Part shown: positions 1-64,000 of the stretch, one piece after another
How positions within the stretch are numbered: position 1 is the stretch's first letter
How the letters are laid out: each line of letters opens with the position of its first letter
Origin: Prorocentrum cordatum
Taxonomy: Eukaryota > Sar > Dinophyceae > Prorocentrales > Prorocentraceae
NCBI GenBank assembly: GCA_963575745.1
Contig: CAUYUJ010021170.1
Location: 178,801 to 242,800, forward strand
DNA length: 64,000 bases
Direction of reading: 5' to 3'
The notes under the pieces: model-generated
Told to the model about the DNA's origin: nothing
The model's database searches: none
Seen by the model: the letters and a program-made list of their open reading frames with translations, nothing else
Made by a program: the position numbers and the translations under genes

Positions 1-1986
1 CTGCAAGGCGCCTTCCTCCCATGTCGCGCATGCTCCGTCTCCCTGCGCAAGCCGTCCTCGGAATCCTTCTGAGCCTTTAATTCATATTATGCTAGGGTGC
101 AATGGTCCGACACGATCCGTGCTAACCGCGCCATTTTCCCACCACTCGGATCCGTCCAAAACACATCGAATTCGCTCAGGATCCGTCCAACAATTGTCAG
201 ATCCACATAATTTCCCGAGTCGAGGTTGACACTCCCGACTGGGGACCCTCGTCAATCTCTGCGGGGGCCCCTGCATTCGTTTTCGGGCGCCCGACGCTGC
301 GCCCACCGCCCGCGACCTGCCGCCAAACCCATGTTCCCCATGCTGGCTGGGCCGACGGCCCCTGGCCTGGTTGGACTGACAGTCTTGTGCCTTCGTGCGA
401 TTCGAAACTTCGGGCAGCATTTCAAATCGTGCAAAATGACCCGACTGTCTGAAGACACTCTCAACAAGGAACAATGATTTTTGTTGGGCCACGGCGAGCC
501 TCGGTCACGAATAGTTTCGTCCGGCCTGGATCTGCGGAACGGCCCGAAATCAAGGTCCCCTCCTGCGCCCAAAGTTGACCTTACTTCAGCATCTTGACGG
601 TATCCGTATTCGCAGTGTCGCGGGCCGGGCCCCTGGGCCGCGACCCGGCGGTTACTGAGTTTTTCTGTTAAGGATGCCCCGCGCGGAACGTATCGGTGTG
701 ACCGCGTATCCGCGGGATCGCGCCCCAGAGCCCGGACCCCGAGGGCGCGGATACGGATGGGCTCGCCGCTCGTGATGAGAGGCGGGGACTTGTCTATACC
801 CTGAGGCTCCGGGCGCTGCGTTTTTCCGCACACCAGGCGTTTCGCCCTGTGTCGGGCCCCGGGACCATCACAGGTCGATCGGGCTCGAAAAATGCAGCAT
901 GAAGATTGGGTCCAAGAATCTCGCCGATGTGTGCACTGTGTTTCAATTCGTTCGTGAGGTCGGGTCCCATGGTATCCACCGCCTGGAAGCCGTTGTGGGG
1001 GGACCCCAGGAGGCGGTGAATGTAGATATCTTCTGGCCCGCTGAGGCCCACATATATCCATATCCACCGCCTGCCGAGGTCCCCGAACATCGATCGCACA
1101 GGCAGTGGTTCTGGGCAAATCCTCCCCATTGGATTCCCTGAAGTTTTAAGCATGGTCTTGATGGTTCGACTACTTCACATAGCTGTCCATCGTCAAGAGA
1201 TGATGTTGGACGCTTGCAATCGTACGCTTCCCGCCTCGAAATGGAATGCATCGCATGTTCCGTTCCTGCAGATCTCGGGGTGGATGGTCTGAACGTTGTC
1301 TGTGAATTCTGGGCGGATCCCGCCCAGAGGTTCAAAATAGAGAAGAATCTCAGCCTGTCTGTGGAGCTCTTCGGGTGGTCGTGGTTTTCCCGATCTTGAC
1401 CAAGGTATCCGACGGTTTTGTTTACGAAGATCCCAGGAAGGGCACGCATTACGGGAAAATTAGGATGAGGAGGACGAGACGGAGAATGAGAAGAAAGAGG
1501 AGACCGAGGGGAAAGGGAGGAGTGAAAGGGGAAGAAGGATCGGGGGAGGGAGAGATGGGGAGGAAGAAACCGCGGCTCCTGAAACAAGGTAACGTATCCG
1601 CATCTCTTCCATTGTTCTGTAGACTGCCCGGGTTACTGCTGATGAGGCCAGCCAGCTACTCTGAATACTCGGAGTTGGTCTCGTCGATGTTTTCAACAAC
1701 CCAATTTCGCCATCAATGCAAAAACAGGCCGTGAGCCGAATGGAGCCTGTCATCGCTGGAGGCCAAGGGAATGGAGTAAGGTAGCACAATCGATCCATAC
1801 ATGTGCATGCCATCTTGCTCTCACTGAATGGGCTGTTCATACTGCTGCGAACTGGGAAATTGTCGCCAGGCAGGGATCCAAGCGATGCTTGGAGCTTCGG
1901 CGCGTGACATTTGTGCCAAGCACCCTTGTGGCAATGCTAATCCTCAGTGCTCATCCCCGTCTTAATCCTCATCTCGCCCTGAAGGC
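1..1986. other. No gene recognised; flank of aminotransferase exon
   Basis: No open frame here resembles the next expected aminotransferase segment (the FDEVQ and lysine-bearing region), which should lie downstream on the minus strand. The stretch contains a copy of a dispersed repeat at about 600-775 and a purine-rich tract at 1465-1575. The many overlapping frames look like by-products of high GC. Confidence 0.6.
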
Positions 1987-2055
1987 TGCCCGCCTCCTTG
2001 CAGCGCTTCTTGAGCGCCGCGAGGAACTCCGGGGTGGCCGGCACCACGCCGCCTT
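1987..2055 (-). CDS. argD: Acetylornithine aminotransferase, exon after the 0.23-kb intron (partial gene)
   Basis: Encodes (E)GGVVPATPEFLAALKKRC followed by KEAG, which matches the class-III aminotransferase segment following the V-Q-G-E-G-G motif and before the FDEVQ helix. The preceding intron ends in AG at 2057-2056. The two bases after it (AA) complete a Glu codon with the single G left by the upstream exon, giving VQG-E-GG. A TCC-rich pyrimidine tract (GGA on the plus strand, 2090-2165) lies just upstream in the sense direction, as expected before a 3' splice site. The 3' boundary is uncertain: a GC donor after position 1987 fits the family, but one at 1994 is also possible. The next exon was not found. 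Confidence 0.75.
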
Positions 2056-2089
2056 CTCTCGGGGCTGACTCGCGGGGGGGAGGTAGGAG

Positions 2090-2165
2090 GGAGGAGGGAG
2101 GAGGACAGGGGGAGGAGGGAGGAGGGAGGAGGAGAAGCAGGAGGCGGAGGAGCAGGAGGAGGCGC
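2090..2165. repeat. (GGA)n-rich tract, intron polypyrimidine in the sense strand
   Basis: Imperfect GGA repeat. On the minus strand it is a TCC tract inside the short intron (2056-2286) just upstream of an aminotransferase acceptor. Confidence 0.8.
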
Positions 2166-2286
2166 GCGCCGCGGGCAGCCTGGCGGGCAGGTGGGCCAGC
2201 TGCGCGCCGCTCTACGAGCAGCGAGTGCCCACCTGCAACGGGGCCCGAGCGCCGCGGGCAGGGCAGCCGGCGGCCCTGGAGCAGGC

Positions 2287-2339
2287 CGCCCTGGACGTCG
2301 AGCACGACGACGCCGACGGCAGACGGCGGTTGGACGTAA
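2287..2339 (-). CDS. argD: Acetylornithine aminotransferase, 53-bp exon (VQG segment)
   Basis: This short exon reads (S)YVQPPSAVGVVVLDVQG(E). It corresponds to the AVxVEPxQGEGG strand-loop of acetylornithine aminotransferases. The acceptor AG is at 2341-2340. The first base T completes an AGT codon with the AG left by the 23.7-kb exon. The donor after 2287 is GC, leaving a G that makes the Glu codon with the next exon. Both joins keep the frame, which is the main reason to believe so short an exon. Oddity: the family's Glu-Pro in VEP(I/V)QG is replaced by Leu-Asp. If the exon is real this is a divergent enzyme; otherwise the true exon is elsewhere in the 21-kb intron. Confidence 0.6.
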
Positions 2340-3045
2340 CTGTCTGCCACCGCCGCCCGGCCGCCGGCGACGGACCCGCCGTGCGCGCGGCGGCGCTGCG
2401 CCCCGGCGAGGCGGCGCGCCGGGCCGAGCGCGCCAAGCGCGCGCGCTGCCCCAGCGAGCGCTTGGCCGCTTTCGCCTTGGCAACGGGGGGCCGCCTGGGA
2501 GGCGCGGCGCGGGCCCGTCTGCTCAGCCACGCCGGGGAGCTCCTGGAGGACGCGCAGCCGGAGGAGCTGGCGCGCGCCTACGAGGTGCTCACCTGCGCGC
2601 TGCAGCGGGAGCTGGCGCAGCAGCTAATTACGCCGCGCGGCCGGTCTGCGCTGGGCCCGCGGCAGGCGCGGCCCAGGGCGCTGAGCGGCTCCTGCGCGGG
2701 GCTGAGCTGCCGCGTGTGGCGGTGCTGAGCTGCCGCGGCGCTGGGCTGCTGCACTGCTGCTGACTGCTGGGGGCGGCGGCGGCCGGCTGGCGAGGTGGCC
2801 TGAAGGCGGCGGCCAGCGCGGCGGCGACGGCTGGCGGGCTGGCCGCTGGGGGTCTCGCGGCGCCGCCCTACCGATTCGTGCAGCTGCCCACCGAGCTCCC
2901 GTGTAGCAGAAGCTATAAGCTCCGTCTGGCAGACCCGTCCCCCCTGGGGGTTCTGCGGGGGAGCCGTCCAATTTTTCGGGGGCGGTGAAGGAGCTTGCCC
3001 GCTCCCGACCACAGAGCGTCGGCGCGCGGCAGACCCGCGCCGCTG

Positions 3046-3155
3046 TGAGGAGGAGGAGGAGGAGGAGGAGGAGGAGGAGGAGGAGGAGGAGAGAGGAGGA
3101 GGAGGAGGAGGAGGAGGAGGAGAGAGGGAGGAGGAGGAGGAGGAGGAGGAGGACA
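3046..3155. repeat. (GGA)n microsatellite
   Basis: More than thirty GGA/GGAG units with few interruptions. Confidence 0.9.
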
Positions 3156-4702
3156 GCACAGGGGTCCGCGGATCGGCTGCCCGCAGGTGGTGCTCAAGGC
3201 GCCCCCCCACCCCGGCGCCTCTGGAGGCGAGCCCACGTGTCCAGGAGAAGCGTGCCAGGCGGCGGGGCCGGAACCAGCTTCGCGTAGCGGGTTCCGTGAC
3301 TCTCCCATTCCCGGTCCCCGCTCGCTCGCCCCCGCCCTGGCCCAGCGAAGGAGCTCAACAGATCATAACTGCCGTTCGCCCTACGGCTTGTCGTGGGAGG
3401 CGGCCCGGCGCCACAGTGACCTGCATGCAGGGAGGTGGTGCCCGTGTTCAACCCAGGGCCTTGCCCGCAAAAAGAGGGGCAAGAGATTCAGCCTTCAAAA
3501 CAGAGGGAGAGGGTCCAGACAGAGAAGTGGGACGAAATCGTGTTTCAGTTCTTTGGGGAAGGCATGCTGGGATACACCATCGAATTGGACGAGGCGCAAG
3601 CGGAAGGGGAAACACGGGAGGGGGAGCACCAGCAGCAGGAGCTTGTGGAAGAGCAAGAAGGACGAGGAGGAGTTGTGCACCCCCAAGCCACTCCCATTTG
3701 GCTGCAGGCATCCAAACTGGCCCGGGCGCGTCGTCACTGTTTGATCCTACCCAGACATCCGACGATCCGACCTTCTCGAATCGCTGGCCCTCGAACCTCC
3801 GAGCTCCTTCCCTGAGGCAGAATTTGCCACCCCTAGCGATGTTTCAACCGACCCGGTGACCAGAGGCGGCCTCTGAGCCCCGAAAGCGTATCTGGCGCGA
3901 TTTGCTCCGAATTGCTAAGAGGCCCGAGTTCTCCCTTTTAAAGCCGGTCGGATCCAGACCTTTCCTGAGGGTGCGCTCGGGCCACATATTCAAACAGAGT
4001 CCAACCGCAGCGGCGAGAAACCTCCCAGTGGCCAACAAACCACCTCCAACTCATTGAAAAACCTAGCTGCTCTCGTTTGGGGTCCTCTCTACTTGCCCTC
4101 CCGCACCATTCCTCCGACATCCCTCCCCCGTCCTCCAATTATTGTCCTCCTCCTTGCGCCTCCGTCTCACATTCCTCCTTCCACTTGGAGAACAAACCCC
4201 ATGGGCTCCTGGGGAACCAACAGTTTGGCTCTCGGATCTCCTCGCGAGACGAAGCAGTCGTTTCCGACCCGCCCTCGACCTTATGACGTTCTCGGAGGAA
4301 TGGGGGGGAGGAGGAAACAGTGAGGGAGCAGGGGGGGGAAGGGAGAGAAATAATGAGAGGGAGGGGCGAGAGGACGGACCTTATGGCCCTCCCCTGGAGC
4401 CCAAGGAGGCCTCCAGGGGAAAGTTACCAACCCTCCTTTCTGCGCCTACTCCTCTCGTCCTTTTCCTCCCCTCCTGCTCATCCTTCTCCTCCACATCCTC
4501 CTCCTCCCCCTTCCCCGCCCCATCCGGCGACGACGTCGACAACGTTGACGAAAACGGACGACGACCTGGCCCCGAATTCTCGAAAGCACCACCTCACCGC
4601 CCTTCCCGGCTGGTCTTAAACCGTATACCGATCTCTGACGACCCCGGGCCAGAGAAGAGATCCCCTTGTGCTGAATTTACGACATGACGACGGAGCAGGA
4701 CA

Positions 4703-5165
4703 ATGAAAACTCCTCCTCCTCCTCCTCCTCCTCCTCCTCCTCCTCCTCCTCCTCCTCCTCCTCCTCCTCCTCCTCCTCCTCCTCCTCCTCCTCCTCCTCC
4801 TATTCCTATTCCTCCTCCTCCTCCTCCTCCTCCTCCTCCTCCTCCTCCTCCTCCTCCTCCTGACAGCCCCTATTACATCTCCTCCTCCTCCTCCTCCTGC
4901 TCCTCCTCTTCCTCACTCCTCTTTCTATCCTCGCCCCTCCACCTTTTCCCTCCTCCTTCTCCTCCTCCTCCTCCTCCTCCATGCTCTCCTCGCCGCTCGT
5001 CCCTCCTCCTCCTTCTCCTCCGCCGCCTCCTCCTCCCCCTCCTCGTGCCTACATGACAACCCCCATTTGACTTGTTTTCCTCATCATAATTCTTTTATGT
5101 GTCCTCATCGTTCCACCCTCCTCCTCCTCCTCCTCCTCCTCCTCCTCCTCCTCCTCCTCCTGCTC
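4703..5165. repeat. (TCC)n microsatellite cluster
   Basis: A near-perfect TCC run at 4710-4860, imperfect TCC to about 5040, then a second clean run at 5115-5165. Confidence 0.9.
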
Positions 5166-5343
5166 CTATGTTCTATTTCCCCGCGCGACAAACGTTGATG
5201 ACAATACGCAGCAGCAGAAAACATGTGTCCTCCGAGGAAAACACAGCACTCTCGAAATCGACGCCGAACGACCGATCACGAGGCGAGCCAACGTGTATCA
5301 GTGGATATACTGTTGATACATATATATATATATATATATATAT

Positions 5344-5466
5344 ATCAATGCCTTTTTAGTGCCCCGATCGGCATTCCATGCCAGCGCCTCCACGGGGGGC
5401 GAAGTACCTGGGGCCCCACTGGGCCACATCAAAAACGAGACGATTCCCATCGAGTGCCACTGATCC
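5344..5466. repeat. DIRS split repeat B2 (outer copy)
   Basis: 123 bp, nearly identical to 5618-5740 (offset 274 bp); it differs at a few bases such as TAGTG/TACTG. Confidence 0.9.
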
Positions 5467-5568
5467 CAGAACACGACACTGTACCGCAGCTCGACACATT
5501 TAAGAATTAGCAACGTCTGGCAGACCCAGCCAATCAAACCAGCAGAGGAGGAGGAGAGGAGGAGGAGG

Positions 5569-5616
5569 AGAGCGAGCTGCGGTCCGATGAAGACACTGAT
5601 AAAGCTCCAGAGCACA
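5569..5616. repeat. DIRS split repeat A2
   Basis: 48 bp identical to 12307-12354; starts AGAGCGAGCTGCGGTCC and ends CTCCAGAGCACA. Confidence 0.9.
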
Positions 5617-5617
5617 A

Positions 5618-5740
5618 ATCAATGCCTTTTTACTGCCCCGATGGGCATTCCATGCCAGCGCCTCCACGGGAGGCGAAGTACCTGGGGCCCCACTGGGCCA
5701 CATCAAAAACGAGACGATTCCCGTCGAGTGCCACTGATCC
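5618..5740. repeat. DIRS split repeat B1 (inner copy)
   Basis: Inner partner of the 5344-5466 repeat, directly adjoining repeat A2. Confidence 0.9.
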
Positions 5741-5938
5741 AAAACTGCCTACAGCCGATACTCTGCGAAGTCGTGTTCTGGGAGCTCAAACAAAACGAGG
5801 ACCCAGCAGGACGGCGATGGTTCGACTAGCCAGGGCCCCCGAGGGGCCGAGGGAAGTCGAACCGCCCGGACACCAGGGAGGCGCCCAACCCAAGCCAGCG
5901 GAGCACAAGACGGAGGACGAGAGGCGGGAGAATAATAT

Positions 5939-6940
5939 TTAGGCAGAGAGCCGCTTCGCGAGGCGAGCGTGCACCTCTCCCGGGAGCCGGGCGGCCCGGC
6001 TCGGCGCCTCGAGGACCGTCGAGCGATCCAGCTTGGCCAACTGGCGCAGGAGCTTGGCCGGCTTGCCGTACCTGCGCACGGAGTTGACCACTGACCACCG
6101 GCCTCGCATCATCACGAAGTCGAGCGAGGCGTCGTTGTAGTGCATGTCGTGCGAGGGGCCTGCGTGGCGCAGGCAGTGTGGCGTGATCTTGACACCGTCG
6201 ACGTCCCCGTACCTCCGGAAGATAGCCTCAAGCTTGCCGAGCGTGAGGTGGCGAAACAGCAGCGTGCTCGGCGGCGCGCGGTGCGACAACTTCTGAAGCA
6301 CGTCGACCGCGAACGACCGGCCGAAGGCCCCGATCTTCACCCCCTGGTCGAACTGCTTGTTCTTGGCAGGCTTGCCCCCTTCCGGCGCCACGACGAGAGC
6401 CCACGACCGGTTAGCCGTGCCGTGCTTCGGCGGGATCACCTGCGCGGCTGTCAACTCCAGGGCTTCTGAGGGCCTGAGGTAGGCGGCGAAGGCGAGGAGG
6501 CAGAAGGCCGAGGCGAGGTCGCACTCCAAGGTGTTGGCCAGCAGCAGCCGCCCCACCAAGCACCAGATCGCCTCCAGAGGCGGCGGGTCGCGCATGGTGT
6601 CTGGCCGGATGCTGGCGAAACCTTTCAGGGCCTTCTTCGACAGGGGCAGCACTGACGGATCGCGGGTGACGAAGTCGAGAGACCAGGCCGTGCCGTACAG
6701 CGCGACGCGTCCGACGGCCGCCGAAGCCCCCTCCAAGAACTCCATCTCAAGGTAGTCGTGGAGGATGGTGCCCCACTCCTTCATGGTCTGCGGGGAGGCG
6801 CCTCGCCCGGCCGCGAACGGCTGCACCAGCGCGAAGGCCTTGGTGTAGGTGCCGCGGGTCCTGGCCGAGACCGTGGCCCGTCGCAGGAAGCCGGGGGGCG
6901 AGTCGACCACGCCGCTGGCGCGCCGCCGCTTGCGGGTCAT
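5939..6940 (-). CDS. DIRS tyrosine recombinase domain
   Basis: About 333 residues from an internal Met (MTRKRRRASGVV). The N-terminal part is a SAM-like DNA-binding segment (TRGTYTKAF). The catalytic part carries AAYLRPSEALEL (first Arg), then TPHCLRHAG (H-x-x-R), GRW, and VRRYGKP with the Tyr nucleophile. This is the R-H-R-W-Y pattern of tyrosine recombinases. In DIRS-order elements this enzyme integrates circular cDNA. The frame is the same as that of the RT domain, and the methyltransferase-like domain between them is in another frame. The frame is open to its stop at 5939, so the domain could be intact. Confidence 0.9.
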   Translation of the reverse strand: MTRKRRRASGVVDSPPGFLRRATVSARTRGTYTKAFALVQPFAAGRGASPQTMKEWGTILHDYLEMEFLEGASAAVGRVALYGTAWSLDFVTRDPSVLPLSKKALKGFASIRPDTMRDPPPLEAIWCLVGRLLLANTLECDLASAFCLLAFAAYLRPSEALELTAAQVIPPKHGTANRSWALVVAPEGGKPAKNKQFDQGVKIGAFGRSFAVDVLQKLSHRAPPSTLLFRHLTLGKLEAIFRRYGDVDGVKITPHCLRHAGPSHDMHYNDASLDFVMMRGRWSVVNSVRRYGKPAKLLRQLAKLDRSTVLEAPSRAARLPGEVHARLAKRLSA

Positions 6941-7838
6941 GGGCGCGATTGTAGGCGCGGATCTCGCCGAGGATGCGGAGCTCCTCTGCGAGCGGCCTCC
7001 CGCTCCAGCGCCGCGTGCACCCCTCCCAGCCGAGGGAGGCATCGCGAGGGAGCCGCGGGGGCGCCACACGTCGGTGCCGCGCACCGGCGCCCGCGGTCCC
7101 GGCGGCGTCCAGCAGCTGGTCCTCCCGCCAGTCGGAGGTCTGCCCCTCGCCGCGGCGGCGCCGCGCGCCAGCAGGAGCAGCCCCGGCAGCCACCCTCGCG
7201 AATGCCCGGCAGAGCTTCGGCGGGCACGCGCCCGCGTAGGAGGTGCGCCACTTCGCGGGCCCAGATGCCCCACCGACTTTCCCCTCCAAGATGACGTGTC
7301 GTCGTTGGCCGGGGCATCTGCGCTCGAGCGAGTCGGCCCCGGGCAGGTTGGTGGCGAGTCGGGTAGGCTTCCTCCAGGCGGTGTCGAATGCGCACATGTC
7401 GAAGTCGACGTGGGCGCAGCCGCTGCGTCGCAGCTCGGCCGCCAGAGGCGGCCAGTCCCACAACCCGCTCCGCTGCGGGTTCTCCACGGCCACGTAGATC
7501 CCCAGCTGGCGGCAGAGTCGGAGCACCCTGACGGTGAAGCGGGCGCAGGCGTATCCCGCCCGGTCGACCTCTGTCCCTGCCCGCCCGGTGCTGCGCGCCT
7601 GAGACCAGCGCCCGCACGGGGTCCCGAGGAACACCAGCCAGACTCGCCCATCCCGCAGCCAGCGAAGGACCTCGGCTTGAACGCGGGGCCGCGTGAGGTC
7701 GAAGTGGGAGCCGTGGTCGAGCTCGCACGGGACCCCGATGCGCATGCCGGCAGCCCGCACCCCGCTCGAAAGGAAGGCGCAGCCCGCGAACAGCTCGAGC
7801 ACCGAGACGCCCGCCGGGCCCGCCTCCGCTGCCCGCTG
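6940..7838 (-). CDS. DIRS-encoded C5-methyltransferase-like domain
   Basis: In the frame offset by -1 from the RT frame, about 300 residues read VLELFAGCAFLSSGVRAAG (SAM-binding F-x-G-like motif), then FLGTPCGRWSQAR (a Pro-Cys motif like the catalytic loop of C5 methyltransferases), then VAVENPQRSGLWDW (ENP/ENV-like motif). Substrate and activity cannot be judged; no clear motif VIII or X is visible, so it may be a divergent or reduced enzyme. Methyltransferase-like domains are known in DIRS-order elements, and C5 enzymes have been reported in dinoflagellate retrotransposons. Expression would need a -1 shift near 7838 and re-entry, or a new start, near 6940. Confidence 0.7.
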
Positions 7839-10603
7839 CACCAGAGGCAGAGCGTCAGGAGGGCGCCCAGGAGGCCGGCGACCAGGTTGGCGATCGGGTC
7901 GTGGATCGTCCCGAGCTCGATCCCGTTGTCGGCGCTCGCCGCGATGCTGAGGCCGTGGACGAGCCTGGGCGACGGCGCGCGGCCGAGCCCGAGCCCCGGG
8001 CGGGCCGGCGCCAGCGCCCTGGGCCGCCGCGGAGGCACGGCCGAGGGGTGTGACGGCAGGAGTCTGAATCCCCCCCCCTCGGCACGCGGGGCTCCTCGCG
8101 GCGGCAGGCGGCGCTGAGGCGCCGGCAGCCCGGGCGGTGGCCGCAGCCGCGGCCGCGCGTCGCACGGCTCCGGCGGCGGCTCCCGATCCAGCGCGGTCCA
8201 CGTCCGCGGCACCGCGGCAGACAGCTTCGTGGGCGTCGCCACTGCCAGCCCGGCATGCTGCAGCTTGTCGTCCTTCCAGCGGGAGTCGGCGTCGGACGGG
8301 TTACGGGCCGTCTCGACGTAGCGCCGAGCCCATCGGATGCCCGTGGCCCCTTGGATCGCTGCGGCCCGCCGGCAGACCGCGAGCAGCTCGAGGTCGCGGG
8401 CCCGGCCGCGGTCGGTGGCGAGGACCTCGGCCAGGTTGTCCCCGAGCGCGAGCACCACGGTGTTGAAGTTGGAGATGTCACTGGCGGCGTGCAGGAGCCC
8501 GTACACGGCGGCCCGGCCTTCTTTGTTGCGGATGGCGGCCGGCCGCTGCCAAGCCCCGCGTCGGACACGGATCCAGCGCCCGGGCTCCACCAGCCCGTCG
8601 GCAAGCCGAGGGGCCAGACCGACGCGCTCCTGCTGGGATCGCTCGGGCCAAAGCGGAGGGGCTCCTCGGGGCCTCTCGGGAGAGTAGGTGAGCCCGCGAT
8701 CGGCCTCGCCGACCTCGGACTCGAACCAGGCCATGAAGTTCGGCGCGACCGCAGCGGGCGCCGCCGGGGCCGCCAAAAGGAAGTCCTGCGTCGGCTCGGG
8801 CGTCGGGTCGACAAATCGCCAACGCTCTCGCCAGCCGACCTCCGGGAGAAGCTCCTGGGGACTGACGTCGGACACGTGGGCCGCGTACCCGAAGCCCGAG
8901 GAGTCACTGCAATACATACGCCCACAGGGGGGCTTGGAGAAGTTCTGGACGACCAGCGGCAGCAGGCCCTTGAAAATGCGGAGCTCGACCAGGAGGGGGC
9001 CCGGCAAGGCCCGCGGCGGCCCGGCCCCGTCCCCGATGAAGCGGTACAGGTGGCACAGGGCGGACAGGAACTCGCGACGAATCGCCAGCAAGTCAACGAG
9101 GTGCCCCGCCAGGCGCCTGGCCATCTGCGGCGCGAGCTTCCGCTTCTGCCCCAGCAGCGTGTCCAAAGCGTACCAGAGCCGCCAGACCCGGGCGGGCCGC
9201 GGGCGCACCTCGCCACGGCGACCATCCCAGACCCGGCCGAGGATCTCCATCTCGCGGCACGGACGGACCTCCTCGTGGACTGCGAACCCCACGGCCTGCA
9301 GCTCCCGCTTGAGCGCGTCGAGGAGGGCCTCGCACTGCCGCCGGGAGCCCGCCACCACGTTGCCGTTGTCGACGTAGGGTGCAACCCGTGCGGTATGAGG
9401 ATGGAGGACAGGCGCCTCCTGACGATCTCCCACCACGTCCGCGGGAAGGCCGAGAGAAAGCTGGGCCCTCCGGCCACACTCTGAGAGAGCATCGTGGCAG
9501 AAGTAGAGCGCCCAGCTCCAGCCCATCGGCATTCCGCGGAAGCACGCCTCCACCTGCGCCGTGGCGGCCACGGGGACGAGCTCGCCGGTCTGCTCGTCGA
9601 GCTCCTCGGTGACGCCGACCTCCGACGCGGAGACGTGGTAGCCGAGGGCGAACCACGAGGCCATGCTGTCGTTGCTGAACTGGTAGTAGCCGTCGAGGAG
9701 GTCGATGCTGGCCGCGTGCGGGACATCGGAGGGGTCGACCCTCCTCTCGTCCGGCGCGGTGGCCGAGTCGGCGAGCTCCCAGGCGGGGCCGACCAGCACA
9801 TGTCCCAGGGCCGCTGGCGTAGCCAAGGAGGATCGCGGCGGGTCACGATGACGGGCATTGGTGGCTCGACAGTCGAGAACGAGTCGGATAGCCCCATTCT
9901 TCTTCCAGACAAAGAAGGCTCCCACACGAGACCGAATCCGAGTACGCCATGTGATAAGCCCGGCCTTTTCCAACTGTCGCATGAGGACTCCCACCTCCGA
10001 CCGAGGGCCAACAAGACGAGGATCCCAATAAGCACGAGGCAGATCGCGCAGCTCATCCACCTCCGCTTGTGGCCGAAAGATGTGACGTTGAGGGTCCAGG
10101 AGTTTGCGCCGGGCGGTCGGCCCGACGAGGCGCTCCATGGGTTGAGGGCGGAGGTCACCTTTGAGCACGCGGAGCTTCTCCGGGTCGAAAGGCGCCACCG
10201 TCGTGTCCTGGTCCGTGTCGTAAATATCCTTGCACTTGAGGAGCTCGCGCAAGGCTCCTCCTGGACAAAGCTGTCGTTCGTCAGGCCGAGGGAAAAAGGC
10301 GCTGACGGCACGGCCGACGTTCCCGAGGACCGCGTCGTTGAAGGCGGAGACCGGCTCGCCGGACTTGTGGCGGTTGGGGAACTCGTAGGTCGAGTACCCA
10401 GAGCCAGCGGTGGAGTACAGGGAGTTGAGCGACGAGACGGCGTCAGCCACAAAATTCTCGTGCTCATCTTGCGCAGCCAGCCGCCGGCGGAGATACCGAG
10501 GTAATCCCTGACGGTCCCCCTCGCTCCGATGCCGAAGACGAAGAGGAAAAATAGCCACGCCCGGGTCGTGCTGGCCACTGAGCGCGGACATGACAGGAGG
10601 CAC
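7838..10603 (-). CDS. DIRS reverse transcriptase - RNase H
   Basis: The frame begins MPPVMSALSG and is open through the element. RT motifs in order are AFFVWKKNGAIRLVLDCR, SIDLLDGYYQF (motif A Asp), GMPMGWSWALYF (motif B) and APYVDNGNVVAG (motif C, with YVDN rather than YxDD). RNase H follows: MYCSDSSGFGYAAH (Asp), EGRAAVYGLLHA (Glu), ALGDNLAEV (Asp) and ETARNPSDADSR (Asp). A hydrophobic segment (NLVAGLLGALLTLCLWC) precedes the switch into the methyltransferase frame. The end coordinate marks that inferred switch; the same frame is also open beyond it as a shadow. It lies 49 bp downstream of the gag-like frame. Confidence 0.88.
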
Positions 10604-10652
10604 CCCAACCAGCGGGGCGGGGCGGCCTCCTCCTGCCAGGACCGATCGATGA

Positions 10653-11801
10653 TCACTTCCCCCCGTCGCACTTCCTGGGCGGGGGGGCCTTCGAGGCGTT
10701 GACGAGCTCCTCTGCGTAGAGGCGGTGTTGCTTCATGGTGAAGGCCTCCGTCTTCTGCTCCTCGGCGGTCCACTTCGCGAAGTCGCCCACCATCGTGGCC
10801 CCGCCCGTGGACAAGCTGCTGTGGACCATCACCCCCGTGCCGCGGAAGTCCGGCGCCTTCGCATTCCTCATCACGGCAGCATGTATCTGACGGACGAGCC
10901 GAGCAGCCGACTCCGCGCCCGCACTCTGCTGACCATTCACCTGGTCGTAGGAGAGAAGGTGGTGCACGACGATCAGGAGGTCGCGGTGCTTGTGGGCCAC
11001 GGGATGCTCGGGCGAGAGGCCAGAGCTCGCGAGGTAGAAGTCGTGGTACGATCCAATGTCGTGGCCCGACCCCCGAATCGCAGCGAACAGCTCGGCGCAC
11101 GCCGAGGGCCCGCGGAACGGCCAGTCGTCCGGCGGCTTCGGCTTGAACGGGGTCATGACCGCCATGGCGTCCCGAAGCAGAAGGTGCCTCCGGCCCGCGG
11201 CGTCGCGCTCGAGAGGGAGGATGCGGGGATCCCGGCCGGGGCCATTCCGCTTCTCGTTGAGCCACTCCGCGTAGTCTGCGCGGGTCACCCGCTCCACGAA
11301 GCGCCACTGTCGGTCGCCACCGGCGTCGCGGACCTCCACCATCCCCTTCGCGTCGCGGTTGATGAAGCCGGCCGGGTTCGCCAGCGCCGCGTCCTCCACG
11401 GCCTCCCCGAACTCGTCGTCCGCGGTGTCGGAGTAGTACCACTTGGCCTCCACGTTGCCAGCAGCCACCGCGGCCACCCCGCCGAGCACCGCAGCCAGCT
11501 GTCGGGCCGCTCGATGCCATCCCGCCAGCGTCTCCTCGTTCACATCCCCGAAGTGGTAGTGATTGTTGCGGAGCCGCACTGGCGCCGGAGCATTCCGAGG
11601 GATCGGCAGGACTCGATACTGCGCCAAGTCGATGACCTGGATGTCGCCATCGGGTGTTGCCACCACCCACCGCCCCTGATCGTTCAGCTTCTCGAGCAAG
11701 ATCCTTGTGTGCCAATTCACGTTGGCGTCCTCGGGAAAGTACGCTGCAATCTGGGGCTCCACAATGTCCAGCCCCCGGAGATCTGCTGCGTTGGCCATCA
11801 C
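10653..11801 (-). CDS. DIRS gag-region protein
   Basis: 382 residues starting MMANAADLRGLDIV, with no recognised domain. The position upstream of the polymerase frame, the length and the mixed charged composition fit the gag-like first product of DIRS elements. It overlaps the preceding frame by four bases and ends 49 bp before the RT frame, suggesting one polycistronic or shifted transcript. Confidence 0.7.
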   Translation of the reverse strand: MMANAADLRGLDIVEPQIAAYFPEDANVNWHTRILLEKLNDQGRWVVATPDGDIQVIDLAQYRVLPIPRNAPAPVRLRNNHYHFGDVNEETLAGWHRAARQLAAVLGGVAAVAAGNVEAKWYYSDTADDEFGEAVEDAALANPAGFINRDAKGMVEVRDAGGDRQWRFVERVTRADYAEWLNEKRNGPGRDPRILPLERDAAGRRHLLLRDAMAVMTPFKPKPPDDWPFRGPSACAELFAAIRGSGHDIGSYHDFYLASSGLSPEHPVAHKHRDLLIVVHHLLSYDQVNGQQSAGAESAARLVRQIHAAVMRNAKAPDFRGTGVMVHSSLSTGGATMVGDFAKWTAEEQKTEAFTMKQHRLYAEELVNASKAPPPRKCDGGK

Positions 11802-12355
11802 TCAGGAGCAGGAAGAGCCCGAGGAGGAGACCGACGAGGGCGCCAGACAGCCGAGCTGGCCGAGGGCGGGGTAGACGGAGTGGAGACGCCCGCACGGCCG
11901 CCGGGACCGATCCCGGCGCGCAAGAAGTCCTCGTTGTCGTAGTGATCGTGCAGCGGGACCGACCGCCGCGAAGCCCGCCTGCTGCGCGTACAGCCCAGGC
12001 GCACCTTGCCGAGCCCAAGCCCGGCCAGCAAGAAGATGAGCCGGTCCGCCCAGTCCCAGGGGATCCGGGCCAGGAAGTCGTCGTCGATGGAGACCACGCT
12101 CTGGCAGGGCGGGCACTCCGGGCAGTCGAGCACGTGCCCGACCTTGGGCCCCGGCTGGGGCGCGAGGGCCCACCAGTCGCGCCAGTCGACCCCCTCGAGG
12201 AAGTGCGACCAGCGTCCAGCGCCTGCCGCCGCCGCCGCAAGGACGATCGGCCCAGCGCCGAGGTGGGGGCGTGCAGCGCCTGGCTCCGCCATAAAAGGCT
12301 TGAACCAGAGCGAGCTGCGGTCCGATGAAGACACTGATAAAGCTCCAGAGCACAT
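11798..12355 (-). CDS. DIRS 5' frame with hydrophobic segment
   Basis: 185 residues. The first codons overlap terminal repeat A1. It contains a CPECPPC cysteine cluster and a hydrophobic stretch (DRLIFLLAGLGLGKVRLGC). A second hydrophobic segment (ALVGLLLGLFLLLSDG) is readable near 11820 in another frame, so an indel may have split a longer protein. Function unknown. Confidence 0.45.
   Translation of the reverse strand: MCSGALSVSSSDRSSLWFKPFMAEPGAARPHLGAGPIVLAAAAAGAGRWSHFLEGVDWRDWWALAPQPGPKVGHVLDCPECPPCQSVVSIDDDFLARIPWDWADRLIFLLAGLGLGKVRLGCTRSRRASRRSVPLHDHYDNEDFLRAGIGPGGRAGVSTPSTPPSASSAVWRPRRSPPRALPAPE
12307..12354. repeat. DIRS split repeat A1 (5' end of the element in sense)
   Basis: 48 bp identical to 5569-5616; followed on the outside by TA and CA dinucleotide repeats at 12355-12410. 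Confidence 0.9.
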
Positions 12356-12587
12356 ATATATCTATATATATATATATATACACACACACGTATACAAGTT
12401 ACACACACATGCAAGGGGGCGCCGCGCCTGGCGCTCCTCCTCGTCTCTCTCTCCAGGGGGGCGGCGGCGGCCTCCGCCATCTCTGGCGCGAGCCCGAAGC
12501 GGGCGGCCGCGTCGGCCGCGCTCCACCGTTCCCATCCCACCCCGTCCGACGACTCCGACGGCGACGACCCCCCCCCCCTCCCCGCAC

Positions 12588-13942
12588 TCAACCCCAAGAC
12601 CTGAGGAGGAAGGCCCCAGAGGAGAGGCCGAGGACCTGGAGGTCGCAGGGGGAGGCGGGACGGGGCCATCTGAGGGTCCACCCCCTGCACTGGGGGGGGC
12701 ACGAGGGGAAAAGCCCCCGTGTGGCCCGAGACAGCTGCTGCTTTCTGTCCTTGGTGGGCGGGCGGTGGGGGCACAGCGCTCCCAGTGCCTTGGGACCTCC
12801 CCAACTGTATCCTCCACGCGCGGTGCAAAAGAGGACTGTGCTGCCGCCTACGGGTGGGTGGCCATCAGGCCCATCAACACCAGCTCTGGACATGGTATGG
12901 CCCGCAAGTGAAACAAGCCTGGCGAGCCCCTCGGGTTCCCCAGGGACCAAGAACGGGCGGCCACCCCCAGAGACTCTCAGCGAACGCAGTCTGTACAGAG
13001 GGGCCATCACGGTTCGATCCTTCCCAGGGAGCTCGTCCGCGTCGCGGACCTGACTGGCGGCTGCGCGGGCCTCTTGTTCTCCAGCCCAGCACCCAGCCTG
13101 TTGAGCAATGGGGCAGAAGGCGCGCACAAAACGGATCGCTGGCTGGGTGTCTGGGTGACATGCAGCTCCCAGCCTTGCAAGCCTATCTACATAGTCAGAC
13201 CCTAGTTTGTGGAGCTGGGTGGTCCTTCCAGCTGCCACGTCTGTCCAGGAAGCATGGGCCCTCACCTTGACCGCGGGGGGGGGGTCATCATCAAACGCAT
13301 GGAAAATGCGGACCCACAAGTGAGCCCGACTGCTGGAACAAGACTGCGCCTGGCCAGGGTCGAGCAGACAGCCGAGGGTGGCCTTGCAATCTATGTGGTA
13401 CATCGTTCCGAAGGCCTGAACGCATCCCCCAGCCGAGGCCATGTAAACAGCGCAGTCCTCTCCGTCGCGGGCAGTTTGGAGAGGGGCCAGCTCAAGCGGG
13501 ACTGCACCGTAGCATCCAGCTAAAAAGTTGCCAGCCTCGTCAACCTGGACAATCCCCAACCCCGCGCTGGCCAGGTTCGTGTCTGTCGGGTTGGAGGCGG
13601 ACCCATCAGTGAAAACCAAGCCCGACAACTGGCCTTCGGGAGGCCTGTTGATCCAGTGAATGCCTGCTTGGGAATGGAGGAGGGGGGCCGGGCAAGCTCG
13701 GAGACGAGAGGGAAGATCCCAGCGGCAAGCTTCTCTAAATACTGCCCCCATCTCTCAGCATTAGCTGCCGCCCTCAACAGCTCGGCACTGCAACTTGACT
13801 GTCGTAGGGCCCTCCAAGCGTCACATGTATATATTCTGTGAAGTAACGTCCCAGGAGCAGCAATGCGCAACCGACATAACGGCGACGACACATGCGACTG
13901 CCCAAACTGGCGCTCCTGGGTCCAGTGACATTGGGAGGCCAC
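12588..13942 (-). pseudogene. LINE RNase H domain (frameshifted)
   Basis: The core reads LSGLVFTDGSAS (Asp), ARDGEDCAVYMA (Glu), YHIDCKATLG (Asp) and HKLGSDYVDRLARLG (last Asp), so the D-E-D-D set is retained. Upstream, in a different frame, GTLLHRIYTCDAWRALR resembles the zinc-knuckle-like link between RT and RNase H. The join at about 13670 needs a one-base shift, so this copy cannot make a continuous protein. The long tail after about 13060 is probably non-coding. Confidence 0.75.
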
Positions 13943-14196
13943 GCTGCGAAGGGCCTCTTGCTGGTGGGGTCCCCAAGCAGCCGGCGTGGCTCAATTCATT
14001 AAATCACGCAGGGGCTTCCACCAGATGGGACGGGCCCAGTTCGCCGTGGCAGACCTCGCCCTCAGCGCGCATGCATCCGAGCAGGCGGCGACGCGCCGCA
14101 GCACCAGGATGCCGACCTGCACGGGCGCAAGGGCGAGCAAGTCCAGCTCTCGCCTATCGTCCAAGCCGATAGCGCGCGCATTGAGGGCGCGCCAAG

Positions 14197-15323
14197 CTAA
14201 TTCGCGAAGCGACATGATATACACATGAGCTGGGGACCTAGTCCATCCCCACGTAAACCTGTGCTCTTCAAACCCGGCAAAGGCCCCGCCAAGGGCCTGC
14301 TGGAGGTTGGCCAATTTGGCCGCCCCCTCCAAATCGCCTGGGCCCAAAAGAGGATGACTTGGCGGTGGCGCGCGGCCAGGGGGTCGATGAGTTGACCTGC
14401 AGCCGAGGAAAACAAGCTAAGCCCCACAGAGGCCGTCGACTTGTCCTTGTGGAGCGATCGAACAGCTGAAACACGGATTGCATGGGTCTGCCTACTGGTG
14501 AGCCCCGTGACCGCCGCGCCCCACAGCGCACAAGCTTGCGGACCTGCTCGTTGTATGTTGTGCACGCGCCCTCCAGCTTGACGAAGTGTCCTGAGGCGCC
14601 AGCTCCTCTTGGTCCCTTTCCTAAGTCGACTTGCCACTGGTTTGATTCTCCTGGCCCTGGAACATGCAACATATGATCCCAGACTCTTGGTGCCCATCTT
14701 GCGCTTGAACCCTTGCTGGGCCCACGTCTTGGCTAGGTCCGAAGCCAGATCTGGGTGAGAGGCCAGGAAGTGCGATTTGTCCCCTGACAATATCTTCAAG
14801 ATCATGGCGTTGGTCCCGCAGCACTGGGCATGGACATCATCCACCACGCTGCGGCAAGGTACGCGGGGATGGCGCTGATGTATCTCTAGCAGGAGCTGGT
14901 AAAGAAGCATGTTGGCAAAACTGGTGGCGAGCGTGCAGCCCGCCAAGATCGTGCCGTTCGCTCTGAAGAGGTCGCTGACCGCTGTCTGGAAACTTATGAC
15001 GCGTGTGCCTGCGTACAGCTTCGACGCTGCATACACTAGCCGAAGGGGCATCTGGGTGGCCACTGCCTCACGCATGAGGATTATGTGGGCCACCCTTTCG
15101 TAGAACTTCGATTGGTCCGTGAATAACGTAGCGCCTCCAGGTTGGACAGCCTCGAAACGTAGGTCAGGACGTTGTGCCCCCATCCTGCTTGTTCACAGGT
15201 CTTGCCCTTGGTGCCCCAGGAGCTCTCCAGAGGGTGCTCCCTTTCCCAAGTGCGAGCTAGATCTTGCCTAAGTCGAGCCCAAGCCCGAAGCAGACTGCAA
15301 ATCAAGGCTATCGAATGAACCCC
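14197..15323 (-). pseudogene. LINE reverse transcriptase, C-terminal part
   Basis: It resumes after the insertion with GVHSIALICSLLRAWARLR. Then come TLFTDQSKFYERVAH (motif A), NGTILAGCTLATSFANMLL (motif B) and CRSVVDDVHAQCCG (motif C, intact V-D-D). Between about 14680 and 14540 the best continuation (VDLGKGPRGAGASG) is in another frame, then the first frame resumes, so two compensating indels are present. Catalytic residues survive but the copy is dead. Confidence 0.8.
15300..15323. repeat. 24-bp target duplication, left copy
   Basis: Identical to 16167-16190; encodes GVHSIALI of the LINE RT in the minus direction. Confidence 0.9.
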
Positions 15324-16166
15324 GAGATTCGACCCCCTCCCCCCCCGGGCCCGCGACGAGCGCGTCACGGGGCTCTTTTGGGCCCAAAAGGGGATCAAGA
15401 CGGGCCAAGAAGGCCCCGAGACTCCTCCAAGACGGCTCGCGAGAGCTCCGAGGCGCCAAACGAGCGCTCCCAGACGCCCAAGATGGCCCCAAGACGAGCC
15501 TAGAGGCCTCCAAGACGGCCCAAGAGGCCTCCAAGAGCAGTCCTCAGAAGGGCCGAAGCGCCGAAAATCGTCAAATTCCTATGGGAAACCGTACATTTAG
15601 ATCATATACTACTTGTCGGCCTTCACGGCGTTGAAGACGGTCCCAGAGCACCCCGAGACCGCCCCAAGAGGCCCCCGAGAGGCGCCCAAGTCGGCCAAAG
15701 AGGGCGCCAAGACGGCCCAAGAGGCCCCAAAGACAGCCCAAGAGGGGCCCAAGACGGCCCCAAGAGGTGCCCAAGAGGGGGGGCCCGAACCGACAATCCG
15801 AGCCTTCCGCCCCAAGACGGCCCCAGAAGGCCCCAAGAGGCCCCAAGAGGCCCCCAAGACGCCCACAAGAGGCCCCAAGAGGCCCCCAAGAGGCCCCAAA
15901 ACGGCCTCAAAACGGCCCCCAGCAAGAAATATACGGGCCCCAATCCAACGCTTCCATCCTTTGGGCATCTCCAGAACGATGCCAAGATTGCATTAGCGTC
16001 CTTTCTTTTCCGATGGGCCCCCCGGGGCCTCGAGATGACCCCAAGCGGATTCCACATAGCCCCAAGAGAGGTCATTATGGACCCCTACACGACTCCCCAG
16101 CCCGATTCAAGCGAGCCGGCAAGACCGCCAGGATGAGGGGTCGGCGGATGTGGCGTAAGCCTATAG
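15324..16166. mobile_element. Non-autonomous insertion of CCCAAGAGGCC-type repeats in the LINE
   Basis: 843 bp flanked by 24-bp duplications and splitting the LINE RT frame exactly. Most of it (15390-15590 and 15650-15940) is a degenerate short-period repeat of CCCCAAGACGG/CCCAAGAGGCC. The ends (15600-15640 and 15940-16166) are unique. Apparent proteins rich in LGPLLGASWG or PRGPKRPP on either strand are repeat translations. No polymerase or transposase frame, no terminal inverted repeat and no GT-AG boundary consistent with the duplicated site is visible, so I treat it as a short retroelement-like insertion, not an intron. Confidence 0.7.
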
Positions 16167-16880
16167 AATCAAGGCTATCGAATGAACCCCAGACCCGTCG
16201 GGCTTGCCACTAAACACGGTGATTGTCGGCCATAGGTCGGGAAGGCCGGGCTGCTGCTCCCAAGCCAGGAGGACGTCTATCAGCCTCAACAGGAAGGGGT
16301 CCCCGAGGAGCAGCCAACATCGAGGGTTGACTCCATCAGCTCCGAGTCCAACGTCATGACGGAACCTCTTGAGGGCCTGCTTCAGTTGGTCTAAAGTGGG
16401 TCTGGGGAGCTGGGACTGGGCCGCTGCTGCAACCTGCGCGTCGGCGATGTTCGACTTGGCATCGTGCCAGTATGAGGCCCAATCCCCCAACAGGTGCTGG
16501 ATCGCGGCGCCCCCCTGGAGAGGCAACCCAGCGGGGTCCTGAGGCTGTGGAACTGGGGGCGCATTCTTGATGTACCTGTGGGCCTCCTTGGCCCCACCCC
16601 TGGTGGCGCCCCTGGCCCAGGCCCCCCACTTTGCCCACCTGGCTTTGGCTTGCTCCTTTAGGGCCCGATCAGCAACAGCGTCGACGCCACTCAAGGCCAT
16701 GACTAAATCGTCTCCGCCTTGGGACGCCGCGGCGAGCAGGAAGTCCTTGCCTCCTACCGTCTGCAGGTCGGGCCCAAGGATCTGGTTGTCTGTCTGAGCG
16801 AGGGTGGCGAGGTAGCTGGTCATGGGGTTCCAGAAGAGCGGGGCCTCAGGATGCCTCCAGAGTGCTCCAAAATTGAGCAT
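16161..16880 (-). pseudogene. LINE linker and start of reverse transcriptase
   Basis: 239 residues. The end reads GLGADGVNPRCWLLLGDP, a PDLWPTITVFSGKPDGSG segment (LIPKPDG-like fingers motif), then GVHSIALI. It is cut by the 15324-16166 insertion and continues at 15323 on the minus strand. Confidence 0.75.
16167..16190. repeat. 24-bp target duplication, right copy
   Basis: Perfect copy of 15300-15323. Confidence 0.9.
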
Positions 16881-16968
16881 CAGAGTCTGCAGGGAACGCC
16901 AAGTTCTAGACTTCGGGGAGGTACCCTCGTCCCACTTGCGCTCTATGAGCGCTTGTAATTGTACTTGG

Positions 16969-18183
16969 TTATTCTAGAATCCTTGCGCCCGACCTCGAAA
17001 AAGATACGTCCAGCCGTTCGAATAGATCCAACTGCTGACGCAATTCGTCTTCCATTCGCTTCAGCCATTCTGCCCATAGATCCTGGAGGTTCTTGTCCTG
17101 AGGAACTTGCCCGGCCGTCCATGACCACTGGTGGTCGATCGGTTCACGCAGTGGGCCCGCCCGGGGCCTCGTCGGAAACGCTTCCCACGTAGTCCTGATA
17201 GCGACTGGGATCCTGGGGCTGAAACCACGGATGGCGATCTGCACGAGCGTGTGCGGCCCACGCGGCGCCGCGGGCAGGGCGGACAGATCTGCGATGCAAT
17301 TGGCCGCGCCGCGCGAGACCACAAAGAACTCGAGGCATCTGCTTGCCCCCGACCCCGCCGAACAAGTGGCGCATGCAGGAGCGGCAATGGTTGCACCTAG
17401 CATCTGGCTCCACCTCAAGAGCCCCAGGTCGTTAGACGGGATGTGGAAGCCTCCACCTAGAATCCAAGGCTTACGGGGCCCCTGGAGGTACACAGCTAGG
17501 TCTTGGAGGAGCTCCGCGTTGGCCCCAGTGCAGCCGATGCCCACGCGTCCGTAGATGGTGACCCAGGGGGCCCCCGGAGGCACGATGGCGTCAATCAACA
17601 TGGCCGAGATTCGCCCAGCAGCTGACTGACGGAGCCCCATATCACCGTGGGGGACCTCTCTCGACCTAACGTGACTGGCGACCCTAGCCATCGTCCCCCC
17701 AGGCGTGGACAGGTCATGCTCGCCCGTCCTGTTGGCATTCGAGAAAGAGGTCCGATATCCTCTCTGAAGGGCCCACTTAGAGGCCTTGTCAATGCCGAGC
17801 GTCTCCAGCCGCGTACCCTGGACTTCCCAAAAGTGGAACTTGGAGGCCCCCATGGCCGCCTGCCGCTCGCAAACATCTTGGAAACTGCTCCAAGTGTTGG
17901 GGTTGACAGTGATGAAACGCCAGTCCGTGTTGGAGGCGCTGCGGCGTCCTGGGGAGGAAAGAGGGCCCCCTTCGCCGAGCCAGCTCTGCTCAGCGGCGGA
18001 GGGGGCGGCCGCTGGCGGGGCCGCGCGTGTCGGAGGCGATGTCGAGCTCCCCCTCGTAGCGGGCATGCTGGCACTAGCAGGTCTCGACGCCTTGGATGTC
18101 GCCCCCGAGCACCGAGTTGCAGCATGGAGTGTGTGGCCTCGTAGCCATCGCACCGCACACGCGTTACTCGACGTGTTGGACAA
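16969..18183 (-). pseudogene. LINE endonuclease (EEP) domain, catalytic motif degenerate
   Basis: 404-residue frame. From about residue 88 it follows an apurinic-type LINE endonuclease: FITVNPNTWSSF, HFWEVQGTRLETLG (the E motif, normally LQET), VTIYGRVGIGCTG, then WILGGGFHIPSNDL where the family has GGDFN, then RCLEFFVVSRG (normally LDFFLVS) and GPHTLVQIAI near the usual S-D-H. The catalytic Asp of GGDFN is Gly and the Asn is His, so nicking activity is probably lost. It lies between the N-terminal region and the RT linker. Confidence 0.75.
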
Positions 18184-19336
18184 GCTCCTCGCCGATGTCC
18201 GCGGGGCGTGCCTGCCTGGCTAGCTCCGCGAACCACTTGGCGCATCGGCATCGAGCCCTGGTGCGGTCACGGAATGCTCGACTGCAGTAGCTCCTGACCA
18301 TGGTCGCGCGGGCCTGCAGTTGACCCCCATGCGAGCACGACTCTGCTGCCTGTTCGACCAGCCGCACAAACTGGGGCTCCGCTAGCCGACGCTGTACATA
18401 GGGTGCGCACAAAACCATCCAAGACAGCGCGGCCATGTCTTCTTCGCGGTCGGGGGGCCCAGGTACCATCCAGTTGGCCGCCAACCCGCGCAGGGGCAGG
18501 AGAAGCCGTGCTTCGTGATGCAGGTCCGCGGGCCTCGAAGGCTTCGCTCCCATGTCGAACAGGTCGTCCTCATCTTCTGTGGAGAGGTGCTGGTCGTAGT
18601 TGCTGACCGACGCGTGGCAAACATGTGGCGACATGATGTCTGGGTGGCTAAGTCCAGGTCTTGGAGGCGAATCCGCAACGCGGTTGCATGAGCTCGAACA
18701 CGACAACGGGACTTGCGTTCTAAATGCCACGGCGCTCCGCTCAGCAGCAACGTGTCGGGCCTGGCCCGACCGAGGCGGCCTAGGACTCGACGTCCAGGAC
18801 CTATCCTCGCCCCTTCATTACCACCTCGCGTCGCGCCGTTTCCATCCGTGCAGTCGCGGGCGACATGAACCAGGGCAGCCACCTCCTGGATTTGCTCTAA
18901 CGCCAGGCGTTCTGACATCGCCCACGCGCGTTCTAACCCCAATTGACTGATGGTAACCCCCAGAGCCACGCACCACGGACTGCCAGTTGCCGCTGTCCTG
19001 CACGTAATGCTCCGCTGACACCTCTACCGAGGTCTGCATGTCATCTTGGATGCAGCAGATGCAATATGTGTTCCTCCCGTCGCCGTAGAAGCAGTTGATG
19101 TCATCTGAGTTCGACTCGCAGCAATTGTCCCCATTGCTGTGATACCCGCCGCCGCGGTGGAAATCGCCCCACCCGTGGAAACCCTCGCTGTAGGCGCCGT
19201 CGTCAACGATGTCGCTGATGTTACCGTCGCTCAGGACGTCGTACCCTGCACTAAGGCCTTCGTAGTTGGTAGTCAGCATCTCGTCATAGTTCCCATAGTC
19301 ACCCGAGACTGATGGTAGTGTTGACATGTCTGACAA
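18164..19336 (-). pseudogene. LINE ORF2 N-terminal region (broken)
   Basis: Two stretches in the same frame, MSDMSTLPSVSGDYG to a stop at 18818 and FRTQVPLSCSSSC to a stop at 18164. The first is acidic with cysteine pairs (NCCESN and CICC). The second is helical with AALSWMVLCAPYVQRRLAEP. No domain is recognised. They are assigned to the LINE only because they lie between ORF1 and the endonuclease on the same strand. Confidence 0.45.
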
Positions 19337-19501
19337 TCTTCTGGTTCAAAATTGCAGTGGCCAATCCCATCATGCCACTGTTGCTGCTGGCATGCGCCAC
19401 TGTGAGCAGGAAGTGCACTCGACGGAGACACGCCAAAAACTGCTTGCTGCGGTGCCTCTGCACTGGTACTGTGGAGGTTTGTCGCGGGCCGCCACCAGCT
19501 G

Positions 19502-20686
19502 TTACCCACGCTGCGGTGTCGTCTGCGTTGCCTCGGGCTTGGCTCTAGCCTCGGCGACCACCGAGGGGGGGGGGGACCCGCCTGCTGCGCTGGAGGAAGC
19601 AGCAGGCGGCTCGGGCGGAGGCGCCGTGGGCGGTGTCTTGGCCGTCGCCGTCGGCTGGCCAGGCGTCGGGGCCTCGGCTGCTGCCGTGGGCAAAGGTCCC
19701 TTGGGCCCGGCTGGGCTGGTGGCACCGCTGGTGGCTGCATCGGCTGCCTTGCTGTCGGGCTCCGCGCGTCCCCGCTTGGCCTTGAGGCGGGCTAGCTGTT
19801 TGGCCTGCTCCTCCTTGATGAGCGCTGCCTTGGCCTTGACATCGCTGAAGCACGCCTGGGCGGCCTCTGTTAACTGCTTCTGCAGCTCATCTTTGCGCCG
19901 CTGGGCCTCGGCTCTCTCCTCGGGGGAGATGACGTCGTCCAGTTCTTCCAGTCCGAAGAGCTCGCCGTCGTCAAGCTGCACCTCCTGTCCTTCCAACAGA
20001 GCGCTGAGGTCGATGACTGGCTGTCGGGGCTCACAGTCGGACTGCTGCTGATCTGGTTCCACCGAGACCGTGCTGGCAAGCCGTTTGACTGCAGTCTGGT
20101 AGAGGCTCCTCGCGACGTCCACTTCCGTGGATGCAGTGGCCACATCGGCCTGGAGCTCATTGTCTTGTTTCTTGATGCGTTCAAACCTCTCCAAGGTGCG
20201 CTTGAGGTTCGCCTCCGTCTGCTTGGCCTTCTGCATTGCTTGTCCGGCCGATATGTTCGCTTCAGCATCTGCACGGCGGAGGGCCTCGAGCTGGGCTTGG
20301 TGCTTGGCTGCCCCTTCATCATCTCCCGGCTTGGCCAGCAAGTCTGTGAGGGCCACCAGTCGCTGCTCCTCTGTGGGTTCGTCATCTTCTTCGAAACCGT
20401 CGTGCGGCCCAGGTGCAGATCCATCAGAGAAGGTAACTGAGGGGGCTCGACGCCGGGGTGCTGCTGCTGTGTGCCACGGCCTCCATCCAGCAATGTCAGT
20501 CGCAGGAGAGCGAGCCCGAAGAGGCTCGCGGCTGCGCTCCCGACGCGCGGCTGTCCTCCTGGGCGGTACAGCGGGACGAAGCGGCGAGCGGCAGTGCTTG
20601 TACCACTTCCACCATGAGAGGTTCTTGGCGCAGCCGCAGGAGCTGCACTTCTGGAATGGGTTGCTCTCACCGTCATCTGCATCCAT
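19502..20686 (-). CDS. LINE ORF1 (zinc-finger and coiled-coil protein)
   Basis: 394 residues from MDADDGESNPFQKC; the open frame extends further upstream but only through GGA-repeat translation. An N-terminal CSSCGCAKNLSWWKWYKHC looks like a small zinc ribbon or RanBP2-like finger. A central coiled coil runs from about residue 140 to 230 (NLKRTLERFERIKKQDNEL), followed by an acidic segment, a second helical region (RAEAQRRKDELQKQLTEAAQ) and a Pro/Ala/Thr-rich tail. This resembles nucleic-acid-binding ORF1 proteins of LINEs. The frame is uninterrupted, unlike ORF2. Confidence 0.65.
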   Translation of the reverse strand: MDADDGESNPFQKCSSCGCAKNLSWWKWYKHCRSPLRPAVPPRRTAARRERSREPLRARSPATDIAGWRPWHTAAAPRRRAPSVTFSDGSAPGPHDGFEEDDEPTEEQRLVALTDLLAKPGDDEGAAKHQAQLEALRRADAEANISAGQAMQKAKQTEANLKRTLERFERIKKQDNELQADVATASTEVDVARSLYQTAVKRLASTVSVEPDQQQSDCEPRQPVIDLSALLEGQEVQLDDGELFGLEELDDVISPEERAEAQRRKDELQKQLTEAAQACFSDVKAKAALIKEEQAKQLARLKAKRGRAEPDSKAADAATSGATSPAGPKGPLPTAAAEAPTPGQPTATAKTPPTAPPPEPPAASSSAAGGSPPPSVVAEARAKPEATQTTPQRG

Positions 20687-20959
20687 ATGACTCTGAGCTG
20701 AATGATGATTGTCCAATGCTCGGCCTGCTGACGCCACTCTCAGGAGCACCCGCGCAGCTGTGCGCTGTTCTCTGGCGCGGCGGTGCCGGGCCCCTTCGCC
20801 CTCACGGGGCGTGGTCCCTGCTGGCGGCTGGCGCCGCAGGCGCGGCCGCCGGCCGCGAGGGGTGCAGGGAGGCACGGAAGGCCCCCCTCGCGGCAATGGC
20901 GGCGCGCGTGGGCCCCGCGCGCGCTGGCTGGCCTCCCTGGGAGGCGGGGCCCGCTCGAG

Positions 20960-21165
20960 CGCGCGGTGCCTCCTCCTCCTCCTCCTGCTCCTTCCCCCTC
21001 CCTCCTCCTTCTCCCTCCTCCTCCTCCTCCTCCTCCTCCTCCTCCTCCTCCTCCTGCATCCTCCATTTTCGCCTCCTCTCTCTTCCTGCTCTTTCTGCAC
21101 CTCTTCCCTCCTCCTCCTCCTCCTTCTCCTCCTCCTCCATTCCCTTTCCTTATACATAACTTTTC
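20960..21165. repeat. (TCC)n tract
   Basis: TCC/TCCTCCCCC repeat just upstream (sense) of the LINE ORF1; it generates arginine- and glutamate-rich frames that are not genes. Confidence 0.85.
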
Positions 21166-21262
21166 CCTGTCGCACCCCGAGGCATGTTTTTAGGACGGGC
21201 CGGGCGTTTCGCCTGAGACTTCCTCACCACTTATGACTCTGAGGCCTTAAATAGATGCAACA

Positions 21263-21590
21263 GTTTCACAGATGAAGGGCGGGTGGTTTTCAAACTGTGG
21301 CTCTCACTTTTAGCGCGGCGAACAGTCGTTCAAGAAAATGCAGAAGTTTCACGGATTGAGGGCGGGTGGTTTTGAACATGTGGCTCTCGCCTTAGCGCCT
21401 CGCACATTCGTTGTAAAAAATCCAGGCGTTTCACGGATTGAGGGCGGGTGGTTTCCAGAATGTGGCTTTCGCGCTAGCGCGGCGCATATTCGTTTAACAC
21501 ATGCAAGCGTTTCACGGATTGAGGGCGGGTCGTTTTCAAAATGTGGCTCTCGCCTAAGCGCGGCGCACATTCGTTTTAAAACTTCCTCCT
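21263..21590. repeat. Tandem repeat, four units of about 82 bp
   Basis: GTTTCAC(G/A)GATTGAGGGCGGGT recurs at 21263, 21346, 21428 and 21509, each followed by a TGTGGCTCTCGC and GCGCAT/CATTCG block. The units are diverged by roughly 10-20 percent. Confidence 0.9.
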
Positions 21591-23390
21591 CCTCCTCGAG
21601 CCTCCTCCTCCTCCTCCTCCTCCTCATCCTCCTCCTCCCCCTCCTCCTCCTCCTCCTCCTCCTCCTCCTCCTCCTCCTCCTCCTCCTCCTCCTCCTCCTC
21701 CTCCTCCCCCCTCTTCCTCCTCCGCTTCGTCGTCCTCCTCCTACTCCTCCTCCTCCTCCTCCTCCCCCTCCTCCTTCAACCTCCTCTTCCTCTTCTCTCC
21801 TCGCTCGCCCCTCCTCCTCTCTCCTCGCTCGTCCCATCCACCCCCTCCACCCCCTGGCCCTCCTAGGCTGGCCGCCCCGGCCCGGCGGCGCCTTCGCCCT
21901 GCATGGGCTCCGCGAAGACGCAGCAGACGGTCTCGTCGACGGCGCCAGGCCCGCGAGGACGGCCCGGCGAGACGAGAACGGCCCCGCCCCGCCCCAGCTC
22001 TCACTCCCCCTCGCTCGTCCTTCGCCCCCTCCTGCTCCGCATCCCTCAGCCATCATTCCTGCTAGCCTCTCTCCTCCGCCAGCTCCTCCTCCAACTACGC
22101 ATTCCTCCTCCTCCTCCTCCTCCTCCTCCTCCTCCTCCTCTGCCTCCTCCTCCTCCTGTCATCCTTCCGTCTCCCCCTACTTTTTCCCTCTTCCTTCCTC
22201 CCTCCTCCTCATCCTCCTCGTCATTATCACTCTCGCTGCTGGTCTCTCATCATCGTTATCACCCTGGTGGTTGCCCTTCTTCTCTCCCCTCTTCCTCACC
22301 ATTATCCCACTTATCCTCCCCCACTGCCTTCCTCTCCCCCCGACCCCCTCACTATCGTGGCTACATTCCTCCTGCTGTTCTTCATCCGCTTCCAGCCCCC
22401 TTCCCATCGTCCCTCCTTCCTTCTCATGCTCCTCCTCCGCCATCATTCCTCACAATATTCCTCGTCTCTCCTCCTGCTCTTTCTCCTCCCCTCCTCTTTC
22501 GCGCTCGGTAGATTGCTGTTGCATCTCGTCCTAGTCCGCCTCTTGATCTTCCTCTCCCGCTCCTCCTGCTGCTGCTCCTGCTGCTGCTCCCCCTGCTGCT
22601 GCTTCTCCTCCTCCTCCTCCTCCTCCTCCTCCTCCTCCTCCTCCTCCTCTTCGGTCCAGTTCCTCGCTCCTCCTTCTTTTCTCTTGCTCCTCGACGTCGT
22701 CGTCGTCCTCCTCCCTCATCTTCCTCATCCTTCTCCTTTTCCTTTCGATCCTCCTGCTTTCCCACCCCTGTCTGCCTCCTAATCCCGTTCCTCCTCCCTC
22801 CACATCCCTTTCCTCCTCAGATCCCACTCCCCCTTCCACTCCTTCTCCTCCTCCTCCTCCTCCTCCTCCTTCTCCTCCTCCTCCTCCTCCTCCTCCTCGT
22901 CCTCCTCCTCCTCCTCCTCCTCCTCCTGCTGCTCCTCCTCCTCCTCCTCCTCTCCTCCACCTCCTTGCTATTACAGCTTAACGAAATCCAAGCCTAATCG
23001 AATCACAGCCTCCTCCTCCCCTGGTCCTCCTCCTTCTCCTCCTCCTCATCCTCCTCCTCCTATTCTCTCTCTCTCTCTCTCTCTCCCCCTCCTGCCTCCT
23101 GCTCCTCCTGCTCCTCCCCTCCTCCTCCTCCACCTCGTTGCTATTACAGCTTAACGAAATCCCAGCTAATCGAATCACAGCCTCCTCCTCCCCTGCTCCT
23201 CCTCTCCTCCTCTCCTCCTCCTCCTCCTCCTCCTCCTACTCTCTCTCTCTCTCTCTCTCTTTCTCTCCTCCCCCTCCTGCCTCCTGCTCCTCCTGCTCCT
23301 GCTCTCCTCCCCCTCCTGCTCCTCCTACTACTCCTCCTCCTCCTCCTCCTCCTCCTCCTCCTCCTCGTCCTTGTCCTCCTCCTTGCTACG
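21590..23390. repeat. (TCC)n-dominated low-complexity region
   Basis: Clean TCC runs at 21600-21770, 22105-22160, 22600-22650, 22840-22960 and 23330-23375, with CT-rich DNA between. Contains a 173-bp tandem duplication starting at 22958 and 23131 and two (CT)n stretches. No gene seen. Confidence 0.85.
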
Positions 23391-23664
23391 ACCTAACGGA
23401 ATGACAACATAACGGAATGACAGCCAACGGACGCACAGCCTCCTCCTCCTCCTCCTCCTCCTTCTCATCCCCCTCTTTCTCTCCCCTCCTCCTCCTCCAT
23501 CCTCTGCTTGTCCTCCTCTCCCCCATCTCCTGGTTCTCCTGCTCCTCAATATCCTCCCCACATGTCCCCTGCCCACCCTCGTCTTCCTTCTTCTGCGCCA
23601 TCTCCCCGCTCCCTCCCCCTCTTCGTCCTCCCCTCTCTTTGGCTGAACCTCGCTCGCCGGCCAC

Positions 23665-23750
23665 CTGCCCGGGCCCGAGATCGCTGACAGAGCCGCTTCG
23701 TCGTTGAACGGGAGGAAGTCCGAGGACGGCATCAGCGGTTTGAAGGGGGC
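23665..23750 (-). CDS. argD: Acetylornithine aminotransferase exon (PFKPLMP segment)
   Basis: 86 bp encoding APFKPLMPSSDFLPFNDEAA followed by LSAISGPG plus two bases. It matches the family segment after HGRTMGALALT (yREPFxPLxPGvxFxxynd). The acceptor GCGAG lies directly before GCC CCC and continues phase 0 from the 51.3-kb exon (EGYK then APFK). The donor GT follows GGC AG, leaving AG, which joins the T of the 2339-2287 exon. The upstream intron is 27.5 kb and contains the giant transposon; the downstream intron is 21.3 kb. Confidence 0.85.
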
Positions 23751-24782
23751 CTCGCCAGGGAGTGAGGATCGGATCCTCCCCTCTTCGCTCTCACCTGGCC
23801 GCCCCCCCTTTCCTTCGCCTTCACTCGCACAGGGGATGTGTCGACCCCTATTCTAGGCTTCGTGGAGCTTCTGAATGGACCAGAAATTTAGGGCCCTTGC
23901 AACCCTGGGGTATACGAGGAGGGGCGTCCCTCCTCGATAGGGGTGCATTCGGATGGCCCCCTTTGGGGTGTATCCCAGGGTCCCCCCCTTGTTAAACTTT
24001 CCGGGCGCAGCTCAAGGGCTGGAGGAGAAACATCGCCTGCGATCTGCCCCCGCCTCCCTCGGAGGAGGCGGAGGCACCCCTGCCGCTGCCCTTCCCTCGT
24101 CGCCGTGGCCAGCTGCGCCTCGGAATCCTGGTCAGGCAGCGCCTCCCAGGATGGGGCTCGTCTCCAAAGTGGTACCTCCTCCTCCTCCTCCTCCTCCTCC
24201 TCCTCCTCCTCCTCCTCCTGCTCCTCCTCCTGGTGGAGTAGCGGCAACCCTGTATCCTCCAGCCCCCCCTCTCCCGGCCCTGCTTCCGCTGCTGGCGGCC
24301 GCCCCCTGCCGCTCGTCCCGCTCCCGCTCCTGCTGCTGCACCTCCATTCTCCCTTCGGCTGTCCTGCCCAGTGCCCCTTTCTCTGCTGGGTGATCCTGGC
24401 CGAGTGGGTCGACTGCCCGCTCCTCTCGCCCCTCTCGCTCCTTCTCCTGCCCCTGCTCCTGCACCTCCTTATCTTTCCTGGTGCCGGGGCCGATGCCTCT
24501 TTCTGCTGCGTGATGGTCAACTTCCCGCTGCTCTCGCTCCTGCTCCTGCTCCTGCTCCTCCCTTCCGCCTGGTGGCATGGTCTGTGCCTCTTTCCGTGTA
24601 AATGACCCTGGCCCGATGCAGTCAAGCTACTGCCATAAGGAATGCCAGATACGGAACAACGCCCCCTTCTCTGGCCCACAAACAGCCTTGGTGCACGAGG
24701 AGCGCCAGCGTAGCAAACATGAGATGCAAGGACCTAAGGAACAGCGAGCCCCTTCCGCACCCGAGCTTACTCGTATCCCAGC
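23751..24782. other. Aminotransferase intron flank left of the giant transposon
   Basis: Contains a (TCC)n run at 24177-24232 and two diverged copies of a CTGGGTGATC...CGCTCCTGCTCCTG block at 24385-24590. Glu/Arg-rich frames on the minus strand here are repeat translations. No gene supported. Confidence 0.6.
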
Positions 24783-24791
24783 GCCTTCGAT
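24783..24791. repeat. 9-bp target-site duplication, left
   Basis: GCCTTCGAT, identical to 49551-49559 and directly abutting the terminal inverted repeat. Confidence 0.92.
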
Positions 24792-25310
24792 TGGGGTGGC
24801 ACGTTCCCATTGCAAACGTGAAGCTTTTCGTCACGAGGGTGACGCCGCGCGCCCTCGTGACGAAGGCCCCTGTCACGAGGTCGGGCCCGCGGCCTCGTGA
24901 CAGGGAGCCTCGCCAGGCGTAGCGCGCCAACCTTATTCATATTCCATGCGATCATTATTCATATAGCGACCACCATATAATCATATCGAAATAAATATAA
25001 ACACGCGTGGTTGGATATGAATAATGCTGCCCCCACAAATACAAATATGCGCACTCTGATATGAATAATAATCCTCCCATGGATGCCACATATCGGATCG
25101 GTCGATATTCTGAGACGACCCCCGACATGCTGATTCATTGGAAGGTCCCCCATCGACCCCCCTGATCCTCCTCCTCCTCCTCCTCCTCCTCCTCCTCCTC
25201 CCTTCCTCCTCCGCCCGACGACGACAACGACGCGGGCCCGCCGCCGCCGGCCCGCCGCCGGCGCGCCGAGGGTGCTGCCAAGCGGCGGCAGCAGCGACGG
25301 CGGCGACGGC
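24792..25310. repeat. Left terminal inverted repeat of the giant transposon
   Basis: Inverted relative to 48990-49550. The first 13 bp are identical and the next about 130 bp nearly so, including two hairpins with arms TCACGAG/CTCGTGA. The AT-rich middle (24945-25130) is more diverged. The inner part has (TCC)n at 25165-25200 and a GCCGCCGCCGG-rich block. Confidence 0.9.
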
Positions 25311-25530
25311 GCGGCGGCGGCGAAAGCTTGAGCATTCTCTTAAGGTGGAGGGCTCAGGGTGAAATCCATATGGGCTTAGCGGCTTCACCTCGACAATCAA
25401 TCCGTCTTGTGGTTCACCTTTTGCAGATCCAAGCCTCAAAACCCGTCGAAACGGCATTTCAGATGTCAGCCTTTGCCCTCCACCCGAAGGAAACGCTCGG
25501 ACCCTCGGAAAGCGGCGGTGACGCCGACAA

Positions 25531-25587
<57 letters not shown>

Positions 25588-26384
25588 CGACGACGACGGC
25601 GGCGGCGACGGCGGCGGCGGCGGCGACCGACGACGACGACCGACGACGACGACGACGACCAGCGACGACGACCGCCGCCGACGACGATGACGAATCACGA
25701 ACGAACGACGAAGACACGCCGAGAGTGCCGCCGACGAGAGGGATCGGCGGCAGCGGCGACGGGCGGCGACGACGGCAACTAGGGCAACCATATTCGCGCT
25801 CCGCGTTCCGCGAAGCGCGATCTTCGCGCTTTCGCGCTTTCGCGCCGCCCCCGTCGCACCCTCGCGGCTGCCCTAGGGCCGTGGGGAAGGACGACCGACG
25901 ACGACGAGATGGATGACGGGAGGGAGGAGAGAGGATGGGGGAATTTCACGCTTCACCTATCTACTCAAATTCGTTCACATGGCCATATGGCCGTATGGCT
26001 CTGCGCCATGCGCGAGCTCCACGACATCGCCCCCCCCCCATGTCCCTCCACGGGGCTCTAAGGGGCGGGGGCTCCAGCATGCAGAGGCGCGTGGGGGGGG
26101 GCATGCACTCTGCCAAAAGAGACCTTGCCCACATGGTCGCGAGGCAGAGATCAGCCAGCACTAGCACTAGCCGGCAGCACTAGCCCCAGCGCCTCGAAAC
26201 TCGAAACTGAAACATCGGAAGGTTTGAATGTGCGCGAGGACCGCCCCCTCTACTCCCCCGTTGCTCTACGCACCTCTCCTCTCACCCCTCCCGCCCCTCG
26301 CCAGCAGAGCAGAGACCCATGCACCCATGCATGGCGACCTGCGGCGGGGAGGCGGGGCCGAGCCTGGCGAGCAAGCAAGCGCGC
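25310..26384. other. Transposon interior, (GAC)n-rich, no gene seen
   Basis: (GAC)n/(CGA)n runs at 25535-25690, a GCGCGATCTTCGCGC-type inverted block at 25812-25845, and unique DNA with no supported frame. Confidence 0.6.
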
Positions 26385-27173
26385 CTACTTGAGCAGGTGC
26401 GCGACTCTCGCACGGCCCTTCCCGCCGCCGCCCAGGCCACCTGAAGACGGACTCGCGCCGCTCAGTGCGAGCGCAGCGCATCCACCGAAAAACGTGCACG
26501 GGTCACTGGAGTCATCCGCGCGCTTGCGCTTCTTGCCCTTCCCGCTGCCCTTGCCGCCGTCGGCCTCCCCGCCGGCCTTCGCCACGTAGTATTTCAACTG
26601 CACGTCAGTCATGCCGACGAAGCCAGGCTTGGGGACCAGCACTGGCACTCGGATGCGAATCTTCGGTGGCTCAGCGCCGGCCGCCAGAGGCTGCTTCAGG
26701 AGCTTCGGCGGGCAGATGATATCGGCGTCCTCGTGCGCAAGCTGGAGCGTGGCATCTTCTGGCTTGGCGACTTGTTTCACGCTCCAGGCGGGCACGAAGC
26801 ATTCCGAGGCCAAATGACAGTTGAGACCCCCGTGAACATAGATCGGGATGCCCGCGATGTTGCCGACGCGGTGGGCCCCAACTGTCTCGGTGAAGGTGAT
26901 GGCGCCAGCGAAGTAGAGCTTGAGATTGGTGAGCAGCTGCGGCGCCACCACCGATGAAACCGATACCTTCTTGCCGTCATCAGTCCTCCTCACGAGGGCG
27001 ATCAGATCTTTCGTGCTGGCAGTAGCCTCAGACTCGATCACCGCCTCGAAGAGGGCCGCCTGGGCCTTCAAGGCGAGCACCTTGAGCGACGTGCTGTTGA
27101 CGTGGAACTTGGAATCAGCCACGAGCTGGCGGACATCCAGCTCTTCACCGCACTCGGACGTGACCTTCGCATC
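26385..27173 (-). CDS. Unrecognised transposon protein 6, last exon
   Basis: 262 residues from DAKVTSECGEELDVRQLV to a stop. It contains a helical region (LKVLALKAQAALFEAVIESE), a segment FAGAITFTETVGAHRVGNIAG, and a lysine-rich nuclear-localisation-like stretch (GKGSGKGKKRKR) near the C terminus. No family recognised. The acceptor is CCCGAG before GATGCG. The upstream intron 27174-27407 begins GACCGC, giving AG at the end and GA at both junctions; its 234-bp length leaves the frame open through it. Confidence 0.6.
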   Translation of the reverse strand, partial: DAKVTSECGEELDVRQLVADSKFHVNSTSLKVLALKAQAALFEAVIESEATASTKDLIALVRRTDDGKKVSVSSVVAPQLLTNLKLYFAGAITFTETVGAHRVGNIAGIPIYVHGGLNCHLASECFVPAWSVKQVAKPEDATLQLAHEDADIICPPKLLKQPLAAGAEPPKIRIRVPVLVPKPGFVGMTDVQLKYYVAKAGGEADGGKGSGKGKKRKRADDSSDPCTFFGGCAALALSGASPSSGGLGGGGKGRARVAHLLK

Positions 27174-27407
27174 CTCGGGACGGGCGAGGGGGGAAGGAGG
27201 ACGGAGGAGCCGAGGAGGAGGACGAGACATAGAGACATAGGGTTGCGAGAGGAGAGGAGAGGCCGAGGAGAAGCCAGGGGCCGAGGGGCCGCCGAGGGGG
27301 AGAGGAGGAGCCCAAGGAGGCGGACGGTAAGAGCGGTAGACTAAGGAGCAGGAGAGGGAGAGGGGGACGAGCAGGAGGAAAGGGGAGGGGGGGAGGCGGG
27401 CGCGGTC

Positions 27408-27635
27408 CGAAATGGACGCGGTGATCTGCGCCAGCTTCCACTGGACCTCGGCTCCGCACGCGAGCGGAGGGAGCGGAAGCGCGGCGGGGGCTTCGACGGC
27501 GACGAGCACGTCGCTGCCGCTCCCAGGCCCGCCGCTCGGCGCGCCTCCCGCCTGCGCCGCTGCCGGCGCCGCCCTGTCCTCCTCGGCCTTGGCCACCTCG
27601 GCCTTCCGCTTCGCCTCGGCGGCCGCGGCCTCGGC
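27408..27635 (-). CDS. Unrecognised transposon protein 6, middle exon
   Basis: 76 residues starting AEAAAAEAKRKAEVAKAEED, an Ala/Glu/Lys coiled-coil-like start, then a Gly/Ala linker and EVQWKLAQITASIS. The acceptor CCCCCCAG directly precedes GCC GAG. Upstream is an intron of TCC-rich DNA (27640-27860). Confidence 0.6.
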
Positions 27636-27639
27636 CTGG

Positions 27640-28090
27640 GGGGTCAGAGGAGCCCGGGAAGGTGAGGGGGAGGAGGAGGAGGAAGGAGGAAGGAGGAGGA
27701 GGGGAGAGGGAGAGGGGGGGAGGGAGGGAGGGAAGGCGAGGCGAGAAGAGGAGGGGTGAGGAGGAGGAGGAGGAGGAGGAGGAGGAGGAAACAGGAGAGG
27801 GATCAGAAGGTGAGAGGGAGGAGAGGAGGGGAGGAGGGGAGGAGCGGGGAAGAGGGTGGGAGGGAGCAGGAGAACTCTGAAAAATTACCAGCGGGAGAAA
27901 CTGCGTCCAGGTATTATATACCTGGCGTCGATATACATACCGATTGTGTCTGGCTCTTTCAGGCCCCAAAGCTGGGGGGGCCAGACGACCGCATGTCAGA
28001 TACCCCCCACTCCCCGTAGGTGGCCCGCAAACGTAAAGACACGAGAAGGAGAAGGAGAGAAGGATAAGGCACCCGCTCAGCAGCGACGAG
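27640..28090. repeat. (GGA)n tract in an intron of transposon protein 6
   Basis: GGA/GGGA repeats at 27660-27850 (TCC in the sense strand) followed by unique DNA. Confidence 0.75.
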
Positions 28091-28171
28091 CGGGCTCGAG
28101 GCGGGGCCCAGGTTGCACTGCACCATGACATCCTCCATCACAGCATCGCTCCACGCCCCGTCGGAACAGAC
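28090..28171 (-). CDS. Possible upstream exon of transposon protein 6
   Basis: After a CTCTGCAG acceptor the sense strand reads VCSDGAWSDAVMEDVMVQCN. The 3' boundary is undefined and I cannot prove it joins the 27635 exon. Confidence 0.35.
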
Positions 28172-28398
28172 CTGCAGAGGAGACGCGAAGGATGGGGGGG
28201 GTAGAGGAGGAGGATCGAGGAGGAGGATGAGGAGGAGAAGAGGAGAAGGAGGAGGCGGGGGGGAGAGGGGACAAGCTAGGTGCGCTCGCGTCATATCTGA
28301 CGTCCTACCCCTCCCCCCCATCCCTCACCATGGCGCTGATTTTCTCTATCCGCGGACGCGTGTCGTAGCGGACATGTGGCTCCGCGCGCGCGTGCGTA

Positions 28399-28560
28399 GT
28401 GGGTGGTGGTGCGCGTGCGTGCGTGCGTGCGTGTGTGCGTGGTTGTGGTGGTGGTGGTGGTGGTGGTGTTGGTGGTGGTGGCGGTGCTGCTTCTGGTGGT
28501 TGTGGTGGTGGTGGTGGTGGTGGTGGTGGTGGCGGTGGTGCGGCGCGGTGGTGGCGGGCG
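28399..28560. repeat. (GTG)n/(TGGTGG)n microsatellite
   Basis: Long GTG run with TGCG interruptions; the glycine-rich and histidine-rich frames here are repeat translations. Confidence 0.9.
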
Positions 28561-28844
28561 GATGGGCGCGCGAGAAAGAGGCCCACGCTGGGGCGAGAAC
28601 GCCATCCTGAACGACTGAACGACGGAGGCCGAACACCGATCCGAAAATGAGGCCCACGCTGCAGCGGGAGCACGATTCGGAACGATTCGGGAGCAGAAAT
28701 GAGGCCGCCGCCTCAGCGAGGGCAGCCTTTTGACAAAACACGCAGGCGAAAACCCAACTCCCGGGAATCCTGTGTGTAAAAAACAAAAAGCGGGGGGGGT
28801 CTAATACTTTCAGGCCGCCATCGGGGGGAGAGGGAAAGTAGTAT

Positions 28845-31059
28845 TCATATTGAATAATTGTGGAGGAGGATGACGACCTTCCTGATCGCGATGGCCCAAG
28901 CGCGCGCCCAAATGTGCGACTGGTCCAGCAGGGGGTCGACGGTCGCCATCTTGTCCGCATTGGCGACAATGGCCTCGACCGCCTCGCAGAACGTGGCGGA
29001 CGGCATGCCCTCCACGCTGACCGCGTCGGGAACGAGATTCTCGAGGAGGTGGGCCGCGTAGTGGGTCCGGAGGCGCATCCACTTGCTCAAGTCGTCGAAG
29101 CAGCCGAAGGTATGCTTGGCCTCGTCCGGCAGAGACTGCGTCTGCGTTGAAATCGTGCAGAGCTTGAGCACGTTCTTAGTCCACTCGGCTGGGAAATTGG
29201 CGTCCACTGCATCGTAGACACTTTTCAGGATGTCAGCCAAGTCAACGGAGTCCGAAGGTTTCGCGGCATTCATATCTACACCTTGGTCACGAAGGAGCTT
29301 CTTGCCGTACTCAATTTTCGCAGCCTCAATGTAGCCCCAAGCAGACTCCATCATGTCAGCAGTAATCCTGTGCATCTTCACTGGCCTCGAAGGCTTGTTG
29401 GCTGACAGGTAATCCCTCAATGCAATGCCCTCGTAGTCATTCAGGTACTTCGTCACATCGGCTGTCAAGGCGTCGATCGCAGCATCGCCTGGCACCGCCT
29501 GTTGAGGGAGGCTCTCAGCGATGCTTAGCAAGGCCGTGGCTGAGTCGTAGGCCCCCTGCACGCCCGCACCGCCCATCACAGCATCCGCCAGCGAATCTTC
29601 CTCCCGCTTCAGGGCCAGATACATGACCCGCTTGAGCTCCAAGCGAAGCTCGGACCACTTCGTGTGTTCCTTGCCATTGAGCGTAACTGATTCCATCCAG
29701 GCAAACTCCAGGGCGTGGGAGACGACAAACTCGGCGGTCTTGCGCTTGTTCGTCTTGGAGGCCCGTCTGAACTGGCTGAAGGAGTGCTCTATCGCCGCAA
29801 CCAGGTCGTCGATCCAGAGTTTCTGGCGAGGCTCTGGAACCGCCTCATCGTCATCCAGGTCCTGGAAGTGAGCGTCGGGCACAAGCTGCAACTGCATGGC
29901 CTCCACCGCCATAGCGCACTCCCTGCCGCGCTTGCCGCCTGCCGCTCTCTTCGGATTCGCCGCTGGCTTGGCCTGGGCGGCTTTCTTCGGTTTCTTCACA
30001 GGCTTGTAAACCGCGCTGCCCTCCATCGCTGTCTTGATGACCTCCATCCTGTCGTTGTCGACTCCCTTGGGGAACACGAAGGGCGCGAACCTACAGCTGG
30101 GGTCCATTGGGCCTGACGACGTGGGCTTGTAAGGAGTGCAGAACTTGATCCCTTCTGTAATCAGCGCGGCCCTGATCTCAGGCTCGATTCCGATGCCAGC
30201 GCACGCCGACTCGACCGACGTCACGTAGGCATGCATGGCGGCGATCGCATTCCATTGGTTGAACCTGGCGTCGAGGAACTCGCAGTTCAGGTTGAGGTCC
30301 TTCTTCACCTGCTCGAAGACGTCGCACGGCTTCTTGCGCATCGAGTTGACGAGGGCCTTCAGATGCGCGAACGAGCTCCAGGAGTCCCCGTCCGGCCCGA
30401 GCAGCCTCGGGTAGTTCTCGGTGATCCAGTTCTTGTATTCCTTGTAATACTGGGCCGTGTTCGAAACTGGCTTCTCACCTGATTTCTGAATGGGCAGATC
30501 ACGCTGACCGCACTCCTCCTCGCCCTTACCCTTCCCCTTCTTGGGCTGGCGGGCTTTGATCTTGCACTGCTTCCTGTGAGCCTCCCAGCCGTCCTCCGCG
30601 GCGGCGCACTTGTCCATCATCTGGACGCAGGTCATGCCAGAGCCTTGGTTGTGGAAATCGTTCGACAGATCGACGATCCACGTCAACACGTCGATCGGAG
30701 TCTTCTGTTTGAAGATGGTGAGGCCCGTTACCCCGCGCTTGATCGTGTGGTCCACAAATTTGTTGGTGCCTGGCTTGTTGCGCTTACTAGCGCGATACAC
30801 TGCCGCTGTGAGGTGGCCCCAGCTCAGCATCTTGAATGGCGCCGATCCAGGAGCGGCATCGACCTTCACTGCCCACGGGTGGCCGCGAACACCACTCACG
30901 TAACCCCGCGTCTCGATGCTGACGGTGTTTTTTTTCCACGGTCTGCTCTTGGGTCTCCCGGTTGGCGGGGTGAGGCTCGATCATGGGGTTGCCATCCTTG
31001 TCGAAGTAGGGGGCGTGGCTATCAGCGCTCGGCATCGAGTACGCCTTCCACACAGCTTC
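28845..31059 (-). CDS. Unrecognised transposon protein 5, main exon (one-base frameshift)
   Basis: After the acceptor GCGCAG the frame reads EAVWKAYSMPSADSHAPYFD, then EKK at an A8 run (30928-30935) where one extra A shifts the frame. Dropping one base gives continuity (TVEKNTVSIETRGYVSG), followed by about 684 residues to a stop at 28845. Parts: WGHLTAAVYRASKRNK, TPIDVLTWIVDLSNDFHNQG, a basic GKGKGEEE linker, a nuclear-localisation-like KKPKKAAQAK, then a largely helical C-terminal half (ATALLSIAESLPQQAVPG). Proteins of this look are common in dinoflagellate predictions, but I know no function. The A8 shift could be a sequencing slip or real decay. Confidence 0.7.
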
Positions 31060-31124
31060 CTGCGCGGGCGGAGGAGGAGGGAGGAGGAGGAGCGAGGAGG
31101 AAAAGGAGGAGGACAATGACTCTC
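31060..31124 (-). other. 65-bp GA-AG intron
   Basis: The sense strand has CTCCAG|GAGAGT at the donor and GCGCAG|GAAGCT at the acceptor. It is TCC-rich internally. Removing it joins two frames in phase 0 (LLQ then EAVW). Both sites show AG|GA. Confidence 0.75.
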
Positions 31125-31265
31125 CTGGAGCAGGCAGCCCGTGAGCCCAGGGAAGCGCACATGAATCGACTCGCGCGGCCCGTAGAGGGCCTCCTCGGCC
31201 TCTTCGATGCTGGCGAGCGCAGCCGCCGCCGACGCAGCGGGCTCAGCGCTGGCAGGCGCTGCCAT
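31125..31265 (-). CDS. Unrecognised transposon protein 5, first exon
   Basis: 47 residues from MAAPASAEPAASAAAALASI to CLLQ, Ala-rich then EEAEEALYGPRESIHVRFPG. An in-frame Met 28 codons upstream (MLALLGQAVK) is an alternative start. Confidence 0.6.
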
Positions 31266-32704
31266 TGACCAGTAGGAAGGGCCCCTCTGTTGCTGAAATA
31301 CTCGCGCGAGCGGGGGCGGCTTGACGGCTTGACCCAATAGTGCTAGCAACTCCGGGAATGCGGGGCCCAGAAATCCAGCTCACGGCGGATCGATCCGGCT
31401 CGAGACATCACATCATCACAGATGGGGTCGAATCGAGTCTGTCACAGGCTCACAGGCCCAGACAACCAGCTCGCGCGGCGGATCGATCCGGCTCGAGACA
31501 TCACATCATCAAAGATGGGGTCGAGAGGCGAGTCGAGAGGCGTCGGATCGGTGGCGGCCGAGACTCTATGCCCCAGGGGGATGGGCAAGGCTAGCACAGT
31601 TCTACATCAACGCTCGGAGGAAATCGATGGCCTACAACCTACAACGTGGGTGCATGAGCGAGAGCCTCACGGTATAATCATAGAGTGGGCCGTGGTGGAC
31701 TACGCGACTACGCTGGACCCTAGTGGGAACCGTTGGGTGCTTGAATTATCGGGGGGCCCGACATGCGGAAATCTAAAATACAATTGGCCCGACCGCAAAC
31801 GAATCATAAAGCATCGCAAAGATGGTCGGGGTGTATAGGAAGGATGGGGAGGAGAGGTGAGGGAAGGAGGGGGGCTCGAGGATGGGAAGGACAGCGAATG
31901 CACGCCCATGCTCCTTCTCTCCAGCCCCCCCTCCTCGCCTGGTCGATTCCTTGGCTTTCCCGAAGATGGAGCAACGCAGCGACGCAGGAAGCAAGCGGGG
32001 GGGAAGGAGGAGAAGAGGCTGGAGAGGCTGGAGGATGATGACCTCGAGGAGGGGGGGCAGAGAGGAGCGGATCGGATCGGGCTCCACCCAAATCTGTGCA
32101 CAGAGCGAGCTCAGCGAGATTCCACAAAAATCTGAACCTCACGTGGGCCCCACCTGACCTAGCTAGCCGGGGAGGGAGGAGGTGTGGGAGTGCTCTAGTG
32201 CTCTACTCCTCCTCCTCCGCCGCCTCCCTCCTCCTCTCCTCCTCCTCCTCCTCCTCCTCCGTCTCCTCCTCCTCCTCTCCTCGTCCTCCTCCTCCTCCGC
32301 CGCCTTCCGTCGTCGCCGCCGTTGCCGTCGTCGCAGTCGCCGTCGTCGTCGACGGGGGGGGTGCGAGCCCCCGGGGCCCGGGGGGGGAGAGGCAGAGACG
32401 GATGGGGGCCGCCCAAGGTCGAGGCGGGGGCCGCGCCTGGCGCTACTGGACGCTGGGCGGCGCAGAAGGCCCAGAAGGCCCGATGCCGCAATGCCGCCTG
32501 GGACGACGATGAGGCTGAGGGAGGGAGGGGGGGAGGGGCGGGCGAGAGGACGGGGGCGATCAGAGGAGTTATCGCAGCTCGCGCCGGCCACAGCGCCACA
32601 GTCTAGGGGCGCGGCCTCGCCAGAGCTGCAGGGCACGCTCGGCGGTAAGTGCTGCCCAGTGCTGCGCGGCCGGGCGGGGCGACAACGCTCCCGCGGCGTC
32701 TCGA
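31266..32704. other. Spacer between transposon genes, no gene seen
   Basis: Holds an 80-bp imperfect direct repeat (GGATCGATCCGGCTCGAGACATCACATCATC at 31386 and 31479), G-rich and GGA-rich DNA at 31840-32070, and TCC/CCG repeats at 32205-32340. Confidence 0.6.
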
Positions 32705-34816
32705 TCACGCTGGCTCGGACCGAGCGCGCGTGACCTGGCCGACCGCCGCTGCGACCACGCGCGCGGCCAAACTCTCGCTCACTGTGTTCACGAAAGCCAG
32801 GCGCCAACATTCGATCGCGCCTACCACGTTCACGTGCATAGCATTCCCCGCTTGGCAGAATGTCTGCGCGTAGCTCCTATCGGGGCAGCTGGCGTGGAAA
32901 CTCGTCGACGGGCTCGCCCGGCCCGCGGCGATGTCATCGAAGCTAGCAGTAGTGACGGGGAAACCTAAGGCGGCGAGCACCTCCTTTGCCGTCATGACTC
33001 TGTCCCTGAACCACATCATCCCACAGTGCTTGGTGACCGTGCACAAGTTACCCTCGCTGCTCATGGACGTGAAGTCGTCGCAGTCCTGGTTGAGCTGGAA
33101 CACTGCGTTGGTGCCGTGATTGCGCTCGTAACGGCCGAGGTTCTCGCGCTCGAACGGCGACAGGAGGCCCCTCAGGTCCGAGACGGTAAGTTTCCCAGGA
33201 GGGACATCCCAATGGTTCTTCCTCGCCCTGTCAGCGGCGAACTCCACCAGGTCGGCGAGGTCCGCATCTGTAGCCCAAAACCAAATGGAGAACGTGCATT
33301 GGCGGTCTCTGTGGAACAGCCTGGTGATCGTAGACACCGGTAGCACAGTGAACACCGCGGCCTTTGTCAACGTCATGACTCGAAACATGCGAGTCCGCCT
33401 CGCGGGAACCCCGAACTGGATGGGGGACAGCTCTTGCTCGGAGATTGCGTAGTGCTCATTGAAGCAGGCTTGGAGGAGGTCAAGCATGCACTGCTTCACG
33501 TTCTCGTGAATGATAGTCGGTACGAGGAGAAGCAGGCAAAGTCCCACCCAAGCCATGAAGTGTTCTATGGAATCGTCCTCCTCGCCACGCCCGAGCCCGA
33601 CAGGGGAGAAGCCGACGCATGGTGGGCCTGCCCACATGACGTCCACCCTTGTCACGGAGCACTCTTTATCATGAATACAGCAGTACGCCGAAGGTTTGAC
33701 GGCCTTCCTAGTCTTGATCGCTGGGAGAAGCTTCCTGACGCCGATGATCTCACCAGAGTCCTTCATCCTGCCCAGCTCACGCCTGAACTCGGGAACGTAG
33801 AAGTCGCTCATGTCGGCGAACAGGCATCTTGGCCGACATGGATGGCAGAGAAGCTCTTGTTGCGCGTGAGCATCCCATTCGATTGCCCAGTGGTGGGCGG
33901 GCTTGCAGATCTTGGTGCCAAGGTGACGCTCAAGCTCCTGCCGCAACATCTCCCTGGCGACTCCAGGTGAGTCAATGCCCGAGAAGGCAGTGGCATGGCG
34001 CTCGGTCTCGAGGGCTGTTGCCATCTTCTGCACGCGAGCTCTGCCGTGGACCTCTTCGATCCTCAGGATGTTGTAGCGGGCCCAGTCGTACGCATCCTTC
34101 AGCTCCCTGACAGTGTAGAGGTCCGCCGCCGTCACTGCTGCCTGCTGCGGCTGAGGCGCTGACGCGGGCGGCACGCTGGCTGCGGCCCCAGCCGTCGCGG
34201 CCGCCGCGGCCGACGGCGAATCTCCGGGGGGGTGCTGCGGAAGAGGTGGCGGATCGGCCAGGCCAGTGACCAGGCCGTGCATGACTGCGGCCTCCGTGCT
34301 CGCCGCTCGGGAGAGGAGCTGTTCCATATCGGAGTCGCTGGGCGAGCTTGCAGACACCGCCTCCTCATCCACTGGCGCGCCACCATATCCATCTAGCACA
34401 GAAGGAGGGCTGACCTTCCCAGCCGCCGCACACAACGTCTCCAACTCTTCGTCTGCAACATCATCCTCAATGACGGGCTCCACCCGCGTACGCTTCCGGA
34501 GGGGGGCGCCGGGGCGCCGACCAAGGCCGATATCGCCATCAGAATGCATGGCAGAACTCTCCCGCTTCATGGCCTCGATTCTCTCGCGTCGATCCCCCCT
34601 GCTATCCCGCAGGGCGGAAAGGGCCGCATCAGATGCCGCCGCCTCGCCTGATCCAGCGCGCTCCTCCCGCGGGGGCGGGGGCGCCTCATCCTCAGCAGCA
34701 TCCGTCCGCAGTGCCAGCTGCGTTGGTGGTGGTGGCACCTGCGGCGCCTGCTCCAGCTCCGGCGTCGCGGCTGAGGCCGCCGACGCCGACGTCGACGCGG
34801 AGGCCGCCGCGTCGAC
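32705..34816 (-). CDS. C5 cytosine DNA methyltransferase carried by the giant transposon
   Basis: 703 residues in this exon. A low-complexity Ala/Pro/Glu N-terminal part contains a nuclear-localisation-like RKRTRVEP. The catalytic domain has the C5 motifs in order: ATAFSGIDSPGVAREML (motif I, F-x-G-x-D), DVMWAGPPCVGFSPVGLG (motif IV with the Pro-Cys nucleophile), TIIHENVKQCM (motif VI, ENV), QFGVPARRTRMFRV (motif VIII, R-x-R-like) and FCQAGNAMHVNVVGAIECW (motif X, G-N-A-x-x-x-N-V). The frame is open and all key residues are present, so activity is plausible. There is no BAH, RFTS, chromodomain or SNF2 part. The acceptor CGCCAG precedes GTC GAC. It lies between the transposase-like gene and unknown protein 5. 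Confidence 0.9.
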   Translation of the reverse strand, partial: VDAAASASTSASAASAATPELEQAPQVPPPPTQLALRTDAAEDEAPPPPREERAGSGEAAASDAALSALRDSRGDRRERIEAMKRESSAMHSDGDIGLGRRPGAPLRKRTRVEPVIEDDVADEELETLCAAAGKVSPPSVLDGYGGAPVDEEAVSASSPSDSDMEQLLSRAASTEAAVMHGLVTGLADPPPLPQHPPGDSPSAAAAATAGAAASVPPASAPQPQQAAVTAADLYTVRELKDAYDWARYNILRIEEVHGRARVQKMATALETERHATAFSGIDSPGVAREMLRQELERHLGTKICKPAHHWAIEWDAHAQQELLCHPCRPRCLFADMSDFYVPEFRRELGRMKDSGEIIGVRKLLPAIKTRKAVKPSAYCCIHDKECSVTRVDVMWAGPPCVGFSPVGLGRGEEDDSIEHFMAWVGLCLLLLVPTIIHENVKQCMLDLLQACFNEHYAISEQELSPIQFGVPARRTRMFRVMTLTKAAVFTVLPVSTITRLFHRDRQCTFSIWFWATDADLADLVEFAADRARKNHWDVPPGKLTVSDLRGLLSPFERENLGRYERNHGTNAVFQLNQDCDDFTSMSSEGNLCTVTKHCGMMWFRDRVMTAKEVLAALGFPVTTASFDDIAAGRASPSTSFHASCPDRSYAQTFCQAGNAMHVNVVGAIECWRLAFVNTVSESLAARVVAAAVGQVTRARSEPA

Positions 34817-35246
34817 CTGGCGAGGGGCGGGGAAGGAGGAGGAGGAGGAGGAGGAGGAGGAGGAGGAGGAGGGGGCAGGTGGGCACAGGAGGAGGAGTCT
34901 GAGAGAGGATGGAGGAGGAGAAGGCGGGGCGGAGGGAAGGAGGAGGGGGCGACGACGACGAGCGGAGAAACATACTTCTCGCATGATCCCCTCGTATGGC
35001 CCCCTCATCTGCCCCACCCGCATGGTCACATGGCCCCCTCGCATGCCCCCCCGCACGCTCCCCCCGCATGGCCCCCTCGCACGGTCTCGCGGAGACCGGC
35101 CCCCACAAGGCCAACGCACACGCATGGGCGAAGTAGGACCGTTCGGCAACCCCTCATTCTGAAGATAGTAGGGGGGTATTAGGGTATTAGGAGGAGGGGG
35201 TGGAGAAAGCGCGAGGGTGAAAGCATGGGGCGTTGGCATCCCGGAG
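34817..35246 (-). other. Intron of the methyltransferase gene (approximate)
   Basis: In frame throughout, but the translation is low-complexity (poly-Ser, Arg/Gly) and includes (TCC)n plus a GCATGGCCCCCTCGC-type repeat. The acceptor AG at 34818-34817 is clear; the donor near 35246 (GGCGCG|GTCTCC) is a guess. Confidence 0.5.
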
Positions 35247-35824
35247 ACCGCGCCACTCGGCGGCCGAGGCGGGAATGCGATAACAGGCTGGCCGAATTTG
35301 AGCAGCGAGCGGTTGAAGGACGCGGCATGCATGCCGTACTTGGCCAGGTTCAACCCCCGGAACCCGCCCTGCTTTGCCATTGTGATCGGCGAGCTCGTGT
35401 TGGTCAAACGCACCTTCGAAAACCGCCACAGGATAAGGGGATCAGGCCACGCGTCACCAGGCAACAGAGTCGGCAGCACAGTAGAGCTACCCGTATGTGC
35501 AGGAAGCGGACCATCACCGTGCCACTCCGATATGGCGAAGATGTGGAAAACAGAGAAACTTGCGTTCGGGTCAGGGCGGGCCAATATAACTGGTTTACCG
35601 ACTCGGTTGACGCCTTGCTTAGCCCACGGGACCAAAGAGGAAACGCTGATGTGCTCACTGCACGCGGTGTGAGCTAAAAGCAAGTCCACCACATCGGCTC
35701 GCATGAGTATGACGTGCACATCTTTCGGCATTGTCTCCAGCTCAGATTTCACCTCATCTTGGGAGAGGTGGATCTCTGGGTCAGAATGCGTCTTGCCTCG
35801 CAACCGGCGCGTCGGAGTACCCAT
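35247..35824 (-). CDS. Methyltransferase gene, 5' exon
   Basis: About 193 residues from MGTPTRRLRGKTHSDPEIHL. It contains EVKSELETMPKDVHVILMRA, HTACSEHISVSSLVPWAKQG, FSVFHIFAISEWHGDGPLPA and WRFSKVRLTNTSSPITMAKQ. No domain recognised. In-phase with the catalytic exon after removal of 34817-35246. The frame is also open to 35875. Confidence 0.6.
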
Positions 35825-36004
35825 CGTGCACGGATATCGGCTGACCAGAACGTAGAGGCAATGCGCGTGCCACAACTAATCTTGATCCGAATACACGGTT
35901 ACACAATGGGTAATGATTATAGCGTTGGGGGGTAGCTGCGATATACGGCGGGACCCGTACAGGCCATGCGGTACTAAATACACATGTATATCGAATGGCC
36001 CGCG

Positions 36005-36082
36005 ATGATGATGCTGACGAATGTGTATGACGAAGACGGTGGTGATGGTGTGATGGTGATGATGATGATGGCGATGCTGGCG

Positions 36083-36132
<50 letters not shown>

Positions 36133-36235
36133 GATGGTGACGATGATGATGATGATGCTGGTCATGCTGAGTCTGAAGATTATGATGGTGGCGCTGCTGC
36201 TGCTGATGATGGTGATGATGACGGGGGAGGGATCT
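36005..36235. repeat. (GAT/ATG)n microsatellite
   Basis: GATGATGATG with GTG and GCTG interruptions; a similar tract lies at 38760-39085. Confidence 0.9.
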
Positions 36236-36789
36236 GTCACGAGGGGGCTCGTGACGGGGTGGGGGCGGTATGTTCACGAGGGGGGCTCGTGACGGAGGGC
36301 GCGGTCCGTCACGAGGGGGCGCGCGACGGAGAGGGTGAGTGGCGTCCGTCAGAGGGGGCTCGCGACGGGAGGGTGCCCCGTCACAGAGGGGGATGTGAAG
36401 GGGGGGAGGGGATCTGTCAATGAGGGGGCTCGCGACGGAGGGGGAATCCGTCACGAGGGGCTCGTGCCGGGGAGGTTCGTCACGAGGGGCCTTCGCGACG
36501 GGAGGGGGTCCTTCACTGGGGGGCTCGTGACGGGAGGGGTCCGTCACGAGGGGGCCGTGGACAGGGGTGGGGAGGATAATGGGAGGGGGGGGGGGGGTGC
36601 GTCGCGAGGGGGCTCGTGGACGGGACGTCGGGGGTCTGTCAAGAGGGGGCTCGTGACGGGTGGGGCCGTCACGAGGGCTCCGACGGGCGGGGGCCCGTCA
36701 CGAGGGGCTCGTGCCGGGTCTGGTGTCCTTCCCGAGGGGGCCCCTGACAGGGGCCGTGGGCTGGGTGCAGTGGGGCTGGGTGGGGTGGG

Positions 36790-36836
<47 letters not shown>

Positions 36837-37240
36837 GGGTGGGGGGGGGGTGGGTGGGGGGGGGGGTGGGTGGGGGGGCGGACGTGGGGGGGCAGTCACA
36901 AGTGGCTCGTGACGGGGGGGTGGGCGTTATTGGCTCGCTCGCACCGGACCCGTGCGGAAAGGGGGCGCGCCACGAGGGGCGGTCAGGGATGGGGTCGTGA
37001 GGGCGCGGGGTCCGTCACGAGGGGCTCGTACGGGAGGTGGTCCGTCACGAGGGGGCTTCATGACGAGATGGGCCCGTCACGAGGGGGCACGTGGCGGGGG
37101 AGGGGGGGGGGGGGGGGGGCCGTCACGAGGGGGCGCGCTGACGGGGGGAGAGTTCACGTGGGGGCTCGTGACGGGCGGGGCGTCCGTGCACGAGGGAGCT
37201 CGTGGCGGATGGGGGTCCGACACGAGGGCCCTCGTGACTG
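36226..37240. repeat. Array of CGTCACGAG-GGGG-CTCGTGACG palindromic units
   Basis: About twenty units in which TCCGTCACGAG, a G-run and GCTCGTGACGG form short hairpins, interrupted by a run of 44 G at 36792-36835. The motif is the same as the hairpins in the terminal inverted repeats. Confidence 0.9.
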
Positions 37241-37379
37241 TTTTTAACATCCACAAAGCAGCCACGATACAACTGAGGGCTGGCGAAACCCTCAGAGGAC
37301 GCTCGTTGGCGTAAAACAGCGCCACCCTGAGCGGCGTTGCGCCCAAGGAGGCTGCCTCCTCCGCGCTGAGCGGAAGGGG

Positions 37380-37840
37380 GGGGGGGGGGGAAGAAGGAGG
37401 GAGGAGGAGGAGTGGGAGGAGGAGCGGGAGTGGGAGGAGGAGGAGAGGAGGAAAGGAGGAGGAGGAGGATGAGGATGAGGAGTCGGAAGTGGAGAGGAGG
37501 AGTGAGGAGGAGGAGGGAAAAAGAGGAGGAGGAGGAGGAGGAGGAGGAGGAGGAGGAAGTAGAGGAACATGAGGAGGGAAGGAGAGGAGGAGGAGCGAGG
37601 AGAGGAGGAGGAGGAGGAGAGGAGGAGGAGGAGGAGGAGGAGGAGGAGCAGCAGGATGATGATGATGATGCTGACGATGATGATGATGATGATGAGGAGG
37701 AGGAGGAGGAGGAGGAGGAGGAGGAGGAGGAGGAACAGGAGGAGGAAAAAGGAGGAGGAGGAGGAGGATGGGACGGAGGAGGATGAGGAGGAGGAGGAGG
37801 AGGAGGAGGCGGAGGAGGAGGCGGAGGAGGAGGAGAGTGG
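37380..37840. repeat. (GGA)n tract with GATGAT interruption
   Basis: Long GGA repeat; serine/proline/leucine-rich frames on the minus strand are repeat translations. Confidence 0.9.
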
Positions 37841-38773
37841 GACATCTGCCACTGGCTTTGCCTGCGCAGCTGTCACCAGTGGCCCCCGAGGGCCACTGGC
37901 CGTGCCCCAGGTGAGCCCCCGCCCCAGAACGGGGAAACAGATGGGGAGGGGTCAGGGCGACAACCTCCTCCCTCAAGAAAACGCAGGGAGCCATCGCGCG
38001 TGCATCGCGCCTTCCCCCACAAAATGGGGTGCCTGACACACGTGCACGCAGCCCACGCGCAGCGCACACAAACGAGCAAGCCCTCGACCTGGCGAACGAA
38101 CGCCAGGACTATGACAGACAAAGAGGCTGAGCAAGGCAACTGTCAGGGCGACGAGCCCCCGTGCCAGGCCCACGCGGCATGCTCGCGGTGACCTCCTTCC
38201 CAGGAGACCTAACATTGGCCAGGGGCAAAAGAAACGAAACTCGAGGACAGAACACACAAAAAAAAACGACCACCCACACGCGGCCGACGAGGACAGCCGC
38301 CCCAGGTGCAAATAGCGCCAGGACGGCGGCGCGCCTCGCCCCAGATGCGGGGCATGCACACTGAAAACTGCCCTGGGGTCCGTCCCACCGGGCCTTAAAA
38401 GGGCGACGCCAGGACGACAGCCAGGACACCCCAGGTGTACCCAACCCTGAGGGCGGACGCCTGGACGGCCCCTGGACTGCCCCAGGTGTGGGCCCATCTC
38501 GCACCCTGAGCCAGTGCCCACATGGCGGGCCCTCCAGACGGCGACGAGATAAGAATGGGAGGCCGCGGTCGGGCCACCATGACCCCCGCCCTCGCCCAAG
38601 AAGTGGGGCATGGCACGTGACGGGGGGGGAGGGGCGTCCGTCGCGAGGGGGCGCGTGACGGGAGGGTTTCGTCACGATGGGGGGCTCGTGACGAAGGGGG
38701 AGGTCCGTCGCGAGGAGGCTCGTGGCGGGGGGGGGTCTGCCACGAGGGAACTCGTGACGTGATGATATGTTGT

Positions 38774-38805
<32 letters not shown>

Positions 38806-39832
38806 GTGATGGTGATGGTGATGATGATGTTGGTGTCGTGTTTGGCGTTGCTGTTGATGATGATGATGTGAGAATGTTTGCGAGGATGATGACGATGATG
38901 ATGTATGTGGTGATGACGATCATGGTGATGATGGTGGTGGTGATGATGAGGGTGATGAGGATACCAGTGGGCGACGTTGATGATGAGGATCGTGAGGGTG
39001 GCAATGGTGGTGTTGATGACGATGATGTTGTTGGTAGTGACGCTGAAGCAGATGTTGACGCTGGTGCTGATGATGCTGCTGAATCACATGCCATGCCATC
39101 CCCCTGCAATGCGACGTCGCCGCACGAACCCCCTGGTCCGCCGGCGTGGCGGCAGCGAACAGCCTTGGGGGACGGGAGTGCCTTGGGCTGGGATGGGGCT
39201 TCGTCCTCCCCACTCGTCCACTCCCTCCTCCTCCTCCTCCTCCTCGCCCACCTCCTCCGCCTCCTCATCCTCCGAGTCCTCCTCTTCTCGCTAACGCGTT
39301 GGTGACAAGGGTGCCAGGATGCCATGATGATGATATGATGATGATCATCGCTCAAGTTCCTCGCGCTGCGCCCAGCCGAGGCGACGTCGCGACGTCCAGG
39401 AGGAGGGGGGGGGGGGCTCTCAGGCTGTCAGGCCAACAAACAGACACCCCCCCGACGATAGGAGACTGCAAATTGTTAGAATGTTTGCCCGTCCCCTGGG
39501 CGCATGCGCTATCTGTATCTCTCGCCATCCCCGGGATCCCCCCGCCTGCGCGCCGCGGCGGGAGGTGGCGCGTGCGGGCTGGACAACCGCGAGGCGACGT
39601 AGGCGGGCCGCTCAGCTGGAGGAGGGGCGGACGATGGGGGAGAGATGAGAAGGAGGAGGATGAGTCCTGAGGAGGAGGAGGAGGAGGAGAAGGAGGCGGA
39701 GGAGTGAGGAGGAGGAGTGAGGGGGGGAGTAGGAGGAGTAGGAGGGGGAAGAGGAGGAGGAGGAGAAGGGAGTGGACAGGGCGGGGAGGGGGAGCAGGAG
39801 AAGGCGGCGTGGCAACGTGCTACCAGAACGCA
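37841..39832. other. Spacer between transposase-like and methyltransferase genes
   Basis: Unique GC-rich DNA (37860-38600), a second set of CGTCACGAG palindromes (38615-38757), a GAT microsatellite (38760-39085) and TCC/GGA tracts (39220-39290 and 39650-39800). No supported gene. Confidence 0.6.
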
Positions 39833-40969
39833 TCACCTTGGACCCCGTGGTCCGCGGTACCACTGCACGCAGAGTGCACAGGCCCCTGCGGCTGACACAA
39901 AGAACTCCATGGGAACAAATCCAACTGCCAAGTCAGCCACGGCCGCGCGCGCAGCCAATGTTGTGTCTGGCCCCCCCTGGCCGAGCGCACAGCCTGCTGC
40001 CGCGCGGGCGCAAGCACCGTGCCACGTGCACATGCATAGAGGGCATGCGACAATCTCATCGCCCTCGCCAGACTCACAAAGCACACAGGACTTATCAATC
40101 GAGACTGTCCGTGATATTGCGGCCGACCACATATCCTCCAGCTTCACAATATCAGGTGGGATCACCGGCCTGACCTTCACGTGGTTGATGCATTTGGGAA
40201 CTTTGGCCATCGAGATCCCGATCGCTGGGTGAATGATTACGGCATTCGCGAATGAGCGAAGCTTCGTCAGAGTCACGGAGTACTTGATCCTCTTGACGTC
40301 CTCGTCGTCGTCGTCGACCACTGCCTCCCGCCCCCATCTGGCGCCAGCGTCCTGCCAGTGAACATACATGAGGGTATCTGGGTTGCCCCGCGTCTGGACC
40401 AACGATAGGAAGCCATTGTTGCCAAGAGGGATGGACATCGCGTCCTCCCGGTCGTGCAGGATCGCAATGCAGTCCAGTAACCCAGTCGACCAAATGGCGT
40501 GCCACGCTGGGTTGGAATCATCACCATCAGCTGGATCAGGCTCTGGCGGATCCGACGGAGGCGGCGGGGGCCCTGGGGTCTCCGGCCCCAGCAGAGTATC
40601 CAGGGCGAGCTCGTCTCGCACTTCCTCGATGTTGACCGCGACGCCTGACATCTCCAGCGCCTTCTTGGCCAACGCGTCTGGATCGGCGTGGAAGTTCTTG
40701 AACTCCGCCCCCTTCTTCGCCTTTTGCATCTCATGATGTGCCCCAGCAGCGCCGAAGATGTCGTCCTCGCTATCGGAGCCATCAATCTCGGCATCGCGAC
40801 GGCCAACAGCCTCTGCAAGTTTCCGCATGCCCTCCGAGTCAAGCATGGCCTCATCCAAACCGCCGCCGTCGCCATCCAAGGCGGCTACCGCTGCAGCCAC
40901 GGCCGCTTCGGCTCCCCCCTCGTCGCCGCCGCCGATCGTGAGCGCCGCCGCAAGCGCGTCCAATACGTC
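39833..40969 (-). CDS. Transposase-like gene, last exon with PHD-like zinc finger
   Basis: 378 residues. It begins DVLDALAAALTIGGGDEGG, with an acidic Ala-rich first third, then a proline-rich linker and a globular part (LDCIAILHDREDAMSIPLGN). Near the end, SCVLCESGEGDEIVACPLCM continues to CTWHGAC and, after a loop, ACALCVQW. This spacing (C-x2-C, C-x2-C, H-x2-C, C-x2-C) is PHD-finger-like. The acceptor AACAG|GACGTA pairs with donor CAG|GACAGG of the previous exon. A GT donor could also lie just before the stop. Confidence 0.7.
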   Translation of the reverse strand, partial: DVLDALAAALTIGGGDEGGAEAAVAAAVAALDGDGGGLDEAMLDSEGMRKLAEAVGRRDAEIDGSDSEDDIFGAAGAHHEMQKAKKGAEFKNFHADPDALAKKALEMSGVAVNIEEVRDELALDTLLGPETPGPPPPPSDPPEPDPADGDDSNPAWHAIWSTGLLDCIAILHDREDAMSIPLGNNGFLSLVQTRGNPDTLMYVHWQDAGARWGREAVVDDDDEDVKRIKYSVTLTKLRSFANAVIIHPAIGISMAKVPKCINHVKVRPVIPPDIVKLEDMWSAAISRTVSIDKSCVLCESGEGDEIVACPLCMCTWHGACARAAAGCALGQGGPDTTLAARAAVADLAVGFVPMEFFVSAAGACALCVQWYRGPRGPR

Positions 40970-41262
40970 CTGTTGGGCGAGCGAGAGGCCAGGGGGGGAT
41001 CGCACCCCCTGGTGCGCCTCCCTTCATCACCCTCACCGCCATCATTCCTCCTCCTCCGAGCTCCTCCGAGCTCCGCCTCATCCGCCTCCCCTCCTCCTTC
41101 AAAGATGGAGGGGGGCGAGGTGGCCAGACGCCCTGGGCTCAAGGACCATCGGGCCCTCGGGATCTGCCTCGCCCCTCGACTCGAACCCCCGAACCCCTAG
41201 GGCCCCTCGGGCCCTTGGACCCTCCCTCCATGGGCCCATGGACCCATGGATATTGCCCTGTC
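40970..41262 (-). other. 293-bp GA-AG intron of the transposase-like gene
   Basis: Starts GACAGG after CAG and ends AACAG before GACGTA; phase 0; the five bases AG|GAC occur at both junctions. Confidence 0.75.
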
Positions 41263-42969
41263 CTGGTCGAACTTCCGCGCGCCCTCCACGGCGCCCGGGT
41301 CGCCGACGGCGGCGCCGTCCCCAGCAGCGGCGTCCGCGCCGCCAACGCCTCCAGCCACTGCTGCAGCCGCAGCGGCCCCGAACGCGGCGTCGCCCGGCTT
41401 CTTCTTGGGCTTGGGCTTCACCAGTGACACCACGCGCTCGGGCTCTCCGACACGAGCAAGGGGCACGGGGGAATCTTTGACCCACGTCAAGGGGTATTTC
41501 CACAGCGGGAGCTCCAGGCCATCAATATGCTCGGGCCCGCCGTCGAAGTAGCAATATTTGTCAGCAATGACGTCGGCCATCAACTCGGACTGCATCGGAA
41601 GGATAATTCGCATCATGTCCGGCGGCCCCTCGCGAGGGCGGAACTTCTCGCCAACCACCGTCCACGCGGTGTAGCGATGCTTGTCGCACGGGATGCACAA
41701 GTCGTCGTCGATCCCGAAGCCGAAGGCTATATCAACAGTCGGTTGCTTACACTCTGCGTGCACTTTCAGCGCGTAGGGCGCGGCAAATAACGATGCTGGG
41801 GTCAGCGTCGCGTAAGGGTTGATCTTGGCCATGCCCTCAGTCATGTCTTTGGCCGAAGGAGGGACGCACGTCTTCACTGGCGGGGCGTAGCGAACGGCGC
41901 TGGCAGAGCACACGTCGTTGGCGATCGTGGCGTGTCGAGTCAGCGAGCCCGCCAATAGCGCGGCCGTCTTTTTACGCTGGTGCCACTTCATGCCCAAGTC
42001 CAGATACCCCAAAGTGAACTTTAGGCGTGCCCGAGCATCCAGCAGCTCCATGGTCATGGAGGGTGCCTTATTCATCTCAACCTTAAGTAGGCTGTTGATG
42101 CCCTCGTTGAACTGAACGTCAGCCTTGATGATGCGGCCGGCCAAGCGCAGCGCGCAGAACAACTCGCGCCCCAGCTTCCCAGTGTTCGCCGCGTGAACCA
42201 ACGCCGCACGGTGCTGTCGGACAGTCTTCGCAGTATTTATCTCCAAGCCAGCTTCGTCACTATTAATCATCTCCCAGGCGACCTGCGCGCGGACGTCGCA
42301 AACCACGTCGGCCTCGGAGTAGACAAGGAGGAACATCTTCATCGGGTATCTGGACACCGGCAGGACGACGCGCCTGAAAAACGCAGACGCGTAATGAAAC
42401 ATAAGAAGAAGCCCGCCCTTGAACAAGTGCATTGCGTCGGCCTCGGGCATCCTGTCCGCAATATCCTGGAGCCACGTGATGTCGCGGGCAAGCTCGTCAA
42501 ACTTCACAGCGAATTTGAGCGCCACCCCTGTCGCTAACTGGGTCACGTGGCCCCCCTGCTCGCGCATCACCTCGCCGGGGACCGCCTTCGCGATCCAGAA
42601 TATGAACTCATGCACTGGCTCATGCAGCTTATGGGCGACGGCGCCGAGGGCGCCGAAGAAGGGGTCCGCCGCCACCTCCAGCGCATCGTTCCTCCACCTG
42701 CCGAGCCGGGCTCTGAACGAAGCCACCTCCTCAAGTCGGGGCTCTTCACGGAGGGCGGCATCGCCAGCGTCGTCCGCCGCCGCAGTCTTCTTCCCCAATG
42801 CCTTCGTCAGCGCCTGGAGCAGCTGGCCATTAAGGAGCGGAGGTAGGATTGTGGTCTCTGAGCCGTACACAGAACCCCATCGGCCCGATAGACACCTCGG
42901 CGGCAAGCGCCTCGCGTACTTCTGCGCGTCAGGGCCGCTGACAGCAGACTTCCACGCCAGGAACATGTC
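41263..42969 (-). CDS. Transposase-like gene, third exon
   Basis: 569 residues beginning DMFLAWKSAVSGPDAQKYAR, then RLPPRCLSGRWGSVYGSE, a long helical region (RWRNDALEVAADPFFGALGA, HYASAFFRRVVLPVSRYPMK), and a C-terminal part with FGFGIDDDLCIPCDKHRYTA and a basic KPKPKKKPG tail. It continues the transposase-like domain of the previous exon. The third catalytic acidic residue cannot be assigned by eye. Joined by the 185-bp GA-AG intron upstream and the 293-bp GA-AG intron downstream, both phase 0. Confidence 0.75.
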
Positions 42970-43154
42970 CTGCCAGGGAGGGGAGAGAGACGAGAAGGAG
43001 AGAGGGGGAACGAGAGGGATGGATGGATGGACGGGCAGGGACGGGAGGGAGGGATGGATGGAGGGATGGAGCGGAGGAGGGAGCAGGGAGGAAGGAGGAG
43101 AGAGGAGGAGAGGAGAAGAGGTGGAGAGGTGGAGAGGAGAGGAGAGGAGCGGTC
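42970..43154 (-). other. 185-bp GA-AG intron of the transposase-like gene
   Basis: Donor GGGAAG|GACCGC, acceptor TGGCAG|GACATG. TCC-rich in the sense strand. Joining gives RDLGK then DMFLAWK in phase 0. Confidence 0.8.
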
Positions 43155-43691
43155 CTTCCCGAGATCTCGCCAGACGTTGACGATCTTCGCGAGGCTCCCG
43201 AAATATTTGTATGTGCGGCCCGATTGCGTCAGGATTGCGTCGCATATGGACAGGCCCGATTTCACCATCAAGTGAGGGCTGTGCATAAAACAATCAAAAG
43301 ACCACACTTGAATTCGATCGTACTCAAGCACCTGGTATTGAATGATCTTCTTAGCCTTGGCCTCGTCTGAGCCCTGATCAGATGTCAAGAAGTAATAGAA
43401 CGTCCTCGTGCTCTTGGGGTCCGTGTCGATCTCTTTCATGACCATGGACCAGTCGGGGGCTCCTGTGCTGCGCATCTGCTTCTGGATCATGTCGACTGTC
43501 CCCGGGCCAGTGCCATCAACGACAATCTGCAAGTCAGCGAAATCCCTCCTCCACGCGTAGTCATCATCGGACACATCATCATCCCAGCACTTGTACACGG
43601 ACTCAACGAATAAGTTGTGCACCTTGCACCCCCCCATGATGGCGGCGTTGGTGGCGTCGCCGCACACGGCGAACATTGCGAACCCATTCCT
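43155..43691 (-). CDS. Transposase-like gene, second exon (D, D, C-x2-H motifs)
   Basis: 179 residues beginning RNGFAMFAVCGDATNAAIMG. The motifs are LQIVVDGTGPGTVDMIQKQM (first Asp, DGT-like), FYYFLTSDQGSDEAKAKKII (second Asp) and VWSFDCFMHSPHLMVKSGL (C-x2-H). Two acidic residues followed by C-x2-H is the hallmark of RNase-H-fold transposases of the MULE, hAT and KDZ groups. I therefore infer this is the transposase of the surrounding element. The acceptor CTTCACAG precedes AGG AAT. A 176-bp MITE lies in the upstream intron. Confidence 0.72.
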
Positions 43692-43714
43692 CTGTGAAGC
43701 CACAAGGGAGATAA

Positions 43715-43890
43715 TCGGAAATGGACAGACCCCCCTATAGCAAAACGCGGTTTAGTGAAAACGATCTGAGGCCCAAACCTGGCGGGCGCAAGCCTGGAAA
43801 CTAACGGACACGGCGCCCTCTCGAAAACCGAAAACGGACACTCACTTCACTAATCGACGCGTCACTGTTGGGGGTTCTGTCCACCCCCGA
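43715..43890. mobile_element. MITE copy 1 (176 bp, 5-bp TSD GATAA)
   Basis: Terminal inverted repeats TCGGAAATGGACAGACCCCC and (reverse complement of the right end) TCGGGGGTGGACAGAACCCC. GATAA occurs immediately before (43710-43714) and after (43891-43895). Homologous along its length to 58631-58802. It sits in an intron of the transposase-like gene. Confidence 0.92.
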
Positions 43891-43895
43891 GATAA

Positions 43896-44012
43896 GCGAA
43901 GCGACGGCGACGACGACGACAACGACGACGACGATGAGCGACGATAAGCGAGAGGGAAAGAGCGAGAGTAGTGAGTGAGTGGCATTGGGTCCGAGTCTAG
44001 TGCGAGTGGAGG
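43896..44012. other. Intron remainder with (GAC)n
   Basis: GACGACGAC repeats at 43905-43940, otherwise nothing supported. Confidence 0.5.
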
Positions 44013-44720
44013 TTAAAGGCGAGGTGGGCGCGGTCGGCGCGGTCCGAAGAAGGAGGCAGAGGAGCACAGGAGGAGGGGATCATGTAAGGCTGTCCTTGGC
44101 CCGTCGTCGTCGCGCATGGCGCGGGGCATCGAGTCCCCGAGAGAGGAGGCAGCAGACAGGGAAGACGCGGACGAGGCACGGCCCAAGCTGCCGAGGCCGA
44201 TGCTGCCGAGGGTGCACACGCTGAGCCCGGAGACGGAGCTCGAGCTGCCCTGGCTCTCGCCACTCCCGCCGGCAGTGGTGGGCCCCGGGAAGATCCACCA
44301 CGGGTTGTGCTCCTGGCTGAGGGCCGAATCGCCTTGGGCGAGGGCGGGCAACCTCGCGCCATTCCAGCTCTCTTCCACGCGCGCTACATCACGCGTGAAA
44401 GCAAGCTGGCCTGGCACGCGGCTTGTTCGGCATCGTCCAGGGCGGCCGCGAGGGGGGCGGGAGGGGTTCACCCTCGGGTCCTGGTGGTACCACAAGCTAG
44501 ATGTCACCATGGCGCCATTGCTCCTGTGCTCCCAGCGGCGCACGGTCGGGCGGGACACGTCGTCGAGGATGACCCCGCACATGTTGCGCCCGGCCACGTT
44601 GCCGAGGCACCTCCGGATCGCAAGGGCAATGCCAGTCCTGGCGTTGAACCGCCGCTTCTCCCCGCGGTCTGGCGTGAGCAGCGCCAACTGAGCGTCCGCC
44701 TCGACGGGGACGATGGCCGC
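44013..44720 (-). CDS. Transposase-like gene, first visible exon (HTH-like)
   Basis: After CTCTGAG the sense strand reads AAIVPVEADAQLALLTPDRG, EKRRFNARTGIALAIRRCLG and VILDDVSRPTVRRWEHRSNG. The last two suggest a helix-turn-helix that could bind the inverted repeats. A Ser-rich tail (GSSSSVSGLSVCTLGSIGLG) follows and may be partly intron. The frame is open to 44013 but the real 3' splice boundary is unknown. Confidence 0.55.
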   Translation of the reverse strand, partial: AAIVPVEADAQLALLTPDRGEKRRFNARTGIALAIRRCLGNVAGRNMCGVILDDVSRPTVRRWEHRSNGAMVTSSLWYHQDPRVNPSRPPRGRPGRCRTSRVPGQLAFTRDVARVEESWNGARLPALAQGDSALSQEHNPWWIFPGPTTAGGSGESQGSSSSVSGLSVCTLGSIGLGSLGRASSASSLSAASSLGDSMPRAMRDDDGPRTALHDPLLLCSSASFFGPRRPRPPRL

Positions 44721-45270
44721 CTCAGAGCGGCGGCGAAGCGGAGATGGGCGGATATACGGCCCCGACCATTCTTGGGCTGAGCCGCGTCCAGCCGCGGCGA
44801 CGAGGGGGGGGCCGAGAGACGACGCGATACGGCGCGACGCGATACGACGACGACGACGACGGTGACCCGTTTCCGACGACGACCGACGACGACGGACACG
44901 GCAAAAAAGGCGGCGGCGACGAGCGACGACGACGTCGGTGCGACGACGACGGCGGCGCGACTCCGAGGAGGAGGAGGAGGGCGACGCGACGACGACGACG
45001 GCTTCGGATCTGCGGAACCGCCTTGATCTCCTCGATGCGCGCAGTCTTGCGCCTCACTGTCTGCTGCTCCTTCCTCACCTTCCGCTTGAGGCCGTCGATG
45101 ATCACGTCCTGGCCGCTGCGGCGGCCCCCCCGCTTAGTCCTCCTTGCCCTCGTGCTCCTCCAATCCTCATCCGACCTCCTCCTCTGCTCCACACCCTCCT
45201 CATCCTTATCATCCTCCTCATCCTCCTCCGCCTCCGCCTCCTCCTCATCTTCCCTCGTCATATCCCTCAT
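44721..45270 (-). CDS. Possible exon of the MDIFQ-type transposon gene, basic coiled coil
   Basis: Within this frame SRARRTKRGG-like and QDVIIDGLKRKVRKEQQTVR, then RKTARIEEIKAVPQ, form a basic helical segment; the first third is Glu-rich (GGA in the sense strand) and the last part (44830-45000) is (GAC)n repeat. Boundaries are unknown; it may belong to the transposase-like gene or to the upstream gene. Confidence 0.4.
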
Positions 45271-45339
45271 CCCCCCCCTCCTCCCTCATCCCCCTCCGCC
45301 CTCGTCGCAATCCATCATCCTCGTCCTTCCTCCTCATGC

Positions 45340-45660
45340 CCCCAACCCGCGGCGGTCCTTCTTCACGAGGGCGGCCGCCATCTGCTCTCGACTCATGGTG
45401 GCGAGGTAATGGCGCCCGAGCTCCACGATGTCCAGGTCCATCGGCGCCGGTTCGATCGCCGAGGAGGGTGGGAGGAGGAGGAGGAGGGGCCGAGGAGGGG
45501 GAGGAGGAGGAGGAGGAGGAGGAGGAGGAGGAGAGAGGAGGATGAAGAGGTAAGGGGAGGAGGAGGAGGAGGTAAGAGGGAGGAGGGAGGAGGAGGAGGA
45601 GGAGGAGGAGGAGGAGGAGGTCAGGCGCCTCAGCCGATGGCTCGATCGCCGCCGGCACGA
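45340..45660. repeat. (GGA)n tract between parts of the MDIFQ gene
   Basis: GGA-rich (TCC in sense) at 45465-45625. Downstream in sense a short frame LGRHYLATMSREQMAAALVK-K ends at AAG|GACCGC, another GA-type donor, so a small exon probably lies at about 45360-45420. Confidence 0.6.
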
Positions 45661-46057
45661 TCGTCAACGCGTCGACGTCGACGGGCGGCGGGAGGGGCAT
45701 CGGCGCGGCCGCCGTCGCCGGGGCCTCGAACTCCACGGCGTGCTCGCGCACCCGACGCATGGCCGCCGTCCACTGGGCCTCCGGGATGAGCACCCCAAAC
45801 TCGCGCAGCAGGACCCCCACGGCCTCGGCCCGCACCCACTCGGGCCCGCGAGCAGACGCCACCCCCGCTTGGGCCGTGCCGCGGCGGCATGCTCGCGTCG
45901 CCCGGCCAGCCACCATGCGGGCCCTGCGCGGATCCACGACGTCCCCGAACGCGGTCGAGATCTCCCCGAGGCGCGCGACAGGGATATCCACGGACTCGCC
46001 AGGCCCGCGAGCAGCGCCAGGACACAGGAAGAGGTACAATCGTTGAAAAATGTCCAT
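45640..46057 (-). CDS. Unrecognised transposon protein 2, first exon (MDIFQ)
   Basis: About 139 residues from MDIFQRLYLFLCPGAARGPG. It includes VDIPVARLGEISTAFGDVVD, a helix AVGVLLREFGVLIPEAQWTA and VREHAVEFEAPATAAAP before the TCC-rich intron. No family recognised. A Met 15 codons upstream is in frame. The GCGATCGA(G/A)CC sequence occurs at both ends of the following TCC tract, so the splice site is ambiguous. Confidence 0.55.
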
Positions 46058-47134
46058 AGTGTGCGAGCTTGGCTTGTCACAAACGGCTACGCTCGGCAAC
46101 AACGGGCGACGACGAACGTGCGGCTATCTTCGCGCCGAGGCATCCACCCGCGAAGCACGATTATCTTCGCTTAGTTTCGCTCATCTTAGCCCCCCCCAGG
46201 GAGACGATTATTTTCTTCACCGTCTTCGCGCTCCGCTTGGCCCTCTTTCTCTTTTCGGGCTGCGGCGGCATCGGCTCCTCCATCCTCCATCCTCTTGACC
46301 TCCTTCACCTTCTGCGCCTCCTTCACTCTCTTCACTCTCTTCGAAGAGGGTGAAGAGAATGAAGAGAGTGAAGAGGGCGGCGGCGGCGTTATACGAGATA
46401 TCAGCGCTGCTCTGGCGTTATACGAGTGGCAGCCGCTCTGCGGTTGATCGGGGGTTTGTGCATATACAGTGCGCACATGTGTCCAGCTCTCCCTTCCCCC
46501 CCCCTCCCATCCCCCTCATCCCCTCCCCGCCGTCGCTGCTGCCGCGTCTCCCTCTTCGGATGGCGGCGCCTGTGGCGCGCCCTTGGCGGGCCAGACGGCG
46601 GTCGATCGATCGACGACGATGGCGATGACGGCGATGGCGATAACGCTATGTCGGCGATGGCGATGCGATGGCGATGACGGCGATGACATGACGATGATGA
46701 GGTGACGATCGACGATAGGTGGCGATGCTGATGCTGACGATGTGGCGGACCGAATCTCATCTCCCCGTGCGAACGGCGAACAACAGCTATCCGAACCGAA
46801 CGTTCGAAATATCCTACGCGCGTCTATACAAACAAAAATAACGCCAACCCCTCGGAACTCAAGGACTCTAAGACGGCTCCAGGGGCTGAGGGAGAGAGCA
46901 GGCACCTTCTGCTCTGAGACGTGCCAGAGTCGAGTGTCAGTCAGACCAGCGCGGCGCACCCCGCAACGTCGTGGCTGGCAGGGATGATGTTAATTGGCAG
47001 CGGCGGTATCGCCAAATCATGACAGACCCCATATCCCTCCCTTTCCTCCCTATCCTCCTGGTCGATCCTCCCCTTCCCTCCTCCTCCTTGAAGCCACTAT
47101 GGCTAAATTACAAACAGGCGTGAGATCTTAAGTC
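46058..47134. other. Transposon spacer with hairpin and duplicated inner-TIR block
   Basis: Contains an inverted repeat at 46317-46376, a block at 46525-46600 matching the inner part of the right terminal inverted repeat (CTGCCGCGTCTCCCTCTTCG), and GCGATGACG-type repeats at 46610-46740. No supported gene. Confidence 0.65.
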
Positions 47135-47472
47135 TCACGCGCCGCCCCGGCTGCTCGCAAGCCGCCTCTTGAGCGGGCGCGCCGACGGCGGGCTCAGGCT
47201 CGCCCTCACCCTCTTCTTCTCGAGCATATTCTCGATCTTCTTCTCGGGCAGCTCGGTGGCCTGCTCGGCTTCGACCTCGTTGATGTAGGCGTCGAAGTCC
47301 CAGCTCCAGTCGTCCTCCTCGGCCTCGCCCTCGTCCTCGTCGACGCCGTCGACGCCGAAGTCCCAGCTCCAGTCGCTGCAGGCGTCGCCCGCCGCCTGGT
47401 TCTCGTTCTCGTCGAAGCCGAAGTCGCTGTCCGAGCTGTCCACGTAAACGCACTCGTCGTCGCCCGACTGCG
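47135..47472 (-). CDS. Acidic transposon protein 1, last exon
   Basis: After intron A the frame reads (A)QSGDDECVYVDSSDSDFGFD, then two copies of a DWSWDF motif in an acidic context (CSDWSWDFGVDGVDEDEGEA and EEDDWSWDFDAYINEVEAEQ), then a basic C-terminal tail (LEKKRVRASLSPPS). The acidic block with a basic tail suggests a chaperone- or activator-like protein, but no family is recognised. Stop at 47135. Confidence 0.7.
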
Positions 47473-47654
47473 CTCAGCGGTCGAGATCTTTTGGATAACG
47501 CATCGCCCGGGGCCCCAGGATAGCCCGTCGCGCGGCCTCTGAACGGCTCAGGACAAGGAGACAAGGACGTTGGACCAAGGATGGCGTCAGCACGTCGCGC
47601 CCGTCCGAGACGGGCGCCAACGGGGTCACGACGCGTTATCCAACAGTTCTCGAC
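47473..47654 (-). other. Introner-like intron A (182 bp, TIR-bearing, GT-AG)
   Basis: The sense strand starts (C)GGTCGAGAACTGTTGGATAA and ends TTATCCAAAAGATCTCGACCGCTGAG. The ends are inverted repeats of about 24 bp. Splicing GT...AG in phase 1 (TGC G + CG CAG) joins two acidic exons (ELLNSC-A-QSGDDE). The 5' splice site lies inside the inverted repeat. Confidence 0.78.
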
Positions 47655-48017
47655 CGCATGAATTAAGCAGCTCCTGCTTGCGACAGGTCTGCTCATACTG
47701 CTCCTCTTCCGTGAACGCGAGGCCCACCTGGGGGTAGTACTCGGCGAAGTCACCGTCGTCGTCGGACTCGCCCGTGTCGTGCTCGTGCGCGGAGCCCTCG
47801 CCCTTGCCGTACTCGTCGTCGGCCTCGAAGTCACCGCCGCCAGCGCAGTAGTCATCCTCGTAGTCCTCGGCCACGCCGCTGGCGAAAACGAGGCCAAAGT
47901 GGTAGCCCTCGTAGTAGCCCCAGTAGTAGTGGAAGCCCGCGATGCAGCCCTCGGCGTAGCCATCGTTGTCGCCCGCGGCGTAGCCCCTGGCGTAGACGGA
48001 CTCGTCCGCGGAGTCCG
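47655..48017 (-). CDS. Acidic transposon protein 1, middle exon
   Basis: About 121 residues. The first half is Gly/Tyr-rich (ESVYARGYAAGDNDGYAEGC, FHYYWGYYEGYHFGLVFASG) and the second acidic (VAEDYEDDYCAGGGDFEADD) ending TCRKQELLNSC. It is bounded by two related introner-like introns. Composition is like low-complexity, condensate-prone proteins; function unknown. Confidence 0.65.
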
Positions 48018-48141
48018 ATCAGCGGTCGGAATCTGTTGGATCACGCGATCAGGCATCCCCGAACGGCTCGGGACAATGGCGCAGTGCCAGGGGATGCCGA
48101 TAGCGCAGATAGTCACGACACGTGATCCAACAGTTCCCGAC
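48018..48141 (-). other. Introner-like intron B (124 bp, TIR-bearing, 3' end altered)
   Basis: Starts (C)GGTCGGGAACTGTTGGATCA and ends TGATCCAACAGATTCCGACCGCTGAT in the sense strand. Related to intron A at both ends. At the position equivalent to intron A's terminal AG it has AT, although splicing there (phase 1) would keep the frame (DHSAY-A-DSADESVY). Confidence 0.65.
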
Positions 48142-48213
48142 CGTAGGCACTATGGTCGGCGTAGATGCCGAAATGAGCGGCCGTTGCGGAGACGATATGT
48201 CTGCCGCGGAGGG
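48142..48213 (-). CDS. Acidic transposon protein 1, upstream exon (partial)
   Basis: Reads RGRHIVSATAAHFGIYADHS followed by AY and one base before intron B. The start codon and 5' boundary were not found. Confidence 0.45.
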
Positions 48214-48356
48214 AGTGCCTCAAAGCTCGGGTCGGGCGAAAGGGGGGATAGCAAAGGGGGGGGTGAGAATCAGCTCACGCACGGTAGGTTCGCGTCGCGT
48301 CGACCGGCGGCGACCCCGCCAGCGGCGTTCAATTTTGAAGGCCGCGGGCGACCCAC

Positions 48357-48420
48357 AATCGTTCGATGTGGAACGATTTGGACGTTTCGGAAACGGCCGA
48401 TCGTTCAAGGTTGAACGATC
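48357..48420. other. Two adjacent short palindromes
   Basis: AATCGTTC-6 bp-GAACGATT at 48357-48378 and GATCGTTCAA-GG-TTGAACGATC at 48399-48420, sharing the core ATCGTTC. They could be binding sites near the transposon end. Confidence 0.6.
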
Positions 48421-48625
48421 CCCGCGGTGTCAGAAACCAACGCCGAAGTCGGCACGACACGGACCTGCCGTAGCTGATTTTCCCGGCGCCTCACGGCGCC
48501 GGGAGGCGCCCATGCATCGAGGAATGGGCCCCTCGGTCGGGCCGAAACCAGCTGCATGCAGCAGATTTCGCAACCCCCCCTTTCCCAAACCCCCCCGTTC
48601 GCCCGACCCGAAAAGCCGCCCTGGG

Positions 48626-48643
48626 GAGCCCAAATGGCTACGG
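48626..48643 (-). other. Spliced-leader-like relic
   Basis: The minus strand reads CCGTAGCCATTTGGGCTC, matching the first 18 bases of the dinoflagellate spliced leader except one (T to G at position 13); the last three bases do not match. Too short for an SL RNA gene, as no snRNA body is seen. Confidence 0.5.
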
Positions 48644-48714
48644 CGACGGCGACGAGCGCTCCTCCTCTCCTCCTGTTCCTCCTCTCCCCCTTCTCCTCGT
48701 CCTCCACCTCACTC

Positions 48715-48800
48715 CTCCCAACCCCTCCTGCTGCTCCCCCGCCCCCTCCTCCTCCTCCTCCGCCTCCTCCTCCTCCTCCTTCTCCTCCTCGTCCTCCTTT
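48715..48800. repeat. (TCC)n tract
   Basis: TCC repeats with CCG interruptions. Confidence 0.85.
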
Positions 48801-48989
48801 ACCCTTGTTCGGAGCCCGGCGACTTGAGACACCGACAGTTCGAAATCTGATCAAAATCGGTCCCTGGACCCCTCGGGGGATCCCAACGACTTGATTTGTC
48901 ACATTGCGTCCAGCCGTGGCGACGAGGGGTTCCCCCGAAGGCCAACTCCCAACGTCTCAAACGGCCCTCCCCTGACGTGTGCCGCCGTT

Positions 48990-49550
48990 GCTGCCGCATC
49001 TCCCTCTTCGGATGGCGGCGCCCTCGGAGCGACGGCGGCGGGCCGGCGGCGGCGAGCCCGCGTCGTCGTCGTCGCCGCCGGGTGGAGGAGGAGGGCGGGG
49101 GAGGAGGAGGAGGAGGAGGCCTCTCCAATGTTTCAGAATGTCGGGCGCCTCAGAACATCGATCGGTCCGAGATGTGGCATCCTCGTTTTCATATATGGGA
49201 AGAGTACTACTCACATTACCGCGCGCATGTATTTATTTATGGTGGTGATATTATTCATATACACACGATATGTATTTATAGATGTCGCTATATGGAAATA
49301 TGGGGGCGACATATGAATAACCATCGAATGGAATATGACGAATATGACTAATGATGTTTCCATATGCGCACATATGACTCTGCTTCCATGGCGCATATAT
49401 TTAGGGCGCGCGCGCGCTAATCCTGGCGAGGCGCTCTGTCACGAGGCCACGGGCCCGACCTCGTGACAGAGGCCTTCGTCACGAGGGCGCGCGGCGTCAC
49501 CCTCGTGACGGGGTCGGCTTCACCCCTGAGGGGGTGTACGTGCCACCCCA
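48990..49550. repeat. Right terminal inverted repeat of the giant transposon
   Basis: Ends ...ACGTGCCACCCCA at 49550, the inverted counterpart of the left end. Carries the same pair of TCACGAG/CTCGTGA hairpins (49438-49513), the AT-rich part (49180-49410) and the (GGA)n plus GCCGCCGGCGG part (49020-49120). Confidence 0.9.
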
Positions 49551-49559
49551 GCCTTCGAT
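49551..49559. repeat. 9-bp target-site duplication, right
   Basis: GCCTTCGAT, identical to 24783-24791. Confidence 0.92.
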
Positions 49560-51276
49560 GTATATGTAAACTCCCCCTCCACTCGCTCCTGCTCCTGCTC
49601 CCCACTTCGTCCCCCTCCCCGGCCAGCTGCGGACGATCCCCCCGCTGCTGCCCCTGACCGTTGCAACCCGTCACCCACATTCCTCATCGGCCGTTTTCTC
49701 CTCCTACACCTCCTCCCTGCTCCTCCTCCATCTTCTCGTGCTTTTGCCGCTGTCGCTTCCACTCCTGCATGTCCTTCTGCTCCTCCTTCCAGTCCTCCCC
49801 CGACTTGTGGTTCTCTTCATCCTCCCCCTCCTCCACCCATGCCTCCTCTTCCTCCCCTTCTCCTCCTCCTCCTCCTCCTCCTCCTCCTCCTCCTCGTCCT
49901 CTCCCTCCTCCTCCTTCTCCTCCTCCTCCTCCTCCTCCTCCTCCTCCTCCTCCTCCTCCTCCTGGTCCCCCTCGTGTTCCTCCGCTCTTGCTTTATTTTT
50001 CCTCGCCCTTCTCGTCTCCCTCCGTCTCCCCCTCTAGTCACATCGTGCTGCTCTGTGGAGGGGTGGAATGCAAGGCTCCCTTGGCCCAGAGCTGTGACTG
50101 GGGGAGCAAGCCCAGCATGATTGACACACCGCCGCGGGAACCTGCCAGCGTCGCACTGCTGTCGAAGCACAACATGTCTTCGGGCAAGGACGAAGGAGTA
50201 GCACGCCGACGAGCTCCCGAAGGCGGCGTGCCAGTGATACATCGGATGGTTCACTGAGCACCCCCTCATACCAGCCCGCCCGACGGCCCGTTCCGCACCC
50301 CCCCATCGAACCCCCCGCCCCCCATGCCCCGCGAAGGACAGCCCATTGCTACACCCCCAGCGTGATCGACCCCCCTCACGCTGATGGCACAACCTGGAGC
50401 ACTCTGTCGAGCCCACAAAGGACGTACGCGTCCAGCTATGTACATGAACACGGCCCCTCGATCTGCGAGACTGGCCGCGTTAGACGGATACTTGCGCAAT
50501 GCGTACTCTCGAAACCAGCCTGGATTCATGTACGTGTTACGTCCTTCTTTCGCTCCTGACTGCTCCTCTCCAGAGTGACGCCGCCACCGGGAGCGGGGCG
50601 GAGCCGAGCTCCCGCGTCGAGCCGCCCGCTCGGACGAGGAGCGGGAGGGGCCCTGCGGCGGGATCCCGGCGGCCGCGTGCCGTGCGCGAGGGCGCGGGGA
50701 GAAGACAGGAGAGGTGCACGAGCGGCAAGCGCATCCGTACCCACACCCGCGCGGTCTGGAGCCTGGGGCGCGATCCCGCGGATGCGCGGTCGTGTACGGT
50801 GACGTCCCGCGCGTGGCATCCGCGAGCGAGCGGGGTCGCGGCCCAGGGGCCCGGCTCGCGAGGCTGCGGGCACAGAGCGGCTCTTCGCCCCCAGAGCGCC
50901 ACGGGTGGAGGAGGAGGAGGAGGAGGAGGCGGTGGAGGAGGTGGCTGGAGGTGGAGTGACAGGAGATGGCGGGAAGTGGAGCCGTGGGGGCCGGGGACAC
51001 CACCGGACCGCCTCACCGACCCCGGGCCCTTGCCAAGGCCCGGGGGCGGCGTGTACCGTGTACGCCCTTGTGGCCTGGCCCAGGCCCCACGCAGAGGTTC
51101 CCCGACCTCGGCCCGAGGAACTGCCTGAGAATCCGAGCCCCCTCCCGGGCCAGCGTGGTCCTCACTTCAGCGCCGAGGCTGTGATCTCGGATCCTGGGCC
51201 CGACATCGGTGAGGGGGTCCGTGGACGTTTCCAGTTGGGGCTCTCGCGCTGCTGCTCCTGCTGCTGCCCCCCTGAC
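49560..51276. other. Aminotransferase intron flank right of the giant transposon
   Basis: (TCC)n at 49858-49970; a dispersed repeat at about 50745-50880 that matches 600-775 in inverted orientation; otherwise no supported gene. Confidence 0.65.
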
Positions 51277-51385
51277 CTTGTAGCCCTCCTTCCAGGTCAA
51301 TGCCAGCGCCCCCATGGTGCGGCCGTGGAAGGCGTTCTCGAAGCAGACGATGCGCTCGCGCGGCTTCCCCGCGCTGTGATGGAAC
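51277..51385 (-). CDS. argD: Acetylornithine aminotransferase exon (FHGRTMGALALT)
   Basis: 109 bp encoding (K)FHHSAGKPRERIVCFENAF followed by HGRTMGALALTWKEGYK. The FHGRT segment is the conserved PLP-contacting loop of class-III aminotransferases, here of the acetylornithine type. The acceptor CTGAG precedes GTTCC. The single G completes the Lys codon begun by the AA left at 60186. The donor TACAAG|GTCAGG is GT and phase 0, continuing into APFKPL at 23750. The upstream intron is 8.8 kb and the downstream one 27.5 kb. Confidence 0.9.
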
Positions 51386-52303
51386 CTCAGCGTGCCCACT
51401 ACTTCTTCTTCTTCTTCCTCCTCCGCCAGCTGTGCTGCCCCAGCTGTGCCAGAATACGAATGCATATCAGAGTGAGGGGACCAAGCGGTCTTACAACGTA
51501 TATGGGGGCGTGGCTGCAGGAGGGTCCGCGGTGCCGATTCTGAACGTGGGGTGTTGTTGAAGTTCATGCCTGACGGATCGTTGTTGATGGATGATCCCCC
51601 CGGATGCCAAGTTTGAATGGGTTTCAAAGGGACCAAGATTTGCGCCTCAGGCTGGGTTCTCGGCCCCAAGTTCACAAACACAACGCTAACAGCAACGGAT
51701 CCCACCTGATACTTCCTCACAATTTAATCCAGGTCGCGCTCTCGCGCTGGGCTTACTCACAATTTGCCCAGGAATCGCACTCTCGCTGTGGGTCATTCTC
51801 ACAATTTATGCAGACGCCGCGCCCTCGGCACTCATGAATCTCGACACTCAGGAATCACGTTCTTGCTCCGGACTTCCTCACGATGTACTTGGATATCGCG
51901 CTACCAATAAAAATATTCCAAGCAAGACTGACGCTTCAACGACCCGCCCTCTCGACCCGGCCGTCCAGGCCCGACTTCCCAACCCGCCCGGAAGGGTCCA
52001 CCAGCCCGGCCCTCTGGCCTGGTTCTGCCGCTTGTTTTCCTGCTCACGGCCCTCTCCTGCTAATCTCTCTGGTGCTCCATCCTTCTCCCTCCCCTTGCTC
52101 CACACTCTTTTCCTCCTCGCTATGTGCTTGTTCCTGCAGCTCCCTCTTTCTGCTTTAGGAGCTGCTCCAACTACACGTCGCAGGCAAGCAAGATATGCCC
52201 CCAAGGGGGGTACGATCGAAGACGGAGAGGGTGGGCATCGAAGGTTCGGGATAGACATGTTGACTGAAGTGCGAGCAGGTCAGAGCGAACCGTCTTAAAC
52301 TGA

Positions 52304-52405
52304 TTGTTTTCACTGCTGTTGCTGGTGCTGTAGCTGCTGTTGTTATTGTTACTCTTGTTTTCACTGCTCTTGCTGGTGCTGTAGCTGCTGTTGTTATTGT
52401 TACTC
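52304..52405. repeat. 51-bp tandem duplication
   Basis: TTGTTTTCACTGCTGTTGCT... repeated with a single difference (GTT/CTT) in the second copy. Confidence 0.9.
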
Positions 52406-52589
52406 TTGTTCCCAACACTCCTGTGGTGGTGGGTCCTCGCTTTGAAGAGACATCGCCCCGCCTTCCTGCTCCGCCTCTCCTCTCCTCTCTTCTCCTCTTC
52501 TCTCCTCTCCTCCCCTCTCCTCTCCTCTCCACTCCTCTCCTCTCCTCCGCTTCCCCTCCTCCTCCCCATCCTTCGACGTCCTCGTGCGT

Positions 52590-53670
52590 CCATCCCACCC
52601 AGTACAACGTTTTGTGGCCCCAGAGGGAACTCCACCGAAGGTCCAAATGGCGCAGTTCGCATGCGCCCCAGCGCCAAGTACAGCGTTTTGTGGCCCTAGA
52701 GGGAGCTCCACCGAAGGTCCGAATGGCGCAGTTCGCATGCGTCCACCCCGCTTAGTACAACGCTTCGTGGCCCTACAGGGAGCTTCACCGAAGGTCCCAG
52801 TGGCGCAGTTCGCATGCGTTCCCCCCCAACACCCAATACAGCGTTTCGTGGCCCCAGAGGGAGCTCCACCGAAGGTCCCAATGGCGCAGTTCGCATGCGT
52901 TCCCCCCCGCCCACTAGAGCGTTTCGTGGTCCCAGAGGGAGCTCCACCGAGCATGCGCCCCCCCACCCAGTACAGCGTTTCGTGGCCCCAGAGGGAGCCC
53001 CACCGAAGGTCCAAGTGGCGCAGTTCGCATGCGCCGCCCCCGCCCAACACAAAGCTTCGTGGCCCTAGAGGGAGCTCCACCGAAGGTCCCAGTGGCGCAG
53101 TTCGCATGCGTTCCCCCCCAACACCCAATACAGCGTTTCGTCGCCCCAGAGGGAGCTCCACCGAGCATGCGTCCCCCCCCCACCCAGTACAGTGTTTCGT
53201 GGCCCCAGAGGAAGCCCCACCGAAGGTCCCACTGTCGCAGTTCGCATGCGTCCTCCCCGCCCACTAGGGCACTAGGGCGCTTCGTTGCCCCAGAGGGAGC
53301 TCCACCGAAGGTCCAAATGGCGCAGTTCGCATGCAGCCCCCCCCCACCCGTGGCTTCACGGGGAGCTCCACCGAAGGTCCCAATGGCTCAGTTCGCATGC
53401 GCCCCCCCCCATTACAGCGCTTCGTGGCCCCAGAAGGAGCTCCACCGAAGGTCCAAATGGCGAATTTCGCAGGCATCCCCCCCGCTCAGTACACAGTTTC
53501 GTGGCCCCAGAAGGGAGCTCCACCGAAGGTCCCAGTGGCTCACTTCGCATGCGTACCCCGCGCCCAGTATAGCGTCCCGTGGCCCCAGAGGGAGCTCCAC
53601 CGAAGGTTCCAGTGGTGCAGTTCGCATGCGTCTCCCCCACCAAGTACGGCGTTTCGTAGCTCATAGGGAG
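52590..53670. repeat. Satellite, about fifteen units of roughly 80 bp
   Basis: The unit has GTTTCGTGGCCCCAGAGGGA, then GCTCCACCGAAGGTCC and ATGGCGCAGTTCGCATGCG, then a C-rich spacer of variable length. Some units are shortened. Open frames on both strands are repeat translations. Confidence 0.92.
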
Positions 53671-56570
53671 CTCCACGGAAGACGATACCCACAACTGCGG
53701 TACTTACAACTGCATGTCGTTGGGTCCCTCGCCAGGCTAAGTAATTTTGTTGTTGTTGCTGCTGGATGAATGCGGATCTCCCCAGTGACCATGATATGTT
53801 TGAATCGGCTCCTCCTGGGGCTCGCACGCGGCTTTTCACATGGCGAAATGAACTGTCACTACACTTTGTTGTTGGGTCCCGAACTAGAAGAACAACGGCT
53901 CCAGTCGGATACTTCCTCACAATTGGTTCCAATATCGCGCTCTGGCGCTGGACTTCCCCACCATTTATGCAGGATGGCGCTCTTGCGTGGGACGTGCTCT
54001 CGATTTATTCAAACGCCGCGCCCTCGACAATTTGGAATATCGCTTCGGCTTTTTTCAAAATCTATTTGGGAACCGGTCTATCGCTCGATACTTCCTCGCG
54101 CTTCATGCAAGACTCACGCTTCAACAACCCGCCTGCTCGACCTGGCCGCCTGGGCCCGCCTTCCCGGCCAGCCCGTTAGGGTCTACCAGCCCGGTCTGCC
54201 CGCCTGGTTCTGCCACGTGGTTTCTGCTCCTAGCCCCCTCTCCTGCTACTTTTTCTCGTGCTCCATCCTCCTGCCTCCCCCGGGTCCCTTCTTTCCATTC
54301 GTCCTCTTTTGCCCTGCCTTCGGGGCTGCACGAAATACACGTTCCAGGTAGGAAAAGGATACCCCCCCAAGGGTGTCCGATCGAAGAGAATCGGGCGGGT
54401 ATCGAGGATTTGGGATATACTTGTTGAATAGCGCGCGATATAAGCAAACACTCGTACAATGATTGTTGTTGTGATTGTGGTTCTGGTTATGGCTGAATTT
54501 TCAGTTCTAAAGAATAAGGGTTGTTGATCCCCAATCCCTGGTAAGCATTTATTGTTTCAATGAACGTGCTGCTCCTGGGGCTCGCACCCTGTTTGTTTAC
54601 AACAAACAGCGAAGTGTCACCAAACCGGGCCCATGGCCCGCTTCGCTCCCGCCTGATACCTCACAGTGTATGCAAGAATCGCGCTTTCGCATGGAACTTC
54701 CCGTCAATATATTCAAACGCCGCGCCTTCGACACTCAGGAATCACGCTCTCGCTGTAGATGCCCTCAAGATTTATTTAGAAGTCGCGCTATACATTCACA
54801 CTCCCTCGCGATCCATGTAGGGCGCATGCTTCAGCAACCCGCCTGCCCCTTATCCCTTCCTTCCGTCCGTATCTTCCCCTGCCTTAGGGGCTGCACGAGA
54901 TACACGTCGCAGGTAAGACATGTAGACCCCTAAGGGGGTACGGTCGGGACGAAGAGGCCCAGTATCGATGGTTTGTGATATACGTGTTGAACAGCACACG
55001 AGCATGTAAGAGCGAACAACATGATCATTGTTGCTGTTGTCGTTTTCTTGTGGAATCATCGCTCCTGAATAGCAGCCATGATACTTGTCAGTCAAGATGC
55101 TTGTCCCGGGGCTCGCACCCATTTTTTACAATAAGGAACTGAGGTGTCACCACACTGTGTGGTTGGGCCCCTGTTTGCGAGAACAGCAACGGCTCCCGCC
55201 CGAGACTCTCTCACAACGTATTCCCAGATGGCGCTCTCGCGCGGGACGCCCGCACCATTTCAACAGGAATCGCGCTCGCGCGTGGCATTTCCTATGAATT
55301 TAAGCAGGCGCCGCCCCCTCGCACTCAGGACTCACGCTCTCGCCTTGGATGTCTCTACGATTCATTGGGGTATCGCGCTACCTATCCAGACCCCCTCGCG
55401 ATTCATGCAGGACGCACGCTTCAGCAATCCGCCTGCTCCTTGTCCCTTCCTTCCATTCGTCCTCTCTTCCACTGCCTCAGGGGCTGCACGGGATAGAAGG
55501 TACAGGTAAAGAAGGCATACCCCTAAGCGGGGACGATCGGAAGCGAAGAAGGTGGGTATCAAGGGTTTGGGATATACGTGCTGAATGGCTCGCGAGCAGT
55601 TCTGAGCGAACAGGAACAAACTTAGTGCTGATGTTGTCGTCGTTGCTGTCGTTGTCGCTGGTGTTGTCTTCGTTGATGTTGCTGTTGTCGTTGTTGCTGT
55701 TGCGGTTGCTGTTGTTGTTTATGTTGTTGGGATCTTGTTGTTAAAAAGAACTTCTCTGGATCCCCCACCGTGCCAGTGTTTTCAATCGACGTGCCCCATC
55801 CAAGGGCTCGCACCCAGTTTTCTGCAACAGAACGTATTCCGCCTCAGACTACAACAACAACGAATCGCGCTCTCGACGCTCTGGAGTCGCACGCTCGCTC
55901 GGGAGATTCCTCACAACTTATGCAGGAACCGCGCTCTCGCCTGAGACTTCCTTGCCATGCCCTCTTGCTAATGCAGTTTGCTAACCTCTCTCGTCCTTCG
56001 TCTTTTTCCACCGTCCCTCTTGTCCCCTTCCCTCCTCCCTCCGTTCCTGCACTCCCTTCCTTCTCGCGCTCTCCAGTGTCCACTAATTATGTTCTTCCTG
56101 CGGTCAGGGCTGCTCCAGTTACAAGTCGCAGGGAAGGACGATATACCCCCCATAGGGGGCACGACCAAAGACGACGAGGGATCATCCAGAGCGAAGAATG
56201 TTCAAATTATTGTTGTTGACGTTGTTGAACTCTCACTCCTGAAAAAATAACTGATGTTGATCCGCGCCCCTTGTGCCCATTTCGGCTGTTTAAATGAAGT
56301 GCCCCTCCATGGGTTCGCACCTTGATTTTTTAAACAGAAAGACCTGCGCCTCAGACTGGGTTGACGGCCCCCGAATGACAACGCCACCTCCCGCCTGATA
56401 TACCCTCGCCATTTATTCAAAATCGCGCCCTCGTGCGGGACGTCATCACAACTCATCCAAGACACGCGCTCTCGCCTTGGACTTCCTCGCCATTGCTTCA
56501 ATCGCCGCGCCCTCGACACTCGATAATCACGCTCTCGCTCTAAACTTCCGTACGGTCTACGTGGTCGGGA

Positions 56571-57620
56571 CAAAACATCTGTTTGATATCACCATGATTT
56601 ACGGGGAGCGCGCTCTCCCAATCGGCCGGGACTACGCATCGATTTGACATCATCATGGAGTCCACCTCGGAGATGAACTGGTACGCGCGTGGGCATCCCA
56701 AACACTGCATTGTTACATGCAGACTTCTAGCAATAATGCGCGTCCGTCGAACAAACATCTGCAATCACGCCACTCGACTGTCGCAAACGCGCAGCCAACC
56801 ATTAAGAGCAAACAAATCACTGTTTGCGAGCGCTTTGAGCAGGCGCACTGTGCACACATCGCCTGCGAGCAAAGGTGCAAACGCAACGGGGCTAGTAAAT
56901 GCAGCCGCCGCGAAGCGAACTCGTAACAACCCCAGAACGACTGGACGGTTGGATTTGGTTAGGGCTAGCTGTGGCGAGCCGAGCCCCCGCCATCCAAGGG
57001 CAATCGAGCAGCTAGGTGCAGGTCGGACGGCCAGTCTCGGGCTGGCGACGGGGGTCAATAGACGCAGGGGGGTCGAGGACTGCAGGAAAGTCGCCCTACC
57101 GGGGCTCCGGAGGGCCCATGAAAGTGCCACCGCGGGCCCAACAGGTATACGAAAAGCGCACGTTCCTTCACCCCGCGTTTACTGCCCCCGCGACACAGTC
57201 GGACCGAGGCCAGAAAAACATATGAGACCCTCCGCCGGCTTAAATGAAGAGCACTCGAGCGTACCCACTCCCAAGGATGCACAAGAACATCCAGCAAACA
57301 CGACGAACATTGGGGCACCCTCCCCGAAACTGGGGAAGCCAACAGGTACCGATACCGCTACTCCCTGGACCTCTCCCGGGGTGCGTTCTGACCAAGATCT
57401 CGAGGCGAATCCAGCGGTGGCGACGAGGGCCGCCCAGGGGGGCCCAAAAAGCGGAAAACGACGGACAGGTAGGGATTTGGGTACCTTTCGCACCCTCCCC
57501 GAATCGATCTCGACCTGTTGTACCTCGGTCCGACTGCAACGGGCGCCCGACCGTCGAGAGAAGGAGCCGAATCTTCCAGCACTCCAGCCGCAGTATGGTG
57601 GCGACAAATAGGTTGGGGGC
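56571..57620. other. Intron DNA, no supported gene
   Basis: A 318-residue plus-strand frame is open here, but its composition is unremarkable and it runs through a dispersed repeat (57216-57560) that recurs at 63265-63440 and partly at 57917-57985. Confidence 0.55.
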
Positions 57621-57639
57621 GATACATGGGGTGGGGCGA

Positions 57640-57885
57640 TTCCCCCTCCTCCTCCTCCTCCTCCTCCTCCTCCTCCTCCTCCTCCTCCTCCTCTTCTTCC
57701 TCCCTCCTCCTCCTCCTCCTCCTCCTCCTCCCCCCTCCTCCCTCCTCCTCCTCCTCCTCCTCCTCCTCCTCCCTCCTCCTCCCCTGCCTTCTCATCCTCC
57801 TCCTCCTGCCCCTCCTCCCCCTCCTCCTCCTCCTTATCCTCCTCCTCCTCCTCCTCCTCCTCCTCCTCCTCCTCCTCCTCAAGGG
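57640..57885. repeat. (TCC)n tract
   Basis: TCC repeats with short CCC and TTC interruptions. Confidence 0.9.
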
Positions 57886-58630
57886 GGGGGGCGATGCACG
57901 GGGTGGGGAAGAAAAGTGCCTCCCCGAATCGACCACGATCTTGTACCTCGGTCCGGCTGCAACGAGCGCCCGACCTTCGAGAAGGACCGCCGAGCACTTA
58001 CTGCACTCCAGCCGCAACAGAGGAGCCGGCCAGCGCGCGGAGGCCCCCCGACAACCAGCAGGCGGCAGCAGAGCGCCGGTGCGTGACGCGGGCAGGCCGC
58101 TGCACTGCACCGAGAGGAGCGCCAGATCATCGGTAGCGACCCCGCGGGGGCTGGTCCCTGGCCGTTCTCGCGAAATGGAGGTCGTCGTCGTCGTCGTCGT
58201 GCCCCCCAAACCGGTAGGCAGCAGACCGCCAGTGCGTGACACGGGCAGGCCGCTGCACTGTGCCGAGGGGTGCGCTATAGAGAATCGGCGGCGAGCCCAG
58301 GGGGGAAGGGTCGAGATTTGCGCAGGGGCGGGCTCGAAAGTGGAGCTGCTCTTGAGCAGGGACCAACCGTCTCGGCATTCCTAAGTCCTGCCACGAAATG
58401 TTCTTAGAACCCAAGGCGGCTCTCATAACAATGTCAATGTTCTTAGAACATAGACCCGATGTGTTAAAACAAGACAATCTCAACCAGAAATGTTCTGAGA
58501 ACATTTAGTGGACACCACGCAAGGTTCTTAGAACACTGTCTGGCAGGGCTGTAGGCGAGCCAGGACGCTCCGCCACTGCTTGATGTTCGGACGTCTGCAC
58601 CGTTTCCCTGCGGCTTTCAAGCACCGGGAT
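57886..58630. other. Intron DNA with short duplications
   Basis: A block GGCAGCAGA(G/C)CGCC(G/A)GTGCGTGAC recurs at 58066 and 58216 together with GCAGGCCGCTGCACTG. GTTCTTAGAACAT-type palindromes recur at 58400-58530. No gene. Confidence 0.55.
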
Positions 58631-58802
58631 TCGGGGATGGACAGACCCCCCTTTAGTAAAATGTAGTTTAGTGAAAACGACCTGAGGCCCAAACCTGGTG
58701 GGCGCAAGCCTGGAACATAACCGCCACGGCGCCCTCTCGAGAACCGAAAACGGACAATTCACTAATCGACGTCTCACTGTTGGGGGTTCTGTCCACCCCC
58801 GA
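58631..58802. mobile_element. MITE copy 2 (172 bp, 5-bp TSD GGGAT)
   Basis: Left end TCGGGGATGGACAGACCCCC and right end (reverse complement) TCGGGGGTGGACAGAACCCC. GGGAT occurs at 58626-58630 and 58803-58807. Same family as 43715-43890. Confidence 0.93.
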
Positions 58803-60185
58803 GGGATGCCTTCCGGTGGCGGCGCCTCGCCGAGAGCTCTCCGGGGATGGCCAGATCACCTCGAGAGGTCGCCGGAGGCACGGGCTCTGACCCCCGGAAG
58901 CCCGGGCCTGCGGCGAGCACCCCAGGGGGGGGGAAGCAACAGGGGGCGGGCTTCCGCCGAAGGCTCGGAGAGCTCCCTGGCCTCCCGAGAAGTTGCCTAG
59001 GAGGAAGAGGCACAGAGCACTCCGCAGTAGAGGCGCGAGGGCTTCTGAGCAGCCACGCCGCCTTCTGAGAAGGCCTCCTCCAGTCTCGCTTCCCCCCGTC
59101 GCCCGCCGCCGAGAGAGGGACCGCAGCCCCCCTCTTGGCCCTCGGAGCGCCCGGGTGCACGAGGCGCGCCGGGAGGAACCGGGCCTCCTCGCTTTGCACC
59201 TCGCGCCCCACCGTGCGGCACGCACGTGGCCCCCAAAAGTCCGGCTCCCTTCCCGGGAGCCCGTTCTTCAGGGTCGCTCTTGTCGGCCCCGAGGCCCGAG
59301 AAGGGACCCCGGAGGAGCCCGAAAACAACAGCTTCCCGTTTTTTTTTTTTGTGTTTTTTTGCTTGTTTCTTGTGTTTTTGTTATTGCTTTTTTCCTCGCA
59401 GCGCGAGCACCTCGCGCCCCGCCGTGCGGCACGCGCGGTGTTCCCCTCGTGCCCTTCGTGCCCTCGCGCCGCCGCGCCTTGGGGAAGGCCAGCTGCGAGG
59501 GCCCCGGGCCACGGCGCGCGCCCCTGCGGGCAGCCTGCGAGGGGCAGCCGCGGGAGGAGGCAGAGCAGTGCTTCCAGGGGAGGCCAGTCCACAAGAAGCC
59601 ATCCACAAGAAGCCCAACCCTGAGACCCCAGGACGTCCACTGATCTCTGATGTGGGAAGGCCACGCTCTTCGTGGCAAAACCATCGAGACCCAAGAAACC
59701 CAGGGTACCCTGGAGGCAAGCAGAGTGTTTCTTGGCACGGGTCTCCACTTTAAGCCCCTTCTAAACCCGAAGAGGTCCTTATCATGGCGCCTTTGAGGGC
59801 TCAGGGGAAGGGGAACCTATCACACACTGCGGACGGATCGGAAATGGGCTCTGCAACTAGAAGCGAGAAACGCGCATGCCGATGAATATCACACCATATG
59901 TCGCTCAACCGTATGAGTAATCATGCAGCGTGGAAATCACCGTCACACCAGAGCGTAGATCTCCTGTGGTACCTCGTTGCGCCCGCTCATTCTACAGTAG
60001 TGCTCGACTGATCCCGGCGGTGTAGCCAGACAGCGTTGATACAAGCGTAACCCACGCCCTTTAACACAGATCGAGTCGTCCTAACTGCCGCTCAGGCGTC
60101 ATCTACTTATACCAACGCCCTGAACACGCCCGCACGCCCGCGATGAGCCACGCCATGCCCCCCTTTGGCCATCCGCGGCCGGAAC
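58803..60185. other. Intron DNA, no gene; T-rich stretch
   Basis: GC-rich unique DNA with a duplicated block CCTCGCGCCCC(A/G)CCGTGCGGCACGC (59198 and 59408) and a T-rich stretch at 59338-59395. From 59760 to 60100 there is unique DNA of lower GC with nothing recognised. Confidence 0.55.
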
Positions 60186-60340
60186 TTCCGCGCGAATTTG
60201 ATGGCGGCCTCGTTCGCCTCCGTTCCCGAGTTGCAGAAGAACGCCTTGTCCGCAAAGGACTGCGTCACAAGCTTCTGCCCCAAAGACACCTGGGGGCAAT
60301 AGAAGCTGGATGTTCCGTAGCTTTGAAAGAAGAGCAATGC
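60186..60340 (-). CDS. argD: Acetylornithine aminotransferase exon ([12 protein letters not shown]-phosphate loop)
   Basis: About 155 bp. It reads [20 protein letters not shown], then [20 protein letters not shown] and [11 protein letters not shown] plus [19 protein letters not shown] is the diagnostic cofactor-phosphate-binding segment of acetylornithine aminotransferases. The donor GT after AA joins the 51385 exon so that the codon AAG and FHHSAG follow. The 5' boundary is either the CTATAG acceptor before 60340 (preferred, because YCPQ then matches the family's Y-x-x-PQ) or CCCCCAG before 60289. Earlier exons were not found up to 64 kb. Confidence 0.88.
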
Positions 60341-60584
60341 CTATAGGACAATCCTTCTATTGACAAGGAGGCCAGGGGAACGGATGCAGTTGTCGGTTTG
60401 TATTTGACGTCGAATCGGGTTCGCAATCTATCAATCGATCGATCTCGACATCTATCTACCGGTGTCACTATACATCAGTCTCAATGTCTATCTGAGTAGC
60501 TTTTTAACAGCGCATCAGCGGGGCAACCACTTGACACTGGCGGGGCAATCGCGCGATCATAACAAAAAACAAAGGACAACCACG

Positions 60585-60855
60585 GGATGACCACAAAACA
60601 ACGGCGAACAAGCGCGGACAACCGCGGGACAACCACGCGACAACCACGCGGCAACTACGGGAGAACCACCGGGACGACCACAGGCCAACCACGGGCCAAC
60701 CACGGGAGAACCACGGGAGAACCACGGGACAGACAACCATCGGCACAAACACCAAGACAAAACCATCGGGACAACCATTGAGAGTCAACCTCAGGACAAC
60801 CACAAGACAGCCACTGGACAACCACAACCACGGGACAACCGCGGCTACACCCGGC
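60585..60855. repeat. Minisatellite of CGGGACAACCACG-type units
   Basis: About eighteen degenerate 12-15-bp units; the Val/Trp/Ser-rich minus-strand frame is a repeat translation. Confidence 0.85.
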
Positions 60856-61439
60856 TGCCGGAATGGCGCAACATGCGAAAGGCTGCCAACCATAACAAGG
60901 CCAGGATCTGTCTTGCTCGCACTCGCGTAACTTCGCCTCGCCCGCACGTCACGCACGACACGGACAGAAACCGAGACCGATTTCCCAATTGGGCGACTCC
61001 GCTTCACGTCCATCATCCCCAAACTCCAGTCAGCCTCTTCCCTCCCGCTTCCTATCCCTTCCTCTCCCCCGTCCCCTCACACCCGCAATCCCTCCGCACC
61101 TGGTCCCCTTGTCCTTCCCTCCCTCCTTCCTCTCTGCCTCTTCCGTCCTACTCTCTCCCTCGTCCCTCCCTCCCCCCACTTCTCTCCCCTCCTCTCTCCG
61201 TCCATCCGCTCCGCCGTCGCGCCGTCGCTCCGCCCCTCTCCCCCGCCCTCTTCTCTCGATCCCCCCCCCCTCCTCCCTCGATACCCCCCCCTGCACCGGG
61301 CCGGTAAGGACCCGCAGATTGAAGGGAAGGACGCGGCAGGATCACGAGGAGGATAACGCGAAGAAGGACGAAGGCGTTGCAGCGCGGCAGGAGTGGCTGC
61401 CCAGGGTACAGGCGTAGCTCGACAGCGCTCTGGCTAGCG

Positions 61440-61795
61440 CTCCCTTTTTTTTTTTCTCTCTCTCTCTCTCTCCATCTCCCTCTCTCTCCCTCTGCCCCTC
61501 CCCCCCTCTGTGTCTCTTTCCCTCACTCTCTCTCTCTCTCTCTTTCTCTCCCTCTCTCTCCCTACCTTTCCCTCTCTCCTCCTCCTACTCTTCCTCCTCC
61601 TCCTCCTCCTCCTCCTCCTCCTCCTCCTCCGCCTCCTTCTCCTCCTCCTCCGCCTCTTCCTCCTCTTCCTCCACGTTCTCCTCCTCCTCCTCTTCCTCTT
61701 ACGTCCTCCTCCCCTTCCTCCTCCTCCTCCTCCTCCTCCTCCTCCTCCTGTTCTTCCTCCTCCTCCTCCTGCTCCTGCTCCTTCTCCTCCTCTCA
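61440..61795. repeat. (CT)n followed by (TCC)n
   Basis: CT repeats at 61455-61585, then TCC-rich to 61795. Confidence 0.9.
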
Positions 61796-61799
61796 ATAC

Positions 61800-64000
61800 G
61801 AGTGGGACCGGCAACGAGAACACGCGGAGGGAGTTTGCTCCGCGCGTGTGCGGGTGGTTGGGTTTGCGAGGGCCGCCTCGCGTGAGGAGGAAAGGGAGGT
61901 CGCGCCCGAGGCGGCGCCCCAAGGAGCTGGACCAATGCCATCCCACAACGCTACCACCCCCCAAGTAGAACATCCCCATGTAGAACTTCCAGATAGCTTC
62001 GCGCTGCGTGAAGCGCGAACAACTTCGCGCTCTCGCGCCGACCGCCAAGGGAGACGAAGAACATGAGGAAAAATCGGAGCCGAACCCCGAAGCGCGAATA
62101 ATTGTTCACAATTTCTTGGGTCACAATTCTTCGCGCCCTCGAGGGTGCCCTTGCACACAAACTCTTGGCCGATTGCCACCTAGTCTGCACCGTCATCATC
62201 ATCACCGCTGCGCCGATGGCACAGCAGTCTGCGGCTTGCCCCGAGCCTATGCAGAAGGGTGCTTCTCGCACGTCGGCCTCCAAGGCTTAGCGAGGGAACG
62301 GCCCTCACAGCGGACGCGCGAGACCGCTCTCGCACCACGGCTGTGACTGCTCGAAGGGTGGGCCCTTCTTGCTCTTTTGTCGCCAATTTCATACTCTTCC
62401 CCCAGACCAACGAATATCGAGCATCTGCGTGGAAGGAGCGCGGACATTCTGGATGGCTCCACCCTTTGGAGGCTCCGCGGGTCACTGGGGGCCTCCGGCG
62501 ACCTCCGGGGGCGGAGCTGACACTTTCGACGTCCACCTGCTCGCTTGCAGTTCCCACGGTCTCCCGAGGATGCGGCGGACGGGAGGCTCAGACACTCCTG
62601 GACGCTGCAGGGGCGCCTCTTCGACAGGACTCGGGCCCCTCCCGGGCGAGGGTCAAAGCCCACCGCGCGTGCGCGGGAACGACCACGAAGACGACGAGGG
62701 CGACGTCGGTGGCGCTCGCGACGGCGAACGCAGGAAGCACAGAGGGTATCGGGCCCTCCGGCAGGGCCCACGATGGGGTCGCAGTCGGCGCCCTCGCCCC
62801 AAAGCGCAGACGGAGGCATCCCCAACATTGCTGCGGTCAACCGATGCTTCAGCCAGTGCTCATGTGGAGGCAACTCCCGGGAGGTCTTCGGCAGACCGAT
62901 AGAGGGCGATTAAGCCCGATGAATCGTCCACACGCCAGAGTGACCCTGGTAGGTTCGGCTAATTTTTTACTAGAGGTGCACCAGCGCCGATACTGAAGTT
63001 GACCTCCCAGGAGTTACGACCCAACGCCCGATTGAAGCGAGGTAGCGTCAGCATCAGGATCGGCCCTGTGCCCTGGGTTTCGCCAGGGTCCAGCGTCGAT
63101 CCAAGAAACCCGCGCGGAGCCCCGGATATGTATGGTTGTGCAGTTGCTCTCCTTCGACCTGGCCTATGACGCCACACGCTGCGACCGTCTGGGCCGCGGC
63201 GAAATCCAGTGTCACATGCTGCGGCGTTCCCTCCGATGGGGAAGCGAACTGCTGCACTTTACAGTCGGACCTATGACAGAAAAACATCCTTCAAGAACAT
63301 GAGACCCTCCACCGGCCAAAACTCGCAGAACATCCAAGGGTACCCTCTCCAGGATGCACAAGAGCACCCAACAAACACGAACAACGTACCCTCCCCGAAC
63401 CGACCTCGATCTCACACCTCGGTCCGACTGTCTAGCCAGCCAGGAACGTAACATAAGGGACGCCGAACACGGAACGAAGCCCTCGAGGGCCCGGGGAGCG
63501 CCTGGGTGCACGAGGAGCGCGGGAGGAACAGCAATGGAAGGGCCTGGGGAGCAGCTGTTTCAGCCTTGGGCGCGAATTACTCGGCGGCGATCAAAGGGGC
63601 GGTTCCTCACCCCAGCTATCGCCCCCCACTTGCGGGCCCCAGACGGCCCCTCCAGGGGCCCTAAAGGGCTCCGTTTCGACAGCCCTCGCTGCTCCCCCAG
63701 TTATCGCCCTCCACTTGCGGATTCTCCGATCAGCGCCTTGGCCGTGGCCCTCCAGGTTCTGGAGGACGCAAGCGTGTCACGCGCCACGATCGACTCCCTG
63801 GGCGACTGAGGAGGGCAGCCATCACACGGCGCGGCCTTCCTCGAGCCTGCGGAAGGGCGCGCAGGCGCACTACCCCAGACACCCTCGCGTTGCGACAAAA
63901 GTCACGACGGGAGGCTTTTCGCTGTGTACTCGGCCTCCAAGTTTGCCGGGCCCCAGGGCCATCACAGAACGAAGCGGGATGGAACACCGATCCCAGGGAA
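61800..64000. other. No gene recognised
   Basis: Part of the upstream intron or flank of the aminotransferase gene. A dispersed repeat at 63265-63440 matches 57180-57540. I found no exon resembling the N-terminal part of the enzyme. Confidence 0.5.

What the first reader, a model, noticed from the sequence alone, without database searches (positions are those of the whole stretch)
24783..49559. 24.8-kb DNA transposon with long TIRs and a 9-bp target duplication
Seen: TGGGGTGGCACGT at 24792 and its reverse complement ending at 49550, inverted homology continuing for about 0.5 kb, and GCCTTCGAT immediately outside both ends. At least six genes lie inside, all on the minus strand. A TIR element this large, with a methyltransferase and several accessory genes and nested cleanly in one intron, is unusual for eukaryotic cut-and-paste elements.
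Basis: partly seen in the sequence, partly recalled or inferred. Interest (0 to 1): 0.95.

Follow-up and report, generated by a model that had tools for sequence, protein, structure and literature searches.

The report
Giant DNA transposon carrying a methyltransferase
In the genome of a bloom-forming dinoflagellate alga there is a 25-kb jumping gene whose kind makes a 9-base duplication where it lands, has several near-identical copies and many distant relatives, and carries, besides its own mover enzyme, a gene for a DNA-methylating type of enzyme and a private array of mirror-image DNA sites.

Summary
Window 24792-49550 (24,759 bp) is bounded by ~0.54-kb terminal inverted repeats (85% identical) and by GCCTTCGAT on both sides. 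Four other close copies, two with both ends, lie in the same 4.13-Gb assembly (Prorocentrum cordatum). A second insertion of the family shows GCTCAAGAC, read across two contigs. Two distant elements, 18.1 and 16.6 kb (transposase 26-28% identical), have their own 9-bp duplications, GTCATGACA and GTCAAGTAC.

The "six genes" are mostly exons of about three genes in a conserved order: a probable DDE transposase with a PHD/RING-like finger, a C5-cytosine methyltransferase, and a large protein of unknown fold. Their co-linearity in the genome is far above chance. Between transposase and methyltransferase all three elements examined have an array of ~20-bp palindromes (period ~31 bp in the two distant ones, irregular in the window). 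Exact matches to each lineage's palindrome (16, 24 and 20 in the genome) all lie in that lineage's copies.

No Pfam transposase model matches, so superfamily membership is open. Best reading: an autonomous-looking giant DNA transposon lineage with its own methyltransferase. My searches found no description of it. The aminotransferase-intron claim is not verified.

The parts
24783..24791 (.). 9-bp target site duplication, left copy (GCCTTCGAT)
   Evidence: identical 9-mer at 49551-49559
24792..25332 (+). left terminal inverted repeat, starts TGGGGTGGCACGT; holds 4 CTCGTGAC motifs as two hairpin pairs (24830-24901)
   Evidence: alignment; motif positions; 4 further left ends printed as 100%
26388..27884 (-). 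499-aa stop-to-stop frame; its conserved part is probably the 3' exon of the third gene
   Evidence: 67-aa match (33%, E 9.8e-6) to C13706, where it lies in one 1310-aa ORF with the 711-aa homologue
28848..30980 (-). 711-aa ORF (third gene; annotated model P0001, 731 aa); function unknown, ParB-like N-terminal part is only a by-eye lead
   Evidence: 86 matching rows in the genome; P0001; no hit for it in Pfam, NCBIfam, PHROGs or PDB
32708..35875 (-). 1056-aa ORF; C-terminal ~480 aa (from about 34138) are a C5-cytosine methyltransferase with motifs I (33985-33962), IV (33628-33605), VI (33508-33491), VIII (33409-33383), X (32848-32825)
   Evidence: PF00145 E 4.5e-6, 26.7 bits, above its cut-off of 22; phrog_116 8.6e-16; TIGR00675 2.8e-5, below its cut-off; PDB 9hgm and 1g55, Dnmt2 type; motif places
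36236..38758 (.). palindrome array (GTCACGAGGGGGCTCGTGAC and degenerate variants; 20 CTCGTGAC), main part 36236-37238, directly 5' of the methyltransferase ORF
39836..41023 (-). C-terminal part of the transposase gene with PHD/RING-like CxxC-CxxC-HxxC-CxxC finger (40087-40010, 39880-39857)
   Evidence: Prok-RING_1 E 0.0015, below cut-off; same cysteine pattern in P0003 C-terminus (BLASTP E 0.003) and in C13706 (E 3.6e-4)
41200..42969 (-). transposase exon with RCLSGRWGS (42897-42871) and third acidic residue in NEGINSLLK (42108-42082)
43155..43676 (-). transposase exon with GDATNA (43661-43638), SDQGSD (43382-43362), DCFMH (43295-43272); followed by a predicted GA-AG intron 43154-42970
44529..44651 (-). 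upstream transposase exon (FNARTGIALAIRRCLGN...)
   Evidence: tblastn P0002 163-203, 49% over 41 aa, E 1.5e-4
45668..46060 (-). possible first exon of the transposase gene (weak)
   Evidence: kept in C21544 at 76% over 150 aa; likeness to P0002-P0004 N-termini judged by eye only
48955..49550 (-). right terminal inverted repeat, ends ACGTGCCACCCCA; holds 4 CTCGTGAC motifs (49438-49509)
49551..49559 (.). 9-bp target site duplication, right copy (GCCTTCGAT)

Best explanation
This is one copy of a giant, autonomous-looking DNA transposon of the dinoflagellate Prorocentrum cordatum, from a lineage that has diversified in this genome. SHOWN: TIR-bounded unit, 9-bp duplications in four insertions of three lineages, near-identical copies, a conserved gene order transposase (with PHD/RING-like finger) - palindrome array - C5 methyltransferase - third protein, and palindromes whose exact form is private to each lineage. 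INFERRED: the transposase is an RNase H-like DDE enzyme (D in DA[TS]N, D in [ST]DxGxD, E in EG[IL]N) that binds the TIRs, excises the element and joins it at 9-bp staggered cuts. INFERRED, less sure: the palindromes, whose motif in the window family also makes up the TIR hairpins, are binding sites of an element-encoded protein (transposase or third protein) and act as operator for the methyltransferase gene and/or as internal sites that help assemble the transposition complex; the methyltransferase marks the element's own DNA (or new copies), to tune its silencing or to let the transposase tell self from host.
For: Ends, duplication and copies. Second insertion GCTCAAGAC on C4492 left and C645/C3152 right; joining these flanks restores a flanking tandem-repeat unit across the junction (score 106; left alone 92; right alone 44; shuffle maximum 43). 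C13706 element 284456-302536: TIR TGAGGATGGTCCTCC, duplication GTCATGACA; its left edge is exactly where 93% homology to C15400 starts. C19288 element 379735-396309: right edge set by three other copies ending within 3 bp of each other, duplication GTCAAGTAC found once in 13.4 kb, with 25 of 40 in-register TIR matches. Co-linearity outside the window family: transposase-methyltransferase 12 pairs within 30 kb (11 same strand, all 11 downstream) against 0.085 expected; methyltransferase-711 14 of 14 same strand and downstream against 0.074; transposase-711 5 of 5 against 0.06. Methyltransferase motifs I, IV, VI kept in the C19288 and C13706 homologues. Palindromes private to each lineage, exact matches; motif confined to the element within the window. 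No stop codon in those of 7 coding stretches that each copy covers.
Against: No transposase family model matches: Pfam at E<=10 for P0002, P0003, P0004 and the C13706 and C19288 ORFs (HMMER drops most hits above 0.1), Pfam at E<=0.1 for the window's own 698-aa ORF, NCBIfam and PHROGs for P0002-P0004, PDB profile. The AlphaFold model is useless (pLDDT 37), so the DDE reading rests on conserved motifs in six sequences, one of which does not cover the first motif. On C4492 and C3152 the two flanks of the same contig do not share a 9-mer; I read this as exchange or assembly switch between near-identical copies, not proven. Differences between young copies show no purifying selection (transposase exon 2, C4492: 1 synonymous, 11 nonsynonymous, neutral ratio about 3.1), and C3152 has 14 indel bases in transposase exon 1. 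The search for an empty window site found no clean unoccupied copy. The best PDB matches of the methyltransferase are Dnmt2-type enzymes (tRNA methyltransferase; E 4.9e-5 and 1.2e-4), so an RNA substrate is not excluded. Expression and enzyme activity were not tested. The TIR likeness of the two distant elements alone hardly exceeds shuffles (34 against 32, both).
Confidence: 0.85

Rival explanations
1. It is a very divergent Mutator-like element (MULE) rather than a lineage of its own: MULEs make about 9-bp duplications, often have long TIRs and can carry extra genes (partly recalled).
For: 9-bp duplication in four insertions and a 0.54-kb TIR in the window family; the order of acidic residues with a [DN]CxxH after the second one resembles MULE and hAT enzymes (recalled, no call).
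Against: No MULE model (Pfam MULE or Transposase_mut) among the Pfam results for the transposases; TIRs of the two distant elements are short; gene content is conserved in order, not a random capture.
Confidence: 0.25
2. It is an endogenous virus or Polinton-like element with TIRs.
For: Size, TIRs and several genes are in the range of such elements. One plus-strand ORF has a weak hit to a phage integrase N-terminal domain (Phage_int_SAM_1, E 0.0012) and one minus-strand ORF to a baculovirus envelope protein (ODV-E18, E 0.027); not followed up, and chance hits of this size are possible in 154 scans.
Against: No capsid, DNA polymerase, packaging ATPase or rve-type integrase model in the families listed at E<=0.05 for 87 of 103 minus-strand ORFs (>=70 aa) and 67 of 76 plus-strand ORFs (>=100 aa); 9-bp duplication instead of the 5-6 bp recalled for Polintons; gene order centred on a transposase.
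Confidence: 0.04
3. The array upstream of the methyltransferase is only a promoter, operator or terminator repeat of that gene and has no role in transposition.
For: It lies immediately 5' of the methyltransferase in all three elements examined, as an operator would; in the two distant elements the array motif is not among the listed 8-mers shared with the ends; the window version is irregular and embedded in G-rich DNA.
Against: In the window family the same motif builds the TIR hairpins.
Confidence: 0.4
4. Two short insertions flank ordinary host genes.
For: None beyond the possibility.
Against: Same interior between same ends on C20321, C4492 and C3152; one duplication shared by both outer edges.
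Confidence: 0.01

Closest known systems
DNMT-encoding retrotransposons of Symbiodinium (SymbioLINE-Dnmt, SymbioDIRS-Dnmt3; PMC5890265, passages read)
   Same: mobile elements of dinoflagellates that carry a C5 cytosine methyltransferase
   Different: those are LINE or DIRS retrotransposons with reverse transcriptase; here no reverse transcriptase model was listed, ends are TIRs with a 9-bp duplication, and a transposase and palindrome array accompany the enzyme
DNA transposons encoding a DNMT in marine viruses (one sentence in PMC5890265 citing its reference 16; source not read)
   Same: a DNA transposon with a DNMT
   Different: reported from viruses; their structure was not seen, so the degree of likeness is unknown
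TET/JBP-encoding DNA transposons of fungi (Dileera, Kyakuja, hAT7, IS3EU, PHISTA, EnSpm, Plavaka, Helitron; PMC12730594, passages read)
   Same: DNA transposons with an accessory gene that edits cytosine methylation
   Different: they carry a demethylation-side enzyme; the duplications given in the passages read are 8 bp or shorter; other transposases
Mutator-like elements (MULEs)
   Same: 9-bp duplication (recalled) and long TIRs (abstract start of PMC3310237 in the listing)
   Different: no MULE transposase model match; fixed set of about three genes
hAT superfamily
   Same: order D - D - CxxH - RW - E (recalled)
   Different: 8-bp duplication is usual (PMC12730594, passage), and no hAT model match
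Polintons and Polinton-like viruses
   Same: large TIR elements in protists
   Different: no DNA polymerase, capsid or rve-integrase model listed

Membership tests
DNA transposon with TIRs (class II, cut-and-paste type) | terminal inverted repeats bounding a repeated unit | tested here: met
DNA transposon with TIRs (class II, cut-and-paste type) | fixed-length target site duplication in independent insertions | tested here: met
   9 bp in four insertions, one of them read across contigs; against: 2 contigs whose own two flanks do not match
DNA transposon with TIRs (class II, cut-and-paste type) | transposase with DDE/RNase H core | tested here: inconclusive
   conserved acidic motifs in the sequences compared; no family model match; structure model failed
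DNA transposon with TIRs (class II, cut-and-paste type) | excision and reintegration | not testable with these tools
   needs a transposition assay or unoccupied alleles in other strains
MULE | duplication of 8-11 bp (recalled) | tested here: met
   9 bp
MULE | MULE-type transposase domain | tested here: not met
   no Pfam MULE or Transposase_mut hit; a very divergent domain would be missed
hAT | usual 8-bp duplication | tested here: not met
   9 bp in all four; hAT groups with 5-7 bp are known (PMC12730594, passage), so length alone is not final
hAT | hAT transposase/dimerisation domain | tested here: not met
   no such hit
KDZ (Kyakuja-Dileera-Zisupton) | KDZ transposase model | tested here: not met
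   no such hit
Polinton / Polinton-like virus | DNA polymerase B, rve integrase, capsid genes | tested here: not met
   not among families listed at E<=0.05 for 154 ORFs; one weak Phage_int_SAM_1 hit, E 0.0012, not followed up
C5 cytosine methyltransferase | motifs I, IV (PC), VI (ENV), VIII, X and PF00145 above cut-off | tested here: met
   (motif names recalled)
C5 cytosine methyltransferase | activity, and DNA rather than tRNA as substrate | not testable with these tools
   needs expression; closest PDB sequences are Dnmt2 type
ParB (third protein) | ParB N-terminal domain | tested here: inconclusive
   likeness by eye only; no Pfam or PDB hit; structure model failed

The most novel reading that the evidence does not exclude
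A dinoflagellate transposon superfamily that carries its own chromatin kit: a transposase with a chromatin-reading finger, a self-methylating enzyme, and a ParB-like protein that spreads on a private palindrome array (phased at about 31 bp, three helical turns, in the two distant elements), giving each lineage a self-recognition or centromere-like address that evolves together with its binding protein.
Probability: 0.12. Interest if true: 0.96.

Novelty: new variant of a known kind. Interest (0 to 1): 0.85.

Why it matters
Dinoflagellates have huge genomes, and Symbiodinium has most of its genome methylated at CG (PMC5890265, abstract as shown). A conserved, expanded DNA-transposon lineage that carries a C5 methyltransferase is a plausible source of both transposition and methylation activity, and would be the writing-side mirror image of the TET-carrying fungal transposons. 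The lineage-private palindrome arrays suggest a directly testable protein-DNA recognition pair, and the 9-bp duplication with an unclassified transposase suggests an undescribed transposase group.

Tried and rejected
Structure prediction of the transposase relative P0002 (5-row alignment, pLDDT 37) and of the 711-aa protein (2-row alignment, pLDDT 33) failed; I ran no fold search on them because low-confidence models give meaningless matches. Protein database searches gave few relatives (1 for the 711-aa ORF, which is its own annotated model; 1 for the transposase; 3 rows including the query for P0002); the candidate lists were capped at about 8,000, so this is not evidence of rarity. PDB profile searches gave only chance-level hits. 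The viral-contig search with the transposase alignment did not run (no usable conserved stretch). Phage records gave no match to the 1056-aa ORF. The empty site of the window was searched with joined flanks: only the window's own two halves match fully; other copies of a dispersed repeat match the left flank, a few running 2-21 bases past the junction, too little to call an empty site. Synonymous and nonsynonymous differences among young copies gave no sign of purifying selection. The diverged C21544 copy (83-87%) showed no clear third-position excess and has no methyltransferase or 711 match in the part read; treated as decayed or rearranged. In one search I used 65 of the 86 rows (the 21 left out are further matches at loci already counted) and all 73 and 89 rows. 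All three lists are best-match lists, the expectation assumes uniform scatter over 4.128 Gb, and some contigs may be duplicates of one locus, so pair counts are not independent events.

A looser edit-distance count of palindromes undercounted units compared; I used it only to note that spacing in the window array is irregular.


Full report
WHAT IS THERE. The inverted repeats align over 541 and 595 bases with 419 identities in 492 aligned columns, far above shuffles. GCCTTCGAT lies directly outside both ends. The element is 24,759 bp (24792-49550).

HOST. The window lies on contig C20321 of a 4.13-Gb, 21,875-contig assembly. The 21-base core of the dinoflagellate spliced leader (recalled) occurs 14,218 times in it and its reversed control 0 times. 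The 711-aa ORF of the element is 98% identical to a Prorocentrum cordatum protein on a contig of 81,744 bases, the length of contig C3152. The published assembly has 4.15 Gb in 22,724 scaffolds (PMC10666404, passages read), close to but not identical with the numbers here.

COPIES. The left TIR finds 5 left ends printed as 100% including the window's, and right ends on C20321, C4492 and C3152, plus diverged ends on C21544 and C225. C4492 (24.5 kb) and C3152 (24.9 kb) are full-length; main aligned pieces are 96.3-99.4% and 94.7-99.7% identical. C645 starts inside the element (98.3-99.6%, one 472-base piece 87%); C2841 keeps the left end up to window position 31467 (95.8-99.3%) and then departs. 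No stop codon was found in those of seven coding stretches that each copy covers; C645 and C2841 do not cover all. Against autonomy of every copy: C3152 has 14 indel bases in a transposase exon and 63 in the 26388-27200 stretch.

DUPLICATIONS. Window: GCCTTCGAT twice. C4492 and C3152 do not have matching 9-mers on their own two sides, but the right-end flank of C4492 and the left-end flanks of C3152 and C645 all read GCTCAAGAC; C3152 and C645 are identical over 744 of 744 bases there. Joining the C4492 flank to the C645 flank restores a unit of a tandem repeat that continues in the flank, as expected for one insertion whose two sides were separated by exchange or assembly switch among near-identical copies. 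The other outer 9-mers (CCTCTGACC, TCCTTCCCC, GGCCTATCC) do not match one another and have no partner among the ends compared.

DISTANT RELATIVES. Two elements found by protein similarity (transposase 25.8% and 27.9% identical in tblastn) were delimited. C13706: 284456-302536, 18,081 bp, 15 identical terminal bases, duplication GTCATGACA; 93% DNA homology to another contig (C15400) begins exactly at the left end. C19288: 379735-396309, 16,575 bp; homology of C19144 and C8896 (99%) ends at the same base and of C6646 (91%) 3 bases later, which sets the right end; the 9-mer next to it, GTCAAGTAC, occurs once in the 13.4 kb held on the other side, followed in register by TIR-like sequence, 25 of 40 identities. 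Taken alone the short TIRs of these two are weak (34 against a shuffle maximum of 32); the edges and 9-mers carry the case.

GENES. The genome-wide protein searches gave 73 rows for the transposase exon (3,229 first-look candidates), 89 for the methyltransferase domain and 86 for the 711-aa ORF. Outside the window family these fall together in the window's order and strand: transposase then methyltransferase 12 pairs within 30 kb (11 same strand and downstream; C18141 is on opposite strands), methyltransferase then 711 14 of 14, transposase then 711 5 of 5, each against fewer than 0.1 expected (limits of this count are in Tried and rejected). The transposase is multi-exon in the window: exons at 44651-44529, 43676-43155 and 42969-41200 are supported by similarity, with a predicted GA-AG intron. 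One relative from public data, P0003 (1404 aa), has the transposase and the finger in one chain. In C13706 the 711-aa homologue and the homologue of the 26388-27884 frame are one 1310-aa ORF. So there are about three conserved genes, not six.

TRANSPOSASE. In the window, C13706, P0002, P0003 and P0004 a DA[TS]N motif recurs (the C19288 ORF printed does not cover it); in all six [ST]DxGxD, [DN]CxxH, [RK]C(x)3RWG and EG[IL]N recur. I infer an RNase H-like DDE enzyme. No Pfam, NCBIfam, PHROGs or PDB hit supports a named superfamily and the structure model failed.

METHYLTRANSFERASE. PF00145 above its cut-off, Dnmt2-type enzymes as best PDB hits (E 4.9e-5, 1.2e-4; HhaI only at 0.19 and above), and motifs I, IV, VI, VIII and X in place. 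Motifs I, IV and VI recur in C19288 and C13706. Because Dnmt2 enzymes methylate tRNA, a DNA substrate is likely but not shown.

PALINDROME ARRAYS. CTCGTGAC occurs 28 times in the 64-kb window (expected 2.7, largest of 100 shuffles 7), and all 28 are inside the element: 4 in each TIR as hairpin pairs and 20 between transposase and methyltransferase genes. The C13706 element has, at the same place, 19 units of GTCGGGACTCAGTCCCGAC (up to 3 substitutions), start to start 30-33 bases. The C19288 element has GTGGGGACTCCAGTTCCCAC and variants in a 31-base periodicity. In the window the spacing is irregular. Exact genome counts: GTCGGGACTCAGTCCCGAC 24 (8 each on C13706, C3414, C15400), GTGGGGACTCCAGTTCCCAC 20 (6 each on C19288, C8896, C19144 and 2 on C6646), GTCACGAGGGGGCTCGTGAC 16 (C3152 8, C4492 4, C645 3, window 1); reversed controls 0 in all three. 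These contigs carry the same lineage by other evidence too: C15400 by end homology, C3414 by transposase and 711 rows, C8896, C19144 and C6646 by end homology. So 3 of 3 lineages examined have their own array, and its exact unit was found nowhere else. In the distant elements the array motif is not among the listed 8-mers shared between ends and interior, so the shared TIR-array motif is shown for the window family only.

HOW IT MAY WORK. Shown: mobile unit, fixed 9-bp duplication, conserved module, private arrays. Inferred: transposase acts on TIRs. Guess with support from position only: the array is bound by an element protein and controls the methyltransferase gene or complex assembly. A ParB-like reading of the third protein is a by-eye lead that no tool supported.

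LITERATURE. Searches of the held library brought up no description of a DNA transposon with a C5 methyltransferase in a dinoflagellate, nor, in the listings and passages seen, of these arrays, for which I made no separate search; most subscription papers are not held. Closest are DNMT retrotransposons (PMC5890265, passages, which also cites DNA transposons with a DNMT in marine viruses, source not read) and TET/JBP DNA transposons in fungi (PMC12730594, passages).

VERDICT. A real, large, multi-copy DNA transposon and part of a diversified lineage; a new variant of a known kind, possibly a new superfamily. Membership in MULE, hAT or KDZ is not supported by the tests made.

Noticed in passing
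window 24592-24791 (left flank): The left flank belongs to a dispersed repeat (70-79% identity, 38 other contigs in the best-candidate list) into which the element inserted.
   Followed up: no
L026, L029 (C21544:258560-): Diverged relative (83-87%) that keeps the right end, transposase and finger regions, but shows no methyltransferase or 711 match in the part read; looks decayed or rearranged.
   Followed up: partly
L028 (C225:981296-981599): TIR fragments without DNA match to the window interior in the stretch compared.
   Followed up: no
window 28217-28876: Stretch that recurs at 73-82% in several places of the C21544 copy, outside the matching order: perhaps a smaller repeat nested in the elements.
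   Followed up: no
L024 position 7520 (C2841): Copy breaks off at window coordinate 31467 into unrelated sequence: truncated, interrupted or misassembled.
   Followed up: no
C4492 and C3152 copies: Flanks look exchanged between insertions: either ectopic recombination between giant transposons or an assembly switch.
   Followed up: partly
window 42970-43154: Predicted intron of the transposase gene with GA-AG ends and a pyrimidine-rich body.
   Followed up: no
window 36790-36880: Very long G run inside the element, within the palindrome array.
   Followed up: no
window, one plus-strand ORF inside the element: Weak Pfam hit to a phage integrase N-terminal domain (Phage_int_SAM_1, E 0.0012); ORF not identified.
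   Followed up: no
window flanks: A class-III aminotransferase fragment (PF00202, E 7.1e-6) in one of 103 flank ORFs; not located.
   Followed up: partly
C18141:176382-188663: A transposase and a methyltransferase match 11 kb apart but on opposite strands, the only exception among 12 pairs.
   Followed up: no
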